The notes under the pieces: generated by a model
What the model saw: the letters and a program-made list of their open reading frames with translations, nothing else
Told to the model about the DNA's origin: nothing
The model's database searches: none
In this document: piece by piece, positions 1 to 64,000 of the stretch
Numbering within the stretch: the first letter of the stretch is position 1
How the letters are laid out: each line of letters opens with the position of its first letter
Translations under genes and position numbers: made by a program
DNA from: Catellatospora methionotrophica
GTDB taxonomy: Bacteria; Actinomycetota; Actinomycetes; Mycobacteriales; Micromonosporaceae
Direction: 5' to 3'
DNA: 64,000 bases
NCBI RefSeq assembly: GCF_011297335.1
Contig: NZ_JAAOTJ010000008.1
Coordinates: 1-64,000 of the forward strand

Positions 1-7
1 CCCGCCA

Positions 8-66
8 CAACTCTTAAAGACTTGCGGCCTCCAGGTGACCTGGAGGCCGCAAGTCTTTAAGAGTTG
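8..66. repeat. Family A perfect hairpin repeat, copy 1
   Basis: Two perfectly complementary 28-base arms (8-35 and 39-66) flank a 3-base loop. The outer arm begins CAACTCTTAAAGACTTGCGG and is shared with the copy at 19085-19142, while the loop-proximal bases differ. It lies 34 bases past the stop of the minus-strand NADH dehydrogenase-like gene, so it could act as its terminator, although no T-run follows the stem. Confidence 0.9.
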
Positions 67-99
67 CGAAACAGAACGGGCCCGGCTGGCCGGGCTGGG

Positions 100-1425
100 T
101 CAGGGTTGTTGGGTGGGTTGGGTGACCTGGGCGAAGGGGTCCATGGGCTGGTGGAGGGCGCCGAGGGAGACGACTTCGCGTTTGAGGAAGAGGGCCAGGG
201 TCCAGTCGGCGATCACGCGGACCTTGCGGTTCAGCGACGGGATGCGGCTCATGTGGTACGTGCGGTGCATGAACCAGGCGGGCCAGCCCTTGGCCTTGAA
301 GCCGTACACGTGGGCGACGCCCTTGTGCAGGCCGAGGCTGGCGACCGAGCCGACGTGCTTGTGCCGGTACTCGCGGATGCCCTTGCCACGTACGGTGGCG
401 ACGAGGTTGTCGGCCAGCAGGCGCGCCTGCCGTACGGCGTGCTGCGCGCTCGGCGAGCACATCTCGCCCGCGGCGGCGGTCAGGTCGGGCACCGCGGCGC
501 AGTCGCCCGCGCTCCACGCACCCTCGACGACCGCGTCGCCGTCGACGACCCGCAGCGTCGGGTTGCAGGTGAGCTTGCCCTGGGCGGTGCGGGGCAGGTC
601 GGTGGCGGCGATCATCGGGTGCGCCTTGACGCCGGCGGTCCACACGATGGTGTCCGCGGCGAACTCGCCGCCGTCGGACAGCTTCACCACGCCGTCGACG
701 CAGGAGTCCAGGCGGGTGCCCAGGCGCAGGTCCATGTTGCGCTTGAGCAGCGCCTCGACGGTGTACGCCCCCATCTGCGGCCCGACCTCGGGCAGCACCC
801 GCTGCGTGGCCTCGACCAGCACCCAGTGCATGTCGTCGGCCTTGAGCTCCGGGTAGTAGCGCAGCGCGTCGCGGGCCATGTCCTCCATCTCGCCCAGCGC
901 CTCGACCCCGGCGAAGCCCGCGCCGACGACCACGAAGGTCAGCGCGCGCTGGCGGGTCTGCGGGTCGGTGGTGGCGGCCGCGATGTCCAGGCACTCCAGC
1001 ACGTGGTTGCGCAGCCAGATGGCCTCACCGATGGTCTTGAAGCCGACCGCGTGCTCGCGCAGACCGGGGATCGGCAGCGTACGGGAGACGCTGCCGGGCG
1101 CGACGATGATGTGGTCGTACGGGATCTCCCGGGACGGGCCGACCACCGGCTGCACCGTGGCGACCTTGCGGGAGTGCTCGACCTTCGTCACCGCGCCGTG
1201 AACGATCTTGCAATCGCGCAACTCCCGGCGCAGCGGCACCACGGTGTGCCGGGGGGAGATGTTGCCCGCCGCCGCCTCGGGAAGGAACGGCTGGTACGTC
1301 ATGTGCGGCTGCGGGTCGACGACCGTGACCTCAGCCTCGGTCGAGCGCAACTTGCTGGACAGGCGCAGGGCGGCGTAGAGGCCGACGTGGCCGGCACCCA
1401 CCACCAGGATCCGTACTGGCTTCAC
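100..1425 (-). CDS. Type II NADH dehydrogenase-like NAD(P)/FAD oxidoreductase
   Basis: A 441-residue flavoprotein of the pyridine nucleotide-disulfide oxidoreductase superfamily, most like NDH-2. NDH-2 enzymes pass electrons from NADH to quinone at the inner membrane face without pumping protons. The N-terminal FAD dinucleotide-binding motif is VVGAGHVG (about residues 8-15). A second Rossmann motif, VVVGAGFAGVE (about 165-175), binds NAD(P)H, and TIVWTAGV (about 260) is the usual third FAD-site strand. Length fits the family. The start is ATG. No membrane helix is obvious, so attachment would be peripheral. It stands alone, with a hairpin repeat downstream. A related carotenoid or nitrite-type reductase role cannot be excluded from sequence alone. 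Confidence 0.82.
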   Translation of the reverse strand: MKPVRILVVGAGHVGLYAALRLSSKLRSTEAEVTVVDPQPHMTYQPFLPEAAAGNISPRHTVVPLRRELRDCKIVHGAVTKVEHSRKVATVQPVVGPSREIPYDHIIVAPGSVSRTLPIPGLREHAVGFKTIGEAIWLRNHVLECLDIAAATTDPQTRQRALTFVVVGAGFAGVEALGEMEDMARDALRYYPELKADDMHWVLVEATQRVLPEVGPQMGAYTVEALLKRNMDLRLGTRLDSCVDGVVKLSDGGEFAADTIVWTAGVKAHPMIAATDLPRTAQGKLTCNPTLRVVDGDAVVEGAWSAGDCAAVPDLTAAAGEMCSPSAQHAVRQARLLADNLVATVRGKGIREYRHKHVGSVASLGLHKGVAHVYGFKAKGWPAWFMHRTYHMSRIPSLNRKVRVIADWTLALFLKREVVSLGALHQPMDPFAQVTQPTQQP

Positions 1426-1509
1426 ACATTCACGCTACCGCCGCACCCTCGCCCTGATCAGCGCCGATGCCTGTGATCCCGGACAGCGACGCCCGTCACG
1501 CCGCCCTGA

Positions 1510-2055
1510 TCAGGGCCGCCTGCCCAGCCGAGTGAGCAGCGCCACGGCCGCCGCGACCACGACCAGGCCGACCACCAGCGCCACCGTCGGTGTGGTGATG
1601 TACATGCCCGGCAGCACCGTCGCCAGCAGGATCGCCAGCACCCCGGCCGCACCGAGCACCAGCGCCGAGCGCACCGCCCAGCGCAGCAGGACCTGGTTGT
1701 CGACGATCGCGTCGTAGGGCAGCACCGCCGCCAGCGCGGCCGCGTTGTGCAGCAGGTAGAGCGCCGCGGCCGTGGCCAGCAGCCGCCCGGTCGACGGCTG
1801 GGCACCGAACAGCAGCGTGTCGGCGAGCCACATCGCGACCATGGTCAGCATCACCAGGGTCACCGCGATCCCGCCGGGCGCGATCGCCGGGATGACGGCG
1901 AGCACGAGGAAGCCGAGCATCAGCCGCGCGGGCAGCTCCCCCGGCGCGGCCAGCAGCAGGCCGGTGAAGGCGGCCACGAAGACGACCCCGCGCACCAGCA
2001 GCGGGCCGCCGGTGATCCGCCCGAGGTCGCGCACCTGTGCCAGCAGTTGCTTCAC
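1510..2055 (-). CDS. Small integral membrane protein, last gene of the MoxR-DUF58 operon
   Basis: This 181-residue protein starts at GTG 2055, inside the stop of the DUF58 gene (GTGA overlap), so the two are translationally coupled. A longer open frame to 2433 exists, but it only reads the DUF58 gene out of frame. Five to six hydrophobic helices fill the protein: about 20-40, 45-65, 68-88, 95-112, 125-145 and 150-172. I recognise no catalytic motif and no named family. Its position suggests a membrane partner of the MoxR/DUF58 machinery, but its function is unknown. Confidence 0.75.
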   Translation of the reverse strand: MKQLLAQVRDLGRITGGPLLVRGVVFVAAFTGLLLAAPGELPARLMLGFLVLAVIPAIAPGGIAVTLVMLTMVAMWLADTLLFGAQPSTGRLLATAAALYLLHNAAALAAVLPYDAIVDNQVLLRWAVRSALVLGAAGVLAILLATVLPGMYITTPTVALVVGLVVVAAAVALLTRLGRRP

Positions 2056-3437
2056 CGCAGCACCGCCTTGGGCGCGGCGGCCAGCCGCGACACGTCGCGC
2101 AGCACGGCGTCCAGGCTGCCCGCGCCTGCCCAGGCGACCACCGGCACCCCGTGCTCGCCGAGCTGGCCCATGGTGTTCTCCCGTTCGGCCTTCCAGAGCC
2201 GGTACGACACGTCGCTCCAGGTGTTCACGGGTGGCGAGGTCAGGTCCGTGGGCAGCGTGTCCACGGCGACCACGAAGCGCCCCGACCGGGCCAGCCCGGC
2301 CAGCATCGCCGCCGAGCGGGCGTCCAGCAGTGGGGTCAGCACCACGACCAGCGCCGCGGCGGAGATGCCCGCGGCCAGCTGCGCGCCGCCCCGCTCCTGC
2401 GCGGTCGGGCTCGGGTGGGCGTCCAGCAGCCACTCCAGCACCGTCAGGTACTGCCTGCGGCCACTGGCGGGGCGCAGGCGGCGGGCCTGCGCGCCGTACT
2501 CCAGCACTGAGACGCGGTCGCCGCGGTGCAGGTAGTGCTCGGCGATCGCGGCGGCCGCGCGCACGGACCGGTCCAGCACCGACGACGCGCCGCCGATGCC
2601 GCCGGAGCGGCCCGCGTCGGCCAGCAGGTCGAGCAGGACCACCACCTCGGCGTCACGGTCGGACAGCGTCGCCGCCACGTGCAGGCGCTCGGTGCGCAGG
2701 GACACCCGCCAGTCGACGCGGCGCAGCCGGTCACCGGGGCCGAACTGGCGTACGCCCGCCAGCTCGCCGCCCTCGCCGGGCCGCCGCGAGCGGTGCTGGC
2801 CGACCAGGCCGGCCGCCCGGGGCATCGCCTCGTCGGCCTTGAACGGGTCGGTCAGCGGGTACACCTTCACGCCCAGCGCGCCGGTGACCACGGCCCGGCT
2901 GACCAGCAGCCCGTCCGCGGCGACCGCGTGCGCCGACGCCGGGCCCAGCCAGTGCCGTCCCCAGCGCACGGCCGGTCCGGCCAGCTCGACGGCGGTGGCC
3001 ACGCCGCGCGGCACCAGGGTCACGTAGGGGCGGTTGCCGCCGCGGCGGGACGGGCCCGCGTCGACTGACCCGCCCTCCAGCCGCAGCCAGGGCGAGTGCT
3101 GCAGGTGCACCACCGTCAGGTCGTACCCGGTGACGTCGCGGTTCTCGACCTCGACGGTCGCGCCGAGGTCACCGCCCTCGACCGGGAACGACTCGACCGT
3201 GGACAGCCGCAGCCCCGGCAGCGCGCGGGGACGTTTGCCCAGCGCGAAAGCCACGCTCAGGGCCAGCGGCGCGGCGAGGATCACCAGGTCCGTACGGCCC
3301 AGCAGCACGGCGGCGACCAGCAGCAGGCCCGCCACCAGCACGGCCCGGCCCAGTGCCCGGGTGGGCGACCAGTTCTCGCCGGTGTCGGCGGCCGCGACGG
3401 GCTCCAGGTCGCCCTCGGGGGAGGCTCCCTGGGACAC
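2052..3437 (-). CDS. DUF58 domain protein (MoxR-associated)
   Basis: A 461-residue protein with two N-terminal membrane helices (about 28-65), an extracytoplasmic beta-rich segment, and a C-terminal DUF58/von Willebrand A-like region. The DUF58 signature is visible as VRQFGPGDRLRRVDWR (about 228-243), which matches the family's R-x-Y/F-x-x-GD-x-x-R-x-I/V-x-W pattern. Next comes VVVLLDLLAD with metal-site-like acidic residues. The start is GTG 3437, one base after the MoxR stop. DUF58 proteins accompany MoxR AAA ATPases and are thought to act in assembly or metal insertion of partner proteins or in envelope stress. The substrate here is unknown. Confidence 0.88.
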   Translation of the reverse strand: MSQGASPEGDLEPVAAADTGENWSPTRALGRAVLVAGLLLVAAVLLGRTDLVILAAPLALSVAFALGKRPRALPGLRLSTVESFPVEGGDLGATVEVENRDVTGYDLTVVHLQHSPWLRLEGGSVDAGPSRRGGNRPYVTLVPRGVATAVELAGPAVRWGRHWLGPASAHAVAADGLLVSRAVVTGALGVKVYPLTDPFKADEAMPRAAGLVGQHRSRRPGEGGELAGVRQFGPGDRLRRVDWRVSLRTERLHVAATLSDRDAEVVVLLDLLADAGRSGGIGGASSVLDRSVRAAAAIAEHYLHRGDRVSVLEYGAQARRLRPASGRRQYLTVLEWLLDAHPSPTAQERGGAQLAAGISAAALVVVLTPLLDARSAAMLAGLARSGRFVVAVDTLPTDLTSPPVNTWSDVSYRLWKAERENTMGQLGEHGVPVVAWAGAGSLDAVLRDVSRLAAAPKAVLR

Positions 3438-3438
3438 G

Positions 3439-4518
3439 TCAGCCCCGCAGCCCGGTCGACCGGTACGGCGGGTCCAGCAGCTCGTCCTCTAACTCGGTCA
3501 GCCGCCGCGACGGCGTCGGCCGCTGGCCGGGGGACGCGGCGTGGCTGGGCAGCGCGCCGCTGACCGGAGCGGGCGTCGCGGCCAGCACCTCGGCCACCAC
3601 CGACACCGGGTCGATGCGCTTGAGCCACATCTCCGGCCGCAGCGTGATCCGGTGCGCCAGCGCGGGCAGCGCGACCCCCTTCACGTCCTCGGGGATGACG
3701 TAGTCGCGCCCGGCCAGCGCGGCGCGGGCCCGCGACAGCAGCAGCAGGGCCAGCGAGCCGCGCGGCGACGAGCCGACCAGCACCGCCGGGTGCTCGCGGG
3801 TAGCCGCGGCCAGCGACACGATGTAACGGCAGACGGAGTCCTCGACCTCGATCTGCTCCAGCCCGGCCTGCATGCGCAGCAGGGTCGGCGCGTCGACGAC
3901 CGGCTCGACCTCGGACTCCTCCTGGCGGCGGACCATGCGGCGGCGGAGCACGTTCAGTTCCTCGTCGGCCTCCGGGTAGCCGAACGACACGCGCAGCATG
4001 AAGCGGTCGAGCTGCGCCTCGGGCAGCGGGTAGGTGCCCTCGTACTCGATCGGGTTGGCCGTGGCCAGCACGTGGAACGGGGCCTCCAGGCGGTAGGTCA
4101 CGCCCTCGACGGAGACCTGCTTCTCCTGCATCGCCTCCAGCAGCGCCGCCTGCGTCTTCGGCGGCGTGCGGTTGATCTCGTCGGCGAGCAGCAGGTTCGT
4201 GAAGACCGGACCGGCCCGGAAGGTGAAGTCGTGGGTGCGCTGGTCGTACAGGAACGAGCCGGTCACGTCCGCGGGCAGCAGGTCAGGGGTGAACTGCAGG
4301 CGGCGGAAGTCCAGGCCCAGCACCTGGGCGAAGGTGCGCGCGGTCAGCGTCTTGCCCAGTCCGGGCAGGTCCTCCAGCAGCACGTGGCCACCGGCGAGGA
4401 TGCCCGCCAGCACCAGTTCCAGGGAGTCCCGCTTGCCCACCATCACGGTGCCGACCCGGTCGAGCACCTGCTGGGCGAGACGGCCGACCTCAGCGGCGGG
4501 GATCGGTTGCATGCTCAC
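3439..4518 (-). CDS. MoxR-family AAA+ ATPase
   Basis: A 359-residue AAA+ ATPase of the MoxR (AAA_3) class, a chaperone-like motor that works with DUF58 or VWA proteins. Walker A is LPGLGKT (residues 51-57) and Walker B is LLLADEIN (about 109-116). The sensor/arginine-finger region follows, and then the winged AAA_lid_2 domain around residues 240-320. The start is GTG 4518, overlapping the preceding stop (GTGA). Its five-gene overlapping operon (5839 to 1510) has the typical actinobacterial order DUF4129, membrane protein, MoxR, DUF58, so co-translation of a complex is likely. Confidence 0.93.
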   Translation of the reverse strand: MSMQPIPAAEVGRLAQQVLDRVGTVMVGKRDSLELVLAGILAGGHVLLEDLPGLGKTLTARTFAQVLGLDFRRLQFTPDLLPADVTGSFLYDQRTHDFTFRAGPVFTNLLLADEINRTPPKTQAALLEAMQEKQVSVEGVTYRLEAPFHVLATANPIEYEGTYPLPEAQLDRFMLRVSFGYPEADEELNVLRRRMVRRQEESEVEPVVDAPTLLRMQAGLEQIEVEDSVCRYIVSLAAATREHPAVLVGSSPRGSLALLLLSRARAALAGRDYVIPEDVKGVALPALAHRITLRPEMWLKRIDPVSVVAEVLAATPAPVSGALPSHAASPGQRPTPSRRLTELEDELLDPPYRSTGLRG

Positions 4519-5132
4519 AGTTTCTCCAAGGCATTGACGATCACATCGAGTTCGCGAGGGCTGGGCGGGCGCTTGGCCGGCACCGTGAGGAGCGTCCAGA
4601 GCGGATCACCGAGCAGCCTACGCGCGCGTTCGGGCTCGGTCGCGCGGTTGACGCCGTGGCGCTGGCGCAGCCGCTCGTCGACGACCTCGGCCAGGCGCGG
4701 CTGCACCCGCCGCTGGAAGCGGGCCGCGTCGGTGTGGCTCCACTCCAGGATGGTCTCCCAGCGGGCCACGGCAAGCCGCAGGCCGTCGGTGACCTCGGAC
4801 TGGTCGGCGGCGACGGCCCGTCCGGCCCTGCGCGGCGGCAGCGGGGCCCGCAGCGAGCGGGCCATCCGCCACACCCCGACCACGGTCAGCGCCACCGCGA
4901 AGACCAGCGGCAACGGCATGCTGAGGCTGAACACCTGGAGCGTGATCCAGCCGGCCGCGGTCCAGGCGATGGTGAATCCGAGCAGGCTCAGCCAGCGGGT
5001 CGCCTTCGGCCGGGGCGGGCGCGCCGCGACCGGCCCCTCCGGACGGCTGAACCCGCCGAGCAGGTCGCCCAGGCTCGCGCCCTCGTCGACGTCGCCGTCC
5101 ACGAAGTCGTCGTGCTCGCTGCGCTCGTTCAT
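4515..5132 (-). CDS. Membrane protein between DUF4129 and MoxR genes
   Basis: A 205-residue protein with an acidic, charged N-terminus (about 1-40) and two adjacent membrane helices (about 45-90). Its basic, alanine-rich C-terminal half looks helical and cytoplasmic. It overlaps both neighbours by four bases (ATGA upstream, GTGA downstream). Such unnamed two-helix proteins are common at this place in actinobacterial MoxR operons. No enzymatic motif is visible, and a scaffold role for MoxR/DUF58 is only inference. Confidence 0.8.
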   Translation of the reverse strand: MNERSEHDDFVDGDVDEGASLGDLLGGFSRPEGPVAARPPRPKATRWLSLLGFTIAWTAAGWITLQVFSLSMPLPLVFAVALTVVGVWRMARSLRAPLPPRRAGRAVAADQSEVTDGLRLAVARWETILEWSHTDAARFQRRVQPRLAEVVDERLRQRHGVNRATEPERARRLLGDPLWTLLTVPAKRPPSPRELDVIVNALEKL

Positions 5133-5839
5133 GAGGCCACCCCGCTGCGGGTTCCCGCGGTCAGCTCGTCGCGCAGGCGGTTCAGGGAGGCCCTGGCCTG
5201 CAGGCGCATGTCGTCGTCGACACGGTGGGTGGCGTAGCGGGCGCGGCGGTACACGTCGGCGAAGCCGTTGAGCACCCCGGCGTCGAGGCGGCGGCGGTGG
5301 AGCATGCGTACGACCAGGTCGGTGGCGGTGTCGTCGGGCAGGCGCGGCACGCCCGCCGCCGCGGCGGCCTGCTCCAGGCGCACCCAGCAGGCGATGACGG
5401 CGGTACGCGGATCAGCGGCGTCGTCGTCGAGGTCGAGCAGGCCGGCGTCGAGCGCCGCGACGACCTCCTCCTCGTCGGTGAGCTGCGCGATGCGGGTCGG
5501 CGGCTTCTCCCGGATGGCCCGGCGGCGGAACTTCGTGGTCGACTTGGCAGCGGCCTTGAGCAGCACGATCAGTACGGCCGCCCCGATGGCCAGCAGCATG
5601 CCGAGGCCGACCACGCCCAGCCAGCCGGAGTCGGCGGTGTCCTCGGGGGCCGCCGACGGCGACGGGGACGGCGACCGCGGGGACGGCGAGGCCGAGGCGG
5701 TCGGGGTGGGGTTGGCCGACGCGGACTGCTCCGGCGCGGCCCGGCCGATCGGCAGCACCGAGACCGAGGCCGTCGCGGCCGCGAGCATCAGCAGCGCGGC
5801 CACGGCCAGCAACGGCCACCAGCGACGCAACGCTCCCAT
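5129..5839 (-). CDS. DUF4129 domain-containing membrane protein
   Basis: This 236-residue protein is the first gene of the MoxR operon. An N-terminal signal/anchor helix (about 7-27) is followed by an extracellular Ser/Pro/Ala-rich linker (about 35-65). A second helix lies at about 75-95, and a cytoplasmic C-terminal DUF4129 domain spans about 140-230 with the family-like run VIACWVRLEQAAAAAG. The ATG start has GGAGCGGGG about six bases upstream. DUF4129 proteins co-occur with MoxR/DUF58 and, in some bacteria, with transglutaminase-like proteins. None is present here. The function is not established. Confidence 0.83.
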   Translation of the reverse strand: MGALRRWWPLLAVAALLMLAAATASVSVLPIGRAAPEQSASANPTPTASASPSPRSPSPSPSAAPEDTADSGWLGVVGLGMLLAIGAAVLIVLLKAAAKSTTKFRRRAIREKPPTRIAQLTDEEEVVAALDAGLLDLDDDAADPRTAVIACWVRLEQAAAAAGVPRLPDDTATDLVVRMLHRRRLDAGVLNGFADVYRRARYATHRVDDDMRLQARASLNRLRDELTAGTRSGVAS

Positions 5840-5918
5840 GGATCCCCGCTCCGAATATCGCTTCCACCAGCGGCGTCAGGTCCCCGGCCCGGTCGGGTCC
5901 GATCCGCACCGGATCGGC

Positions 5919-6695
5919 TCAGCCGAGGCCGGCGAGGTGCCGGGCCTGGCTCAGCACGTCGTCCAGCATGGCGGGTGTGAGCCGCCCGGTAAAGGTGTTC
6001 TGCTGGCTGACGTGGTACGAGCCGAGCAGCGCCGGTCCAGGTTGCGGACTGCCGGGGCCGCCCTCCGGGAGGAAGACTGCCCCGTGCCCGAACTTCGGAC
6101 GCGGCACCGGCGGCTTGACGCCGTACACCGTGGACAGCGTAGGCCACCACGCCGCCCACGCGAACGCGCCGAGCGCGATCACCACCCGCAGGGTTGGCCG
6201 CAGCAGCGTGACCTCGCGATGCAGCCACGGCGCACAGGTGTCGCGCTCGACCGGCGTCGGTTTGTTGTCCGGGGGCGCGCAGCGCACCGCCGACGCGATG
6301 CGCACGTCGCTCAGGTGCAGCCCGTCGTCACGGGACACGCTGGTGGGCTGGTTGGCCAGGCCCGCCCGGTGCAGCGCGGCGAACAGCACGTCGCCGCTGC
6401 GGTCGCCGGTGAAGATGCGCCCGGTGCGGTTGCCGCCGTGCGCCGCCGGGGCGAGCCCGAGGATCAGGATGCGGGCGTCGGGCGCGCCGAAGCCGGGGAC
6501 CGGACGTCCCCAGTACACCTCGTCGCGGAACGCCGCCCGCTTGGTCGCGGCGATCTCCTCCCGCCAGGCCACCAGCCGGGGGCACCGGCGGCAGCCGGAG
6601 ATCTCCTCGTCGAGCGCGGCCAGCTCGGCCGCGCTCGACGCCGCCGGGCCGGCTGTCCCGGCGGGCCGCCGGGACGCGCCGTCGGCAGAGGTCAC
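5919..6695 (-). CDS. Uracil-DNA glycosylase, family 5 (UdgB-like)
   Basis: A 258-residue DNA repair enzyme that removes uracil, and in family 5 often hypoxanthine or xanthine, from DNA. Motif A is GLAPAAHGGN (80-89), where family 5 lacks the catalytic Asp found in other UDGs. The second active-site segment is GSYHVSQQNT near the C-terminus. Four cysteines suited to a 4Fe-4S cluster are visible (C35, C38, C139, C154). The GTG start at 6695 overlaps the stop of the upstream hydrolase (GTGA). An open frame to 7271 merely crosses that gene. With the family 1 Ung at 51256-51930 the window has two independent UDGs, which fits a genome rich in deaminable C. Confidence 0.88.
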   Translation of the reverse strand: MTSADGASRRPAGTAGPAASSAAELAALDEEISGCRRCPRLVAWREEIAATKRAAFRDEVYWGRPVPGFGAPDARILILGLAPAAHGGNRTGRIFTGDRSGDVLFAALHRAGLANQPTSVSRDDGLHLSDVRIASAVRCAPPDNKPTPVERDTCAPWLHREVTLLRPTLRVVIALGAFAWAAWWPTLSTVYGVKPPVPRPKFGHGAVFLPEGGPGSPQPGPALLGSYHVSQQNTFTGRLTPAMLDDVLSQARHLAGLG

Positions 6696-7372
6696 AGCGT
6701 GGTGCGCAGCAGTTCCACGGTGCGCGCCCAGGCGCTGGCCGCCGCCGTGGCGTTGTAGACCTCGGGGCGGTCGTCGTTGACGAACGCGTGGTGGGTGCCG
6801 GGGTAGTCGTGCACGATGCAGGTGCCGCCGGCCTCCTCGATGGCAGCACGGGCGATCTTGATGCCGGGGGCCGCTGAGGTGCCGTCCTCCTCGCTGCAGT
6901 GGATCATCGCGGTCTTGCCCTGGTAGTTCGACCACTGCGGGGCCATGCGCTCCCACGGCAGCGCCGGGTAGAAGCCGACCGCGGCGGTGATCTCGTCGCT
7001 GACCGTGGCGGACCACAGCGCCAGGCTGCCGCCCATGCAGAAGCCCACCGCACCCACGCCGCCGGTGGTCTCCGGGCGTCCGGCCAGGTATGACGCCGCG
7101 CCCGCGATGTCCTTGGCGGCCTGGTCCATGGCCAGGCCCATCATCAGCTTGCCGGCCTCGTCGGGCTCGGTGGTGTGCGCGCCGTGGTACAGGTCGGGCG
7201 CGAGCGCCACGAACCCGGCCTCGGCGAATCGGTCGGCCAGCGAGATGATGTGCGGCACGAGCCCCCACCACTCCTGGATCACGATGACCGCAGGTCCACT
7301 GCCGCTCTTGGGCAGCGCGAGGTAGCCCTCACTGGTCCCCCCGTTGCTGGGGTAGTCCACCATTTCACCCAT
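6692..7372 (-). CDS. Dienelactone hydrolase family protein
   Basis: A 226-residue alpha/beta hydrolase of the dienelactone hydrolase family. The nucleophile is a cysteine in GFCMGG (C112), with D163 and H194/H195 (GTHHAF) completing the triad and E34 in QEWWG matching the family's switch glutamate. Family members hydrolyse dienelactone in chloroaromatic degradation, but in actinobacteria most are of unknown substrate. It is translationally coupled to the UDG gene, which is a functional mismatch that probably reflects operon packing. No chlorocatechol genes are nearby. Confidence 0.87.
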   Translation of the reverse strand: MGEMVDYPSNGGTSEGYLALPKSGSGPAVIVIQEWWGLVPHIISLADRFAEAGFVALAPDLYHGAHTTEPDEAGKLMMGLAMDQAAKDIAGAASYLAGRPETTGGVGAVGFCMGGSLALWSATVSDEITAAVGFYPALPWERMAPQWSNYQGKTAMIHCSEEDGTSAAPGIKIARAAIEEAGGTCIVHDYPGTHHAFVNDDRPEVYNATAAASAWARTVELLRTTL

Positions 7373-7466
7373 CGGTCGTCCTCCTGACGGTCAGTCGTCA
7401 TTGGCTGGTCGCACAGTCGTGGCGTTCCGGGTAGCCAACCACACCGGACGGTACCGGGGAAGACGA

Positions 7467-7517
7467 CGGCGGCGTGGCGAAAGTTACGACTTATGGTCGT
7501 AACTCACCACGCCGCCG
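7467..7517. terminator. Long hairpin downstream of the 7547-7996 gene
   Basis: CGGCGGCGTGG (7467-7477) pairs with CCACGCCGCCG (7507-7517). Inside it GTTACGAC (7483-7490) pairs with GTCGTAAC (7496-7503) around a 5-base loop. It lies 30 bases past the stop of the minus-strand gene, so it is probably its terminator. No T-run follows. Confidence 0.7.
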
Positions 7518-7546
7518 CGAGGGTGCTATAGCGGAGCGAGCTCAGC

Positions 7547-7996
7547 TCACTTGGCAGCCAGGCACCAGACGTCGCCGGTGCCGGTGCCGGTGCCGTACCA
7601 GATGGCGGCGATGGCGGTCGGGAACGCGCTGCAGGGGTTGCCCGCGGCCATCTGCGCGCTGAACGCCGCCTTGGTGAACTTGTCCTCGACCAGGCCGACG
7701 ACCTTGTTCTTCGCCTCCGGGTCGGCGCAGTCGACGACCTTGGCGTCGTCCACGTCCTGGAACTCGTTGACACAGTCGCCGACGCTCGCCGTGGTCACGC
7801 TGCCGGTGATGTTGTCCCACAGCTCGCCCAGCCCGGCGCCCACGGCGAACTTGACCGCGATGACGACGATGATGACGACCACCACACCGAGGATCTTCTT
7901 GATCGCTCCGCCCGACTTCTTCGGCGGCTCGGTGGCCTCCGGTGCGGCGGGGGTGGGGGTGAACTGCGAACCCGCAGCGGCTTCCTGCTCGCTCAT
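7547..7996 (-). CDS. Single-pass membrane protein with LppU-like extracellular domain
   Basis: A 149-residue protein. A charged cytoplasmic tail rich in Pro, Ala and Glu (1-33) precedes one membrane helix (about 35-57). The extracellular domain carries three or four cysteines and VGDCVNEF (about 72-79) followed by VVDCADPEA. That pattern resembles the LppU/SCO3897-type actinobacterial domain, but the family call is tentative and no function is known. The ATG start at 7996 is chosen because GGAAGGAA sits just upstream. An in-frame extension to 8140 lacks such a site. Confidence 0.72.
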   Translation of the reverse strand: MSEQEAAAGSQFTPTPAAPEATEPPKKSGGAIKKILGVVVVIIVVIAVKFAVGAGLGELWDNITGSVTTASVGDCVNEFQDVDDAKVVDCADPEAKNKVVGLVEDKFTKAAFSAQMAAGNPCSAFPTAIAAIWYGTGTGTGDVWCLAAK

Positions 7997-8177
7997 TGCA
8001 TTTCCTTCCGAGGGGTGCCCTCGTCCGGATCGGGTCGCGGCCGGGGCGGGAAAATCTCGCGTGCTGTCGCGAGACCGCGTCACCTTAGCGTTTGCTGTGA
8101 ATCTTCGCGACCCCGTTGACAAGTACCGCGGGCATGCCATCCGGACGGCCGGAAATGCCGACCGCTTCAGACCGCGC

Positions 8178-8212
8178 CGGGTCGCCCGTTCAGTGGTCTG
8201 ACGGGCGACCCG
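8178..8212. terminator. Perfect 12-bp hairpin past the PadR-linked membrane gene
   Basis: CGGGTCGCCCGT (8178-8189) is perfectly complementary to ACGGGCGACCCG (8201-8212) with an 11-base loop. It lies 25 bases downstream of the stop of the minus-strand gene ending at 8237 and fits an L-shaped actinobacterial terminator without a T-run. Confidence 0.7.
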
Positions 8213-8236
8213 ACTCCGCGCGAGCGGCCTACGACG

Positions 8237-9244
8237 TCACGGGGTGGCGGACGGCGACGCCGCCGGGGTCGTCGAGGCCGACGGACCGGCCGATGGCGAC
8301 GGACCCGCCGACGGCGACAACGTGCCCCACGGAAGCGCTTCGGGGGAGGCCGGCACCCACGGCAGCGCCGGTGCGCTGACGTCGGGACAGGACGGGTACA
8401 CCACGCGCCACTCCCAGCCCCGGTCGCCCCCGCTCGGGCCCTCCCAGCCGAACCGCTGTGCGCAGTAGCCGAGCACGATCGGGTTGCCGCCCTGGTCGAC
8501 CAGCCGCGCACCCGGGATGATCTGCCCGTCCGGGCCCAGTACGAAGATGTCGGCGACCTGCTCGTACGGGCTGCTCGGCGAGGACGCCTGGGTCACGTCG
8601 TGCCAGTAGGTGCCCGTCAACCGGTCGTCCGCCGTGACCCACAGGCTGACGCCGAACACCACCACCACCGCGGTCGCCACGCCCAGCGCCAGCCGCGTCC
8701 GGCGGCGGGCGGGCGGGGCGGCGGCCGTACGGCGGCCCAGCCAGATCGAGCCGACCACGAACCCGGCGAGCGCCAGCAGCCCCAGCACGGTGCTGCCCTC
8801 GAACCGCGGCAGCAGCCCGATGCCGCCGCTGTCCGGCCACAGCTGTGCCACCAGCATCGCGGCCAGCCAGCCGCGCAGCACCCACCAGGCCGGGCGCAAC
8901 AGCGCCAGGAACTCGCCGAGGCGCTCGTAGCCGATCAGCGGGCCGAGCCGCCGGTCCAGCACGGACCAGCGCGTCCGCGCCCGCGACACGGCCCGACCCG
9001 CCCACGCGGCCGTCCGGCTGGGACCCCCCGTGTGGCCCAGCGTGGCACGCAGTTCCGCGGCGTACGCGCTGGGCGGCCCCAGCCGCTCGGTCAGCGTCGC
9101 GCCGCCGCCCTCGGCCTCGACCTCCGCCGCCACCTCGGCCAGGTGCGCCGGCAGGTCTTCGAGCAGGTCGTCGCGGGCCTGCTCGGGCAGGTCGGACAGG
9201 GCCGCGCCGACCTGCGCCGCGTACTGTGCGATCTCGACGTTCAT
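8237..9244 (-). CDS. PadR-linked membrane protein with HAAS-like N-terminus
   Basis: A 335-residue protein. Residues 1-75 form a helical cytoplasmic domain with LPEQARDDLLEDLPAHL, typical of the HAAS/DUF1700 sensor domain that accompanies PadR regulators. Three or four membrane helices follow (about 120-150, 160-185, 195-215). An extracellular domain (about 215-300) ends in a Ser/Pro/Ala tail. Its ATG at 9244 overlaps the PadR stop (ATGA), so regulator and target are coupled. A larger frame to 9607 is only PadR read out of phase. The physiological signal is unknown. Confidence 0.82.
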   Translation of the reverse strand: MNVEIAQYAAQVGAALSDLPEQARDDLLEDLPAHLAEVAAEVEAEGGGATLTERLGPPSAYAAELRATLGHTGGPSRTAAWAGRAVSRARTRWSVLDRRLGPLIGYERLGEFLALLRPAWWVLRGWLAAMLVAQLWPDSGGIGLLPRFEGSTVLGLLALAGFVVGSIWLGRRTAAAPPARRRTRLALGVATAVVVVFGVSLWVTADDRLTGTYWHDVTQASSPSSPYEQVADIFVLGPDGQIIPGARLVDQGGNPIVLGYCAQRFGWEGPSGGDRGWEWRVVYPSCPDVSAPALPWVPASPEALPWGTLSPSAGPSPSAGPSASTTPAASPSATP

Positions 9245-9573
9245 GCCGACTCCCTCAGCAGGGTGTTCATCGTGGAGGCGAACCCGTTCCACACGTCGCC
9301 GCCCTGCTTGAGCTGGGTGCGGCCGGCCGGGTTGAGCGCGTAGTACTTGCGGTGCGGGCCCTCCTCGGAGGGCACCACGTAGGTGGTGAGGTAGCCGGCC
9401 GCGAACAGGCGGCGCAGCGTGCCGTAGACCGAGGCGTCGCCGATCTCGGTCAGCCCGGCGGTGCGCAACCGGCGGAGGATGTCGTATCCGTAGCCGTCGT
9501 CCTCGCGGAGCACGGCGAGCACGGCCAGGTCGAGCACCCCTTTGAGCAGTTGGGTGGTATCCACGCTCAGCAC
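9241..9573 (-). CDS. PadR family transcriptional regulator
   Basis: A winged-helix repressor of about 110 residues. The core (GVLDLAVLAVL, DGYGYDILRRL, GDASVYGTLRRL, GPHRKYYALNPAG) contains the PadR signature and the GPxRKYY wing. I place the start at GTG 9573. Another GTG at 9564 is possible, and a farther ATG at 9615 would add an atypical extension. Upstream AGTACTTCGCATCGCACACTAC probably holds the promoter and an autoregulatory operator. The next gene overlaps by four bases and is the expected regulated target. The ligand is unknown. Confidence 0.88.
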   Translation of the reverse strand: MLSVDTTQLLKGVLDLAVLAVLREDDGYGYDILRRLRTAGLTEIGDASVYGTLRRLFAAGYLTTYVVPSEEGPHRKYYALNPAGRTQLKQGGDVWNGFASTMNTLLRESA

Positions 9574-9634
9574 AGTAGTGTGCGATGCGAAGTACTGCAA
9601 GCAGCACGCTACCACGCGTCGCGTAACCTGCTGG

Positions 9635-10534
9635 TCAGTCCTGGATGGATGCGGCGATGCCGTCGAGGATGTCGTGCTCCGAGACGGTGATCTCGACGAA
9701 GCCGGTCTGCCGCATGATCTCCCGCAGGATCAGCGCGCCCGCGATGATGACGTCGACCCGGCCGGGATGCATCACCGGGATCGCGGCCCGCGTGTCGTGG
9801 TCCATCGCGGACAGCTCGGCAGCCAGCTCCTCGATCGTCCCCGCCGACAGCACCGCGTGATGGATCCGGGCGGGGTCGTAGTGGTCCAGGGCCAGCGCGA
9901 TGCCCGCCAGCGTGGTCACCGTGCCCGCGACCCCGACCAGCGTGGCCGGGCCGGTGCCGACGTGGGCCAGGGCGCGGGCCACCGCGGCGTCGACGTCGGC
10001 CACGGTCGCGGCGAGCTGGGCGGCCGTCGGCGGGTCGTCGGGCAGGTGGCGTTCGGTCATGCGTACGCAGCCGATGTCCATGCTGATCGCACTGTCCACC
10101 GTGCGGTGGCCCCGGACGAACTCTGTCGAGCCGCCGCCGATGTCCACCACCAGGTAGGGGCCGGTGCCGTCCAGCCCGGTCACCGCGCCGCCGAAGGACA
10201 GCGCGGCCTCCTCGGTGCCGGTGATCACCTCGGCGGGCTGCCCCAGCGTGGCCCGCACCATGTCGTGGAAGTCGGCCGCGTTCGCCGCGTCGCGCGTCGC
10301 GCTGGTGGCGACCATGCGAATACGGCTCACCCCGTGCGACGCGATGAGGTCGCGGTAGGCGGCCAGCACGGCGCGGGTGCGCTCGATCGCCGCCGGGTCC
10401 AGGCGGCCCGTGCGGTCCACCCCCGCGCCCAGGCGCACGATGCGCATCAGGCGCTCGACGTCGCGGCCGTCCTCGGTGATCAGCAGGCGGATCGAGTTGG
10501 TGCCACAGTCGATCGCGGCGACGGCTTCTCCCAC
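9635..10534 (-). CDS. ppx: Exopolyphosphatase / guanosine pentaphosphate phosphohydrolase family
   Basis: A 299-residue member of the Ppx/GppA family (ASKHA ATPase fold), the short single-domain actinobacterial form comparable to mycobacterial Ppx proteins. Phosphate-binding loops are VAAIDCGTNSIRLL (5-18) and VVDIGGGSTEF (about 144-154). It hydrolyses terminal phosphate from polyphosphate or pppGpp, and the short forms vary in which they prefer. It ends the conserved block eno, divIC, DUF501, ppx also seen in mycobacteria, here with argA inserted just upstream. A GTG/ATG start around 10534 fits the glycine-rich N-terminal strand. Confidence 0.9.
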   Translation of the reverse strand: MGEAVAAIDCGTNSIRLLITEDGRDVERLMRIVRLGAGVDRTGRLDPAAIERTRAVLAAYRDLIASHGVSRIRMVATSATRDAANAADFHDMVRATLGQPAEVITGTEEAALSFGGAVTGLDGTGPYLVVDIGGGSTEFVRGHRTVDSAISMDIGCVRMTERHLPDDPPTAAQLAATVADVDAAVARALAHVGTGPATLVGVAGTVTTLAGIALALDHYDPARIHHAVLSAGTIEELAAELSAMDHDTRAAIPVMHPGRVDVIIAGALILREIMRQTGFVEITVSEHDILDGIAASIQD

Positions 10535-10551
10535 GCCGTCACCCTACAGGC

Positions 10552-10605
10552 GTTAAGAAGGTGCCCTTCCTCTACCGATAGCGATGGGAAGGTGCCCTTC
10601 CTTCT
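10552..10605. repeat. Family B repeat, locus 1
   Basis: Two AAGGTGCCCTTCC units in the same orientation (10559-10571 and 10589-10601) are separated by CTACCGATAGCGATGG. The element fills the gap between the argA stop and the ppx start, and its right edge supplies the TAG stop codon of argA (10604-10606). Confidence 0.85.
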
Positions 10606-11107
10606 ACAGGTGGAGGAGCATGCGGGTGTTGCCCAAGGTGTTGGGTTTTACGCGTTCCAGGCCTAGGAACTCGGCCACGCCCTCGTCGTAGGAGCGCAGG
10701 AGCTGCTCGTAGACGGGTGGCGGGACGGGCGCACCGTCGATCTCGGCGAAGCCGAAGGAGGCGAAGAAGCGGGTCTCGAAGGTGAGCACGAAGACGCGGC
10801 GTACGCCCAGCTCACGGGCGTCGTCGAGGAGGGACTCGACGATCTGGTGGCCGACGCGGCGGCCACGCCAGGCCGCGTCCACCGCGACGGTGCGGATCTC
10901 GGCCAGGTCCTCCCACAGCACGTGCAGCGCACCGCAGCCCGCGACCGCCCCGTCGTCGCCCACGGCCACCCGGAACTCGGGCACGTCCTCGTATATCGCG
11001 ACGGTCGCCTTGCTGAGCAGGCGGCGCTCACCGCTGTAGGTGTCGATCAGGCGGCGGATGCCGCGCACGTCGGCGGTGCGGGCCTTGCGTACGGTCAGCT
11101 CACTCAA
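10604..11107 (-). CDS. argA: Amino-acid N-acetyltransferase (ArgA-type GNAT)
   Basis: A 167-residue single GNAT domain resembling the short actinobacterial N-acetylglutamate synthases, which acetylate glutamate with acetyl-CoA in the first step of arginine synthesis. Visible features are the N-terminal KARTADVRGIRRLID, the strand CGALHVLWEDLAEIRTVAV (about 59-77), and the CoA pyrophosphate loop RGRRVGHQI (about 81-89). The C-terminal FETRFFASFGFAEID is typical of ArgA. It overlaps the DUF501 gene by 8 bases, and a family B repeat forms its stop codon. No other arginine genes are near. Gene symbol by similarity only. Confidence 0.83.
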   Translation of the reverse strand: MSELTVRKARTADVRGIRRLIDTYSGERRLLSKATVAIYEDVPEFRVAVGDDGAVAGCGALHVLWEDLAEIRTVAVDAAWRGRRVGHQIVESLLDDARELGVRRVFVLTFETRFFASFGFAEIDGAPVPPPVYEQLLRSYDEGVAEFLGLERVKPNTLGNTRMLLHL

Positions 11108-11618
11108 CGCAGGGACCCGCCGTCCACCAGGGCTCCAGCAGCGCGATGACCTCGTCGCCGAACGGGTTGACCCCCGGACCCGCGGCCAGCGCGTGGCCCA
11201 GGTGCACGTGCAGGCACTTGACCCGGTCGGGCATGCCGCCCGCGGAGACGTTCTCGATCTCGGGCACGTGACCGATCGCCTCCCGGCGCGTCAGGAAGTC
11301 CTCGTGCGCCTTCAGGTACGCCGCGCGCAGTTCCGGGTCGGTGCGCAGCCGCTCGTTCATCTCCCTCATCAGCCCGGACGACTCCAGCCGGCTGCACTCC
11401 GCGGTCGCCCGCGGGCAGGTCAGGTAGAACAGCGTCGGGAAGGGAGTGCCGTCGGGCAGCCGGGGCACCGTCTCCACCACGTCGGGCTTGCCGCACGGGC
11501 AGCGGTGCGCCACCGCCCGGGTGCCGCGCGTGGGCCGGCCGAGCTGGGCACGGACCGCGGCGAGATCGGATTCGGTCGCCTCCTGCCGCGTCGGCGCGGG
11601 CACGAGGTCGCGATCCAT
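11100..11618 (-). CDS. DUF501 domain-containing protein
   Basis: A 172-residue conserved actinobacterial protein (DUF501, equivalent to mycobacterial Rv1025 by context). Features are CPCGKPDVVETVPRLPDG (about 40-57), FYLTCPRA (about 64-71), and LHVHLGHALAAGPGVNPFGD near the C-terminus, where conserved Cys and His residues suggest a metal or redox site. It is soluble with no signal peptide. It lies directly after divIC (8-base gap) and before ppx/argA, in the same order as in mycobacteria. Its molecular function is unknown. Confidence 0.9.
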   Translation of the reverse strand: MDRDLVPAPTRQEATESDLAAVRAQLGRPTRGTRAVAHRCPCGKPDVVETVPRLPDGTPFPTLFYLTCPRATAECSRLESSGLMREMNERLRTDPELRAAYLKAHEDFLTRREAIGHVPEIENVSAGGMPDRVKCLHVHLGHALAAGPGVNPFGDEVIALLEPWWTAGPCVE

Positions 11619-11626
11619 CGGAACTC

Positions 11627-12190
11627 CTAGTTCTTCTTCTCCGGCTCCGGGTCCAGTCGGGTCCAGAGCTTGCCGTACCAGCTGTCGGGTTCAGCGGCCG
11701 GCGGTGGTTTCGGGGTCTGGTCCTGGTCGGTCCGGCCGTCCGGGTCCCAGATCGGGATCAGCGGCGTCTGTCCGGGCGAGACCCAGAAGAAGCGGCGGCG
11801 GACCTGAGCCTTGATGTACTCGTCGTCCTTCCACTTCTCGGCCTGGCGCTCCAGCCCGGCGATCCGCTCCTGCTGCTCCAGCTGCGACTGCCGCATCGCG
11901 TCGATCTCGGCAAGCTGGGTGAGGTAGACGCGCACCGGGTAGGCGTAGCCCAGCGCCAGCGCCGCGAGGATCACCAGCAGCGCGGTGGCCCGGCCGGTGA
12001 GGCCGTGCGGGTTCGGGGCGCTGGTGCGCTTGGCGGCTCCGGCGGCGGCGGCGCGGCGGGCGGCGGCGGGGCGGCTCTGCGAGCGCTCACCCTCCCGGGT
12101 GCGCACCGAGGCGGTGCCGCGCGCGCCGCCCCGGGTGCCGCCCTGGGGGCGTCGCACCGGCCCCTGTCCGCCAGGCTTCTGCCGCTGCAT
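11627..12190 (-). CDS. divIC: Septum formation initiator family protein (FtsB/DivIC-like)
   Basis: A 187-residue bitopic membrane protein of the division complex. A long basic Arg/Gly/Ala cytoplasmic tail (1-75) is followed by one membrane helix, ATALLVILAALALGYA (about 72-88). An extracellular coiled coil (about 95-130; LAEIDAMRQSQLEQQERI) follows, and then a proline-rich tail. ATG 12190 is preferred because GGGGAGGGG lies directly before it. A frame extending to 12229 would start inside an upstream hairpin. FtsB/DivIC partners FtsL and FtsQ at the septum. The position between eno and DUF501 matches the mycobacterial order. Confidence 0.88.
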   Translation of the reverse strand: MQRQKPGGQGPVRRPQGGTRGGARGTASVRTREGERSQSRPAAARRAAAAGAAKRTSAPNPHGLTGRATALLVILAALALGYAYPVRVYLTQLAEIDAMRQSQLEQQERIAGLERQAEKWKDDEYIKAQVRRRFFWVSPGQTPLIPIWDPDGRTDQDQTPKPPPAAEPDSWYGKLWTRLDPEPEKKN

Positions 12191-12214
12191 CACCCCTCCC
12201 CCCTGCGCGATGAC

Positions 12215-12258
12215 CGAAGCTCCTTCCACGTCGTACGTGTGGCATGAAAGGAGCTTCG
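12215..12258. other. Palindrome in the divIC leader
   Basis: CGAAGCTCCTT (12215-12225) pairs with AAGGAGCTTCG (12248-12258), with further pairing CCAC/GTGG inside. It lies between the eno stop and the divIC start, 25 bases upstream of the latter. It could terminate eno transcription, attenuate divIC, or bind a regulator. The sequence does not decide between these. Confidence 0.6.
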
Positions 12259-12328
12259 ATCACATGCTAGGCCCTGCGGTGTGACACCGTCACGAACCCG
12301 CGCTGTCGCCTGTTTTCCGGCTTGCTGG

Positions 12329-12348
12329 TTACCTTCCCGCGGTGAACC
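12329..12348 (-). repeat. Duplicated enolase 3' end
   Basis: These 20 bases match the last 20 of the enolase coding sequence (12358-12377) at 18 positions, including the stop. The copy would read RFTAGR then TAA, against RFTAGK then TGA in the gene. It lies 10 bases beyond the gene in another frame, so it is not translated as part of enolase. Confidence 0.75.
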
Positions 12349-12357
12349 GGGGCAGTG

Positions 12358-13668
<1,311 letters not shown>

Positions 13669-13743
13669 TCACTGGCGTGGTCGTCGGCAATGACATCCCC
13701 TGGCCGGAGCGGCCGGTGCGTACCGAGCCAGCCTATCGACCCG

Positions 13744-14487
13744 TCACGGCGCCGGGGTCTTCGGCCGGTGGTCCACCACCCGCGCCCCCTCGGGCAGGGC
13801 GAAGACCGCCGCCGGCGGCGACGCCGAGATCCGGGTCAGCGCCTGGTCGACGACCACGCCGCCGACGACGCCGGTGAAACTGGCCAGCACGCCCGCGGCG
13901 GTGACGCAGACGGTGAAGCCGCCCGCCTCGGCGTCGGTCAGGCCCGACACGTCCAGACAGGTCGCCTGCTGTCCGGCCAGGGTGACGTCGTGCGCCTCCA
14001 CCTCGGCCTGCGACTGCAACTGGGCCGCCTGCAGCAGGTCGGTGACGATCGGTGCGGTGACCAGGCCGTGCCTGGTCACCTCGTGGTATCCGGTGAGCGC
14101 GGCCGGGCCGGGGCCGGGCAGCGGCCGGATCTGGCAGCGTGCCGGGCGCACCGCGGTGACGCACGAGGTCTGCCCCTCCGCGTCGACCATGAGTCGCCCG
14201 CCGGGGTAGGAGTAGACCGAGCGCGCCGGTGCGGCCTGCTGCGAGATCTCGCCGCGAACCCCGTCGGCCAGCAGATACTGCGCGTGGTACGGCCGCTGCG
14301 AGGCCCGTTGCAGCTGCGCCGCCATGTCCGCCAGCAGCCGCGCGCGGTCGGGCGCGACGCCGTCGTCGGTGATGGCCTGGCAGCCGGTGAGCACAAGCAG
14401 CGCACCCAGCAGCGGAGCGAGCACGAGGTGGCGGAATACGGAGGGTCGCGGGGCACGCGGCGTGCCGGGACGAGCCGTATTTCGCAT
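13744..14487 (-). CDS. Secreted lipoprotein, LppX/LprG-like or unknown
   Basis: A 247-residue exported lipoprotein. The n-region is basic and proline-rich, the hydrophobic core is LVLAPLLGALLVL, and lipobox LTGC places the lipidated cysteine at C36. The mature part has four more cysteines in two likely pairs (around TSCVTAVRPARC and ATCLD/FTVC). It contains a beta-rich stretch reminiscent of the LppX/LprG lipid-carrier fold, but that resemblance is weak. ATG 14487 is the start; longer in-frame extensions lie in the upstream gene. Its place near eno matches that of a mycobacterial lipoprotein gene, but the function is unknown. Confidence 0.78.
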   Translation of the reverse strand: MRNTARPGTPRAPRPSVFRHLVLAPLLGALLVLTGCQAITDDGVAPDRARLLADMAAQLQRASQRPYHAQYLLADGVRGEISQQAAPARSVYSYPGGRLMVDAEGQTSCVTAVRPARCQIRPLPGPGPAALTGYHEVTRHGLVTAPIVTDLLQAAQLQSQAEVEAHDVTLAGQQATCLDVSGLTDAEAGGFTVCVTAAGVLASFTGVVGGVVVDQALTRISASPPAAVFALPEGARVVDHRPKTPAP

Positions 14488-14528
14488 GGGCGACAGCCTC
14501 CCCCATCGCCCCGCTGCCGCGCAAACCC

Positions 14529-16139
14529 TCACAGTCCGAGCAGTGTGCGCAGGTGGCGCGGTGCGGGCGAACCGTAGGACAGCATCCGGTCGTGCCACTG
14601 GCGCACGGTGACCCCGGACGGTCGCAGCCGGGCGATCTCGGCCACCTCGGCCCAGCCCACGAAGTACGTCGACAGCTGCGCCGAGGACAGCAGCGCGCGC
14701 CGCCACTTGCCGGCCGCCTCGCCCACCTCCTGGAAGCCGCGGTCGCGCATGAGCGCCATGCCGTCGGCCTCACTCAGTTCCTCGCAGTGCACGAGCTGGT
14801 CGAGGACCGCGTTGATGCTGGTACGCAGCTGCATCTTCAGCTGGGTCGCGCGCACCGGCAGGCCGCCGTAGCCGTGCTCGACCATCGCCTGCTCGGCGTA
14901 GACGGCCCAGCCCTCCACGAACGGCCCGGAGTGGCCCAGCGCGCGCACCCGCGTGCTGCCCCGGTAGCGGCGGGCGTGCGCCAGCTGCAGGAAGTGCCCC
15001 GGCATGGCCTCGTGTACGGTCAGGTTGCGGATGGCGTGGTCGTTGTACTCGCGGTAGAACGAGGCGACCCGGTCCGCGGGCCAGCCCGCCGGGGTCGGCG
15101 CGATGCAGTAGAACGTCGGCACGACGGCGGTCTCCAGCGCGCCCGGCGGGTCGCAGTAGGCCACCGCCACGCCACGGGCGAACTCCGGCATCTCCTCGAT
15201 GACCAGCGGGTCGTCGATCAGGCTGACCAGATCGTGCTCGCGGACGAACGCCGTCGTCTCCTCGACCGCGTGATGAGCCAGGCCCACGATCGACGCGTCG
15301 TCGGGATGCTCGGCGGCGATCAGGTCCAGCGCCCGGCGCACCGTCTCGTCGTCGGCCTTGCCGCCGACCAGCTCGACGGCGACCTCGCGCAGCTCGGCGG
15401 TGACCCGCTCGATGTTGTCCTGCGCCCGCTTGAGCACCTCGGCCGCGCCGAGCTCGGTGTCCAGGGTGTGCCAGAGCTTGGCCTCCCAGAGGCGGCGGCC
15501 CAGCCGCGGATCGCGGCCGTCGCCCCGCTCGGTCTCAGCGGCGCACCAGGCGGCGAAGTCGTCGAGCGCCAGCACCGCGTTCGCGGCGACCAGCTGCATC
15601 TGATCGGCCAGGCCCGGCTCCTGCACCAGCAGCCGGGGCAGCTCCTCGCGCACCAGCGCGGCGGTCCCGGCGAACTGACCCGCCGCGGTCTCCAGGTGGA
15701 TGCGGGGCGCGTCGCGCAGCACCGTACGCGCCGTGGCCAGCGCGTCGGGCACCTGCAGCAACCGGCCCGCCAGCGCGTGCAGGCGCTGCTCGACCGGCGC
15801 GAACGGCCGCGCCATCAGCGCGTGCAGCAGCGCGCCCGGGTTGTGCCGCAGCGGGTCCCACTGGTGCGAGCGCACCTCGGTCAGCTCGAACAGCTGCCGC
15901 TCGACCAGCGAACTGAGGATGGCGTGGTCGACCCGCTCCTCGTCGTCCAGCAGGTCGGCGTCGACCTGCGACAGCGCCCCGGCCGCGTCGCGCAGCATGG
16001 CGACGTCGGCGGTCGTGCCGTCGGGCGACAGGTCCGGCAGACGGTCGTCGAAGCGGTGGTCACCGGCCGACGCGGCCAGCTCGGGCGACGACTCCAGCAG
16101 GGCGTCGGCGATGTGCTCCGCCAGCGGTGCGAACTCCAT
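14529..16139 (-). CDS. DUF885 family protein, probable metallopeptidase-like
   Basis: A 536-residue soluble protein of the DUF885 family. The hallmark HEAMPGH (H376, E377, H382) resembles a zinc HExxH-type site with the spacing seen in this family. Further features are the upstream FYCIAPTPAGWP (about 343-354) and the later EGWAVYAEQAM, which supplies a probable third ligand. No signal peptide is present, so it should be cytoplasmic. Family members are widespread and uncharacterised, and some are annotated as carboxypeptidase-like. It lies 32 bases after mazG and is probably co-transcribed with it. Confidence 0.87.
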   Translation of the reverse strand: MEFAPLAEHIADALLESSPELAASAGDHRFDDRLPDLSPDGTTADVAMLRDAAGALSQVDADLLDDEERVDHAILSSLVERQLFELTEVRSHQWDPLRHNPGALLHALMARPFAPVEQRLHALAGRLLQVPDALATARTVLRDAPRIHLETAAGQFAGTAALVREELPRLLVQEPGLADQMQLVAANAVLALDDFAAWCAAETERGDGRDPRLGRRLWEAKLWHTLDTELGAAEVLKRAQDNIERVTAELREVAVELVGGKADDETVRRALDLIAAEHPDDASIVGLAHHAVEETTAFVREHDLVSLIDDPLVIEEMPEFARGVAVAYCDPPGALETAVVPTFYCIAPTPAGWPADRVASFYREYNDHAIRNLTVHEAMPGHFLQLAHARRYRGSTRVRALGHSGPFVEGWAVYAEQAMVEHGYGGLPVRATQLKMQLRTSINAVLDQLVHCEELSEADGMALMRDRGFQEVGEAAGKWRRALLSSAQLSTYFVGWAEVAEIARLRPSGVTVRQWHDRMLSYGSPAPRHLRTLLGL

Positions 16140-16171
16140 CGGCTCAACGTACCCGCCGCCCCGGTGGACGG

Positions 16172-17101
16172 TCAGGCCTGGTCGGCTACGGCCTCGGCGT
16201 AGCGGCGCAGCTCCTCGCGCAGGGCGGCCTCGGCGTCGGCGTCCTCGCCCGCCTGCGCGACCAGGGTCAGCAGGCGGCCGCCCAGCGTGTCGGCGGGTTC
16301 GGGCTCGGGCAGGCCGTGGCGGCGGGCGCGGGCGAGCAGCTTGGCGGCGAGCGTCAGCGACGGCAGGGACCAGGTCACGCCGTCCAGCGGCGAGCGCGCG
16401 GCACCCTTCTCCTCGGCCTTGACCCGTTCCCAGGTGGCGATGATCTCGTCGATGTCCTCGGCCGGGGTGTCCGCGAAGACGTGCGGATTGCGGCGGATCA
16501 TCTTCGCCACGAAGTCCCCGGCGACGTCGTCGACGTTCCAGCGCTCGTCCTCGGGCAGTTCCTGGGCGAGCTGGGCGTGGAACAGCACCTGCAGCAGCAC
16601 GTCGCCCATCTCGTCGCGCATCGCCGCATGGTCTCCGGCGACGATCGCGTCGTAGGCCTCGTACGCCTCCTCCAGCAGGTACTTCGCCAGGGTGCGGTGG
16701 GTCTGCTCACGTCGCCACGGGTCGCTGCTCTGCAGCCGGTCGGTGACCGCCACCGCGTCGAGCAGCCGCGCGCCCGGCGGGTCCCAGGAGCCGTACAGCA
16801 GCTCCAGTTCGGCCAGGCCGGGTTCGCGGGCCAGTTTCAGGCCGAGCTCGCGGGCCAGGAACTCGTCGCCACCCGGCCCGGCCAGCCACACGACGACCGG
16901 CTGCGCGGCGTCGAGCAGGGTCGCCGCGGTCGCCTCGGGCACCACGGTGACCGTGGCGCCCGCGGCGCGCAGGGCGGTGATCTGATCGCCGTCCGCCCCG
17001 GTCAGCACGGGGTGAGCCCGCACCAGATCCCAGGCGGCGGCGGTGAGCAGCCCCGCGGGCATGCGGGGCGAGGTGACGAGCAGAACGATCCGGCGGGTCA
17101 C
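16172..17101 (-). CDS. mazG: Nucleoside triphosphate pyrophosphohydrolase MazG
   Basis: A 309-residue MazG that hydrolyses NTPs/dNTPs to NMP and pyrophosphate, cleansing damaged nucleotides. The catalytic MazG segment has LLEEAYEAYDAI (about 137-148) and the EExxE-plus-ExxD pair completed by DEMGDVLLQVLFHAQ (about 160-174). The N-terminal 100 residues form the extra domain seen in actinobacterial MazG. The GTG start is two bases from the stop of the upstream lipoprotein gene, so they are co-transcribed. Mycobacteria have mazG between mfd and eno too, which supports the assignment. Confidence 0.92.
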   Translation of the reverse strand: MTRRIVLLVTSPRMPAGLLTAAAWDLVRAHPVLTGADGDQITALRAAGATVTVVPEATAATLLDAAQPVVVWLAGPGGDEFLARELGLKLAREPGLAELELLYGSWDPPGARLLDAVAVTDRLQSSDPWRREQTHRTLAKYLLEEAYEAYDAIVAGDHAAMRDEMGDVLLQVLFHAQLAQELPEDERWNVDDVAGDFVAKMIRRNPHVFADTPAEDIDEIIATWERVKAEEKGAARSPLDGVTWSLPSLTLAAKLLARARRHGLPEPEPADTLGGRLLTLVAQAGEDADAEAALREELRRYAEAVADQA

Positions 17102-17102
17102 G

Positions 17103-17765
17103 TCAGCTGCTGGAGACGGCCGGTTCTTGGACGCTGTCGGACACGGCCGAGTCCTGGATGCCGAACGGGGCGCTGAGCACCGGCCCGCGCTCTCCGGCGG
17201 TCAGCACCGGCAGGTCCAGCGGGCGGTAACGCGGGTTCACGGTCACGTCGGCGGCCTTGGCCGCCTCGGTCAGCACCCGGTACACCGCGATCGCGCCGGC
17301 GACCTGCGGGTTGCCCGCCAGCTCGGCCTTGGTCTGCTCGAACGGCTGCTTGCCGTCGAGCACACCCGCCTTCACGCCGTTGTCGTAGACCTTGCGCAGG
17401 TCCTCGTCCGACGGCTTCATCTGGTCGAGCGGCAGCGCCTGGACGCATGCCTGCGTCTCCTGGCTGAGCGTCTCGTACTCGCTCGGCCGGGCCTCGGCGG
17501 CAGGGAGCTTGACACCCTTCTCCGCCGCGATCCGCTTGCACAGGGTGTTGTAGATGAGCAGCTGGACGACGTGCGTGCGGATGGCGGCGTCGTCACCGGG
17601 CTGCGCCGTCTCCTGGACCTTCGCGGCCTGCTCGGTGAGCGTGGTGACCTTGTCCTCGGTGAACGACTGGTCGCCGACGTACGCGGCGACGCTCGGATTC
17701 GACCGGCAGGCGGTCAGGGCCAGCAGGGCGACGGCGATGCCGGCCGCGGCGGTCAGACGGCGCAC
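17103..17765 (-). CDS. SurA N-terminal-like secreted lipoprotein
   Basis: A 220-residue lipoprotein with lipobox LTAC (lipidated C20). The mature N-terminal region, SVAAYVGDQSFTEDKVTTL, is typical of the SurA_N/PrsA-type chaperone segment. Helical repeats follow, but no parvulin PPIase domain can be seen, so it is a short chaperone-like form. The start is GTG 17765, because GGAGG lies six bases upstream. An ATG at 17807 would add 14 charged residues before the signal peptide. It is probably tethered to the outer membrane face and assists folding of secreted proteins, although this is inference. Confidence 0.82.
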   Translation of the reverse strand: MRRLTAAAGIAVALLALTACRSNPSVAAYVGDQSFTEDKVTTLTEQAAKVQETAQPGDDAAIRTHVVQLLIYNTLCKRIAAEKGVKLPAAEARPSEYETLSQETQACVQALPLDQMKPSDEDLRKVYDNGVKAGVLDGKQPFEQTKAELAGNPQVAGAIAVYRVLTEAAKAADVTVNPRYRPLDLPVLTAGERGPVLSAPFGIQDSAVSDSVQEPAVSSS

Positions 17766-17891
17766 GGAATCCTCCAGTGACAGGCGCTTACGCCGCCACT
17801 CTCTCACGAACGGCGACTCCGGGAGATCTCAGGGTGGATTCAGGTGTTCGGAGGGCGCGTAGACCCCCTTCGACACGGCAGAATTCCGCCC

Positions 17892-19070
17892 GTGACGACG
17901 CAGACGCTTCCTCGTACCACCTCGGGCTGGGTGGGCCTGGCCCGCACCGGGCCCGACGCTGCTCAGGGCCCCGCGGTGGTCGCCGCCGTCTACCGGCTCT
18001 GGCTGCTCGCCTTCGCGCTGAAGATGCTGGGCTCGACCTGGGACATGTCGTGGCACTTCAAGTGGCTGCGCGACGACGCCGCCCCGCCGCACCTGCTGAA
18101 CACCGCGGGCACGGTCATCGTGGTGGCCCTGGTGCTGTTCCAGGCCTATCACAACGTGGGCGTGGACAGGGCCGCCAAGCGCCTGATGGTGGGCGGCACG
18201 GCCACGTTCCTCATCGCCATCCCCATCGACATCCTGAACCACCGGATCAACGGCCTGGACATCACCGCCTGGAGCGCCAGCCACGCCCTGCTGTACATCG
18301 GCACCGCGTTCATGCTGCTCGGCGTCGCCCGCGGCTACTGGATCTCCACCCCGCCGAGCCGCACCCGCACCGTGGTCAGCGCCTTCATCTGGGGCTTCTT
18401 CCTGGAGAACGTCCTGTTCCCCAGCCAGCACCAGGAGTACGGCGTGCTCTCGCTGGAGTCATGGCGGGCCGGGACCCCCACCGCCGAGCCGATCCTGCTG
18501 AAGTTCGCCGCCGACCAGATCGGCCGCCCCGTCGACGACATCGCGGTGCAGGGCTTCGCGCTGCCGGTCGACGCGTGGGTCTACCCGGCCTGGATCACCG
18601 GCGCGGCGTTGCTGACCCTGGTCGCGGCCCGTGCCTTCGTCGGCGCGCGCTTCACGGCCACCCTCATCGCGGGCACGTATCTGGCGTACCGGCTGGTCGT
18701 CTGGGGTCTGCTGGCCGGGACGGGCTTCCCGAAGTCCATCCCGCCGCTGCTGCTGCTCGCCGGGGCAGTCGCCATCGACCTGGTCTTCCTCGCCTTCGCC
18801 GGATCCCGCGCACGCAAGTCCATGATCCCGGCGCAGGTCGGCCCGGAGCGCGTCACCGCCGCGAAGGCCCCGACCGGACTCGCCCTCGCGCTGGTCGCCG
18901 CCGTCTTCGGCGCGGCCGTCGCCACCGCCGCCACCGCGGGCGCGACCTGGGTCCAGGCCTTCTTCATCGGCGCCCCGCCGATCGACTACCCCGCCTTCGC
19001 GTACGGCTTCGCCGTCCTCGCCCTCGGCTGGGCCACCATCACCACCGTCACCCACCGCCAGCGCACCTGA
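17892..19070 (+). CDS. Polytopic membrane protein of unknown function
   Basis: A 392-residue protein starting at GTG 17892. It has about nine or ten hydrophobic helices and short loops. Conserved-looking polar points inside helices include STWDMSWHFKW (about 40), IPIDILNHRING (about 105), and HALLYIGT (about 122). The buried His and Asp residues hint at a metal- or substrate-binding membrane enzyme. I do not recognise the family. It is transcribed opposite to its neighbours and ends facing ogt, with a family A hairpin between the two stops. Confidence 0.78.
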   Translation: MTTQTLPRTTSGWVGLARTGPDAAQGPAVVAAVYRLWLLAFALKMLGSTWDMSWHFKWLRDDAAPPHLLNTAGTVIVVALVLFQAYHNVGVDRAAKRLMVGGTATFLIAIPIDILNHRINGLDITAWSASHALLYIGTAFMLLGVARGYWISTPPSRTRTVVSAFIWGFFLENVLFPSQHQEYGVLSLESWRAGTPTAEPILLKFAADQIGRPVDDIAVQGFALPVDAWVYPAWITGAALLTLVAARAFVGARFTATLIAGTYLAYRLVVWGLLAGTGFPKSIPPLLLLAGAVAIDLVFLAFAGSRARKSMIPAQVGPERVTAAKAPTGLALALVAAVFGAAVATAATAGATWVQAFFIGAPPIDYPAFAYGFAVLALGWATITTVTHRQRT

Positions 19071-19084
19071 CCGGCACCCCTCGA

Positions 19085-19142
19085 CAACTCTTAAAGACTT
19101 GCGGCCTCCCGGAATCGGGAGGCCGCAAGTCTTTAAGAGTTG
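19085..19142. repeat. Family A perfect hairpin repeat, copy 2
   Basis: Perfect 27-base arms (19085-19111 and 19116-19142) flank loop GAAT. The outer 25 bases equal copy 1 at 8-66, while the innermost pairs are changed on both sides so pairing is kept. It lies between two convergent stop codons (19070 and 19167) and could be a bidirectional terminator. Confidence 0.92.
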
Positions 19143-19166
19143 CGGCAGAAGGGGCGGGCGGGGGGG

Positions 19167-19649
19167 TCAGGCGAGCCAGTCTTGTTGCATGCGGACTCGG
19201 GCTTCTAGTTCGAGGAGTTGGCGTTTGCGGGGGAGGCCGCCGCCGAAGCCGACGAGTTTGCCGTTCGCGCCGACCACACGGTGGCAGGGGACGACCACGG
19301 CGACCGGGTTGCGGTTGCAGGCCACGCCGACGGCGCGGGCCGCGTCGGGGTCGCCGACCGCGCGGGCCACCTCGCCGTAGGTGTGCGTCTCGCCGTACGG
19401 GATGCGGGACAGCTCGGCCCAGACCGCCCGTTCGAAGTCGCTGCCCCGGCGCACCGAGACGGGCATGGTGAACGCGACCAGCTCGCCCGCGAAGTACGCG
19501 GTCAGCTGCCCGGCGACGTCGGCGAGCAGCGGATCCGCCTCCTGCGCGACGTCCAGCGCGCCGAACTGCAGCGCGCACAGCCCGATGTCGTCGACAGCGC
19601 AGCTCAGCGGCCCGATCGGGGTGTCCACCACGGTCCAGCGCACGGTCAT
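19167..19649 (-). CDS. ogt: Methylated-DNA--protein-cysteine methyltransferase
   Basis: A 160-residue suicide enzyme that takes methyl or alkyl groups from O6-alkylguanine onto its own cysteine. The active-site segment is PCHRVVGANG (about 123-132), preceded by the DNA-binding YGEVARAVGDPDAARAVG. The N-terminal domain is the short Ogt type without Ada's zinc domain. It starts at ATG 19649, overlapping the mfd stop (ATGA). Two DNA repair genes are thus translationally coupled, alkyl repair behind transcription-coupled repair. Confidence 0.93.
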   Translation of the reverse strand: MTVRWTVVDTPIGPLSCAVDDIGLCALQFGALDVAQEADPLLADVAGQLTAYFAGELVAFTMPVSVRRGSDFERAVWAELSRIPYGETHTYGEVARAVGDPDAARAVGVACNRNPVAVVVPCHRVVGANGKLVGFGGGLPRKRQLLELEARVRMQQDWLA

Positions 19650-22600
19650 GACCCGAGCACGTCCTTGAGCAGCTGGGCGCACCAGTCGAGCAGGGCCTGG
19701 TCGCGCAGCGGCTCGCCGCCGACCCGCCGGGTCATCGGCGTCGGGACGCTGACCTGCGAATTCGCCGTCTTGTAGACCGAGTCGGGGTGGTAGCGCTTGA
19801 GCCGCAGCTGCTTGGAGTCGGCCAGCTCCAGCGGGCCGAACCGCACGTGCTTGCCCTGCAGCGAGATCTCCGTCAGGCCGTACGCCCTGGCGGTCATCCG
19901 CAGTTTGGCGACCGCGACCAGGTTCGCCACCGGGGCGGGCGGCTCGCCGTAGCGGTCGGTCAGCTCGGCGACGACCTCCTGCAGCGCCGCCTCGTCGCGG
20001 GCAGAGGCCAGCTTGCGGTAGATCTCCAGGCGCAGCCGCTCGGAGTCGATGTAGTCGTGCGGCAGGTGCGCGTCGATCGGCAGATCGATCTTGACCTCGG
20101 GCGCCTCCTCGGCCGCCGCGCCGCCGCCCTTGAACTGGGACACCGCCTCGCCGACCATGCGCACGTACAGGTCGAAGCCGACGCCCTCGATGTGCCCGGA
20201 CTGCTCGCCGCCGAGCAGGTTGCCCGCGCCGCGGATCTCCAGGTCCTTCATCGCCACGTACATGCCCGCGCCGAGCTCGGTGTGCTGGGCGATGGTGGCC
20301 AGCCGCTCGTGGGCCTGCTCGGTGAGCGGCTTCTCCGGCGGGTAGAGGAAGTACGCGTACGCGCGCTCGCGGCCACGGCCCACCCGGCCCCGGATCTGGT
20401 GCAGCTGGGCCAGGCCGAGCAGGTCGGCCCGCTCCAGGATGAGCGTGTTCGCGTTCGGGATGTCGATGCCGGACTCGATGATCGTGGTGGCGACCAGGAC
20501 GTCGTACTCCTTCTCCCAGAAGCCGACCATCACCTTCTCCAGCGCGTCCTCGCCCATCTGCCCGTGCGCGGCAACCACCCGTGCCTCGGGCACCAGCTCG
20601 CGGATACGCCGGACCGCCTTGTCGATCGTCTCGACCCGGTTGTGCAGGTAGAACACCTGCCCGTCGCGCAGCAGCTCGCGGTGGATCGCGGCGGCGACCT
20701 GCTTGTCGTCGTACGCCCCGACGTAGGTGAGCACCGGGTGGCGCTCCTCCGGCGGCGTGGTGATCTGGGACATCTCCCGGATGCCGGTGATCGACATCTC
20801 CAGGGTGCGCGGGATCGGCGTCGCGGACATGCTCAGCATGTCGACGTTGGTGCGCATCTCCTTGAGGCGCTCCTTGTGCTCGACGCCGAAGCGCTGCTCC
20901 TCGTCGACGATGACCAGGCCGAGCTTGTTGAAGCGGGTGTTCTTCTGGATCAGCCGGTGGGTGCCGATGATGATGTCGGCGCGGCCCTCGGCGGCCATGC
21001 TCAGCGTCTCCTCGGCCTCCTTCGGGGTCGCGAACCGCGACAGCTGCCGCAGCACCACCGGGAACTGCGCCATCCGCTCGGAGAACGTGTTGTAGTGCTG
21101 CTGGGCCAGCAGCGTCGTCGGCACGAGCACGGCGACCTGCTTGCCGTCCTGCACCGCCTTGAACGCCGCCCGCACCGCGATCTCGGTCTTGCCGTAGCCG
21201 ACGTCGCCCGCGATCAGCCGGTCCATCGGAACCGGCTTCTCCATGTCGTACTTGACCTCCTCGATCGCGGACAGCTGGTCGGGCGTCTCCTGGTAGGGGA
21301 AGGCGTCCTCCAGCTCGCGCTGCCAGGGGGTGTCCGGGCCGAACGCGTGGCCGGGCGCGGCCTGCCGGGCGGCGTACAGCTGGATCAGCTGCGCGGCGAT
21401 CTCACGGACCGCCTTGCGGGCGCGCGCCTTGGCCTTCTGCCAGTCCGCGCCGCCCATCTTGTGCAGGGTCGGCTGCTCGCCGCCGACGTAGCGGGACAGC
21501 TGGTCTAGCGCGTCGGTCGGCACGAACAGCCGGTCGCCGGGCTGGCCGCGCTTGCTGGCGGCGTACTCGATGACCAGGTACTCCCGGTCCGCGCCGTTGA
21601 CCTTGCGCTGGACCAGCTCGACGTACTTGCCGATGCCGTGCGCCTCGTGCACCACGAAGTCGCCCGCGCGCAGTTCGAGGGGGTCGATGGTGTTGCGCCG
21701 CCGGGACGGCATCCGCCCCAGCTCGCGGTTGGCCGTGCCGCGCCCGCCGGAGATCTCCGCCCCGGTCAGCACGGCGAACTTCGCGGCCTCGTCGAGCAGG
21801 CCCAGCCGCAGCCGCCCACAGCTCACCACGACCTGGCCCGGCTCGGGCAGCTCGGCGATCTCGTCGGCGAGCACCGCGCCGACGCCCGCGTCGCGCAGCA
21901 CCTCGACCGAGCGCTGCGCCGGTCCGTGTCCCTCGAAGATCAGCGCGACCCGCCAGCCCTCGGCCAGCCAGCCCTTCACATCGGCGATCACCTTCGCGGT
22001 GTCCCCGTGGTACGCCGGCGGCTGGGTCGCCGCCCAGGTCAGCACGGCTCCGGTGTCCGGGGCTACGTGCACTTCGGGCACGTCGAGCCACGGCTCGTCG
22101 GCGGGCTTCTCGGTGGCGACCAGGCCGAACGGGGCCACCGTCCACCACGGCATGTCCAGCTGCGCGGCGTGCCGGCGTACCTCGGCCAGGGTCTTGAACG
22201 TCGCCGCGCCGAGGTCGATCGGGGCCTTCACCCCGGTCACCTCGGCGGCGGCGGCCCAGCTCGCCTCCAGGAACTCCTCCGAGGTGCGGAACAGGTCGTG
22301 GGCGCGGGTGCGGATGCGCTCCGGGTCGGCCAGCAGCACCAGCGTGTCGTCCGGCACGCAGTCCAGCAGCAGCTGCATCGAGTCGCGGCCCTGGTGCAGG
22401 GCCGGGGCCAGCGACTCCATGCCCTCGACCGGGATGCCCTCGGCGAGCTTGGTCAGCATCTCCTCCAGCGCCGGATGCTCGGCGGCGAGCAACGCGGCCC
22501 GCTCCCGCACGTCCGGGGTGAGCAGCAGCTCGCGGCAGGGCGGGGCCCACAGCCGGTCGACCTTGGCGATGGTGCGCTGGTCGGCTACGGCGAAGGTGCG

Positions 22601-23212
22601 GATGTCCTCGACCTCGTCGCCCCAGAACTCGACCCGCGACGGGTGCTCGTCGGTCGGCGGGAAGATGTCCAGGATGCCGCCGCGCACCGCGAACTCGCCA
22701 CGCTTGGTGACAAGATCCACCCGGGCGTACGCCAGGTCGTGCAGTGTGTGCGTCAGCTCGTCCAGCAGCACCACCGTGCCCTGGCGCAGGTCGATCGGTT
22801 CCAGGTCGCCGAGGCCCTTGAGCTGGGGTTGCAGCATGCTGCGCACCGGCGCGACGACCACCCGCAGCGGGCGGCCCTCGGGGTGGGCGAGCTGGCGCAG
22901 CACGGCCAGCCGCCGCCCGACGGTGTCCGAGCGCGGCGACAGCCGCTCGTGCGGCAGCGTCTCCCAGGCCGGGTAGACGGCCACGGTCGACGGGTCGAGG
23001 AATTCGCCCAGCGCCTCGGCCAGGTCCTCGCCCTCGCGGCTGGTCGCGGTCACCACCAGCACCGGGCGCTGCCGGGCGGCGCTGGCCACCAGGAACGGGC
23101 GCGCCGAGGCGGGGGCGGTCAGATCGAGTTGGGGTTCGGTGCGGGCCAGTTCGGTGACCCGGGCCAGCGCGGGATCGGCCGACGCCGCTTGGAGGAGTCC
23201 GGTGAGGTTCAC
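19646..23212 (-). CDS. mfd: Transcription-repair coupling factor Mfd
   Basis: A 1188-residue ATPase that removes RNA polymerase stalled at lesions and recruits UvrA. The domains in order are an N-terminal UvrB-like UvrA-binding region (about 1-330), a species-variable D3, the RNA polymerase interaction domain with DFVVHEAHGIGKYV (about 515-528), a RecG-like translocase with Walker A GDVGYGKTE (about 670) and DEEQRFGV, helicase motifs ending in QIRGRVGRGRERAYAYF, and the C-terminal TRCF domain. I use GTG 23212, which gives the expected VNLTGLLQ beginning with GGAAGG upstream, rather than the longer ATG. Length is normal. Confidence 0.96.
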   Translation of the reverse strand: MNLTGLLQAASADPALARVTELARTEPQLDLTAPASARPFLVASAARQRPVLVVTATSREGEDLAEALGEFLDPSTVAVYPAWETLPHERLSPRSDTVGRRLAVLRQLAHPEGRPLRVVVAPVRSMLQPQLKGLGDLEPIDLRQGTVVLLDELTHTLHDLAYARVDLVTKRGEFAVRGGILDIFPPTDEHPSRVEFWGDEVEDIRTFAVADQRTIAKVDRLWAPPCRELLLTPDVRERAALLAAEHPALEEMLTKLAEGIPVEGMESLAPALHQGRDSMQLLLDCVPDDTLVLLADPERIRTRAHDLFRTSEEFLEASWAAAAEVTGVKAPIDLGAATFKTLAEVRRHAAQLDMPWWTVAPFGLVATEKPADEPWLDVPEVHVAPDTGAVLTWAATQPPAYHGDTAKVIADVKGWLAEGWRVALIFEGHGPAQRSVEVLRDAGVGAVLADEIAELPEPGQVVVSCGRLRLGLLDEAAKFAVLTGAEISGGRGTANRELGRMPSRRRNTIDPLELRAGDFVVHEAHGIGKYVELVQRKVNGADREYLVIEYAASKRGQPGDRLFVPTDALDQLSRYVGGEQPTLHKMGGADWQKAKARARKAVREIAAQLIQLYAARQAAPGHAFGPDTPWQRELEDAFPYQETPDQLSAIEEVKYDMEKPVPMDRLIAGDVGYGKTEIAVRAAFKAVQDGKQVAVLVPTTLLAQQHYNTFSERMAQFPVVLRQLSRFATPKEAEETLSMAAEGRADIIIGTHRLIQKNTRFNKLGLVIVDEEQRFGVEHKERLKEMRTNVDMLSMSATPIPRTLEMSITGIREMSQITTPPEERHPVLTYVGAYDDKQVAAAIHRELLRDGQVFYLHNRVETIDKAVRRIRELVPEARVVAAHGQMGEDALEKVMVGFWEKEYDVLVATTIIESGIDIPNANTLILERADLLGLAQLHQIRGRVGRGRERAYAYFLYPPEKPLTEQAHERLATIAQHTELGAGMYVAMKDLEIRGAGNLLGGEQSGHIEGVGFDLYVRMVGEAVSQFKGGGAAAEEAPEVKIDLPIDAHLPHDYIDSERLRLEIYRKLASARDEAALQEVVAELTDRYGEPPAPVANLVAVAKLRMTARAYGLTEISLQGKHVRFGPLELADSKQLRLKRYHPDSVYKTANSQVSVPTPMTRRVGGEPLRDQALLDWCAQLLKDVLGS

Positions 23213-23361
23213 GGGTAAGCGCCTTCCCGCCCGGTAGGCACGGGGCCGTGGCCACGCCACGCCAAAACCCCCGCAACCAGGCAGGTACGGGGTTCCATCC
23301 CGAGCCTACTCCCGCCCGCCGACCGCTTTACGCGCCTGACGCACACCCGCCGCGCCGCCAT

Positions 23362-23422
23362 GATCGCCGTTTGGGGTCAAAACCTTGCGTCCAGCCTTAG
23401 TTTCCGACCTGAAACAGCGATC
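23362..23422. repeat. Family C 61-bp palindrome, copy 1
   Basis: GATCGCCGTTTGGGGTC pairs imperfectly with GACCTGAAACAGCGATC across exactly 61 bases from GATC to GATC. Unlike the other copies, it sits in the divergent region between the mfd and SDR starts, so a purely terminator role does not fit this one. Confidence 0.85.
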
Positions 23423-23485
23423 TTCCTGGGCGGAGGCGGGTGAATGGCGTTGCCTCGGGGTTGGGGCGCATCTATCGTTCGTTCG

Positions 23486-24253
23486 GTGAGCAGTGATCTT
23501 GTATATCGACCGGTTGCGCTGGTCACGGGGGTGGGGCGGAGTGTCAACATCGGGGCGGCGGTGGCGCGCGGGCTGGTGGCCGACGGGTATCGCGTGATGA
23601 TCACCGGGCATCCGTCGTACGACGCCGAGCAGGGGCTGAGCGGGGGTGATCCGGCCGCGCTGGCCGCCGAACTGGGCGCGCACTGGCAGCCGTTCGACCT
23701 GACCGCGCCCGGTGGGCCGGAGGGGCTGGTCGCGGCCGTGGTCGAGCGGTTCGGCGGGATCGACACGCTGGTGTCCTGCCACGCCTACTCGACGCCGACG
23801 GCGCTGGGCGAGCTGGAGGCGGCCGCGATCGACCGGCACCTGGCCGTGAACGTGCGCGCCAACATGCTGCTGGTGCAGGCGTACGCCGCCGCGCATGACG
23901 ACGCGCGGCCGGGCCGGGTCGTGCTGTTCACCTCGGGGCAGCGGCTCGGGCCGATGACCGGAGAGCTGGCGTACGCGGCGAGCAAGGCCGCGATCGAGTA
24001 TCTGACCCGGGACTTCTCCGTGCTGCTGGCCGGGCGTGGCGTCACCGTGAACGCGGTCAACCCGGGCCCGAACGACACCGGCTGGGCCGACCCGGAGACC
24101 CACGCCTGGGTGCGGGACCGCTTCCCCACCAAACGCTGGGGCACCCCCGCCGACACCGCGAAACTCGTCAGCTGGCTCTGCTCCCCCGACGCCGAGTGGA
24201 TCACCGGCCAGATCGTCGACTCCGCCGGCGGCTGGGGCATCCACGTCGCCTGA
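23486..24253 (+). CDS. SDR family oxidoreductase
   Basis: A 255-residue short-chain dehydrogenase/reductase of the classical type. The cofactor motif is VTGVGRSVNIGAAVA (about 13-27), a variant of the TGxxxGIG loop. The catalytic Tyr and Lys are in YAASKAA (about 164-170), and an Asn-Ser strand LFTSGQRLG precedes them. A conserved PGPNDTGW loop follows. The substrate is not predictable. GTG 23486 is preferred over an upstream ATG, which would add a 14-residue tail unlike the family. It reads away from mfd and is followed by a family D palindrome. It is a stand-alone gene. Confidence 0.88.
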   Translation: MSSDLVYRPVALVTGVGRSVNIGAAVARGLVADGYRVMITGHPSYDAEQGLSGGDPAALAAELGAHWQPFDLTAPGGPEGLVAAVVERFGGIDTLVSCHAYSTPTALGELEAAAIDRHLAVNVRANMLLVQAYAAAHDDARPGRVVLFTSGQRLGPMTGELAYAASKAAIEYLTRDFSVLLAGRGVTVNAVNPGPNDTGWADPETHAWVRDRFPTKRWGTPADTAKLVSWLCSPDAEWITGQIVDSAGGWGIHVA

Positions 24254-24293
24254 TCGACGCCCACTTCCCACCCTCCGGACACGCCCATCGCCG

Positions 24294-24372
24294 ATGATCG
24301 CCCGACTTGCCCGGCACATGGGCGAAAGTGTGCGCAAGATACGCACAGGTGCCCGGCAAGTCGGGCGATCAT
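24294..24372. repeat. Family D nested palindrome, copy 1
   Basis: ATGATCGCCCGACTTGCC (24294-24311) is exactly complementary to 24355-24372. A second hairpin, TGTGCG (24329-24334) with CGCACA (24342-24347), sits inside. It lies between the SDR stop and the ppc promoter. A degenerate 80-base copy occurs at 54134-54213. Confidence 0.85.
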
Positions 24373-24498
24373 GAAGGGGGACGGCGGGGGAACGCGGGGA
24401 CCGGGATGGCCTGCGTCACAGCGCCGCATCGGCCAGCAGGGCAGTAGCATCCACCGCAGGACAGCGCCGTCCTTCGTACCAACGGAAGGAACAGCGCG

Positions 24499-27309
24499 GT
24501 GAGCGAGCTGACCTATCACCCCGACGTCGACGGTGCTTCCGGCGACCCGGACGGGGCCGACGCCGCGCTGCGGGCGGACATCCGACGCCTCGGCGGACTG
24601 CTCGGCCAGACACTGGCCCGCCAGGAGGGCCGCGGACTGCTCGACCTGGTCGAGGAGGTACGCGCGCTGGTACGCAGCGACGCCGAGACCGCCGCGGTCA
24701 AGCTCGGCGGCCTCGACGTGTCCACGGCGACGCTGCTGGCACGGGCCTTCTCCACCTACTTCCACCTGGCCAACATCACCGAGCAGGTGCACCGGGCGCG
24801 CGAGCTGCGCCGCCGCCGCGCCCTGCACGGCGGCTGGCTGGACGCCACCGCGAAGCTGATCGCCGAGCGCAACGTGCCCGCCAGCGAGATCGCGGCGGCC
24901 GCCCGGCGGCTGGCGATCCGGCCGGTGTTCACCGCGCACCCCACCGAGGCGGCCCGCCGCTCGATCCTGACCAAGCTGCGCGGCGTCGCCGACCAGCTCG
25001 ACGGCGAGTTCGCCGCGGCCGCCCTGTACGGCGAGACCGCGCTCAACGACCGCCGCCTGTCGGAGCTGCTGGACCTGCTGTGGCAGACCGACGAGCTGCG
25101 GCTGGACCGGCCGGACCCGACCGACGAGGCCCGCAACGCCGTCTACTACCTGCGCGACCTCTACGACGACGCGGCCCCGCAGGTGCTCGACGATCTCGCC
25201 GAGACCCTCAAGCGCCTGGGCGTGGAGACCGCGCCGACGACCCGCCCGCTGACGTTCGGCACCTGGATCGGCGGTGACCGCGACGGCAACCCGTACGTCA
25301 CCCCGACGGTCACCCGCGACGTGCTGCTGCTGCAGCACGAGCACGGCATCCGCGCAGTCGAGGCGGCGCTGGAGGACCTGATCCTGGAGGTCTCGGTGTC
25401 GCGCCGGCTGCGCGGGGTGTCGCTGGACCTGTCCGCGAGCCTGGCCAAGGACCTCGACGCGCTGGGCGAGGTCGACGAGCGCTTCCGTCGCGTCAACGCC
25501 GAGGAGCCGTACCGGCTCAAGGCCCGCTGCATCCGGGCGAAGCTCGCCAACACCCGCACTCGGCTGGCCAAGGGCACCGAGCACGTGCCCGGCCGCGACT
25601 ACCGGGGCACCCGCGACCTGGTCGCCGACCTGGAGCTGATGCGGGCCTCGTTGGCCCGCAACGCCGGGCAGCTCACCGCGGTCGGCCGGCTCGCCTCGGT
25701 GATCCGTACGGTCAGCGCGTTCGGCCTGCACCTGGCGACGATGGACGTGCGCGAGCACGCCGACGCGCACCACGCGGTGCTGGCACAGCTGTTCACGCAG
25801 GTCGGCGAGGTCACCAACTACGCCTCGCTGAGCCGGGCGGAGCGCATCGCGCTGCTGGCCAAGGAGCTGACCGGGCGGCGGCCGCTGTCGAGCGCCGACA
25901 GCCCGCTGACCGACGCGGCCCGCAAGACCTATGACGTGTTCGGCACCATCCGCACCGCGCAGGAGCGCTTCGGCGAGGACGTCGTCGAGTCGTACATCGT
26001 CTCGATGACGCGCGGGGTGGACGACGTGCTGGCCGCGGCCGTGCTGGCGCGCGAGGCCGGGCTCGTCGACCCGCACGCCCCGCGGGCCTCGATCGGCTTC
26101 GTGCCGCTGCTGGAGACGATCGCCGAGCTGCGGGCGGGCGGCGAGATCCTGGACGAGCTGCTGAGCCTGGCCCCGTACCGGGCGCTGGTGCGGGCGCGCG
26201 GCGACGTGCAGGAGGTCATGCTGGGCTACTCCGACTCCAACAAGGAGGCGGGCATCACCACCAGCCAGTGGGCCATCCACAAGGCGCAGCGCTCGCTGCG
26301 TGACGTGGCCGCCAAGCACGGCGTGCGGCTGCGGCTGTTCCACGGCCGGGGCGGCACCGTCGGCCGGGGCGGCGGCCCCACCCACGAGGCGATCCTGGCC
26401 CAGCCGTACGGCACCCTCGACGGCGCGATCAAGGTGACCGAGCAGGGTGAGGTCATCTCCGACAAGTACACGCTGCCCGCGCTGGCCAGGGAGAACCTGG
26501 AGCTGACCGTGGCCGCGGTGCTGCAGGCGACGCTGCTGCACACCACGCCGCGCCAGCCCGAGGAGGAGCTGGCCAAGTGGGACAGCTCGATGACCGTCGT
26601 CTCCGACGCGGCCTTCGTGAAGTACCGCGAGCTGGTGGAGAACCCGCAGCTGCCGGAGTACTTCTGGGCGGCGACGCCGACCGAGCTGCTGGGCGCGCTG
26701 AACATCGGCTCGCGCCCGGCCAAGCGGCCCGACTCCGGCGCTGGCCTGGGCGGCCTGCGCGCCATCCCGTGGGTGTTCGGCTGGACCCAGTCGCGGCAGA
26801 TCGTGCCGGGCTGGTTCGGCGTCGGCACCGGCCTGCGCGCCGCCCGCGAGGCGGGCCTCGGTGACGACCTGCGGGAGATGTTCGAGCGCTGGCACTTCTT
26901 CGGGACGTTCCTGTCCAACGTGGAGATGATGCTGGCCAAGACGGACCTCACCATCGCCCGCGGCTACGTGCAGGCGCTGGTGCCGGACCCGCTGCTGCCG
27001 ATCTTCGACACGATCTCCGACGAGTACGAGCGCAGCGTGGCCGAGGTGCTCGCGATCACGGGCGAGTCCGCGCTGCTGGAGTCGCAGCCGGTGCTGCACC
27101 GTACGCTCGGGGTCCGCGACTCCTACCTGGAGCCGCTGCACCACCTGCAGGTGGCGCTGCTGCGGCAGTACCGCGACGCCGGGCTGGTCGGCCGGGCGGG
27201 GGTCACCGCGCCGGGCAGCCGCCGCGCGCCGACCACCGACCCGACGCTGGAGCGGGCGCTGCTCACCACCGTCAACGGCATCGCCGCCGGGATGCGCAAC
27301 ACAGGCTGA
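24499..27309 (+). CDS. ppc: Phosphoenolpyruvate carboxylase
   Basis: A 936-residue enzyme that fixes bicarbonate onto PEP to make oxaloacetate, replenishing the TCA cycle. The catalytic features are all present: TAHPTE with H147, GGDRDGNP (about 256), [10 protein letters not shown] (576-585), [12 protein letters not shown] (615-626, carrying the catalytic arginine), and the C-terminal MRNTG, which supplies the conserved end. GTG 24499 has GGAAGGA eight bases upstream. A long hairpin follows the stop. It is monocistronic. With icd and mdh elsewhere in the window it forms central C4 metabolism. Confidence 0.97.
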
Positions 27310-27320
27310 ACGGACGGAAT

Positions 27321-27375
27321 GTTTCGGCGAAGTTGCGCCTACCGGACATATCGGTGGGCGTTACTTCGCCGAAAC
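27321..27375. terminator. Long stem-loop after ppc
   Basis: GTTTCGGCGAAGT (27321-27333) pairs perfectly with ACTTCGCCGAAAC (27363-27375). An inner stem of eight pairs (27337-27344 with 27352-27359, one G-T) leaves a 7-base loop. It starts 12 bases past the ppc stop and is its likely terminator. Confidence 0.78.
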
Positions 27376-27509
27376 CGCGGCACGATCTCATCATGGGCGT
27401 GATGCACTCGACCGCGGTGCGCGCTGCTGCCACACTTGTCACCTGTCCGTGATGGGCAATAGCGGAGCGTCGCCGATGCGGTGCCGGCGCTGGGGAGGCA
27501 GGAGCAGAC

Positions 27510-29030
27510 GTGAGCGAGCGGAGCGAACGGGTGATCGGCGACGAGGCCTTGCGTGGTGCCCCCACGTGGACCCCCAACCCGACCGAGTTGTCCGACCTGG
27601 AGTTGCTGCTGGCCGGGGCGTACGCGCCGCTCGGCGGTTTCCTGGGCCGTGACGACCTGCGGTCGGTGGCCGCCACCTCCCGGCTCGTCGACGGTCGCCC
27701 CTGGCCGCTGCAGGTCAAGCTGGAGGTGCCGGCCGGGATGCTGGACGGCATCGACGTCGCCGAGGCCCCACCGCTGGTGCTGACCGACGCCGAGGGCGCG
27801 CCGATCGCGCGGCTCGACGTCGCCGAGGTGTGGCCGACCCGCGAGGGCTGGTGCGGTGTCGCCGGGCCGGTCACCGCGTACGGCGACGGCGGGCGTGCCC
27901 CGTTCGACCGGCTGCGGGTGCCCACCGAGCACGTCCGCGAGCAGCTCACCGCGCAGCGGGTGCTCGGCTACTTCGCCGACCGGCCGCTGCACCGCCCGCA
28001 GCTCGCCCAGCTCAACCACGCCGCCCGTCAGCTCAACGCGCAGCTCGTGGTGCTGGTGCCGGTCGGCCACCCCGGCCCCGACGGGCTGACCTCGGAGTCG
28101 CTGGTGCGCTGCGTGCTCGCCGCGCGCGACCGGATGAACGAGCCCGTGATCGTGGCCATCCCGCTGACCAACCGCGGCGACGAGGTCACCGACACCCTGG
28201 TCCGGGCGCGGGTCGCCGCCGCGTACGGCGCGACGCACCTGCTCGGCACGGCCAACACCATGTCCGGTGGCGGGCCGCGCGTGCTGGTGCCCCGTGAACT
28301 CGTCTACGACAGCCGCGACGGCCAGTGGCGCGACCGCGACGAGGTCCCCGAGCGGTTCGAGCGCATCGCGCTCACCGACGAGGAGATCGCCGGGCTGCTC
28401 GACGACGGCCTGCCGCTGCCCGAGTGGCACACCCCGCCCGCGGTGGCCCGCGAGCTGTCCAAGGCCCGCCCGCCCCGCCGCCAGCGCGGCGTGGTGCTGT
28501 TCTTCACCGGCTTCAGCGGCTCCGGCAAGTCGACGGTGGCCCGGGGGGTCGCCGACGCCCTGCTGGAGACCGGCGAGCGCAGCCTGACCGTGCTCGACGG
28601 CGACGTGGTGCGCCGCGAGCTGAGCGCCGGGCTCGGCTTCAGCAAGGCCGACCGCGACCTCAACATCCGCCGCATCGGCTGGGTCGCCGCGGAGACGGCC
28701 CGCCACGGCGGCATGGCCATCTGCTGCCCGATCGCGCCGTACGCCAGCGCCCGCGCCAACGCCCGCGCCATGGCCACCGCCGCCGGGGCCGACTTCGTGC
28801 TGGTCCACGTGTCGACCCCGATCGAGGTCTGCGAGCAGCGCGACCGCAAGGGCCTGTACGCCCGCGCCCGCGCCGGTCAGATCACCGGAATGACCGGCAT
28901 CGACGACCCGTACGAGGTGCCGACCGACGCCGAGCTGGTGCTCGACACCTCGGAGGGCTCCATCGACGACGCCGTCGACACCGTGCTGGTGTTCCTGGGC
29001 GAAGAGGGCTGGATCAACCCCCGCAGCTGA
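27510..29030 (+). CDS. cysC: APS kinase with degenerate N-terminal ATP-sulfurylase domain
   Basis: A 506-residue two-domain protein. Residues about 315-500 are an APS kinase making PAPS, the sulfate donor: P-loop GFSGSGKS (334-341, K340), the DGDVVRRELS loop, and FVLVHVSTPIEVCEQRD. Residues 1-310 have the ATP-sulfurylase fold but lost catalysis. The family's QxRNPxHxxH reads FADRPLHRPQ (155-164), keeping only H161, and GRDHAG reads GTANTM (246-251). It is therefore a pseudo-sulfurylase domain fused to a good kinase, probably regulatory, as seen in fungi with the roles reversed. Active ATP sulfurylase must be encoded elsewhere. It lies next to a cluster with two sulfotransferases. Confidence 0.88.
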   Translation: MSERSERVIGDEALRGAPTWTPNPTELSDLELLLAGAYAPLGGFLGRDDLRSVAATSRLVDGRPWPLQVKLEVPAGMLDGIDVAEAPPLVLTDAEGAPIARLDVAEVWPTREGWCGVAGPVTAYGDGGRAPFDRLRVPTEHVREQLTAQRVLGYFADRPLHRPQLAQLNHAARQLNAQLVVLVPVGHPGPDGLTSESLVRCVLAARDRMNEPVIVAIPLTNRGDEVTDTLVRARVAAAYGATHLLGTANTMSGGGPRVLVPRELVYDSRDGQWRDRDEVPERFERIALTDEEIAGLLDDGLPLPEWHTPPAVARELSKARPPRRQRGVVLFFTGFSGSGKSTVARGVADALLETGERSLTVLDGDVVRRELSAGLGFSKADRDLNIRRIGWVAAETARHGGMAICCPIAPYASARANARAMATAAGADFVLVHVSTPIEVCEQRDRKGLYARARAGQITGMTGIDDPYEVPTDAELVLDTSEGSIDDAVDTVLVFLGEEGWINPRS

Positions 29031-29034
29031 ACAG

Positions 29035-29068
29035 CGCGACGGCCCGCCCTCACGGGCGGGCCGTCGCG
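29035..29068. terminator. Bidirectional terminator after cysC
   Basis: Arms of 15 bases (29035-29049 and 29054-29068) pair perfectly around TCAC, with TTT following on the plus strand. It lies between the converging cysC stop (29030) and the GH26-like gene stop (29078) and can serve both. Confidence 0.88.
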
Positions 29069-29077
29069 TTTCGGTGT

Positions 29078-31462
29078 TCAGTAGGCCGGGCCGGTCACGA
29101 TGTCGAAGGCCGGGTGCTTGCTGAACTGCTGGAACGAGTTCAGCCCGGTCGTCGTCATGTCGATCATCGAGCTGCGGCCCTCCTCGGCGTTCGGCGACTC
29201 GAAGTAGACCAGCGCCTTCAGTCGCGGGAACAGCTCCAGCTGCAACCGGGCCGAGTCGAAGAATTTCGACTGGTGCTGCGGGTTGTTCCGGGAGTGCCAC
29301 ACGCCCCACTCGCCGAGCATCAGCGGCTTGTCCGGGAACGACGTCGCGGCCCAGTTGTAGAAGCCCGGCCAGTCCTTGCGGCTGCCCGACTTGCGGTTCA
29401 TCATCTCCGCGAAGTCGCCGTAGCCGTAGCCCGGGTCGCTGTAGGCGTAGGTGTCCCAGGCGACCCAGTCCACCACGTCGTCGCCGGGGTACAGGTCCTC
29501 GAACCAGCTCTTGACGTTCCACGGCACGAAGGCCATGTAGCACATCACCGAGACCAGGTTGGTCACCCCGCGTTCGCGCAGCCCGGTGACCACGTGCCGG
29601 TAGGCGGCGGCGTAGTCCTGCGCGGTCATGCCCGACCCCGGTCGCGGGACGACGTCGTTCTCCGGCTCGTGGTTCATCGTGAAGAAGAACTGGTCACGCA
29701 GGGAACCCCGGATGTGCTCGGCCAGCCGGTCCAGGTAGGCCTCGGTGCGCGCGTCGCCGCGGGCGATCCCGGCCCAGCTGACGCCCTGCGGCTTCCAGTT
29801 GAGGAACAGCACCCGTTTGTGCGCCGGGTCCCTGGTCAGCGACAGCTCGTCCGGCGTGGGGAACAGCGAGGTGCCCCGGTGGTACGCGTGGTACACGACC
29901 TGCTGGCGGTTGGTGCGCCGCTCGAACTCGTACAGCGCCTGGATGCGGTTCTGCGAGGTGTGCGCGCCGGGCGCGACGCCCCACAGCGCCCCGCAGGTCG
30001 GCACCAGAGCCTGCCCGATCACGCACTCCACCGGCTGGTTCGGATCGACCGACGGCGACGGTGAGGCGGGCGCCCCGCTCGGGTCCGTGGTCGGCGGCAC
30101 GCTCGGGTCCGTGCCCTGGCTCGGGTCCACCACAGGCGGCACGCTCGGGTCGGTCGAGGGCGGCACGCTCGGGTCGACGACCGGCGGGACACCGGGGCTG
30201 GGCTCGGTCACGGGCGGAATGCTCGGGTCGACGACCGGCGGGACACCGGGACTCGGTTCGGTCACGGGCGGAACGCTGGGCTCGACCACCGGCGGAATGC
30301 CGGGGCTCGGCTCGGTCACGGGCGGGTCGCTCGGCTCGACGACCGGCGGTACGCCGGGGGTCGGGTCCGGACCCGGATCGGTGCCGGGATCAGGCTGGCC
30401 GGGGCCGGGCGCAGGACCGGGCTCGGTGCTGGGGCTCGGCGGGGTGCCGGGGCCGGGTTCCGTGCCGGGGTCGCCGGGCTGCGTGCCCGGATCGGGGCTC
30501 GGTTCGGTGGCCGGGTCGGGGCTGGGCTGCTGGCCGGGATCGTTGCTCGGGACCGGCTCGGGACCGGGGCCCGGTGCGGTCGACGGGGCGGGATCGCCCG
30601 GCATGGCCGGTGTGTCGCCCGGATACGGCACGCTCGGCTGGGGGCCGGGTTCGTACACCGGGTCGGTGGCGTAGGTGCCGGTCGGGACCGGGCTGGGGTC
30701 GGTCGCCGGGTCGGCCGGGAACGACGGTCCGGGCAGGGTGGCCGGCGTGGGCGTCGCGCTCGGTTCGAACGAGGTGCCCGGCCAGGGCGTCACGGTAGGC
30801 TCCGGCCCCGGCGTCCCGGGCGGGCTGGGCGCGGTCGTGGGCTGGTCCACCGGTGGCGGCAGGCTCGGCCCGACCGGCTCGTTCCACTCGAAGGTGATGG
30901 TCGGCGGCCCGGTCTCGGTGTGCTGCCCGCTCGCCTCGCCCGCCACGAACTGGGCGACCTGGTTGCTGCTCGGCGCGGTGATCGCGAAGGCGTACCGGCC
31001 GGTCCGGCGGACGACCTTGGTGACGTCGAAGGCGACCGCGCGGTCGAACCGGCCCGGCGCGACGCTGGACACCACGTTGCCCAGCCGGGGTGCGGTCGCG
31101 GCGGTCAGGGTGCCCTCCCGCCAGCGGGTGTCCGGCACGCTGGTCAGCTCGACCAGCCCCGGCAGCGGGCCGCCCTGGCGGCCGAGCCACAGCCAGACCT
31201 TCTTCGGCTGGCGGCCGACGGGCAGCTTGACGTCGAACTTGAGATAGCTGACCGCCGCGCCGCCGCCCACCCCACCCGCGGTGAGGGTGAGCCGGCTGCC
31301 CGCGGTGGCCCCGGGTTCGGTGCTCATCGTGTACGAGTCCTCGGACACGGTGACCCGCGTCGGTGGCGCGGACAGCCGACCTGCGACCAGTCCCAGCAGC
31401 ACGGCCGAAGCCAGCGTGGACATGGTGACGGTGACCGCGATGCCGATACGCGTCCTGTTCAT
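29078..31462 (-). CDS. Secreted modular GH26-like glycosidase with proline-rich linker
   Basis: A 794-residue exported protein. An N-terminal membrane/signal segment (about 8-30) is followed by a DNRLRE/CBM96-like beta domain (about 40-200; SYLKFDVKLPV). A 290-residue Pro/Ser/Thr/Asp/Glu linker contains a 54-bp tandem repeat, and the C-terminal glycosidase-like barrel spans about 505-794. The barrel resembles GH26: E599 in NHEPE would be acid/base and E718 in GEWGV the nucleophile. Substrate is unknown; GH26 members cut mannan or mixed beta-glucans, and some sit in polysaccharide biosynthesis loci. ATG 31462 follows GGGGAAGGGG. It diverges from the polysaccharide operon and resembles the lipoprotein at 39570. 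Confidence 0.8.
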   Translation of the reverse strand: MNRTRIGIAVTVTMSTLASAVLLGLVAGRLSAPPTRVTVSEDSYTMSTEPGATAGSRLTLTAGGVGGGAAVSYLKFDVKLPVGRQPKKVWLWLGRQGGPLPGLVELTSVPDTRWREGTLTAATAPRLGNVVSSVAPGRFDRAVAFDVTKVVRRTGRYAFAITAPSSNQVAQFVAGEASGQHTETGPPTITFEWNEPVGPSLPPPVDQPTTAPSPPGTPGPEPTVTPWPGTSFEPSATPTPATLPGPSFPADPATDPSPVPTGTYATDPVYEPGPQPSVPYPGDTPAMPGDPAPSTAPGPGPEPVPSNDPGQQPSPDPATEPSPDPGTQPGDPGTEPGPGTPPSPSTEPGPAPGPGQPDPGTDPGPDPTPGVPPVVEPSDPPVTEPSPGIPPVVEPSVPPVTEPSPGVPPVVDPSIPPVTEPSPGVPPVVDPSVPPSTDPSVPPVVDPSQGTDPSVPPTTDPSGAPASPSPSVDPNQPVECVIGQALVPTCGALWGVAPGAHTSQNRIQALYEFERRTNRQQVVYHAYHRGTSLFPTPDELSLTRDPAHKRVLFLNWKPQGVSWAGIARGDARTEAYLDRLAEHIRGSLRDQFFFTMNHEPENDVVPRPGSGMTAQDYAAAYRHVVTGLRERGVTNLVSVMCYMAFVPWNVKSWFEDLYPGDDVVDWVAWDTYAYSDPGYGYGDFAEMMNRKSGSRKDWPGFYNWAATSFPDKPLMLGEWGVWHSRNNPQHQSKFFDSARLQLELFPRLKALVYFESPNAEEGRSSMIDMTTTGLNSFQQFSKHPAFDIVTGPAY
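30143..30358 (-). repeat. 54-bp tandem repeat in the linker
   Basis: Four consecutive 18-residue units, each close to PGVPPVVEPSxPPVTEPS, run without a break (unit starts at 30358, 30304, 30250 and 30196). The fourth has drifted (PPSTDPS). Degenerate half units continue beyond. Such in-frame repeats change length easily by slippage or recombination. Confidence 0.88.
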
Positions 31463-31719
31463 CAGGTCGCCCCTTCCCCCGAAAGCAGGCACTCAGAATT
31501 CTGTGCGTTTCCGCGTACCCTTATGGGCATCATAACCGTTGTGTCTTGTTTGCGAGCTTTTCGCCAAAGAACGCGCTAACTGACGGTTACTAACCACAGG
31601 GCCTCCCACCTGCAACAACAGTAGTTCGCGGTTGTATCGGGCGATATGCCTAGTTACGTCGTTACCGCCGGACCGTTGACCTCACCGGACGCAACAACGC
31701 CGGAGAAGGGCCACACGCC
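31463..31719. promoter_or_regulatory. Divergent promoter region of the polysaccharide locus
   Basis: This 257-base gap separates the GH26-like gene (minus) from the main polysaccharide operon (plus). It is much more AT-rich than its surroundings (for example ATGGGCATCATAACCGTTG and AACTGACGGTTACTAACC) and has several short TTAC/GTAA words. Divergent promoters and a regulator site are likely, but I cannot fix exact -10/-35 boxes. The operon start GTG 31720 has GGAGAAGGG nearby. Confidence 0.55.
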
Positions 31720-33423
31720 GTGGACGCGACATACGCCGGGCCACCCCCCTCGTCGTACGACATGAGCGACTACCTGGGCTTGATCGCCCGTCACTGGTGG
31801 ATCGCCGTACTGCTGACCCTGGCGGGCACCGCCGGAGGCGCCGCGTACAACGAATCGCTGCCGCGCGAGTACGTCTCCACGGCATCGGTGCTGGTGCGAC
31901 CGGCCGGACTGGACGCCAACGTGTCCGGCGGCCGCACCCGCGACGAGATCAACCTGGACACCGAGGCGCAGCTCATGCGCTCCACCGCCGTGGTCGCCGG
32001 GGCGGCCAAGGTGCTCGGCCGCGACGACGTCGACGTGCTCGCGGGCGCGGTCTCGGTCGAGGTGCCGCCGAACACCGCCGTGCTGCAGATCAAGTACGCC
32101 GCCCCGGAGCCCGAGCAGGCGCAGGCCGGGGCGAAGGCTTTCGCGCAGTCCTACCTGGCCAACCGCGAAGGCAACGCCAAGGCCGAACTGGAGCTCCAGG
32201 CCGCGGCCCTGCGCGACAAGATCAAGGACCTCACCGAGGCCCTCGCGAAGATCAACGGAAAGCTCTCCGACGCGAGCCCGAAGAGCTCCAACTACGCCAC
32301 CCTGGACAGCCAGCGCGACACCACGGTCACCCAGATCAACCAGCTCAACAACAAGGTGAACCAGCTCGCCACCGAGACGGTCAGCGCGGGCACCGTGATC
32401 CGCGAGGCCCGCGTGCCCAGCCGGCCGGTCAAGCCGACCGCGGCGGTCAACTACGCCGCGGGCGCGCTGCTCGGGCTACTCGGCGGCCTGGGCGTCGCCG
32501 CCCTGCGCGAGCGCCTGGACAAGCGCGTACGGGCCGGGCGCGACCTGGTCCGCAGCGGCGTGGCGGTGCTCGGCGCGGTCCCCGGCAAGGGCACCGGCTG
32601 CACGGAGATCTTCACCCCGTTCAGCCCCGGCGGGCGGGCCTTCAACCGGCTGCGCAACGAGGTCGTCGCCGCGTTCCGCCCCGGCGAGCAGGTCGTCGTG
32701 GTCACCGGGGCCAGCCGCGGCCCGGCCGCGACGCTGGTCGCCGCGAACCTCGCCGCGGCGCTGTCGCGCACCGGCGCGGAGGTCGTGCTGATCGGCGCGC
32801 AGCTGCCCGACTCGCTGACCGAGGCCGCCCCGCTGGCCCGGCTCGTCGGCGTCGCGCCGACCCCGGGACTGTCCGAGGTGCTGGCGGGCCGGGTGAGCCT
32901 GGCCGAGTCGACCCAGCGCGCGGCGCGTACGCCCTCGCTGCACGTCATCACCACCGGCGGCACCGCCACCGCGGCAGGCATGCTGCAGTCGCACGCGCTT
33001 CGCGACATCATCACCACGCTGCGCGCGCACGCCGACTACCTGGTGGTCGAGGCCCCCTCGACATCGGCCAGCGCCGACGCGCAGAGCCTGGCCAGCCTCG
33101 CCGACGCCGCGATCCTCGCGGTGGAGACCCGGCGCACCAGCCGCCCCGAGGTCGCCGACGCCGCCGAGCAGCTGCGCCGGGTCGGCACTCCCCTGCTGGG
33201 CGGTGTGATGATGCCGCGGCTGCCGCACAAGGCGCGCCGCAACGGCGCCGAGAACGAGGCCGCGCCCGTCGAACCGGCCGGGCGGCCGCTGCTCGCCGAC
33301 GACGACGAGCCGCTGGACCCGGCCACCAACGGGCACAAGCCGCACGCCGACGAGCAGACCATCATGCTGGCACCGCTGGACGCCTCGGCCCTGACCGAGC
33401 TGGACGAGGCTCACCGGCAATGA
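31720..33423 (+). CDS. Wzz/BY-kinase-like chain-length protein with decayed ATP site
   Basis: A 567-residue protein of the Wzc/CapAB type. A Wzz domain (about 15-250) is bounded by membrane helices at about 27-45 and 245-265 and includes a periplasmic coiled coil (about 150-225). A cytoplasmic BY-kinase fold (about 270-505) follows. The kinase motifs are lost: Walker A is GASRGPAAT (330-338) with no Lys, Walker A' reads IGAQLPD (358-364) instead of VDADxR, and Walker B is VVEAPS (442-447) with E for D. The tail has no Tyr cluster. It probably controls chain length or export as a structural partner. It begins the main operon, and its stop overlaps the ligase ATG. Confidence 0.82.
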   Translation: MDATYAGPPPSSYDMSDYLGLIARHWWIAVLLTLAGTAGGAAYNESLPREYVSTASVLVRPAGLDANVSGGRTRDEINLDTEAQLMRSTAVVAGAAKVLGRDDVDVLAGAVSVEVPPNTAVLQIKYAAPEPEQAQAGAKAFAQSYLANREGNAKAELELQAAALRDKIKDLTEALAKINGKLSDASPKSSNYATLDSQRDTTVTQINQLNNKVNQLATETVSAGTVIREARVPSRPVKPTAAVNYAAGALLGLLGGLGVAALRERLDKRVRAGRDLVRSGVAVLGAVPGKGTGCTEIFTPFSPGGRAFNRLRNEVVAAFRPGEQVVVVTGASRGPAATLVAANLAAALSRTGAEVVLIGAQLPDSLTEAAPLARLVGVAPTPGLSEVLAGRVSLAESTQRAARTPSLHVITTGGTATAAGMLQSHALRDIITTLRAHADYLVVEAPSTSASADAQSLASLADAAILAVETRRTSRPEVADAAEQLRRVGTPLLGGVMMPRLPHKARRNGAENEAAPVEPAGRPLLADDDEPLDPATNGHKPHADEQTIMLAPLDASALTELDEAHRQ

Positions 33424-34850
33424 GCCTCACGCTGCGGGCCGGTGCCCCGGACGGCGTGGTCACGCCGACGCGGGCACCGGCCGGCCTCCGGCTGCTGTTC
33501 GGGCCCGCCTGGCCGCTGACCTCGCTGCTGGCGCTCTATCCGCTGTGGTGGGCACTCGGGCTGGGCGTACTGATCTTCCCGCTGATGGCGGTGCCGATGG
33601 CCTGGCAGCTCTACCGGCGGCACGCCCGGGGCCTGCCCGTCCGCCTGCCGCCCGCGTTCTGGATCTGGCTGGCGTTCTGCACGGTCACGGTGGTCGGCTT
33701 CGGGGTGCTCGACGTGGACCCGGCGGGCACGATCAGCGCGACCTTCGCCGAACGCATCACCGCGCCCATCTACAAACTCGTCCAGCACCTGGCGCTGACG
33801 GTGCTGCTGGTCTACGCGGGCAACCTGTCCGCGGCGGCCCTGCCGCAGCGGCGGCTGGTGAACCTGCTGGCCTGGATGTTCGCGGTGACCGTGGCGGGCG
33901 GCCTGCTGGGTACGTTCGCCGGGCACTTCGAGTTCACCTCGCCGGTGGAGCTGCTGCTGCCCGACGGGGTGCGAAGCAAGGGCTTCGTGAAGTCGCTGGT
34001 CCACCCGTACGCCGCGCAGATCATGGACCTGGTCGGCGACCCGCTGCCCCGCCCCGCCGCGCCCTGGGGCTACACCAACACCTGGGGCAACAACTTCTGC
34101 CTGCTCGTAGTGTGGTTCGTGGCGGCCGTGTTCGCGTACCCGAGCAAGCCGCGCACCCGGCTGCTGGCCGTCGGACTGCTCGCCGTGTCGATCGTGCCGG
34201 TGGTGCACTCCCTGAACCGTGGCCTGTGGATCGGCCTGGGCGCGACCGCGGTGTTCATCGCGGTGCGCCAGGCGCTGGCCGGGCGGCTGCGCGCGCTGGT
34301 CGCCCTCGGCGTGGTGCTGGCCGGGCTGGCCGTCGCGCTGGCGACCACGCCGCTGGGCGGGGTCATCGAGCGCCGCCTCGACAACGGCAAGTCCAACGGG
34401 GTGCGCATGTTCCTCACCGAGCGGGCCGTCGAGGGCGTGGCCGACTCGCCGGTGCTCGGCTTCGGCTCGACGCGCAGCACCCAGGGCGGGCGGCAGTCGA
34501 TCGCGGTCGGCGAGTCGGCGGCGTGTGAGCGCTGCGGCAACTTCACCGTTGGCGGCAACGGCCAGCTGTGGCAGCTGCTGTACGCGCACGGTCTTGCGGG
34601 CACGCTGACCTACTTCGGCTTCTTCGGATACGCCCTGTGGCGCTTCCGGCGCGACCGCTCCGCGCTCGGGCTGGCCGCCTCGGCCGCGATCGCGGGGTCC
34701 TTCGTCGCGGCGCTCTGGTACAACTCGCTCGTCACTCCGCTGGCCTTCACGTTCCTCGGATATGCGGTGCTGTGGCGCAACTCCCGCTTCCAGATCGCGT
34801 CCAGCTCCGTTGAGTCCGTGGGACATAACGGACACCAGGCGAGGAGCTGA
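33420..34850 (+). CDS. O-antigen ligase/polymerase-like membrane protein
   Basis: A 476-residue polytopic protein with about eleven membrane helices and one large extracytoplasmic loop. The loop lies near residues 165-220 and contains KGFVKSLVHPYA. VVHSLNRGLWIGLG (about 260) resembles the core RG motif of Wzy/WaaL proteins, and a second loop carries SACERCGNFTVGGNG with two cysteines. Family members join or polymerise lipid-linked glycans outside the membrane. ATG 33420 overlaps the Wzz-like stop (ATGA). A longer frame from 31797 only reads the upstream gene out of phase. A Wzy role fits the Wzx at 37138. Confidence 0.83.
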   Translation: MSLTLRAGAPDGVVTPTRAPAGLRLLFGPAWPLTSLLALYPLWWALGLGVLIFPLMAVPMAWQLYRRHARGLPVRLPPAFWIWLAFCTVTVVGFGVLDVDPAGTISATFAERITAPIYKLVQHLALTVLLVYAGNLSAAALPQRRLVNLLAWMFAVTVAGGLLGTFAGHFEFTSPVELLLPDGVRSKGFVKSLVHPYAAQIMDLVGDPLPRPAAPWGYTNTWGNNFCLLVVWFVAAVFAYPSKPRTRLLAVGLLAVSIVPVVHSLNRGLWIGLGATAVFIAVRQALAGRLRALVALGVVLAGLAVALATTPLGGVIERRLDNGKSNGVRMFLTERAVEGVADSPVLGFGSTRSTQGGRQSIAVGESAACERCGNFTVGGNGQLWQLLYAHGLAGTLTYFGFFGYALWRFRRDRSALGLAASAAIAGSFVAALWYNSLVTPLAFTFLGYAVLWRNSRFQIASSSVESVGHNGHQARS

Positions 34851-34851
34851 C

Positions 34852-34938
34852 GTGCGAAGCAGCGAGCGGGTATTCCGGGGCGCGGCGAGCGAGCGGACCG
34901 CCCCGACCGGCGGCGGCCGTCGCGGCGGCGTCGCGTGA
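34852..34938 (+). CDS. Possible 28-codon bridging micro-ORF
   Basis: GTG 34852 lies one base past the ligase stop. GAGGAG stands five bases upstream, an excellent ribosome site. The frame is open for 28 codons and ends TGA at 34936-34938, overlapping the kinase start GTG 34935. The peptide is rich in Arg, Gly and Ser. It could couple translation of ligase and kinase rather than make a functional peptide. It may also be chance, since stops are rare at this GC. Confidence 0.35.
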   Translation: MRSSERVFRGAASERTAPTGGGRRGGVA

Positions 34939-36191
34939 CCGCGGTCGGCACGGCCGCCGAGCAGGTCGCCGGCGGTGACGCCCAGCTGCGCGGGCAGTAC
35001 CTGCGCGAGGTGCTGGACCTGCTCTACCCGGGTTGCTCGACCGCGACCGAGGGACGCCGCGTGGTCGAGTACCTCGCGATCCCGGACGCGCGGCGGTGCA
35101 AGCTGCTGGTGCCCGCCGGATCGCGCCGGGTCGCCGCCGCGGCGGTGCGCCGGTTCTCCGAGCCGCAGGGCAGGCTCGGCCGGCTCAAGCGCGACGCCGT
35201 CGCCATGGCCCTGCGCTCGGGCGCGTGGTCCACGCTGATCCGCGACCGGGTCCGGCTGACCTCCCCGCACGGCGCGACCGACACCGTCGACCACTTCCTG
35301 TCCACGGCACTGGGCACCCCGCTGCAGGTCAGCATCCATATCGGACCCGCTCGGGCGAACCGCAAGCCGGTCCTGCAGCTGCTCGACCCGCGCGGGGCCA
35401 CCATCGGCTTCGCCAAGTTCGGCGTCGGGCCGCTGACCCGGCGGCTGGTCCGCGCCGAGACAGCGGCCCTGTCCGCGCTGTCGCACGTGCGGCTGCCCGA
35501 CATCGTGGTGCCGAGCATCCTGCACGCCGGGCAGTGGCGCGGCATGCAGGTGCTGGTGCAGTCCGCGCTACCGGTGTGGGAGCCGCGGGTGCCGCTGTCG
35601 GCCACCCGGCTCCAGCGCGCCATGGCCGAGGTCGCGGGCGCGTGCGGGCTGACCATGGGCTGGCTCGCGACCAGCCCGTACTGGGCCGACCTGCGCAACC
35701 GGCTGTGCCAGCTCGTCGCCGACACCCCGGAGGGCTCGGGCCGGGCCGCGACCGAGGTCGGGCAGCTGTTCGAGGCCGCGCGCACGCTGGTCGAGCACGC
35801 CGCCGAGCTGAACCTGCGCTACGGCGCGTGGCACGGCGACTGGGCCCCGTGGAACATGGCCAACGTCGCCGGGTCGCTGCTGATCTGGGACTGGGAACGG
35901 TTCACCCCCGGCGTGCCGCTCGGCTTCGACGCCGTGCACTACGACCTGCAGCGGCAGATCCAGGACGGCGTCGACGCGCAGACCGCCGTCGAGTCCACGG
36001 TGCGGCAGGCCCCGGCGCTGCTCGCGCCGTTCGACGTCGCGCCCGGCAGCGCCGAGATCGTCGCGCTGCTGTACCTGGTGGACCTCGCCACGCGATACCT
36101 CAGCGACCGCCAGGCCGAGGCCGGGGCCCGCCTGGGCGTCACCGGCACCTGGCTGCTGCCGGTGCTGATCCGCAAGGTCCGGTCCCTCTAG
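34935..36191 (+). CDS. Aminoglycoside-phosphotransferase-like kinase in the polysaccharide operon
   Basis: A 418-residue protein with an APH-fold kinase core. The catalytic loop is WHGDWAPWNMAN (299-310, D302 as base and N307 as metal ligand). The DFG-like WDWER follows (D319 as metal ligand). A partial N-lobe is present with KFGVGPLTRRLVRAETAAL. The N-terminal 120 residues are an extension I do not recognise. In this operon a sugar or lipid-linked intermediate is a likelier substrate than an antibiotic, but that is inference. The GTG start is the one reached by the micro-ORF before it. Confidence 0.75.
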   Translation: MTAVGTAAEQVAGGDAQLRGQYLREVLDLLYPGCSTATEGRRVVEYLAIPDARRCKLLVPAGSRRVAAAAVRRFSEPQGRLGRLKRDAVAMALRSGAWSTLIRDRVRLTSPHGATDTVDHFLSTALGTPLQVSIHIGPARANRKPVLQLLDPRGATIGFAKFGVGPLTRRLVRAETAALSALSHVRLPDIVVPSILHAGQWRGMQVLVQSALPVWEPRVPLSATRLQRAMAEVAGACGLTMGWLATSPYWADLRNRLCQLVADTPEGSGRAATEVGQLFEAARTLVEHAAELNLRYGAWHGDWAPWNMANVAGSLLIWDWERFTPGVPLGFDAVHYDLQRQIQDGVDAQTAVESTVRQAPALLAPFDVAPGSAEIVALLYLVDLATRYLSDRQAEAGARLGVTGTWLLPVLIRKVRSL

Positions 36192-36272
36192 ATGTATCCG
36201 GTTCCGGCTCCGGCGCGGCCGCGCGGGAGCCGGCGCACGCCCCGCACCGACCCGCCGATGGAGATCCAGTGA
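36192..36272 (+). CDS. Possible 26-codon bridging micro-ORF
   Basis: ATG 36192 follows the kinase stop directly (TAGATG), with no Shine-Dalgarno sequence. The frame is open for 26 codons and ends TGA 36270-36272, overlapping the sulfotransferase GTG. The peptide is Pro/Arg-rich. Re-initiation after the stop could feed the next start. It may equally be chance. Confidence 0.3.
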   Translation: MYPVPAPARPRGSRRTPRTDPPMEIQ

Positions 36273-37141
36273 AGACGTCGAACGTGCCCGAGTCGGTCAA
36301 GCGGGTGGTCCACCTCGGCTCCCGTTCGGTCGGCTGGATGACCTCGGGTGCGCGCATGCTGCCGTCGTTCCTGATCTGCGGTGGCCAGCGCTGCGGGACC
36401 ACGTCGCTGTACCGCGCGCTCGCCGCGCATCCCGCCGTGCTCAAGGCGGTGCTGCACAAGGGAGTGCACTACTTCGACACCAGCTACCACCGGGGCCGGG
36501 CCTGGTATCAGGGGCACTTCCCGCTGCGCCGCACCGCCGCCCGCCTGGAGCGGGAACTCGGCGTGCCGCCGCAGACGTTCGAGTCCAGCCCGTACTACCT
36601 CTACCACCCGCACGCGGGCGCGCGCATCGGCCGCGACCTGCCCGGCGTCAAGCTGATCGTGCTGGTCCGCGACCCGGTCGAGCGCGCCTACTCGCAGCAC
36701 GCGCACGAGGTCGCGCGCGGCTTCGAGACCGTCACCGACTTCGAGCAGGCGCTGGACCTGGAACCGGCCCGGCTGCGCGGGCAGCGTGAACGCCTGCTCG
36801 CCGACCAACACGCGTACTCCTTCTCCCACCAGCACCACGGCTACCGCGCGCGCGGCGAGTACGCCGTCTACCTGCGGCGGCTGGCCGAGCACGTGGGGCG
36901 TGACCGGATCCTGGTGGTGGAGAGCGAGCGCTTCTTCGCCCAGCCCCGCCCGGTGTACGACGAGGTCCTGTCGTTCCTGGACCTACCCCAGCTCAGCTAC
37001 CCCCAGTTCGAGCAGCACAACGCCCGGCCGCGCAGCGCGCCGATGCCCGCCCGGCTGCGCGCCGCGCTGACCGCGCACTACGCCCCGCACGACGCCGAAC
37101 TGGCCGGCTGGCTGGGCCACACCCCGAGCTGGCGCGCATGA
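36269..37141 (+). CDS. Sulfotransferase (PAPS-dependent)
   Basis: A 290-residue protein of the Sulfotransfer_1 family, moving sulfate from PAPS to an acceptor hydroxyl or amine. The 5'-phosphosulfate loop is GGQRCGTTSLYRAL (38-51) and the 3'-phosphate site is LVRDPVERAYSQH (132-144). KGVHYFD (about 66) resembles the catalytic KExxFFD region of carbohydrate sulfotransferases. GTG 36269 is the start, matching KTSNVPES. Its stop overlaps the flippase start (ATGA). The linked APS kinase at 27510 can supply PAPS, and the neighbours make a glycan the probable acceptor. Confidence 0.87.
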   Translation: MKTSNVPESVKRVVHLGSRSVGWMTSGARMLPSFLICGGQRCGTTSLYRALAAHPAVLKAVLHKGVHYFDTSYHRGRAWYQGHFPLRRTAARLERELGVPPQTFESSPYYLYHPHAGARIGRDLPGVKLIVLVRDPVERAYSQHAHEVARGFETVTDFEQALDLEPARLRGQRERLLADQHAYSFSHQHHGYRARGEYAVYLRRLAEHVGRDRILVVESERFFAQPRPVYDEVLSFLDLPQLSYPQFEQHNARPRSAPMPARLRAALTAHYAPHDAELAGWLGHTPSWRA

Positions 37142-38763
37142 CCGGTCGGCTCAGCGCACCACCGGGCGCCAACACACCCCGCCAGACGGCACCGCAGCGC
37201 ACCGCACCCGCCGCCCCGCCGGACGGTGCGGCTACCGAGATGTCCGGGTTCGCCCGGGGCGGAGTGGCGAACCTCGCCGGGGCGGCCCTGGCGGCGGTGG
37301 CCGGGGTCGGTGTGACCTGGCTGGTCGCGCGCGGGCTCGGCCCGGACGCGGCGGGCTCGTTCTTCGCCGCCACGGCCGCGTTCGTGCTGGTCGGCGGCAT
37401 CGCCCGGCTGGGCACCACCACCGCGCTGGTCTACTGGCCGGCCCGGCTGCGGGCCCAGGGGCGGCCCGAGCTGATCGGGCCGTGCCTGCGCAGCGGGCTG
37501 GTCCCGGTCGCGGTGCTCGGCGTGCTGCTGGGTGTCGCGGTATGGCTGACCGCCGGGCGCTTCGTGCCCGAGTACGCCGCCCCGCTCACCATGCTGGCCC
37601 TGTTCCTGCCGGTCGCGGCCCTGTCCGAGGCGCTGCTCGCGGCGACCCGCGGTTACCGCATGATGCGCCCCACCGTGCTGCTCGAGAAGATCATGCGCCC
37701 CGCCACGCAGCTGCTGTGCGTGGGCTCGCTGGCCGTGCTGGCCCTGTCCGACATCATCTCGCCGCCGTCGACCTGGGCGCTGGCCTGGGTGCTGCCGTAC
37801 GTGCCGGGAGCCGCCATCGCCGGGTTCCTGGTGTGGCGGCGCTGGCACCACGAGCCGACGCTGACCCGTGGCGACCGGCTGGCCGCCCGGATCGAGGGCC
37901 GCACCGTCGGTGCCGCGTTCTGGCGCTACACCGCGCCCCGCGCGCTGGCCAACGCGGCGCAGACCGCCCTGCAGCGGGTCGACGTGCTCATGGTCGCCGG
38001 GCTGGCCGGTCTCGCCCCCGCCGCCGCGTACGCCGTCGCGGGCCGCTTCGTCGTGCTCGGGCAGCTCGCCAACGGCTCCATCGCGCAGGTCGTGCAGCCA
38101 CGGCTGGCCGAGACCCTGTCGGTCGGCGACCACGCGGGCGCGCTGCGGCTCTACCAGACGGCCACCGCCTGGCTCGTGATGATCAGCTGGCCGCTGCACC
38201 TGGTCGTCGCCTGCTACGCCGACCTGTACCTGGGGCTGTTCGGGGCGTCGTACACCTCGGCCGCGACCGCGGTGCGGGTGCTGGCCGCCGCGATGCTGAT
38301 CAGCACCGGCTGCGGGATGGTCGACATGGTGCTGTCGATGGCCGGGCGCACCACCTGGAACCTGATGAACGTGCTGCTGGCGCTGGTCACCATGGTCGCC
38401 ATCGACCTGGTCGCGATCCCCCGGCTCGGCGTGGTCGGGGCCGCCATCGGCCTGGCCGCCGCCGTCGCGGTGAACAACCTGCTGCCGCTGGCCCAGCTGG
38501 CCACCTCGCTGCACCTGCACCCGTTCGGCTCCGGCACCCGCACCGCGATGGCGCTGGCCGCCGGGAGCTTCGGCGTGCTGCCCTGGCTGGTGCGCCTGGT
38601 GGTGCCGAGCCAGCCGCTGGGCACGGGCGCCGCACTGGTGCTGGCCACCGGGGTCTACATCGGCGGGTTGCGCCGCTTCCAGGATCGGCTGGGCCTGCCG
38701 GCCCTGCTCGCGGCGGCCCGACCCGGCCGCCGCAACACCGTCAAGGCCGCTTCGCAGGGATAG
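37138..38763 (+). CDS. Wzx-type oligosaccharide flippase (MOP superfamily)
   Basis: A 541-residue membrane protein with about 13 or 14 hydrophobic helices. It follows a disordered Pro/Ala N-terminus (1-35). The RGGVANLAGAALAAVAGVGV segment and the late GLAAAVAVNNLLPLAQL are typical of polysaccharide_synt/MOP flippases. It would turn undecaprenyl-linked repeat units to the outer face for the ligase/polymerase at 33420. The basic tail after the last helix is short. It overlaps the sulfotransferase stop, and a family B-like gap is absent. Substrate cannot be predicted. Confidence 0.87.
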   Translation: MTGRLSAPPGANTPRQTAPQRTAPAAPPDGAATEMSGFARGGVANLAGAALAAVAGVGVTWLVARGLGPDAAGSFFAATAAFVLVGGIARLGTTTALVYWPARLRAQGRPELIGPCLRSGLVPVAVLGVLLGVAVWLTAGRFVPEYAAPLTMLALFLPVAALSEALLAATRGYRMMRPTVLLEKIMRPATQLLCVGSLAVLALSDIISPPSTWALAWVLPYVPGAAIAGFLVWRRWHHEPTLTRGDRLAARIEGRTVGAAFWRYTAPRALANAAQTALQRVDVLMVAGLAGLAPAAAYAVAGRFVVLGQLANGSIAQVVQPRLAETLSVGDHAGALRLYQTATAWLVMISWPLHLVVACYADLYLGLFGASYTSAATAVRVLAAAMLISTGCGMVDMVLSMAGRTTWNLMNVLLALVTMVAIDLVAIPRLGVVGAAIGLAAAVAVNNLLPLAQLATSLHLHPFGSGTRTAMALAAGSFGVLPWLVRLVVPSQPLGTGAALVLATGVYIGGLRRFQDRLGLPALLAAARPGRRNTVKAASQG

Positions 38764-38815
38764 CGGAGCGGAAGCAAGGACAGCACCGCTCAAGAAGAAA
38801 AGGAACACGAACCGC

Positions 38816-39568
38816 ATGCGCGCCGACTACACCGAGATCTTCCAGGACGAGGCGACGGTCGAGAAATACGAGCACGTCGTATACGCCCCGGACAGCTACG
38901 CCTCGGCGATAAATCGACGCCAACGCGCCTACCTGCGGCGGCTGGCGAAACGGGCGTTCCCCTACCGCCGCCCCGTGCAGCACGACTTCGCCTGCGGCAC
39001 CGGCCGGGCCATCCGGATCCTGCACGGGCTGGTCCGCGGGGCGCACGGCTACGACACGTCGGCGGCGATGCTCGCCAAGGCCGAGGAGGTCGGCGCGTAC
39101 GCCGAGCTGCACCACGTCGCCGCCGAGGGCGAGGTGCCCGATCCCGCGCCGACCGAGATCCCGGCCCTGGTCACCATCTTCCGGCTGCTGCTCAACGTCG
39201 ACAACGACGTACGCGAGCGGGCCATCGCGTTCTCCGCGAAGGTGCTGCCCAACTACGACGCGGGCCTGCTCGTCGTCGAGAACCACGGCAACCGGCACTC
39301 GCTGCGCCACCTGCGCCACGCCCGGCACACCGGCTCGCCCTGGTTCGCCGAACTCGACCACACCGAGGTCGCCGAACTGCTCGACCGGCACGGCTTCACC
39401 ATCGTCGAGCAGCGCGGCTTCGCCCTGTTCACGCAGGGCTGGTACGGCCGCCGCGGCCTGCGCACCCTGGCCAGGCTCGTCGACGACTTCGTCGCCCGCA
39501 CCGGCTGGGGCGGCACCTGGGCCGTGAACGTGCTGTACGTCGCCCGCCGCACCCGGACCGGCGACTGA
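38816..39568 (+). CDS. Class I SAM-dependent methyltransferase
   Basis: A 250-residue methyltransferase with motif I FACGTGRAIRIL (about 59-70) and the acidic ribose strand GYDTSAAMLAKA (about 77-88). No signal or membrane segment is visible, so it is cytoplasmic. AAAAGGAAC lies before ATG 38816. It follows the flippase by 52 bases and precedes the second GH26-like gene by one base, so it belongs to the operon. A sugar O- or N-methylation role is inference. The acceptor is unknown. Confidence 0.83.
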   Translation: MRADYTEIFQDEATVEKYEHVVYAPDSYASAINRRQRAYLRRLAKRAFPYRRPVQHDFACGTGRAIRILHGLVRGAHGYDTSAAMLAKAEEVGAYAELHHVAAEGEVPDPAPTEIPALVTIFRLLLNVDNDVRERAIAFSAKVLPNYDAGLLVVENHGNRHSLRHLRHARHTGSPWFAELDHTEVAELLDRHGFTIVEQRGFALFTQGWYGRRGLRTLARLVDDFVARTGWGGTWAVNVLYVARRTRTGD

Positions 39569-39569
39569 C

Positions 39570-40553
39570 ATGTCCCGCCTGCTGCGGATCCTGACCGGGG
39601 TAGCCGCCGTGGCCACGATGGCCACGTGCGGCTCCCCGCCCCCGGCCGACCGTGGCATCGCGGTGTCCCCGCCACCCGGCTCCCCCGTCGCGCCCGCCGC
39701 GGCGGGCGGGCCGGTCGCCGCCCCCGCGACCGGCGCGCTGCTCGGCGCGTGGGTGCGCCCCGACAGCCTCACCCAGGCCGGGCGGGTCACCGGCGTCGCC
39801 GCGTTCGAAGCCGACCTGGGGCGGCGGCTCGACGTCGTCAACACGTACCGCCGCCTGCGCGAGGAGTTCGGCACCAGCTCCGACCGGATGTTCCTGCAGT
39901 CCGGGGCGACGCTGATGTTCAGCTGGACCGGCGGGCCGAGCGCCGAGGTCGTCCTCGGCGACCACGACGACGAGATCCGCGAGCACGCCCAGCAGGCCCG
40001 TGACCTGGACGTGCCGGTGCTGCTACGGCTGCGCTGGGAGATGGACCGGCCCAACCTGCTGGCCGAGGTCGGCTCGCCCGAGGAGTACGTCGCCGCCTGG
40101 CGGCACACCCGCGCCCTGTTCGCCGCCGAGGGCGCCGACAACGTGTCCTGGGTATGGTGCCCGACCGAGGAGGGCTTCACCTCCGGCCGCGCCCAGGACT
40201 TCTACCCCGGCGACGAGCACGTCGACTGGACCTGCGTCGACGTGTACGCCGGTTCCGAGCTGACCCCGCTGGGCGACCTGCTCGAACCCTTCCTCCGCTG
40301 GGCCGCCGCCCGCCCCCACCCCATCATGATCGGCGAGTACGGCGTCTCCCGCGCCTGGACCGCCGCCCAGCGCGCCTCCTGGCTACGCGACGCGACCACC
40401 GTCTTCCGCCGCAACACCCAGATCAAGGCCGTCCTCTACTTCGAGTCCAACCCCGACAACCGCACCCCCGCCGGCGAGTTCGCCCTCCGCCCCGACCGCG
40501 CCCCCCTCACCGCCTTCCGCGAAACCGCCCTAGACCCCCACTTCACCCGCTGA
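39570..40553 (+). CDS. GH26-like lipoprotein
   Basis: A 327-residue exported lipoprotein with lipobox ATMATC (lipidated C20), a short Ala/Pro linker, and a GH26-like barrel. The catalytic candidates are E157 in RWEMDRP and E256 in GEYGV, equivalent to E599 and E718 of the protein encoded at 29078. Shared local patterns such as FYPGDEHVDWTC against LYPGDDVVDWVA confirm the relation. It would remain on the outer membrane face and trim or transfer the exported glycan. It ends the main operon; a family C palindrome lies 36 bases past its stop. Confidence 0.8.
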   Translation: MSRLLRILTGVAAVATMATCGSPPPADRGIAVSPPPGSPVAPAAAGGPVAAPATGALLGAWVRPDSLTQAGRVTGVAAFEADLGRRLDVVNTYRRLREEFGTSSDRMFLQSGATLMFSWTGGPSAEVVLGDHDDEIREHAQQARDLDVPVLLRLRWEMDRPNLLAEVGSPEEYVAAWRHTRALFAAEGADNVSWVWCPTEEGFTSGRAQDFYPGDEHVDWTCVDVYAGSELTPLGDLLEPFLRWAAARPHPIMIGEYGVSRAWTAAQRASWLRDATTVFRRNTQIKAVLYFESNPDNRTPAGEFALRPDRAPLTAFRETALDPHFTR

Positions 40554-40588
40554 CCAGCCCCGGGCCCGGCGCGCCGGGTCCGGGGCAT

Positions 40589-40649
40589 GATCGCTGTTTG
40601 CGGTCAGAACCTCGGTTCAGACCACAGGTTCTGACCCGAAACAGCGATC
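40589..40649. repeat. Family C 61-bp palindrome, copy 2
   Basis: GATCGCTGTTTGCGGTCAGAA pairs with TTCTGACCCGAAACAGCGATC across exactly 61 bases, with a single mismatch in the first 21. It lies between the converging stops at 40553 and 40663. Confidence 0.92.
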
Positions 40650-40662
40650 TTGGAAGTCCGGT

Positions 40663-40863
40663 TCAGCGGTTGAACTCGCCCGCCTTCACACCGGCGATGA
40701 ACGAACGCCACGATGCGGGCGAGAACGGCAGGACCGGGCCTCCCGGCTGATCCTTGGAGTCACGTACGCCGACAGCATCCGCCATGAACGCGATCTCGAC
40801 ACAGCTCCCGTTTCCGGCGTCGCTGCGACTGCTCTTGAACCAGCTCGCCCCAGTGCGATTCAT
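40663..40863 (-). CDS. DUF397 domain-containing protein
   Basis: A 66-residue protein covering a single DUF397 domain. The N-terminal WFKSSRSDAGNGSCVEIA, VGVRDSKD, and C-terminal LPFSPASWRSFIAGVKAGEF are all family-typical. DUF397 proteins partner adjacent WhiJ-like XRE regulators in actinobacteria and influence development or antibiotic production. It lies 15 bases after the regulator stop, so they form a two-gene operon. Possible antitoxin-like or anti-regulator action is only proposed for the family. Confidence 0.93.
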   Translation of the reverse strand: MNRTGASWFKSSRSDAGNGSCVEIAFMADAVGVRDSKDQPGGPVLPFSPASWRSFIAGVKAGEFNR

Positions 40864-40878
40864 TCACACAGGGTAGAC

Positions 40879-41763
40879 CTACAACCTCGTCCGAACCTGC
40901 TCAATGAACTCGATGGATTCCGACGGGTTGAGCGCCTCCGCCCGCAAGCGATTGTAGTTTTCCTGGTATGCAGGGATGTGGCTGGGATCGTCCAGTGGCA
41001 GTTCGCCCACCACGGTCTCCAGGAAGGTCACAGTCGGCGCTTCCGCAAATTGCATGATCGTGTACGCCCCCAGGTTGAAGTGCCGAGCGGTGTCCTTGCG
41101 CAACACCTGGATCGTGACCTTGTTGCGCATTGCAACGAGATGGCTGAGCTGCTGAGCGAATACCTCCGGACCCCCATAGGGACGCTCCAGGACCGACTCG
41201 TGAAGAATCCACCACAGCTTCAGCGAACCATCCTGGATCCGGCGCTGCCTCGTCATCCGAACCTGGATGACTCGCTCCAGCTCCTCAGCACTTCGATCTA
41301 TCGGGGCGACGAGGAACAGCGCCCGCGCGTATTGCTCGATCTGCAGCAGTCCGTGTACGACGTTGGCGTTCCAGGCGGCGATCTCGGCAGCCTCGTGTTC
41401 GAAGGCCACGTAGGTCGCCAACCTCTCATCCGGGGCCACGCGCTCCCACCAACCCGGCCGACGAGCCTCCCTCGCCAGCTCCCACATGCGTTCCCGCTCC
41501 GCCAGTTCGGTCACGCCGTAGAGGTCGAGCAGCAGGAACAGGTCGCCCTTACCGACGTTGGACTGCGCCAGCTCGATCCGGCTGACTTTGCCCTGCGAGC
41601 AGCCGAGCTGTTCGGCGACGAAGTCGGCGGTGTAACCCTTCTGCTCGCGCAACGCGCGCAGCGCCAAGCCCACCTTCCGACCGCGTACGTTCGCGTTGAC
41701 CTTCGCCGGAATCGCCACGAGCCAAGCATTACGAGGGCGACGGCGAATGTCCATACTTCGCAT
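40879..41763 (-). CDS. XRE/WhiJ-like regulator with DUF5753 domain
   Basis: A 294-residue regulator. It has a helix-turn-helix domain (about 30-85; GYTADFVAEQLGCSQGKVSR) and a long DUF5753 domain (about 105-285; NVVHGLLQIEQYARALF, HESVLERPYGG). This architecture is the WhiJ type found with DUF397 partners. The start is uncertain: ATG 41763, ATG 41754 or GTG 41718 are all in frame. The plus-strand neighbour begins only 28 bases away at its longest start, so one of the two is probably shorter. Codon use is less GC-biased than in flanking genes, which suggests acquisition. Confidence 0.88.
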   Translation of the reverse strand: MRSMDIRRRPRNAWLVAIPAKVNANVRGRKVGLALRALREQKGYTADFVAEQLGCSQGKVSRIELAQSNVGKGDLFLLLDLYGVTELAERERMWELAREARRPGWWERVAPDERLATYVAFEHEAAEIAAWNANVVHGLLQIEQYARALFLVAPIDRSAEELERVIQVRMTRQRRIQDGSLKLWWILHESVLERPYGGPEVFAQQLSHLVAMRNKVTIQVLRKDTARHFNLGAYTIMQFAEAPTVTFLETVVGELPLDDPSHIPAYQENYNRLRAEALNPSESIEFIEQVRTRL

Positions 41764-41791
41764 CGATCAACTTCTTGCCTTCTTAAAGTGA

Positions 41792-42142
41792 ATGATGCAA
41801 TCTAGCCTCATGCTTGAAGACATCGACGCTCTCGATATGCCTCGCGCCTTCCTGCTGCGGTGCGTGGAGGTGCACGATCCCGAAGATCCGGACGACTCCT
41901 GCCTGGGCATCCTTGCTGCGGGCATGGAATGCAGGAACTGGACCCTGGTGCGCTGGAGCACCGGCCGGACCTGGGGCACGTTCGACTCCGCCCGCAGCGC
42001 CCGTCGGCGCTTCAGCATGTTCTGCGAGGTGGAGATCGTCTGGGCACAGCCCGTAGTTGACGAACGAGGGAGCCGAGCCGGGCGGGCGCACCCCGGAACG
42101 GCTCGGCCACAAGGCCCTACCCGCCCTCGCTCGCGCGAATGA
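41792..42142 (+). CDS. Small hypothetical protein divergent from the XRE gene
   Basis: A protein of up to 116 residues without a recognised domain. The conserved-looking core is LLRCVEVHDPEDPDDSC, then WTLVRWSTGRTWG. The tail is Arg/Pro-rich and looks disordered. ATG 41837 (MPRAFLL) is an attractive alternative start, as the first 15 codons leave little room for a promoter of the divergent regulator. Small genes of this kind are often near XRE/DUF397 pairs, but a functional link is not proven. Confidence 0.5.
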   Translation: MMQSSLMLEDIDALDMPRAFLLRCVEVHDPEDPDDSCLGILAAGMECRNWTLVRWSTGRTWGTFDSARSARRRFSMFCEVEIVWAQPVVDERGSRAGRAHPGTARPQGPTRPRSRE

Positions 42143-42163
42143 CCCGGGAGCCGAAGACCGCCG

Positions 42164-42240
42164 CCCGCGAAGATCGCTGTTTGCGGTCAAAAAGTGCGGT
42201 CCAACCACAGATTCTGACCACAAACAGTGATCTTCGCGGG
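42164..42240. repeat. Family C 61-bp palindrome, copy 3, with longer arms
   Basis: The 61-base core (42172-42232) has arms extended outward by CCCGCGAA and TTCGCGGG, giving 77 bases in all. It lies 22 bases beyond the stop of the small hypothetical gene and starts a gap of about 300 bases that also contains a family B repeat and G-rich DNA. Confidence 0.9.
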
Positions 42241-42256
42241 CAGTCCTGCCGAGTGC

Positions 42257-42309
42257 CGTTAGGAAGGGCACCTTCCTTTACGCATGGCGATGGGAAGGTG
42301 CCCTTCCTT
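42257..42309. repeat. Family B repeat, locus 2
   Basis: GGAAGGGCACCTTCC and GGAAGGTGCCCTTCC are inverted relative to each other and separated by TTTACGCATGGCGATG. The spacer is clearly related to that of the element at 10552, so the two arose from one unit, with one half inverted. Confidence 0.88.
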
Positions 42310-42449
42310 CGCGCAGGCGCGCAGGCGCGGGGGTACGGCGGCGCGGGGCCACGGCGGCGCGGCGGTACGGGGCACGGCTGCGCGGGCGTGGCGGTGTGGG
42401 CACGGCGGCGTGGCGGTGCGGAGTAGCGGGGACAGCGGTCAGGTGGGGG
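42310..42449. other. G-rich low-complexity stretch
   Basis: This strand is almost free of pyrimidine runs and built from words such as GGCGCG, GCACGGCGGCG and GTGGCGGTGCGG. I see no gene or clear promoter here. It lies downstream of converging genes and may be degraded repeat DNA. Confidence 0.5.
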
Positions 42450-43256
42450 TCAGCGGCGGCGGAGGGCGGAGGTGGCTAGGAGGCGGGCGGCGTAGGGGAG
42501 GTCGTGGACGAGGTAGCGGCCGGCGAGGCGGCCGGGTTCCTGGGCGAGGCGGTGGGCCCATTCGAGGCCGCTGCGCTGCATCCAGATCGGGGCGCGGTGC
42601 AGTTCGCCCGCGACGAAGCCGATGGCCGCCCCGCAGCCGATGAACCAGGTGAACGGCAGTTCGGCGCGCAGGTCGGAGATGACCCGCTCCTGCTTCGGGA
42701 AGCCCAGGCCGACGAAGACGAAGTCGGGTTTGGCCTCGATGACGTCGGTGTACACCTGCGCGCAGGTGTCGGGGTCGAGGTCGAAGCCGAACGGCGGGGC
42801 GACCTGCCCGGCGATGCGCAGTCCGGGGCATCCGGCGGCGAGCACGGACGCGGCCTTGACCGCGCCGTCCGTGCCGGTCTCGTCGGGGGGCGTGCCGCCG
42901 AGCAGGTAGACCGAGCGCCCGGCGCGGCCGAGGGCGGCGGACAGGCTCCAGATGAGACCGGATCCGGTCACCCGTTCGGGTAGCGGGGTGCGGGACAGTT
43001 TGCTGGCCCAGACCAGCGGCATGCCGTCGGCGACGACGAGCGTCGCGTCCTCCAGGAAGCCGCGTACCTCAGCCGCGCGCGCACCGCGGCCGGAGGCCAG
43101 CCGCATGATGTCGACGTTCGGGGTGAGGATGCGTCCCCCGTCGCCGCGCTCCAGCGCGGTGATCACTCTGTCGGCCACGGCCTCCTCGGTGACGGCGTCG
43201 AACCAGGTGCCGGCGAGGTGGACCTTTCGGCCATAAACAGTCCCCGTAAAAGCCAT
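42450..43256 (-). CDS. WecG/TagA/CpsF family glycosyltransferase
   Basis: A 268-residue enzyme of the GT26 family, which transfers ManNAc-type or other sugars onto lipid-linked primers. Features are TPNVDIMRLA (about 45-54), ADGMPLVWASKL (about 75-86), and the C-terminal FVGLGFPKQE (about 197-206), all typical. A cytoplasmic soluble protein, it acts at the membrane through its C-terminal Arg-rich helices. ATG 43256 is chosen; a long frame to 44300 is only the antisense of the next gene. It diverges from the second sulfotransferase and shares its promoter gap. Confidence 0.9.
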   Translation of the reverse strand: MAFTGTVYGRKVHLAGTWFDAVTEEAVADRVITALERGDGGRILTPNVDIMRLASGRGARAAEVRGFLEDATLVVADGMPLVWASKLSRTPLPERVTGSGLIWSLSAALGRAGRSVYLLGGTPPDETGTDGAVKAASVLAAGCPGLRIAGQVAPPFGFDLDPDTCAQVYTDVIEAKPDFVFVGLGFPKQERVISDLRAELPFTWFIGCGAAIGFVAGELHRAPIWMQRSGLEWAHRLAQEPGRLAGRYLVHDLPYAARLLATSALRRR

Positions 43257-43343
43257 GAATTCAGACAATACAGACCAACAACACTGTTCGGTCGTTATAC
43301 CGCATGAGCGCGTCGCGGACCGGCACGCCGCAGTGGGGGATGT

Positions 43344-44306
43344 ATGACGACCAGGGTTCTTTTCGTCGGTGGGCTCGGCCGTAGCGGCACGACGCTGATC
43401 GAGCGCGTGCTGGGCGAACTGCCCGGCGTGTGCGCCCTGGGCGAGATCGTCCATCTGTGGCAGCGCGATCTGCGCGACGACGAGCGCTGCGGCTGCGGTG
43501 AGCGGTTCAGCGGCTGCGACTTCTGGCAGCGCGTCGGCGTGGTCGCGTTCGGCGGCTGGCACCGGGTGGACGTGCACCGCATCCTGGCGCTGCGCGACCT
43601 GGTCGAGCGCACCCGGCACATCCCCCGGCTGGCCGGGTCGAGCCGCCTGGCCAGGGACTTCACCACGCTGGTCACCGAGTACGCCGACTACTACGGGCGC
43701 ATCTACGCCGCGGCCGCCGAGGTCTCCGGCGCGAGCGTCGTCATCGACTCGTCCAAGCACAGCGCTCTCGCGCACTGCCTGCGCTGGTCGGAGGCGGTGG
43801 ACCTGCGGGTGCTGCACGTGGTGCGCGACGCCCGCGGGGTGGCGTACTCGTGGACCAAGACCGTGGCGCGGCCCGAGACCGACGGCACGGAGGAGATGAC
43901 GCGTTACGCCCCGACCCGCAGCGCGCTGCTGTGGAACGCGCACAACGCGGCCTTCGGGCTGCTGCGCCGCCGGGGCGTCGCCGTACGCCGGGTGCGGTAT
44001 GAGGAGTTCCTGGCCCGGCCCCGCAACAGCGTGCTGCGTATCGCCGCGTTCATGGGGCTGGACCCGTCCGTGATGGACCTGGGCTTCGTCGACGACGACG
44101 CCGTCGAGCTGTCCGTCGGCCACAGCGCCGCGGGCAACCCGATGCGGTTCACGGTCGGGCGCATCGAGTTGCGCCGCGACGACGCCTGGCGGCGGCACCT
44201 GCCGCCCCGCCAGCGCGCCCTGGTCGGGGCCGTCTGCGCACCGCTGCTGCGGGCGTACGGGTACCCGCTGAGCAGTACCGCCGAGATCGTGGGAGCACAC
44301 CGATGA
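43344..44306 (+). CDS. Second sulfotransferase
   Basis: A 320-residue PAPS-dependent sulfotransferase distinct from that at 36269. The 5'-phosphosulfate loop is GGLGRSGTTLIER (9-21). The 3'-phosphate site is VVRDARGVAYSW (about 157-168). A Cys-rich insert, RCGCGERFSGC (about 51-61), might bind metal or form a disulfide; the first enzyme lacks it. It is cytoplasmic. It overlaps the glycosyltransferase start by four bases (ATGA), coupling sulfation and glycosylation. The acceptor is unknown. Confidence 0.88.
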   Translation: MTTRVLFVGGLGRSGTTLIERVLGELPGVCALGEIVHLWQRDLRDDERCGCGERFSGCDFWQRVGVVAFGGWHRVDVHRILALRDLVERTRHIPRLAGSSRLARDFTTLVTEYADYYGRIYAAAAEVSGASVVIDSSKHSALAHCLRWSEAVDLRVLHVVRDARGVAYSWTKTVARPETDGTEEMTRYAPTRSALLWNAHNAAFGLLRRRGVAVRRVRYEEFLARPRNSVLRIAAFMGLDPSVMDLGFVDDDAVELSVGHSAAGNPMRFTVGRIELRRDDAWRRHLPPRQRALVGAVCAPLLRAYGYPLSSTAEIVGAHR

Positions 44307-45367
44307 AAGACAAGGTCAACACCGGCCGGTTCGACGGCACCCGTGGCGCCCGCCCGGTGGCCGTCCCTGCCCCGGCCGACGGCACGCCGGTCGGCGGCAC
44401 GCAGGCAGAGCGGCCGGTCGCGGCCGGGGAGTCCGTCCCGGCGGATGGTCGCGACTGGCCCGCCGTGGGTGTGGTCATCCCGACCCGCAACCGCCCGGAG
44501 CTGCTGCGCAAGACCCTCGACGCGGTACGCGCGCAGGACTACCCCGGTCCGCTGCGCCTCATCGTGGTCTTCGACCAGGCCGAGCCTGACCTGGAACTGG
44601 CCACCGACGACCACCGCCCGGTGCTGGTGCTGGCCAACCAGCGGCAGCCCGGCCTGGCCGGAGCCCGCAACACGGGCATCACCGCCCTGGACACCGAGCT
44701 GGTGGCGTTCTGCGACGACGACGACCTGTGGCACCCGAGCAAGCTGCGCCGCCAGGTCGACGCCCTGCTCCGCACCCCGGACGCGGAGTTCGCGACGTGT
44801 GCGGTCGAGGTGGAGTTCGAGGGGGTCGCCCACCCCCGGCTCGCGGGCACCGACGCGGTGACCGTCGAGCACCTGGCCCGCTCCCGGATGTCGATGCTGC
44901 ACTCGTCGGGTTTCCTGGCCCGCCGCGAGACACTGCTGGAGTCCGGCGTCATCGGCCCGGTCTCCGAGGACGCGCCGGGCAGCCAGAACGAGGACTGGGA
45001 CCTGCTGCTGCGGGCCGCCCGGCGGCACCCGATCGTGCACGTCGACGAACCGCTGGTCCGGGTGCTCTGGGGCCGCAGCAGCTTCTACGCGTACGAGTAC
45101 TCCACCAAGATCTCTTCGCTGCGCTGGATGATGGCCCGCCACCCGGAGATCTCCGGCTGCCGGCCCGGTGCGGCCCGCGTCTACGGCCAGCTCGCCTGCT
45201 GGTCGGCGGCGGCCGGGGACAAGCGGCAGGCCTGGCGCTGGACCCGCGAGACGGTGCGCCACAACTGGCGCGAGCCGCGGGCCGCGATCGCGCTGGCGGC
45301 GCTGACCGGGGCGGTCAAGGTCGAGACGGTGCTGACCGCGCTGCACCGGCGCGGTCACGGCATCTGA
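44303..45367 (+). CDS. GT2 family glycosyltransferase
   Basis: A 354-residue inverting glycosyltransferase of the GT-A fold. An unusual 50-residue Ala/Pro/Gly-rich N-terminal tail precedes the catalytic core. That core has VVIPTRNRPELLRKTL (about 56-71), GLAGARNTGI (about 118-127), and the metal-binding CDDDDLW (137-143). ED in NEDWDLLLRA (about 231) resembles the catalytic base. No membrane helix is visible. It is coupled to the sulfotransferase upstream, so the sulfated acceptor may be a product of one of these genes. The sugar is not predictable. Confidence 0.88.
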   Translation: MKDKVNTGRFDGTRGARPVAVPAPADGTPVGGTQAERPVAAGESVPADGRDWPAVGVVIPTRNRPELLRKTLDAVRAQDYPGPLRLIVVFDQAEPDLELATDDHRPVLVLANQRQPGLAGARNTGITALDTELVAFCDDDDLWHPSKLRRQVDALLRTPDAEFATCAVEVEFEGVAHPRLAGTDAVTVEHLARSRMSMLHSSGFLARRETLLESGVIGPVSEDAPGSQNEDWDLLLRAARRHPIVHVDEPLVRVLWGRSSFYAYEYSTKISSLRWMMARHPEISGCRPGAARVYGQLACWSAAAGDKRQAWRWTRETVRHNWREPRAAIALAALTGAVKVETVLTALHRRGHGI

Positions 45368-45411
45368 ACACGTTCACCCATCACACCTGCACCGATCACC
45401 ACGTTCCACCG

Positions 45412-45457
45412 TTGCCCGTGCGCGTCCGCGTACGATATGGTGTTGAACCTTGTTGGA
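45412..45457 (+). promoter_or_regulatory. Promoter and DeoR-type operator of the galT operon
   Basis: A candidate promoter has TTGCCC (45412-45417) and TATGGT (45436-45441), 18 bases apart. Overlapping and following it are TGTTGA (45441-45446) and TGTTGG (45451-45456), direct repeats with a 10-base period, as bound by DeoR-family repressors. The regulator at 45504 would therefore control itself. Confidence 0.5.
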
Positions 45458-45503
45458 TTTCGGTGATTTAAGGCCCGACCGGGCCCGCAGGTGAGGAGAT
45501 GGG

Positions 45504-46259
45504 ATGCTCGCCCCGCAACGCCAGCAGGCGATCCTCGCCCAGGTGCGCCTCTCCGGCGGCGTACGGGTGGCCGACCTCGTCGCCGAACTCGGCGTCTCCG
45601 ACATGACCATCCGCCGCGACCTCGAAGTGCTCGCCGAGCGCGGCCTCGTCCTCAAGGTCCACGGCGGTGCCACCGCGCCCCCGTCCGGCGTCGCCGACGA
45701 ACCCGGCTTCGCCGCCAAAGCAGAACGCCAGCGTACGGAGAAGGCCAAGCTCGCCGAGGCCGCCGCCGCCCACGTGGCCCCCGGCAGCGCCATCGCGCTC
45801 TCGGCGGGCACCACCACCGTGCGGCTGGCCCAGCGCCTGGTCGAGATCCCCGGCCTGACCGTGGTGACCAACTCCATCCCGGTCGCCGACGTCTTCTACC
45901 GCTCCGGCCGCCCCGACCAGACGGTCGTGCTCACCGGCGGCACCCGCACCCCGTCCGACGCCCTGGTCGGCCCGATCGCCGTCGCGTCACTGCGCGACCT
46001 GCACGTCGACCAGCTCTTCCTCGGCGTACACGGGCTCAGCGTCGAGGCCGGGCTGACCACGCCGAACCTGCTCGAAGCCGACACCAACCGGGCCCTGATC
46101 GCGGCCACCCGCCGCCTGGTCGTGCTCGCCGACCACACCAAGTGGGAGACGCTCGGCATCGCGTCGATCGTCCCGCTGCACGCCGTCGACCTGCTGATAA
46201 CCGACGCCGAGCCGCCGGTGGACGTCAGCGAGCTCACCGTTGTGGAGATGACCGGATGA
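45504..46259 (+). CDS. DeoR/GlpR family transcriptional regulator
   Basis: A 251-residue sugar-responsive repressor. The DeoR helix-turn-helix occupies about 5-58 (LAPQRQQAILAQV, VSDMTIRRDLEVL), and a ribose-isomerase-like effector domain follows (about 75-235). The latter contains SAGTTTVRLAQRL, LTGGTRTPSDALVG and LADHTKWE, with the phosphate-binding threonines. It typically releases DNA on binding a sugar phosphate. GTG/ATG choice is clear because GAGGAG precedes ATG 45504. It overlaps galT (ATGA), so galactose-1-phosphate or a related metabolite is a likely signal. Confidence 0.92.
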   Translation: MLAPQRQQAILAQVRLSGGVRVADLVAELGVSDMTIRRDLEVLAERGLVLKVHGGATAPPSGVADEPGFAAKAERQRTEKAKLAEAAAAHVAPGSAIALSAGTTTVRLAQRLVEIPGLTVVTNSIPVADVFYRSGRPDQTVVLTGGTRTPSDALVGPIAVASLRDLHVDQLFLGVHGLSVEAGLTTPNLLEADTNRALIAATRRLVVLADHTKWETLGIASIVPLHAVDLLITDAEPPVDVSELTVVEMTG

Positions 46260-47284
46260 AGCGCACCAGCACCACCATGGCCGACGGCCGTGAACTGATC
46301 TACTTCGACGAGCACGACGACGCCGTACGCGCCATGGTCGACAGCCGCGAGCTGCCCCCGCCTCCCCCGCCCGCGCAGCTGCGCTTCGACCCGCTCACCG
46401 AGGACTGGGTGGCCGTCGCCGCGCACCGGCAGACCCGCACCTTCCTGCCGCCCACCGCCGAGTGCCCGCTCTGCCCGACCAAGGGCGCGTTCCTCACCGA
46501 GGTGCCCGCCGACGACTACGACGTGGTCGTCTTCGAGAACCGGTTCCCCTCGTTCTCCGGCGACGCCGGGCGCTGCGAAGTCGTCGTCTTCTCGCCGCAG
46601 CACGACGCGTCGTTCAAGGAACTGCCGGTGTCGCGGGTGCGCACCGTGCTGGGCGCGATGGCTGACCGCACCGCCGAACTGTCCGCCCAGCCGGGCGTCG
46701 AGCAGGTGTTCTGCTTCGAGAACCGGGGCGTCGAGATCGGTGTCACGCTGCACCACCCGCACGGGCAGATCTACGCCTACCCGTACGTCACCCCGGTCAC
46801 CCGCCGCTACCTGGAGGCGGCCCGCAAGTTCCGCGACGAGCACGGCGGCAACCTCTACGGCGACCTGCTGGCCCGCGAGCGCGCGGACGGCTCCCGCATC
46901 GTGGCGTCCAACGAGCGGTGGACCGCCTTCGTGCCGTACGCGGCCCGCTGGCCGTACGAGATCCACCTCGCCCCGCACCGTCAGGTCCCTGACCTGGCCG
47001 CGCTCACCGAGGCGGAACTGGACGCGTGCGCGCCCCTGTGGTCGGAGATCACCCGGCGGCTCGACGGGCTGTTCGACCTGGCCATGCCGTACATCGCGGG
47101 CTGGCACCAGGCCCCCGTGCACACCGACCGCGACCTGGGCTACCTGCACCTGCGCCTGATCAGCTCCCGGCGCGCGCCGGGCAAACTGAAGTACCTGGCC
47201 GGGTCGGAGTCGGCGATGGGCGCGTGGGTGAACGACGTCGCGCCGGAGCAGGCTGCTGCTGCGCTGAGGGCGGTTTCCCTCTAA
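46256..47284 (+). CDS. galT: Galactose-1-phosphate uridylyltransferase
   Basis: A 342-residue Leloir enzyme that exchanges UMP between UDP-glucose and galactose-1-phosphate. The nucleophile is H169 in HHPHGQ (166-171). The zinc pair C70/C73 is in ECPLC, and FENRGVEIGV, then HLAPHR and YLHLRL, supply the remaining conserved sites. Length matches bacterial GalT. No galK or galE is adjacent, which is unusual. It could supply UDP-galactose to the neighbouring polysaccharide genes. A 10-base gap leads to the hydrolase gene. Confidence 0.94.
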   Translation: MKRTSTTMADGRELIYFDEHDDAVRAMVDSRELPPPPPPAQLRFDPLTEDWVAVAAHRQTRTFLPPTAECPLCPTKGAFLTEVPADDYDVVVFENRFPSFSGDAGRCEVVVFSPQHDASFKELPVSRVRTVLGAMADRTAELSAQPGVEQVFCFENRGVEIGVTLHHPHGQIYAYPYVTPVTRRYLEAARKFRDEHGGNLYGDLLARERADGSRIVASNERWTAFVPYAARWPYEIHLAPHRQVPDLAALTEAELDACAPLWSEITRRLDGLFDLAMPYIAGWHQAPVHTDRDLGYLHLRLISSRRAPGKLKYLAGSESAMGAWVNDVAPEQAAAALRAVSL

Positions 47285-47294
47285 GTTCGTACAT

Positions 47295-48143
47295 GTGAAC
47301 GACACCGAGGTCCGCGAAGTCGAGGTCGAGGTCGAACCCGGCGTCCGCCTGCACCTGCGCCACCGCGCCGCGAGCCGATCCGGCTCGACGCCGTTTTTGC
47401 TGGTCCATGGGTTGTCGTCGAACGCGCGGCTGTGGGACGAGGTGGCCGGGGCGCTCGCCGCGGCGGGCCACCCGAGTTGGGCGGTTGACCTGCGCGGGCA
47501 CGGTGAGTCCGACGCGCCGGAGTCGGGGTACGACACCGGCACCGCCGCCGCCGACCTGGCCGCCGTCATCACTGCGCTGGGCCTGCACAGGCCGGTGGTG
47601 GCCGGCCAGTCGTGGGGCGGCAACGTCGTCGTCCGGCTCGCCGCCAAACACCCGGAGCTGCCCGGCGCGATCGGCCTGGTCGACGGCGGCTGGATCGACC
47701 TGCACGCCGCCTTCCCCGACTGGGAGTCCTGCGAGCGCGCGCTACGCCCGCAGGACATCGACGGCCGACCGGCCGCCGCCATGCGGCAGTGGCTGGCCTC
47801 GGGCCACCCCGACTGGTCGGACACCGCCCGCGAGGCGACCCTGGCCAACATGCGTATCCGCGCCGACGACACCGTCGAGCGGCGGCTCACCATCCCGCAC
47901 CACCTGGAGATCCTGCGCTCGATGTGGGACGGCCCGCCCGGCCCCGACCTGCCGCTGGTCGCCGTGCCCGCGCTGCTGCTGCCCGCCCTCGGCCCGCAGG
48001 ACGACCGCGCCGACCCGGTGCGCCGGGCCGCGGCGGCGCTGCCCGACGCGACCGTGCGCTGGTATCCCGGCGGCGACCACGACTTGCACGCCCAGCACCC
48101 CGACATGATCGCCGCCGACCTGCTCACCCTGGTCGCGCGGTGA
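47295..48143 (+). CDS. Alpha/beta hydrolase
   Basis: A 282-residue alpha/beta hydrolase fold protein. The nucleophile elbow is GQSWGGN (S106), the oxyanion strand FLLVHGLSSNA (about 34-44), and the DLRGHGESD loop (about 64-72) is typical of family V. The catalytic His is in GGDHDLH near the end. Esterase, lipase, epoxide hydrolase or haloperoxidase-like activity are all possible. It starts 10 bases after galT, so it is probably co-transcribed. No metabolic link to galactose is evident. Confidence 0.85.
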   Translation: MNDTEVREVEVEVEPGVRLHLRHRAASRSGSTPFLLVHGLSSNARLWDEVAGALAAAGHPSWAVDLRGHGESDAPESGYDTGTAAADLAAVITALGLHRPVVAGQSWGGNVVVRLAAKHPELPGAIGLVDGGWIDLHAAFPDWESCERALRPQDIDGRPAAAMRQWLASGHPDWSDTAREATLANMRIRADDTVERRLTIPHHLEILRSMWDGPPGPDLPLVAVPALLLPALGPQDDRADPVRRAAAALPDATVRWYPGGDHDLHAQHPDMIAADLLTLVAR

Positions 48144-48180
48144 GCCGCCCCGGCCGCGACGGCCGACGGAAGGAGACGGC

Positions 48181-49515
48181 GTGACGAAGCTGCTCGTGAT
48201 CATGGGGTCCGGCGAGACCACCCCCACCATGATCAAGCCGCACCGGCAGGTCCTCGCCGCACTGCCCGACGACGCCCGCGCGGTCCTGCTGGACACGCCA
48301 TACGGGTTCCAGCTCAACGCGGACGAGATCAGCGCGCGGGCGGCGGGCTACTTCGCGCAGAGCGTCGGGCGGACCGTCGACGTGGTCTCCTGGCGGCGCG
48401 CCCCCGCGCCCGGCCTCGACCGCGAGCGCGCGCTGGCCGCCCTGCGCGGCGCGAGCTGGATCTTCGCGGGTCCGGGCTCGCCGACGTACGCCCTGCGCCA
48501 GTGGCGCGACACCGAACTGCCGGCGCTGCTCGTCCAGACCGACGTGCTCGTCTTCGCCAGCGCCGCCGCCCTCACCCTCGGCTCGCACACCATCCCCGTG
48601 TACGAGATCTACAAGGCGGGCGCCGATCCACGGTGGGAACCCGGCCTCAACCTGTTCGAGCAGCTCACTGGGGTTCCTGCCGTGGTCATCCCGCACTACG
48701 ACAACGCCGAAGGCGGGCACCATGACACCCGCTTCTGCTACCTCGGCGAACCCCGTCTGGCCCAGCTCGAACGGGAACTCCCCGCCGACACCGTGATCAT
48801 CGGTATCGACGAGCACACCGCCCTGGTCTGCGACCTCGACGCCCGTACCGCCACCGTGCTCGGCAACGGCACCCTCACCCTGCGCCGCCAGGGCCGCAGC
48901 ACCGTCTACCCCACCGGCACCGTCCTCGCCCTCCCCACCGCAGAAAGGAAGGGCACCTTCTTCGCCGAGGAGATGAAGGAAGGGCACCTTCCTAACACCG
49001 GGGACGTGTTGGGCAGGGGCGGCGTACCCCACGCTCGCGGAGCAGCCGGAACCGACGGCGGCGCTGGCACGGTCGGCGGTGGAGAGCGGGGCGCAGACAT
49101 CGTTGGCGGCAGCGGCGGCGTGGCCGTCGCGGCCACGCTGCGGGAGGCGGCCGACGAGGCCGAGGCCCGCTTCTCCGCAGCGCTTGCCGAGCGGGACGTG
49201 GACGGCTGCGTCGCCGCCGTGCTGGAACTGGAGCAGGCGATCACCGACTGGGGCGCCGACACGCTCACTTCCGACTCCGGTGAGCACGCGCACGGACTGC
49301 TCCGGGGCATGATCGTGCGACTCGGCGCGCTGGCCGGCCGTGCCGACCCGACCCCGCTGCTCACCCCGCTGGTGGAGGCACTGATCGGCCTCCGCGAGCA
49401 GGCCCGCGAGCAGCGTGACTGGGCCGCAGCCGACCGCGTCCGCGACGCCCTGGGCGCTGCCTCCATCGCACTGCGCGACACCCCCGACGGCCCCGTCTGG
49501 CTCCACACTCCCTGA
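48181..49515 (+). CDS. Peptidase S51-like domain fused to a CysS C-terminal-like domain
   Basis: A 444-residue fusion. Residues 1-245 are a class I glutamine amidotransferase-like/peptidase S51-type fold (LLVIMGSGETTPTM, IFAGPGSPTYALRQW). The usual nucleophile Ser lies in FASAAALTLG, which is not clearly intact, so catalysis is uncertain. A low-complexity linker (about 250-320) follows, and part of it is encoded by a family B repeat. Residues about 320-444 match the DALR_2 and tail region of cysteinyl-tRNA synthetase (EARFSAALAERDVDGCVA, RDWAAADRVRDALGAA, DTPDGPVW). It may bind RNA or tRNA-Cys. Role unknown. Confidence 0.82.
   Translation: MTKLLVIMGSGETTPTMIKPHRQVLAALPDDARAVLLDTPYGFQLNADEISARAAGYFAQSVGRTVDVVSWRRAPAPGLDRERALAALRGASWIFAGPGSPTYALRQWRDTELPALLVQTDVLVFASAAALTLGSHTIPVYEIYKAGADPRWEPGLNLFEQLTGVPAVVIPHYDNAEGGHHDTRFCYLGEPRLAQLERELPADTVIIGIDEHTALVCDLDARTATVLGNGTLTLRRQGRSTVYPTGTVLALPTAERKGTFFAEEMKEGHLPNTGDVLGRGGVPHARGAAGTDGGAGTVGGGERGADIVGGSGGVAVAATLREAADEAEARFSAALAERDVDGCVAAVLELEQAITDWGADTLTSDSGEHAHGLLRGMIVRLGALAGRADPTPLLTPLVEALIGLREQAREQRDWAAADRVRDALGAASIALRDTPDGPVWLHTP
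48944..48995. repeat. Family B repeat inside a coding region, locus 3
   Basis: GGAAGGGCACCTTC occurs at 48948-48961 and again at 48978-48991 in the same orientation. They lie in frame in the S51-like/CysS fusion gene. They are translated as ERKGTFF and KEGHLPN within its linker (about residues 256-272). Confidence 0.9.
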
Positions 49516-49574
49516 CCCCGCCCCTGCCCGGACCCCCCGCCGCCGCCCGCCACTGCCCGCTGCGGGACCGTCTT

Positions 49575-49635
49575 GATCGGCGTTTCGGGTCAGAAAGTGG
49601 GGTCCGGCTCCACCTTTTGACCCGAAACAGTGATC
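49575..49635. repeat. Family C 61-bp palindrome, copy 4
   Basis: GATCGGCGTTTCGGGTCAGAA pairs with TTTTGACCCGAAACAGTGATC, exactly 61 bases from GATC to GATC, with arms extended outward by CTT/AAG. It lies between converging genes ending at 49515 and 49812. Confidence 0.92.
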
Positions 49636-49677
49636 AAGCAAGGGGCGATGCAGAGGCGGATACCGTCGGCGCAATAA

Positions 49678-49712
49678 ACAGTGCCGACCCGCGGACTGCG
49701 GGTCGGCACTGT
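49678..49712 (-). terminator. Terminator of icd
   Basis: ACAGTGCCGACCCGC (49678-49692) pairs perfectly with 49698-49712 around GGACT. On the minus strand the stem is followed by TTTATTG, a clear T-rich tail, so it is a rho-independent terminator for the icd gene 100 bases upstream. Confidence 0.88.
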
Positions 49713-49811
49713 TCGGGAAGGGACTTTCAGGCGGGATGCTTCTGCTGTTTCACCTGGTCAAACGATCGCAGGTGAGTCAGGAGACGGCTCGGCGCCATAC
49801 CCCGGCAGGAC

Positions 49812-51029
49812 TCAGGCGGCGAGGCGGCGGGCCAGGTTGGTGTCGAGGGTGTTCATGAACTCCTCGGTGGTCTGCCACGGCGCGTCGCGCGAGATCAGCA
49901 GGGCGAGGTCCTTGGTCATCGCGCCGCCTTCGACGGTCTCGATGATGACCTGCTCCAGCGTGTCGGCGAACGCGGTCACCTCGGGGGTGCCGTCCAGCTT
50001 GCCGCGGTGCGCGAGGCCCCGGGTCCAGGCGAAGATCGACGCGATCGGGTTGGTCGACGTCTTCTCGCCCTTCTGCCACTGGCGGTAGTGCCGGGTGACC
50101 GTGCCGTGCGCGGCCTCGGCCTCGACGGTCCTGCCGTCGGGCGTCATCAGCACGGAGGTCATCAGGCCCAGCGAGCCGAAGCCCTGCGCCACGGTGTCGG
50201 ACTGCACGTCACCGTCGTAGTTCTTGCAGGCCCAGACGAAGCCGCCCTCCCACTTCATGGCCGCGGCGACCATGTCGTCGATGAGGCGGTGCTCGTAGGA
50301 GATGCCCGCGGCCTCGAAGTCGGCCTTGAACTCGGCCTCGAAGACCTCGGCGAAGATGTCCTTGAACCGGCCGTCGTACGCCTTGAGGATGGTGTTCTTG
50401 GTCGACAGGTAGACCGGGTAGTTGCGGGCCAGGCCGTAGCGCAGCGAGGCGCGCGCGAAGTCGCGGATCGACTCGTCGAAGTTGTACATGCCCATCGCGA
50501 CGCCGCCGTCGGCGAAGTCGGCGACGGTCAGCTCCATCGGCGCCGAGCCGTCGGCGGGCTGGTACGTGATGGTGACCTTGCCGGGGCCGGGGACCACGAA
50601 GTCGGTGGCCTTGTACTGGTCGCCGTGGGCGTGACGGCCGATGACGATCGGCTTGGTCCAGCCCGGCACCAGGCGCGGCACGTTGCTCATGATGATCGGC
50701 TCACGGAACACGACGCCGCCGAGGATGTTGCGGATGGTGCCGTTCGGCGACTTCCACATCTTCTTGAGGCCGAATTCCTCGACGCGGGCCTCGTCGGGGG
50801 TGATGGTGGCGCACTTGACGCCGACGCCGTGCCGCTTGATCGCGTTGGCGGAGTCGATCGTCACCTGGTCGTCGGTGGCGTCGCGGTGCTCCATGCCCAG
50901 GTCGTAGTACTCCAGCTCCACGTCGAGGTAGGGCAGGATCAGCTGCTCCCGGATCTGCTTCCAGATGATCCGGGTCATCTCGTCGCCGTCGAGCTCGACG
51001 ACCGGGTTGTTTACCTTGATCTTCGCCAT
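49812..51029 (-). CDS. icd: NADP-dependent isocitrate dehydrogenase (homodimeric, eukaryote-like type)
   Basis: A 405-residue enzyme that oxidises isocitrate to 2-oxoglutarate with NADP. Conserved parts are the N-terminal [16 protein letters not shown], the substrate loop [13 protein letters not shown] (about 93-105), and GRHAHGDQY (about 132-140). [10 protein letters not shown] (about 308-317) belongs to the NADP pocket, with R/H positions typical of NADP use. Length and motifs fit the cytosolic-type IDH rather than the E. coli type. The GAGGGCGCTCC before the start could be its ribosome site. It is monocistronic, with its own terminator. Confidence 0.95.
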
Positions 51030-51176
51030 CGCGAGGGCGCTCCTTAAAACCTTCGGCGTCCGGCGCGGAAGGCCGGGCGGCGGTCTCGTCTAGCAGTACG
51101 AGCGTACTGCCAGATCGACCTGCCGCAACCGCCAGGGTGCCGTGCCCCTTGTCACCGTCCCCCGCCGCCAAACGAA

Positions 51177-51237
51177 GATCGCCGTTTCGGGTCAGAAACC
51201 GCGGTCCCAGCGCGGTTCCTGACCCGAAACGGCGATC
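51177..51237. repeat. Family C 61-bp palindrome, copy 5
   Basis: GATCGCCGTTTCGGGTCAG pairs with CTGACCCGAAACGGCGATC across exactly 61 bases with one of the best-preserved inner stems (CCGCG/CGCGG). It lies between icd and ung, which are both read on the minus strand, so it follows ung and precedes icd in reverse order. Confidence 0.93.
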
Positions 51238-51255
51238 TTGTAGCCGGAAACGGGC

Positions 51256-51930
51256 TCAGCCCCAGGTGATCTCGCCGCGACCGGCGTCCTGCAGTGCCGC
51301 CCTGATCTGCGAGAACGGCTTGCTGCCCAGGAAACCCTTCGGGTTCATCGGGCTCGGGTGCCCGGCCTCCAGCACGACGTGCTGCGGGTTGCGCACCAGC
51401 GCGGCCTTCTTGCGGGCGTACGACCCCCACAGCACGAAGACCACGCGGTACGGCGAGTCGTTGACGGCCTTGATGGCGGCGTCGGTGAACGCCTCCCAGC
51501 CCTGGTTGGCGTGGCTGTTGGGGGTGCCCGAGCGCACCGTGAGAACGGCGTTGAGCATCAGCACGCCCTGGGCTGCCCAGCCGGTCAGGTCGCCGTTGCT
51601 CGGCGGGTTGACACCGAGGTCGTCCTTGAGCTCCTTGTACACGTTGCGCAGGCTCGGCGGCACGGTCACGCCGGGGCGCACGCTGAAGCTCAGGCCGTGT
51701 GCCTGGCCGGGCTTGAAGTAGGGGTCCTGCCCCAGGATGAGCACCCGGGTGTGCGCGGGCGAGGTGAGCCGGAACGCCGTGAACAGGTCATCCTGCGGCG
51801 GGAAGACCGGGCCGGCGGCGTATTCGGCCTCCACGAAGGAGGACAGCTTCGCCGTGGCGTCGAGGTCCAGATGCGGCTTCATCACGTCGCGCCACTCAGC
51901 GGGCAGCAGTTCGAGCAGGTCCAATGCCAT
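51256..51930 (-). CDS. ung: Uracil-DNA glycosylase, family 1
   Basis: A 224-residue base-excision enzyme removing uracil from DNA. The water-activating motif is LGQDPYFKPGQAHGLSFSV (about 90-108), in which the common YHGPGQ is YFKPGQ. The Asp (D92) is kept. The GVLMLNAVLTV strand (about 147-157) and the minor-groove loop HPSPMNPKGFLGSKPF (about 194-209) complete the site. ATG 51930 begins MALDLLELLP, and a frame to 52020 has no support. It overlaps no neighbour. A family 5 UDG is also present (5919-6695). Confidence 0.92.
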   Translation of the reverse strand: MALDLLELLPAEWRDVMKPHLDLDATAKLSSFVEAEYAAGPVFPPQDDLFTAFRLTSPAHTRVLILGQDPYFKPGQAHGLSFSVRPGVTVPPSLRNVYKELKDDLGVNPPSNGDLTGWAAQGVLMLNAVLTVRSGTPNSHANQGWEAFTDAAIKAVNDSPYRVVFVLWGSYARKKAALVRNPQHVVLEAGHPSPMNPKGFLGSKPFSQIRAALQDAGRGEITWG

Positions 51931-52044
51931 GCCGGACACCTTAACGCCCACATCCGACACCCACGCACGCAAGCCCGCGGCCCTCGCGGACCGCGCCTCG
52001 ACCCTCACTCCGGCCCACACAACCCCAGCTCAGCAGCCACCAGA

Positions 52045-52096
52045 CGTTAGGAAGGGCACCTTCCATGACGCGGAGCGTCAAGAAGGTGCCCTTCCT
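52045..52096. repeat. Family B repeat, locus 4, hairpin form
   Basis: AGGAAGGGCACCTTCC pairs with AGAAGGTGCCCTTCCT (one mismatch) around TGACGCGGAGCGTCA, itself a hairpin. It lies nine bases past the mdh stop and can act as the terminator of that minus-strand gene. Confidence 0.88.
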
Positions 52097-52105
52097 GTGT
52101 TCTGG

Positions 52106-53056
52106 TCAGAGGTCGGCTACGTCGGACTGCTTGGCGCGGACGGCCTCGGCGGCCTCGTTGAGGCCGGCCAGCTCCGACTCGGTGAGGTCGGTGATGACGA
52201 CCTTGCGCGCGCCGGTGGCGCCGATCTCGGCCTCGACGCCCAGGTAGACGCCGGAGATGCCGTACTCGCCGTCGACCCACGCGCAGACCGGCATGACCTC
52301 GCCGGAGTCCTCCGCCACGGCCTTGGCCATGCGGGCGGCGGCGGCCGACGGGGCGTAGTACGCCGAGCCGGTCTTCAGCAGCGCCACGACCTCGGCGCCA
52401 CCGTTGCGGGTGCGGGTGACCAGCTCGTCGATCTTGTCAGCGGACAGCAGCTCGGACAGCGGCTTGCCGTTGACGGTGCAGCGCGAGGGCACCGGCACCA
52501 TGGTGTCGCCGTGCGAGCCCAGGGTCAGCGTCTTCACCGAGCCGACCGGGACGTTCAGCTCCTCGGCGACGAAGTGCGTGAAGCGGGCCGTGTCCAGCAT
52601 GCCGGCCTGGCCGATGACCCGGTTCTTCGGGAACTTGGTGGCGAGCTGGGCCAGCGCGGTCATCTCGTCCAGCGGGTTGGACACCACGATGACGACGGCG
52701 TCGGGCGCGTGCGTGGCGATCTGCTCGGCCACCCCACGCACGATCTTGGCGTTGACGCCCAGCAGGTCCATGCGGCTCATGCCCGGCTTGCGCGGCAGGC
52801 CGGCCGTGATCACGACGATGTCGGAGCCGGCGATGGCCTCGTAGCCCGAGCCGTCGAGGCCCGTGGTGGCACCGACGACCTTGGTCTCGAAGCCCTCGAT
52901 GGAGCGGGACTGGTTGAGGTCCAGAGCCAGGCCTTCCGGCTTGCCCTCGACGATGTCGGTCAGCACGACGGTCTCGAAGACGTCGTACTCGGCGAGCCGC
53001 TGCGCGGTGGTCGAGCCGTAGAAACCGGCGCCGACGACGGTGACCTTCTTGCCCAT
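52106..53056 (-). CDS. mdh: Malate dehydrogenase (LDH-like type)
   Basis: A 316-residue NAD-dependent MDH of the LDH-like, type III class that oxidises malate to oxaloacetate. The NAD motif is TVVGAGFYGSTTA (about 5-17). Malate-binding arginines lie in RKPGMSR (about 84-90), where a lactate enzyme would have Q. The catalytic pair is in LDTARF and GSHGDTM. ATG 53056 follows an AGGGAG about ten bases upstream; the farther ATG at 53143 reads through the upstream intergenic. It is followed by a family B hairpin. Confidence 0.95.
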   Translation of the reverse strand: MGKKVTVVGAGFYGSTTAQRLAEYDVFETVVLTDIVEGKPEGLALDLNQSRSIEGFETKVVGATTGLDGSGYEAIAGSDIVVITAGLPRKPGMSRMDLLGVNAKIVRGVAEQIATHAPDAVVIVVSNPLDEMTALAQLATKFPKNRVIGQAGMLDTARFTHFVAEELNVPVGSVKTLTLGSHGDTMVPVPSRCTVNGKPLSELLSADKIDELVTRTRNGGAEVVALLKTGSAYYAPSAAAARMAKAVAEDSGEVMPVCAWVDGEYGISGVYLGVEAEIGATGARKVVITDLTESELAGLNEAAEAVRAKQSDVADL

Positions 53057-53180
53057 TGGCACATACTCCCTGCTGGCGGATGTCTGGCGGTAACCAGCAC
53101 AGTCCTGTGACGAAGGTGTAACGATCCGCACCATAGTCCGCACCGTCTATCGACGGCCTGTCGGGTGCGGCGGATGTGGG

Positions 53181-54044
53181 CTAGAGCGCCGACTCGGCTT
53201 TCTCGACCACGTTGGTGAGCAGCATCGCCCGGGTCATCGGCCCCACGCCGCCCGGATTCGGCGACACGAACCCGGCCACGTCGAAGACGTCCGTGTGTAC
53301 GTCCCCGACGATGTGCTTCTTCCCGTCCGCGCCCTCCACCCGCGACACGCCGACGTCGAGCACGGCCGCGCCGGGCCGGACCAGGTCCGCGGTGATGATG
53401 CCGGGCACCCCGGCCGCGGCCACGACGATGTCGGCCCGGCGGGTGTGCGCGGCCAGGTCCTTGGTGCCGGTATGGCAGAGGGTCACCGTGGCGTTCTCGG
53501 TACGCCGGGTCAGCAGCAGCCCCAGCGGGCGGCCCACGGTGACGCCGCGCCCGACGACGCAGACCTCGGCGCCCGCGATCGGCACCTGGTAGCGGCGCAG
53601 CAGTTCGACGATGCCGCGCGGGGTGCACGGCAGCGGCGCGGGCTCGCCCAGCACCAGGCGGCCGAGGTTGATCGGGTGCAGCCCGTCGGCGTCCTTGTCG
53701 GGGTCGATCAGCTCCAGCACCCGCTGCTCGTTCAGGCCCTTGGGCAGCGGCAACTGGACGATGTATCCGGTGCACGCGGGGTCGGCGTTGAGCTCGGCGA
53801 CGGCACGCTCCACATCGGCCTGGCTGGCATCGGCGGGCAGGTCGCGGCGCAGCGAGGCGATGCCGACCTCGGCGCAGTCGCGGTGCTTGCCGTTGACGTA
53901 CCAGCGGGAGCCGGGGTCGTCGCCGACCAGCACGGTCCCCAGGCCGGGGGTGATCCCGCGGGCGTTCAGCGCGGCCACCCGGATCCGCAGATCCGCTTTG
54001 ATCGCGGCCGCGGTCTCGGTGCCGTTGAGGATTGTCGCCGTCAT
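53181..54044 (-). CDS. folD: Bifunctional methylenetetrahydrofolate dehydrogenase / cyclohydrolase
   Basis: A 287-residue enzyme interconverting methylene-, methenyl- and formyl-tetrahydrofolate and supplying one-carbon units for purines. Catalytic Y49 and K53 lie in YVNGKHRDC. Signature [20 protein letters not shown] precedes KDADGLHP. The NADP loop [13 protein letters not shown] (about 160-172) carries the common SxxVGRP in variant form GVTVGRP. Length is normal. The start is ATG 54044. With purN and purH nearby it serves formyl-THF supply, though these are separated by the ABC importer. Confidence 0.95.
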
Positions 54045-54133
54045 ACCGTTGATCCTGCCATCACCGCTTCGATCGCCCGAAACCAGGACATCCGTCGCCG
54101 CCGCATCGGCGTACGGCCCTCAGGAAGCCCACG

Positions 54134-54213
54134 ATGATCGTCCGACTTGCCGTCCGATGGGGCGTATGCGTCGCGGCGATAAGCCCGTTTGCCAGGCAAA
54201 TTCGTGGATCATG
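54134..54213. repeat. Family D palindrome, degenerate copy 2
   Basis: ATGATCGTCCGACTTGCC faces GGCAAATTCGTGGATCAT at nearly the same spacing as copy 1 (80 against 79 bases). Three to four positions spoil the pairing and the inner hairpin is lost, so it looks like a decaying relic. Confidence 0.7.
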
Positions 54214-54641
54214 GCGCACTGGGGGCTAGCGCCCGCGATGACCGGCGTCGATCATTTGGCCCTTTAGCTGCGGAACTAACTGTGGGTAACAGTGGGATAG
54301 ATCACCGCGTGGCCTTGGTTGCAGGATCTTCCAGCATCCGGGACGCCATTTGGGACCAAATCGGGCACTCGACAGTCCCACTATGTGACCGGCGACTATT
54401 GCCTGGGTCACCCTGTGAATCGGGCATAATTACTTAGTTCCGCCCATATGGCAGGCGGCTCTCTAATACCAGAGTTGGGACAGAGTCCGCAAGTACTTGC
54501 CCCGTAGACTGTTGTGAATCTGCAACCCATGGGTTTGGTGCCGGGCCGCGCTTCGTCCTACCTTTGCCGGACGTTGCACTGCGTGACAACGGCTGGTCAG
54601 CCTGCCGTTGTGAGGTGCGACGTAGGAGATGAGGAGGCTCA
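54214..54641 (+). promoter_or_regulatory. AT-richer leader upstream of the peptide importer
   Basis: This 430-base gap before the substrate-binding gene has a much lower GC content than its surroundings. It holds a -10-like CATAAT (54425-54430) and a small perfect palindrome ACTGTGGGTAACAGT. It includes no convincing gene. The short open frames in it lack ribosome sites. GGAGATGAGGAGGC directly before ATG 54642 is a strong ribosome site. Promoters and regulator sites for the importer operon are likely. Confidence 0.55.
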
Positions 54642-56270
54642 ATGCAGGTCCGTAGGCTCGCAGCCTGGGCTGCTCTCCCGCTTGCTGTCACTCTCGGCCT
54701 GTCGGCCTGTGGCAAGAGCGGTGGCAGCGACTCGGGTGGCGCCAACCCCAATGGTGTGGTTTCCATCGGCATCGCCGAACCGAAGCACCTGATCCCGTCC
54801 AACACCTCGGAGACCAGTGGCTCCCAGGTGCTGGCCGCGCTGTTCGCCCCCCTGGTCGACTTCGACGAGGCCAACAAGCCTTACGAGGTGGCCGCGCAGG
54901 AGATCAGCACCACCGACAACAAGACCTGGACGATCAAGCTGAAGGACGGCTGGACGTTCCACAACGGCGAGCCGGTCACCGCCGACAGCTACATCAACGC
55001 CTGGAACTACGCGGCCTACGGCCCGAACGCCCAGGACAACAACTACTTCTTCGACAAGGTCGAGGGTTACAAGGACCTCAACCCCGCCGACGCGAAGGCC
55101 ACCCCCACGGCGACCACCCTCTCCGGGCTCAAGAAGGTCGACGACAAGACCTTCACCGTGACCCTGAGCGCGCCGTTCAGCGAGTTCAAGTCGCAGCTGG
55201 GCTACACCGCGTACTACCCGCTGCCGAACTCGGCGTTCGAGAGCGCCACGGCCTCGCCGCTGGTGATCGCCAAGGCCTACGAGGACGCCCCCGTCGGCAA
55301 CGGCCCGTTCAAGATCAAGGGCACCTGGCAGCACGACGCCCAGGTCGAGGTCGAGAAGTACGACGGCTTCGCCGGCACCAAGCCGAGCATCGGCGGCGCC
55401 CTGTTCAAGATCTACCAGAACAGCGACGCCGAGTACGCCGACCTCCAGGCCAACAACCTGGACGTGGTGAAGCAGATCCCGACCGCCGCGCTGTCCACCG
55501 CCCAGGGCGACCTGGGTGAGCGGTACCAGACCAGCCCGGCGTCGACCCTGCAGGTGCTCGCCTTCCCGACCTTCGACAAGCGTTTCGCGAAGGCCGAGGT
55601 CCGCAAGGCGATCTCCATGGCGATCGACCGTGAGGAGATCGCGAACAAGGTCTTCCAGGGTTCGCAGAAGGCCGCCTACTCCTTCGTCTCGCCGGTCGTC
55701 GCGGGTTACCGCGACAAGACCTGTGGCGCGGCGTGCGAGTTCAACGCGACCGAGGCCAAGAAGCTCTACGACGCGAACGACGGCCCGAAGTCGATCAACA
55801 TCACGTACAACGCCGACGGCGGCCACCAGGAGTGGGTCGACGCGACCTGCAACCAGCTCAAGGCCAACCTGGGCGTCGAGTGCGTGGGCACCCCCGAGGC
55901 CAAGTTCGCCGACCTGCTGACCAAGGCCAAGGCGAAGAAGGAAATCGGCATGTTCCGCATGGGCTGGGTCATGGACTACCCGTCCATGGAGAACTACCTC
56001 GGCCCGCTGTACTCCACCGGTGGTTCCTCGAACTACTACGGCTACAGCAACCCCACCTTCGACAACCTGCTGAAGGAGGGTTCGGCGGCGCCGACCCAGG
56101 AAGAGGCGATCAAGAAGTACCAGCAGGCCGAGGACATCCTCGCCCAGGAGATGCCGGTTCTTCCGCTGCGCTTCGGCCAGAACGTGTTCGGTTCCTCGAC
56201 CAAGGTCAAGGACGTGCACATCGACCTGTTCAACCGGGTCGACCTCAACAAGATCCAGATTGTCAGCTGA
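54642..56270 (+). CDS. oppA: Peptide ABC transporter substrate-binding lipoprotein
   Basis: A 542-residue SBP_bac_5 family protein, the extracellular receptor of the importer encoded by the next four genes. The signal peptide ends at lipobox LSAC (lipidated C23). The Gly/Ser linker is followed by WTIKLKDGWTFHNGEPVTADS (first half about 88-108, a family signature) and the two-lobe fold. Its cysteine pair CGAACEF (about 363) may form a disulfide. The substrate is likely di- or oligopeptides, yet nickel or sugars cannot be excluded. A strong hairpin follows the stop and should favour this product over the permeases. Confidence 0.92.
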   Translation: MQVRRLAAWAALPLAVTLGLSACGKSGGSDSGGANPNGVVSIGIAEPKHLIPSNTSETSGSQVLAALFAPLVDFDEANKPYEVAAQEISTTDNKTWTIKLKDGWTFHNGEPVTADSYINAWNYAAYGPNAQDNNYFFDKVEGYKDLNPADAKATPTATTLSGLKKVDDKTFTVTLSAPFSEFKSQLGYTAYYPLPNSAFESATASPLVIAKAYEDAPVGNGPFKIKGTWQHDAQVEVEKYDGFAGTKPSIGGALFKIYQNSDAEYADLQANNLDVVKQIPTAALSTAQGDLGERYQTSPASTLQVLAFPTFDKRFAKAEVRKAISMAIDREEIANKVFQGSQKAAYSFVSPVVAGYRDKTCGAACEFNATEAKKLYDANDGPKSINITYNADGGHQEWVDATCNQLKANLGVECVGTPEAKFADLLTKAKAKKEIGMFRMGWVMDYPSMENYLGPLYSTGGSSNYYGYSNPTFDNLLKEGSAAPTQEEAIKKYQQAEDILAQEMPVLPLRFGQNVFGSSTKVKDVHIDLFNRVDLNKIQIVS

Positions 56271-56288
56271 CGTCTGACGGTCGACTGA

Positions 56289-56328
56289 CGGTGGTGGTGC
56301 CGGTCCTTTCGGGCCGGCACCACCACCG
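56289..56328 (+). terminator. Attenuating hairpin between oppA and oppB
   Basis: CGGTGGTGGTGCCGG (56289-56303) pairs perfectly with CCGGCACCACCACCG (56314-56328) around TCCTTTCGGG. Without a T-run, it probably blocks only part of transcription or RNase passage, giving more SBP than permease. Confidence 0.78.
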
Positions 56329-56461
56329 CGCCAAGACCCCTTCGCCCCGGCAACCCCGACCGGACCAGGCGCACCACCACCACGTCGACCGCGGCCCCAT
56401 GGTACGAAGAACACGGATATTTCGTGCCAATCGGGCTGCCTGGTGAGAGAAGAAATCGACG

Positions 56462-57388
56462 ATGTTCCGCTACCTTGTGCGGCGCTTCCTCCAGATGATC
56501 ATGGTGTTCATCGCGACCACACTCATCGTGTACTCGCTGATGTACCTCACCGGAGGCGACCCCATCCAGGCACTGGCTGGCGAGAAGCCGGTCACCGACC
56601 TGCAGCGCGCCCAGCTGACCGTGAAGTACGGACTGGACCAGCCGTTCCTGGTCCGGTACTGGAACTACCTGACCGATCTGCTGCACCTCGACTTCGGCAC
56701 CACGCTGACCGGACGTCCCATCAAGGACATCCTGCTTGACGCCTGGCCGGTCACCATGCAGCTGGCGCTCATCGCCATCCTGGTCACGATCATCTTCGGC
56801 GTCACCGCCGGTGTCATCGCCGGCATCCGGCGCGGCAGCATCTTCGACAACGCGACCCTCGTGCTGACGCTGATCGTGATCGGCATCCCGTCGGTCGTGC
56901 TCGCACCGCTGGCGCAGTACCTCTTCACCATCCAGTGGAAGCTCTTCCCCACCACCGCCAGTGGTGACCCGACCTGGTACGAGCTGGTGCTGCCCGGCAT
57001 CGTGCTCGGTTCGCTGTCGGTCGCCACCGCGATGCGGCTGACCCGCGCCTCGGTCAGCGAGAACCTGCGGGCCGACTTCGTGCGCACCGCCCGCTCCAAG
57101 GGCATGCCCGGCCGCCGCGTGATCGGCATCCACGTGCTGCGCAACTCGCTGATCCCCATCGTGACCTTCCTCGGCGTCGAGCTCGGCAGCCTGATGGCGG
57201 GCGCGATCGTCACCGAGAGCGTCTTCAACGTCCCCGGCGTCGGCTTCCAGCTGGCCCGCGGTCTGAAGACCGAGGACACCCCGCTGGTCATCGGCATCGT
57301 CAGCGTGCTGGTGATCGTCTTCCTGGTGGCCAACCTGATCGTCGACCTGCTCTACGCGGTGCTCGACCCGCGCATCCGGTACGAGTAA
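56462..57388 (+). CDS. oppB: Peptide ABC transporter permease (DppB/OppB type)
   Basis: A 308-residue permease with six membrane helices. The first begins LVRRFLQMIMVFIATTLIVY. The binding-protein-dependent transport signature lies near residues 210-230 (VRTARSKGMPGRRVIGIHVL), with the EAA loop that docks on the ATPase. The long first periplasmic loop (about 30-95) is typical of DppB/OppB. It is separated by 191 bases from oppA, including the attenuator hairpin, and by 12 bases from the next permease. Confidence 0.92.
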   Translation: MFRYLVRRFLQMIMVFIATTLIVYSLMYLTGGDPIQALAGEKPVTDLQRAQLTVKYGLDQPFLVRYWNYLTDLLHLDFGTTLTGRPIKDILLDAWPVTMQLALIAILVTIIFGVTAGVIAGIRRGSIFDNATLVLTLIVIGIPSVVLAPLAQYLFTIQWKLFPTTASGDPTWYELVLPGIVLGSLSVATAMRLTRASVSENLRADFVRTARSKGMPGRRVIGIHVLRNSLIPIVTFLGVELGSLMAGAIVTESVFNVPGVGFQLARGLKTEDTPLVIGIVSVLVIVFLVANLIVDLLYAVLDPRIRYE

Positions 57389-57400
57389 GAGGTTCCTGAC

Positions 57401-58369
57401 ATGACCGACTTCGAGTCCGTGGCCGCGACCGAGCTGCACACGGCCACCCCCGGACCGGCCGGCGATCCGAACGCGCCCGGCCAGCCGCACACCCTTGAGG
57501 TGTCCAAGCCCCGCAGCGCCAGCGCGGACGCCTGGCGCGAGCTGCGCCGACGGCCGCTGTTCTGGATCGCGCTGGTGATCGTCGGGCTGATCCTGCTGAT
57601 CGCCGCCTTCCCGTCGCTGTTCACCTCGGCCGACCCGACCACGTGCGCGCTGCGCAACCGCATGGGCGCCCCGGCCGGAGCGGCCATCTTCGGGTACGAC
57701 GTGCAGGGCTGCGACGTGTTCGCCAAGGCCATCTACGGCACCAAGAACTCGCTGCTGGTCGGCACGGGTGCCGCGCTGCTGGCCGGGATCCTCGGCATGG
57801 CGCTGGGCATCACGTCCGGCTACTTCGGCGGCTGGTGGGACGGGGTCGTCTCCCGGATCATCGACATCGTGCTGGGCCTGCCGCTGCTGCTGGCCGGCAT
57901 CGTGTTCATGAAGCGGGTCACCAACGCCGGTGGCGGCCAGACCGCCATCCTGCTCGCGCTGATCGCCATCCTCGGCCTGCTCGGCTGGACCACCGCGGCC
58001 CGCGTCATCCGCTCCTCCGTGATCACCGCCAAGCAGCAGGACTACGTACACGCCGCGAAGATGCTGGGCGCGGGCAGCGGCCGCATCATGTGGCGGCACA
58101 TCCTGCCGAACTCGCTGGCGCCGTTCATCGTGATCATCACGATGGCGCTGGGCTCGTTCATCGCCGCCGAGGCCACGCTGTCCTTCCTGGGTATCGGCCT
58201 GCGGCCGCCGGCCCAGTCCTGGGGCATCGAAATCGCGACCGCGCGGCTCTACATGCGGGAGAACGCCATCCCGCTGATCGTGCCGTCGACGTTCCTGGCG
58301 CTGACCGTGCTCGCCTTCATCATCCTGGGCGACGCGATCCGCGAAGCCTTCGACCCGAAGCTGCGGTGA
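57401..58369 (+). CDS. oppC: Peptide ABC transporter permease (DppC/OppC type)
   Basis: A 322-residue permease with a cytoplasmic N-terminal tail rich in Pro, Ala and Thr (1-40), the OppC_N helix (about 55-75), and five more helices in the BPD_transp_1 domain (about 125-315). The EAA-like loop is VHAAKMLGAGSGRIMWRHIL (about 210-230). Cysteines in TTCALRNRMG and GCDVF face the outside. It partners OppB and follows it by 12 bases. Six bases after its stop the ATPase gene begins. Confidence 0.92.
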   Translation: MTDFESVAATELHTATPGPAGDPNAPGQPHTLEVSKPRSASADAWRELRRRPLFWIALVIVGLILLIAAFPSLFTSADPTTCALRNRMGAPAGAAIFGYDVQGCDVFAKAIYGTKNSLLVGTGAALLAGILGMALGITSGYFGGWWDGVVSRIIDIVLGLPLLLAGIVFMKRVTNAGGGQTAILLALIAILGLLGWTTAARVIRSSVITAKQQDYVHAAKMLGAGSGRIMWRHILPNSLAPFIVIITMALGSFIAAEATLSFLGIGLRPPAQSWGIEIATARLYMRENAIPLIVPSTFLALTVLAFIILGDAIREAFDPKLR

Positions 58370-58375
58370 CCCGAC

Positions 58376-59413
58376 ATGACTGACATCCACGTCACTTCCG
58401 GCAAGGCCGGACCCACCGGCGGGAGCCGTCACCTGCTCGAGGTGAAGGACCTCTACGTCGAGTTCCACACCCGCGACGGCGTCGCCCGCGTGATCAACGG
58501 CGTCTCGTACCACCTGGACCCAGGCGAGACCCTGGCCGTGCTGGGCGAGTCGGGTTCCGGCAAGTCGGTGACCGCGCAGGCGATCATGGGCATCCTGGAC
58601 ATGCCCCCGGCCAAGATCCCGAGCGGGCAGATCCTCTACAAGGGCGAGAACCTGCTCGCCATGTCGGAGGAGAAGCGCCGTCAGGTGCGCGGCAAGGAGA
58701 TCTCGATGATCTTCCAGGATGCGCTGTCGGCCCTGAACCCGGTCTTCCCGGTCGGCTGGCAGATCTCCGAGACGCTGCGCACCCGCGCCGGCATGTCCCG
58801 CAAGGAAGGGCTCAAGCGGGTCGTCGAGCTGATGGACCTGGTCAAGATCCCGGCCGCCAAGGCCCGGGTCAGGGACTACCCCCACCAGTTCTCCGGCGGT
58901 ATGCGCCAGCGCGTCATGATCGCGATGTCGCTGGCCATGGAGCCCAAGGTCCTCATCGCGGACGAGCCGACCACCGCGCTCGACGTGACCGTGCAGGCCC
59001 AGATCATGGACCTGCTCGGTGACCTGCGCCGCGACATGAACATGGGCCTGATCCTGATCACGCACGACCTGGGCGTGGTCGCCGACGTCGCGGACCGCAT
59101 CGCGGTCATGTACGCGGGCCGCATCGTCGAGCACGCCGACGTGCGCAACGTCTACAAGCACCCGGCGCACCCGTACACCGAGGGTCTGCTCGACTCGATC
59201 CCACGGCTGGACTCCAAGGGCACCGAGCTGGCGACCATCAAGGGCCTGCCGCCGAACCTGATGCGCCCGCCGACGGGCTGCGCGTTCCACCCGCGCTGCA
59301 AGTACGCCAAGGCGGTCTGCACCACCGAGACACCCCGCTCGCTGGACCTCGGCCACGGCCGGACCAGCGCGTGCCACTTCGCGAAGGAGATGCTCGATGG
59401 CACACTCCGCTGA
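58376..59413 (+). CDS. oppD: Peptide ABC transporter ATP-binding protein (OppD type)
   Basis: A 345-residue ABC ATPase. Walker A is GESGSGKS (about 59-66), the signature is FSGGMRQR (about 171-178), and Walker B is [12 protein letters not shown] (about 190-201). The C-terminal oligo_HPY domain (about 250-345) carries cysteines typical of a 4Fe-4S ligand set in OppD/DppD ([15 protein letters not shown] and the late C). It overlaps the oppF start by 17 bases, so the two are coupled and likely assemble as a heterodimer. Confidence 0.94.
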
Positions 59414-60437
59414 CAACGTCGCGGGTTCCCGGCCCGCCGGCGAGCCGCTGCTGCGGGTCGAGAACCTGGTCAAGCACTTCCCGATCACCCAGGGCATCCT
59501 CTTCAAGAAGAAGGTCGGCGCGGTCAAGGCCGTCGACGGGGTCAGCTTCGAGCTGCACCGCGGCGAGACGCTGGGCATCGTCGGCGAGTCGGGTTGCGGC
59601 AAGTCGACGCTGGCCAAGCTGCTGATGCGGCTGGAGACGCCGACCGCGGGCCGGGCCATGCTCAAGGGCAAGGACATCTTCAAGGTGTCCGGCTCCGAGC
59701 TGCGCCGCATGCGGCGCAACATCCAGATGGTGATGCAGGACCCGTACACCTCGCTGAACCCGCGGATGACCGTCGGCGACATCATCGGCGAGCCGTACGA
59801 GATCCACACCGAGGTGGCCCCGAAGGGCGACCGCCAGCGCCGGGTGCAGGAACTGCTGGAGCTCGTGGGCCTCAACCCCGAGCACATCAACCGCTACCCG
59901 CACCAGTTCTCCGGCGGACAGCGCCAGCGCATCGGCATCGCCCGCGCGCTGGCCCTCAAGCCCGAGATCATCGTCTGCGACGAGCCGGTGTCCGCGCTGG
60001 ACGTGTCGATCCAGGCCCAGGTCATCAACCTGCTGGAGAAGCTGCAGGGCGAGCTGGACCTGTCCTACATCTTCATCGCGCACGACCTGTCCGTGGTGCG
60101 CCACATCTCCGACCGGGTCGGCGTCATGTACCTCGGCAAGATGGTCGAGGTCGGCAGCGACGCGGAGATCTACGAGCGGCCGACGCACCCGTACACCCAG
60201 GCTCTGCTGTCGGCGGTGCCCGTGCCGGACCCGGACGCCCGCACCCACCGCGACGTGATCCGGCTCGTCGGCGACGTGCCGTCCCCGGCCAACCCGCCGT
60301 CGGGCTGCCGGTTCCGGACCCGGTGCTGGAAGGCGCAGGAGCGCTGCTCGGTCGAGGAGCCGCTGCTGATCCGGCGTGGTGTGGAGCCGCACCCGAGCGC
60401 TTGCCACTTCGCTGAGCTGCGGCAGGTAGTCGCGTAG
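59397..60437 (+). CDS. oppF: Peptide ABC transporter ATP-binding protein (OppF type)
   Basis: A 346-residue ABC ATPase. Walker A is GESGCGKS (about 63-70), the signature is FSGGQRQR (about 174-181), and Walker B is [12 protein letters not shown] (about 193-204). The oligo_HPY tail contains [15 protein letters not shown]. Cys clusters as in OppD suggest an iron-sulfur site. It completes the importer with OppA, OppB, OppC and OppD. A perfect family B palindrome lies 28 bases downstream, between converging stops. Confidence 0.94.
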
Positions 60438-60464
60438 CCCTCGACCGTGGCGCGAGGTCGAAAG

Positions 60465-60518
60465 CGAAGGAGGGGCACCTTCTTAACGGACGTCCGTTAA
60501 GAAGGTGCCCCTCCTTCG
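60465..60518. repeat. Family B repeat, locus 5, perfect palindrome
   Basis: A 54-base perfect palindrome with 27-base arms and no loop: CGAAGGAGGGGCACCTTCTT on one side and its complement on the other, joined at GGACGTCC. It is between the converging oppF and purH stops, six bases from the latter, and suits a bidirectional terminator. Confidence 0.92.
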
Positions 60519-60524
60519 TCGTGG

Positions 60525-62099
60525 TCAGTGCGCGAAGTGGCGGGAGCCCGTCAGGTAGAGGGTGATACCTGCCGCCTTGGCGGCGGCGATGACCTCTTCG
60601 TCGCGGATCGAGCCGCCGGGCTGGACGACGGCGGTCACGCCCGCGTCCAGCAGGAGCTGCAGGCCGTCGGCGAACGGGAAGTACGCGTCCGAGGCGGCCA
60701 CCGCACCAGCGGCCCGGTCACCGGCCCGCGAGATCGCCAGGCGGCACGAGTCGACCCGGTTGACCTGCCCCATGCCGATGCCCACGCTGGCCCCGTCCTT
60801 GGCCAGCAGGATCGCGTTGGACTTGACGGCCCGGATCGCGCCCCAGGCGAACTCCAGATCGCGCAGCAGTTCCTCGGAGGCCAGCTCGCCGGTGGCCAAC
60901 CGCCAGTTCGCCGCGTCGTCGCCCTCGGCCCCGAAGTCGTCGCGGGTCTGCACCAGCATGCCGCCGGACACCTGCCGCAGCTCGACCCTGTTCGGCCGGA
61001 ACGCGGGGGCGAGCAGCACACGCAGGTTCTTCTTCGCGGTCAGGATCTCGACGGCCTCCGGCGCGTACGCGGGGGCCACCACGACCTCGGTGAAGATCTC
61101 CGCGATCTGCTTGGCCAGCTCCGCAGTCACCTCGCTGTTGACCGCGATGATGCCGCCGTATGCCGACATCGGGTCACACGCGTGCGCCTTGGCATGGGCG
61201 TCGGCGATGGACACCGACGAGATCGCGATGCCGCACGGGTTGGCATGCTTGATCACCGCGGCGGCGTGCACGCCCTCGAAGTCGTGCACGGTGCGCCAGG
61301 CGGCGTCGGCGTCGATGTAGTTGTTGTACGACATCTCCTTGCCGCCGAGCTGCTGCGCGCGAGCCAGGCCGGGCGCGGCGACGGGGTCGATGTACAGCGC
61401 CGCCGCCTGGTGCGGGTTCTCCCCGTAGCGCAGCACGTTGCCGCGCCACAGGCCGAGTCCGGTGTACTCCGGCCACGCGAAGCCCTCGGCCGGGGCCGGT
61501 GCCAGCTCCTGAGCGCACCAGTTGGCCACCGCGACGTCGTAGTCGGCGATGTCGGCGAAGGCGCGGGCCGCCAGCGCGCGGCGCTCGCCCAGCGAGAAGC
61601 CGCCCGACTCCAGGGCAGCGGCGATCAGGTGGTAGTCGGCGGGCGAGGTGACCACCGCGACGTTGGCGTGGTTCTTGGCCGCCGCGCGCACCATCGCCGG
61701 GCCGCCGATGTCGATCTTCTCGATGCACTCGTCCATGGACGCGCCCGAGGCCACCGTCTCGGTGAACGGGTAGAGGTTCGACACCAGCAGGTCGAACGGC
61801 TCGATGTCCAGCTCGGTGAGCTGCGCACGGTGCGTGTCCAGGCGCACGTCGGCCAGCAGTCCCGCGTGTACCCGCGGGTGCAGGGTCTTGACGCGCCCGT
61901 CCAGCGTCTCCGGGAAGCCGGTGAGCTCCTCGACCCGGGTGACCGGCGAGCCGGTGACCTCGATCTGGTGCGCCGTGCTGCCGGTCGAGACGATCTCGAC
62001 CCCGTGCCGCCGCAGCGTCGCGGCGAGGGCCTCCAGCCCGGTCTTGTCCCACACGCTGATCAGCGCGCGTCGAATGGGCTTGCGCTCATCCGTGGTCAT
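60525..62099 (-). CDS. purH: Bifunctional AICAR transformylase / IMP cyclohydrolase
   Basis: A 524-residue enzyme for the last two steps of IMP synthesis. The N-terminal MGS-like cyclohydrolase (about 1-190) begins [16 protein letters not shown] and has [10 protein letters not shown] and [13 protein letters not shown]. The C-terminal AICAR transformylase (about 200-524) has catalytic K284-H285 in VIKHANPCG. Length is normal. GAGGAGAAGGC precedes ATG 62099. It follows purN by 166 bases on the same strand; the gap has no repeat but contains a second ribosome-site-plus-ATG copy. Formyl-THF is supplied through folD. Confidence 0.96.
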
Positions 62100-62265
62100 G
62101 CCTTCTCCTCGCTCCGCTCGGGCGGCATGAGTCGCTGGCGCACGCGCCAGGCTCGCCCATGCCTCTCCTCGCTACGTTCAGGGCCGGCCTGAGCCGCCGG
62201 CCCCGTGGTCGGCTCGTCGTACTCGGTCCCGCCGTCCCGGCCGTGGCGGCGCGGGAGGCGGCCGT

Positions 62266-62874
62266 TCAGCCGACGATCACTCTTCTGCCGTCGACGGTCC
62301 AGCCGTGGCGGGCCATCCGGCCGACGTAGTCCACGAGCTGTCCGCGCTCGGCGTCCTTGATGCGCTCGGAGAGGGTGTCCTCGGTGTCGTCGTCGAGCAC
62401 CGGCACCGCGACCTGCGCGATGATCGGCCCGGTGTCCACCCCGCCGTCGACGAAGTGCAGGGTCGCTCCGGCGAGCTTCACGCCGTACGCGACGGCGTCG
62501 CGGGGGCCGTGCATGCCGGGGAAGGCGGGCAGCAGCGCGTTGTGGGTGTTGACATAGCGTCCGCCGAACCGGTCCAGGAACGTCTTACCCACCAGCTTGA
62601 GGAAGCCCGCGCCGATCACCAGGTCGGGACGCTGCGCCGCGGTCAGGTCGGTGAACGTTTCGTCCCACTCCTGCCGGGTAGCGAAGTCCGGGACCCGGGC
62701 GACGAAGGTGGGCACTCCCGCAGCCTCGGCACGGGCCAGACCCGCGATGCCGTGGCGGTCCGCGCCGACGCCGACGACGGTCGCCCCGTATGCGGGGTCG
62801 GCGCAGGCATCGAGCAGGGCTTGGAGGTTGGTACCGGAACCGGAGACCAGGACGACGAGGCGAGCGGTCACCAC
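62266..62874 (-). CDS. purN: Phosphoribosylglycinamide formyltransferase (GART)
   Basis: A 202-residue enzyme that transfers a formyl group from 10-formyl-THF to GAR in purine synthesis. The phosphate loop is VLVSGSGTNLQALL (8-21), the catalytic N109 and H111 lie in YVNTHNALLPAFPG, and D147 is in VDGGVDTGPI. Length is typical. It is transcribed toward purH, giving the purN-purH order common in actinobacteria. The start is near GTG/ATG 62874; an AT-rich divergent promoter gap separates it from the plus-strand gene at 63061. Confidence 0.95.
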   Translation of the reverse strand: MVTARLVVLVSGSGTNLQALLDACADPAYGATVVGVGADRHGIAGLARAEAAGVPTFVARVPDFATRQEWDETFTDLTAAQRPDLVIGAGFLKLVGKTFLDRFGGRYVNTHNALLPAFPGMHGPRDAVAYGVKLAGATLHFVDGGVDTGPIIAQVAVPVLDDDTEDTLSERIKDAERGQLVDYVGRMARHGWTVDGRRVIVG

Positions 62875-63060
62875 TGCACCCTATCGGGCAGGCCACGCGC
62901 TGCTCGCGCCGGGTACGACGCGTACTTACGGCGTTTTGCCCGACAAACTCGCAAATAAAGTAGATATTGGGCGAAGAACTGCATTCCAGAACGTGCCGAC
63001 CCACCCGGCCAGCCGGGTGCCGTTCACCCAGCACGCTCTGCCGAACGCGAGGAGCCGATC

Positions 63061-64000
63061 TTGACGCAACCGCCTACGCCACCGGAGACGCCGGAGGAGC
63101 CGCCGTCCTGGCCGCCGAAGCCGCCGTCGCGCGAGGACCAGCCGTCCGCGCCGCCCTCGCCGGATGTGCCGCCGCCGCCCAGCGAACCGGTCCCCTCGCC
63201 TCCCGAGGGCACCGGCTGGCACCCCGAGCCGGTGTCCCCCGCCGACGAGCCGCCCACCGTCGCGGAAAAGGCCGCCCTGCCGGAACCGCCCAGCGCGCCC
63301 GAGCCCCCCAGCCTGCCGGAACCGGCCACCCTCCCGGAAGCATCCAGCCTGCCGGAGCCGCCGACCGAGCCTGTCGCGCCCCCGGCCGCCCCCGGCACCG
63401 CGGGCGGCGTCTGGCCCGCGCCGCCGAGCAGCCCGGAGCCGCCGAGCAGTGTGGACAACCCGTTCAACCCGCCACCCGCGCCGGAGTTCCCGCCGGTCGT
63501 GGTCAGCGAACCGGCGACACCGCCACCGCTGCCGACCCCACCGTCCGGCCCGCTGCCGGGGACGAGCACCCCCACGCCGCCGGGCTGGCCCGAGCCCTCG
63601 GAGCAGTCGTACCCGGCGGCGGCACCGCCTCCCCCGCCGGTCGCGCCACCGCCCATGCCCGATCCCTACGGCTCGGGCGGCGGCACCGTCTACACCTCGG
63701 GCGGCACCGCGCTGCCGCCACCGCCGCCGCCTCCGCCGATCGGCGGTCCGCCGCCGCCTCCTCCGCCGCTGGGTCCCGCGCAGGGCACCGTGTACCAGCG
63801 GGCGGGCGGGCAGAACAATCTGCTCGGCTGGATCGGACTGGCCTTCGGCATCATCGGCACCGGGTGCTGCTGCTGCCCCTGGCTCAACGGCGCCCCGTTC
63901 ATCGGCGGGATTCCGGCGGTCATCCTCGGCGCGATGCACCTCAACAAGGTGAAGAAGGGCGCGGCGTCCATGTCGTGGGTCGGCTGGGTCGCCATCGCGC
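63061..64000 (+). CDS. Proline-rich membrane protein, partial at window edge
   Basis: The start is TTG 63061, with GCGAGGAG seven bases upstream. Over 313 codons are visible without a stop. Residues 1-240 are an extremely Pro-rich tail with Ser, Glu and Ala and a PEPPS-like recurrence (LPEPPSAPEPPSLPEPAT). A glycine/tyrosine stretch and poly-Pro runs follow (about 200-240). A membrane part then begins at LLGWIGLAFGIIGTG, with CCCCPW next to it, and AVILGAMHLNKVKKGA resembles the DUF4190 double-helix domain. It ends outside the window. Function unknown; a regulator or surface sensor is plausible. Confidence 0.7.
   Translation, partial: MTQPPTPPETPEEPPSWPPKPPSREDQPSAPPSPDVPPPPSEPVPSPPEGTGWHPEPVSPADEPPTVAEKAALPEPPSAPEPPSLPEPATLPEASSLPEPPTEPVAPPAAPGTAGGVWPAPPSSPEPPSSVDNPFNPPPAPEFPPVVVSEPATPPPLPTPPSGPLPGTSTPTPPGWPEPSEQSYPAAAPPPPPVAPPPMPDPYGSGGGTVYTSGGTALPPPPPPPPIGGPPPPPPPLGPAQGTVYQRAGGQNNLLGWIGLAFGIIGTGCCCCPWLNGAPFIGGIPAVILGAMHLNKVKKGAASMSWVGWVAIA

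Follow-up and report, generated by a model that had tools for sequence, protein, structure and literature searches.

What product is made from a stretch of Catellatospora (Micromonosporaceae) DNA in which genes for sulfate activation and sulfotransfer lie among genes for polysaccharide assembly? We analyzed the interval 27510..45367 of a 64,000-nt window (the whole stretch of DNA), which an earlier note had read as a sulfated-exopolysaccharide locus. That reading emerged as the best supported, and the wps-1 cluster of Actinoplanes missouriensis has been read likewise in print (Tezuka & Ohnishi 2026, PMC13390465).

Gene content and relation to wps-1

All the genes named in the earlier note are present (an APS kinase, two sulfotransferases, Wzx, a ligase, Wzz, WecG, GT2, a methyltransferase, an APH-like protein and two GH26-like proteins), as judged from Pfam, PDB-sequence and codon-position evidence (Table 1). 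The locus matches wps-1 of A. missouriensis together with its neighbor AMIS_7390, minus wpsD, and its main idea is already published. The earlier note held sulfated surface glycans to be rarely described in actinobacteria; loci of this kind are in print and are not rare within the Micromonosporaceae. In the published description, the likeness extends over Wzz, Wzy, a kinase-like protein, a heparan-sulfate-type sulfotransferase, Wzx, a methyltransferase, GH26, WecG, a second sulfotransferase and GT2, with a SAT/APS-kinase gene adjoining. Judged by the gene order and domains published, 11 of the 12 genes described (WpsA-K plus AMIS_7390) occur in the order described. The twelfth, wpsD (DUF4262), was not seen in the Catellatospora locus but is present in the two Actinoplanes loci checked. 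Two further differences set the Catellatospora locus apart from wps-1: the GH26a gene lies between those for the APS kinase and Wzz, and a DUF5753/HTH regulator (40879-41763, inside the interval of the earlier note) separates the two halves of the cluster. The regulator was matched in just 2 of the best 80 of 262 ST1 loci.

Table 1. Features of the Catellatospora locus, with positions in the window
Feature	Position	Strand	Evidence
APS kinase with degenerate ATP-sulfurylase-like N-terminal half, PAPS synthesis (predicted); AMIS_7390 counterpart	27510..29030	+	Pfam APS_kinase 7e-56, PUA_2, ATP-sulfurylase; best PDB-sequence match 3cr8; HRPQ 74/74
GH26a, exported: N-terminal hydrophobic segment, CBM96, Pro/Ser-rich linker, GH26-like domain	29078..31462	-	CBM96 2.7e-11; GH26 0.0046; PDB GH26 matches; hydrophobic segment 5-28
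WpsK, Wzz / polysaccharide co-polymerase, tyrosine-kinase-like domain without Walker A lysine	31720..33423	+	Pfam Wzz 7.9e-6; NCBIfam EPS kinase families below cut-off; motif
WpsJ, O-antigen-ligase-like, putative Wzy polymerase	33420..34850	+	Wzy_C 2.6e-5, below cut-off; ~8 hydrophobic segments
WpsI, APH/fructosamine-kinase-fold small-molecule kinase (predicted)	34935..36191	+	Invariant HGDW...N...WDxE in 31 sequences; predicted fold similar to APH(4)-Ia, FN3K
WpsH (ST1), heparan-sulfate-sulfotransferase-like	36269..37141	+	Sulfotransfer_1 5.1e-12; PDB matches 3rnl, HS 3-OST, NDST1; HKGVHYF 81/81
WpsG, Wzx-type flippase	37138..38763	+	~10 hydrophobic segments; weak SpoVB match; adjoins ST1 in relatives
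WpsF, SAM-dependent methyltransferase	38816..39568	+	Methyltransf_23 1.5e-5, below cut-off; in 69 of best 80 of 262 ST1 loci
WpsE (GH26b), GH26-family, probably lipoprotein	39570..40553	+	Glyco_hydro_26 1.1e-8; PDB GH26 matches; RWEMDR 71/71; lipobox by eye
WpsC, WecG/TagA (GT26) glycosyltransferase	42450..43256	-	PF03808 1.1e-49
WpsB (ST2), sulfotransferase	43344..44306	+	Sulfotransfer_3 8.3e-12; predicted fold similar to tyrosylprotein ST, HS 3-OST
WpsA, GT2 glycosyltransferase	44303..45367	+	Glycos_transf_2 1.3e-20

Some assignments are weaker than others. WpsJ scored 24.5 bits against Wzy_C (Pfam cut-off 31.7), and the window showed no further Wzy candidate. The flippase WpsG had no Pfam match at E 0.01, and its NCBIfam SpoVB match reached 30.5 bits (cut-off 372.3); hydrophobic segments were counted by a simple hydropathy scan. 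The Wzx and Wzy calls are thus individually weak, yet the flippase, polymerase and co-polymerase expected of a Wzx/Wzy-dependent pathway occur together, linked in 78-79 of the best 80 of 262 ST1 loci. GH26a carries a CBM96 domain and scored 16.8 for GH26, below the cut-off of 20.2. The APH-like WpsI matched nothing in Pfam or NCBIfam; its predicted structure suggests an APH/fructosamine-kinase fold. The PAPS-binding motifs of both sulfotransferases are conserved in alignments with relatives and intact in the window. The best-characterized PDB-sequence matches of ST1 are heparan sulfate sulfotransferases, and the structure model of ST2 is nearest to tyrosylprotein sulfotransferases.

Conservation across the Micromonosporaceae

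Named loci were fetched with ST1 alone as the query, giving the best 80 of 262. APH and Wzx were each found in 79 of these, and Wzz and the ligase each in 78, so the gene arrangement is not due to chance. In relatives ST1 sits between APH and Wzx, and the named Actinoplanes loci have the same gene order as the Catellatospora cluster. Counted strictly, GH26a (orthologue above 40% identity) was present in 60 and GH26b in 70 of the best 80 of 262. Looser counts (72 and 74 of the same 80) were set aside as including cross-matches between the two GH26 proteins.

We also surveyed 121 genomes of the family, 81 with ST1 (taken as wps-1) and 40 without. Cut-offs were set after the lists had been viewed: 58% identity for ST1 (at a step from 59 to 57%), at most 6 kb between CysQ and the candidate initiating phosphoglycosyl transferase (PGT), and 20 kb for linkage. 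Left out were ST1 below 53%, ST2 below 48% (one of three G029 pieces was kept), weak APS-kinase matches, PGT below 53% and CysQ below 57%, and all survey counts are among the matches listed. In 77 of the 81 ST1 genomes, ST2 was no farther than 20 kb from ST1. The check proposed in the earlier note thus came out positive, both sulfotransferases co-occurring with the Wzx/ligase set, and no case was seen of these orthologues being conserved without the glycan genes. These data show that the core of the cluster is conserved across the family.

Sequences upstream of the genes were scanned as well. Four rough sporulation-type promoter patterns were sought in the 250 bases preceding the ST2 gene in 69 loci and the Wzz gene in 78, and none matched in more than 6; the WhiG-like pattern matched 0/69 and 1/78, respectively. 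An octamer count was dropped, being dominated by the coding sequence of neighboring genes and by descent. The element GAAACTGT occurs upstream of the APS kinase gene in 37 of 64 loci and is absent from the corresponding region of the window.

Probable sulfate supply and initiating transferase

The APS kinase call stood for the kinase and was refined to a 506-aa protein with PUA, ATP-sulfurylase-like and APS-kinase parts. Its ATP-sulfurylase half is degenerate, reading HRPQ rather than HxxH in all 74 aligned sequences, and for the bifunctional family PRK05537 (ATP sulfurylase / APS kinase) it scored 401.8 bits, short of the NCBIfam cut-off of 669. The kinase half scored far above the Pfam cut-off and reached 183 bits for TIGR00455 (cut-off 138.7), and the GxSGxGKST P-loop and LDGD motifs are retained across the 74 sequences. 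Because the sulfurylase half is degenerate and no other APS kinase was found in this genome, the protein is probably the PAPS supplier. Such a role would explain the phenotype of the AMIS_7390 mutant, described as 'unexpected'; a point against is that on day 3, in the published expression data, AMIS_7390 did not rise together with wps-1 (PMC13390465).

The kinase lies beside the cluster but does not belong to it exclusively. Its family was matched in all 121 genomes, including those without ST1 (G070 at 8.9e-4 only), where it must therefore have another use or partner, and it adjoins a PEP carboxylase gene also where no ST1 was found. We accordingly rejected an exclusive tie of PAPS synthesis to wps-1. 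In 18 of the 81 genomes the APS kinase was not linked to ST1 at 20 kb, the two lying on different contigs in nine of these.

The earlier note was right about the parts absent from the window, which it suggested might lie elsewhere; a PGT and CysD/CysN were found on other contigs of the same genome. A PF02397 protein is encoded beside cysQ-cysD-cysN, and this is probably the missing initiating transferase. Among the matches listed, 77 of 81 wps-1 genomes had the PGT next to CysQ, as did 1 of the 40 that lack the cluster; a direct check of neighborhoods gave 12/12 and 0/8, respectively. In five genomes the PGT-CysQ-CysD-CysN block adjoins the GT2 end of wps-1. CysQ itself (NCBIfam score 93 bits, under the cut-off of 228.8) was found in 120 of 121 genomes, so a view in which all of CysQ-CysD-CysN tracks wps-1 was rejected; PGT alone does. 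The Catellatospora genome encodes further PGTs. It also has a second cluster, which is diverged and comes with a PGT and cysDN of its own.

A proposed pathway and its comparison with known systems

We consider it likely that the locus is a Catellatospora wps-1 and encodes an exopolysaccharide pathway of the Wzx/Wzy type, with sulfate added to the repeat unit in the cytoplasm. Support for this reading comes from the genes present and their synteny, from conserved residues and from co-occurrence, and also from the mutant phenotypes that others report for A. missouriensis. In the pathway suggested by the sequences, CysD/CysN would make APS, which the window's APS kinase would convert to PAPS. The PGT beside CysQ would load the first sugar onto undecaprenyl phosphate, and WecG and GT2 would add others. 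The lipid-linked unit would then be sulfated by ST1 and ST2 and modified by the methyltransferase and the APH-fold kinase, with CysQ clearing the by-product PAP. Wzx would flip the unit, the ligase-like protein polymerize it and the kinase-dead Wzz set chain length, and the exported GH26 proteins may trim or remodel the product. Catellatospora is not known to form sporangia; the polymer, which would serve the sporangium in A. missouriensis, would here coat spores or hyphae. Against this reading, a PGT and two glycosyltransferases make a small set for building a heteropolymer.

In the published account of A. missouriensis, wps-1 deletions deform sporangia and reduce spore release, with phenotypes covering both sulfotransferases and AMIS_7390; a sulfated product is a proposal of that study (PMC13390465). 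The WpsH (ST1) mutant looks like those in Wzx, Wzy and Wzz. The WpsB (ST2) mutant has normal-looking sporangia and releases about tenfold fewer spores (PMC13390465), which means that sporangia can take their shape without one of the two sulfotransferases.

Gram-positive envelopes offer acceptors for glycan attachment. The ligase-like protein might be a true ligase that attaches a sulfated glycan, oligomeric or polymeric, to the wall of the cell or the envelope of the spore, in which case the product would not be a free exopolysaccharide; the only polymerase candidate indeed belongs to the ligase/Wzy superfamily, falls under the Pfam cut-off and has no visible substitute in the window. We regard this as improbable, given that a Wzz-type co-polymerase, which fits polymerization, is linked in nearly all of the best 80 of 262 loci, and that the mutants described affect the sporangium, the site of a known matrix polysaccharide (PMC13390465). 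It seems far less probable still that the sulfotransferases and APS kinase act on a lipid, protein or secondary metabolite beside an unsulfated exopolysaccharide. Polymer sulfation is a prediction, the ST2 model resembles tyrosylprotein enzymes and the APS kinase occurs also without the cluster; against this, ST1 lies between APH and Wzx in relatives, its best-characterized matches act on heparan sulfate, and its mutant behaves like those of the assembly genes.

The start of the pathway is a separate matter. The PGT beside CysQ could initiate a different polysaccharide and be tied to wps-1 by shared descent, since the genomes are related, the contrast between those with and without wps-1 represents far fewer independent events, and Catellatospora has other PGTs. 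This appears unlikely to us, somewhat less so than the true ligase. Two genera (g21 and g22) each include some species with both PGT and wps-1 and others with neither, and the PGT block adjoins wps-1 in some lineages. Moreover, the near-universal presence of CysQ means that the correlation does not arise from loss of the whole locus.

Returning to the sulfated Wzx/Wzy-type pathway, we lean modestly toward a broader view in which wps-1, the APS kinase and PGT-CysQ-CysD-CysN form one pathway, whose parts have come to lie apart on the chromosome in many lineages and which is acquired and lost as a whole. The trait would be an ancient one in Micromonosporaceae and their actinobacterial relatives, predating the sporangium; a sulfated spore or hyphal glycan would be general in the family, and Catellatospora would carry a second version that has diverged and has sulfate-activation genes of its own. 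Among bacteria, sulfated polysaccharides have, in the accounts cited, long been regarded as a cyanobacterial speciality (PMC8205485, PMC13390465). Should the product prove to be sulfated, such polysaccharides would also come from a large family of soil actinomycetes, by a pathway simple enough for gene-by-gene testing. The PGT, CysQ and APS-kinase assignments would fill in how synthesis by the published cluster starts and where its sulfate comes from. They would also suggest why one mutant has a phenotype so far unexplained, and point to single genes whose loss should abolish the polymer.

For comparison, the synechan (xss) cluster of Synechocystis PCC 6803 is, by its description, likewise Wzx/Wzy-type with two sulfotransferases of distinct subfamilies, and its product was shown to contain sulfate; it differs in having eight glycosyltransferases, its own priming enzyme, outer-membrane export and other regulators (PMC8205485). 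The two-domain APS kinase of Thiobacillus denitrificans (3cr8) has the same degenerate half, with Gln for the second His (HRAQ in 3cr8, HRPQ in Catellatospora), whereas the Catellatospora protein is ~46 residues shorter (506 versus 552) and linked to a glycan locus. The capsule clusters of Vibrio sp. KMM 8419 and Cobetia marina KMM 1449, likened here by description, also pair a sulfated surface polysaccharide with a described gene set, in Gram-negative marine capsules.

Identity and conservation of the locus

The polysaccharide locus in the window is wps-1, the cluster described in Actinoplanes missouriensis (Tezuka & Ohnishi 2026, PMC13390465), as judged by genes and order in the main text of that paper. 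There, wpsA encodes a GT2 glycosyltransferase, B a Gal/GlcNAc-type sulfotransferase (ST2 here), C a WecG, D a DUF4262 protein, E a GH26 protein (GH26b), F a methyltransferase, G a Wzx, H a heparan-type sulfotransferase (ST1), I a kinase-like protein (APH), J a Wzy (Lig) and K a Wzz, followed by AMIS_7390, whose counterpart here is the APS kinase gene (APSK). The window shares this gene set in reverse order, with only D absent; in both Actinoplanes loci inspected, D sits between GH26b and WecG. The window covers positions 1-64000 of contig C55 in the genome of a Catellatospora, a genus within Micromonosporaceae, and its genes were called from codon-position composition, Pfam matches and inspection of start codons. 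Ordinary genes flank the locus, namely mfd and the PEP carboxylase gene on the left and a DeoR regulator, galT and then housekeeping genes on the right.

For comparison, named-genome loci were fetched by ST1 alone (the best 80 of 262 relatives, several cut by contig ends). Among these 80, tblastn matches to APH and to Wzx were each present in 79 loci, to Wzz and to Lig each in 78, and to WecG in 70; 69 loci matched each of ST2, GT2 and the methyltransferase, and 65 matched APSK. Orthologues of >40% identity were found in 70 for GH26b and 60 for GH26a. In a sample of 121 genomes of the family, ST1 was present at ≥58% identity in 81. ST2 lay within 20 kb of ST1 in 77 of these (no shared contig in three, 565 kb away in one), and APSK did so in 63. 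Thus the pairing of both sulfotransferases with a Wzx/ligase set, as the earlier note had it, recurs among relatives, and the locus is real and conserved as a unit. Across a phylum sample, ST1 relatives (E 1e-40 or better) occurred in 24/396 genomes, 21 of them outside Micromonosporaceae. At least 9 of these 21 had APH, Wzx, Lig or Wzz relatives in short ST1 flanks, and in the three for which wider flanks were taken (G350, G168 and G485), these contained most of the core. Six genomes of one genus, g32 (G057, G032, G114, G099, G088 and G075), showed a different arrangement, with an ST1 relative at 56–57% identity, APSK just 0.7–1.2 kb away and no ST2 match within 20 kb.

Between the halves of wps-1 lie a regulator gene and a small frame. 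Just two of the 80 loci from relatives had a match to the regulator, and so this block is probably an insertion. By eye, two alike imperfect inverted repeats, gatcgctgtttgcggtca ... tgaccnnaaacagngatc, bracket the block; they may represent a palindromic element that recurs in this genome.

Coordinates of features in the window and elsewhere in the Catellatospora genome (8.39 Mb, 56 contigs) and in a relative
Feature	Location	Strand	Remarks
DUF5753/HTH regulator	window, 40879-41763	(-)	between both halves of wps-1
Small reading frame, DUF397-like by eye	window, ~40663-40863	(-)	between both halves, with regulator
Inverted repeats	window, ~40587-40652 and ~42173-42233		bracket regulator block
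PGT–CysQ-like phosphatase–CysD–CysN	contig C22, 1-3738 (L119)		CysN cut by contig end
Second cluster, part	contig C43 (L120)		PGT, CysD
Second cluster, part	contig C20 (L118)		CysN end, GH26, Wzx, ST1, APH, Lig, Wzz, Alg14-like, ST2, GT2, CBM96/GH26-like
Second cluster, intact	one-contig relative G067, C1 ~1,111,700-1,130,000 (L115, L116)		includes PGT-CysD-CysN
Sulfotransfer_3 protein	C45:397086-397718		
Sulfotransfer_3 protein	C34:332248-332970		
Sulfotransfer_3 protein	C1:1541789-1542601		

Predicted enzyme functions

APSK has a C-terminal half with a strong APS kinase score and a degenerate ATP-sulfurylase half. In comparison with PDB entries, its HRPQ aligns with HRAH of a fungal ATP sulfurylase and with HRAQ of the Thiobacillus denitrificans protein 3cr8. 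LHRPQ is invariant in all 74 aligned APSK sequences (some share a genome), and these sequences retain the P-loop and LDGD motifs. APSK is the sole PF01583 match in the genome, and CysH bears Cys motifs that we take to be typical of APS reductases; if CysH is such an enzyme, cysteine synthesis would need no PAPS. Together these features suggest that APSK is probably the PAPS supplier. In all three ST1-less genomes whose APSK surroundings were fetched, APSK lies near PEP carboxylase, which counts against exclusivity to wps-1. Since the genome encodes further Sulfotransfer_3 proteins (see table), other PAPS users may exist. An octamer, GAAACTGT, occurs upstream of APSK in 37 of 64 regions among related loci (L032–L111) and is absent from the upstream region of the window's APSK; it is a possible regulator site in other genera.

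Both catalytic Glu residues are kept in at least 53–54 of 61 GH26a sequences; GH26b has RWEMDR in 71/71 and the second catalytic Glu in at least 69/71. The conserved P-loop-like motif of ST1 has Arg where heparan sulfotransferases have Lys. Tyrosylprotein sulfotransferase and HS 3-OST are the nearest structures to the ST2 model (pLDDT 87.6; TM ∼0.4–0.55). In WpsI, the residues of HGDxxxxN and WDxE are conserved in 31/31 sequences. The nearest structures to its model (pLDDT 86.9) are APH(4)-Ia and fructosamine-3-kinase, with modest TM (∼0.4–0.6); neither residue conservation nor model comparison gave any sign of a drug resistance role. The C-terminal domain of Wzz lacks the Walker A lysine in at least 51 of 77 sequences and therefore is probably inactive as a kinase.

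A candidate initiating enzyme and a second cluster

The earlier note had listed an initiating phosphoglycosyl transferase (PGT) and CysD/CysN as missing from the window. Contig C22 carries genes for a PGT, CysD and CysN, and contig C43 for a PGT and CysD, with a CysN end on C20. The genome encodes three PF02397 PGTs. Its PF01507 proteins also number three, one CysH and two CysD, and each cysD adjoins a PGT gene. In five genomes (G038, G059, G033, G011 and G048), the PGT-CysQ-CysD-CysN block adjoins the GT2 end of wps-1. ST1 and CysQ are ≤20 kb apart in 7 of 81 genomes and 33–40 kb apart in 8 more. CysQ-CysD-CysN was present in all 20 CysQ surroundings fetched, and the PGT of this block adjoined it in 12/12 genomes with wps-1 versus 0/8 without ST1. 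Over the whole sample, this PGT lay within 6 kb of CysQ in 77/81 genomes with wps-1 versus 1/40 without, 13 of these 40 carrying the diverged ST1 of the second cluster described below (Fisher's exact P = 6e-26, descent ignored). The wps-1 genomes without this linkage were G023, G028, G062 (where the contig ends 868 bases from CysQ) and G102 (6.7 kb apart); the reverse exception was G002, a draft of 810 contigs. Both states occur within genera g21 (G021 versus G051 and G069) and g22 (G052 versus G022 and G070). CysQ, found in 120 of 121 genomes, does not track wps-1, whereas the PGT does. Our strongest new result points to the PGT beside CysQ as the probable initiator of wps-1.

The pieces on C20 and C43 belong to a second, diverged cluster that resembles one for a sulfated glycan and has a separate PGT, CysD and CysN. 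Its ST1 and ST2 are ∼53–55% and ∼47–48% identical to their wps-1 counterparts, and no WecG or methyltransferase relatives were seen in it at E 1e-8.

Comparison with A. missouriensis

As reported in the main text for A. missouriensis, deletion of wpsA, C, G, H, I, J or K gave squashed sporangia; wpsE and wpsF deletions were abnormal, and the wpsD deletion was normal. The wpsB mutant looked normal and released ∼tenfold fewer spores. Deletion of AMIS_7390 caused a severe defect, termed unexpected by the authors, who assigned the enzyme to sulfur amino acid synthesis (PMC13390465). If APSK supplies PAPS, this phenotype would be accounted for. That main text makes no mention of PAPS, priming, initiating, Micromonosporaceae, conserved, ortholog or cysD, and our search of the open-access literature found no paper connecting these genes in other actinobacteria. 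The sulfated product of wps-1 is the authors' proposal, awaiting verification according to them. The earlier note's reading of a sulfated exopolysaccharide locus is supported, and the same reading has been published for wps-1 of a relative; sulfation of the product here is likewise a proposal. Beyond the published wps-1, our analysis adds a probable initiator, a predicted PAPS supplier, family-wide spread and a second cluster.
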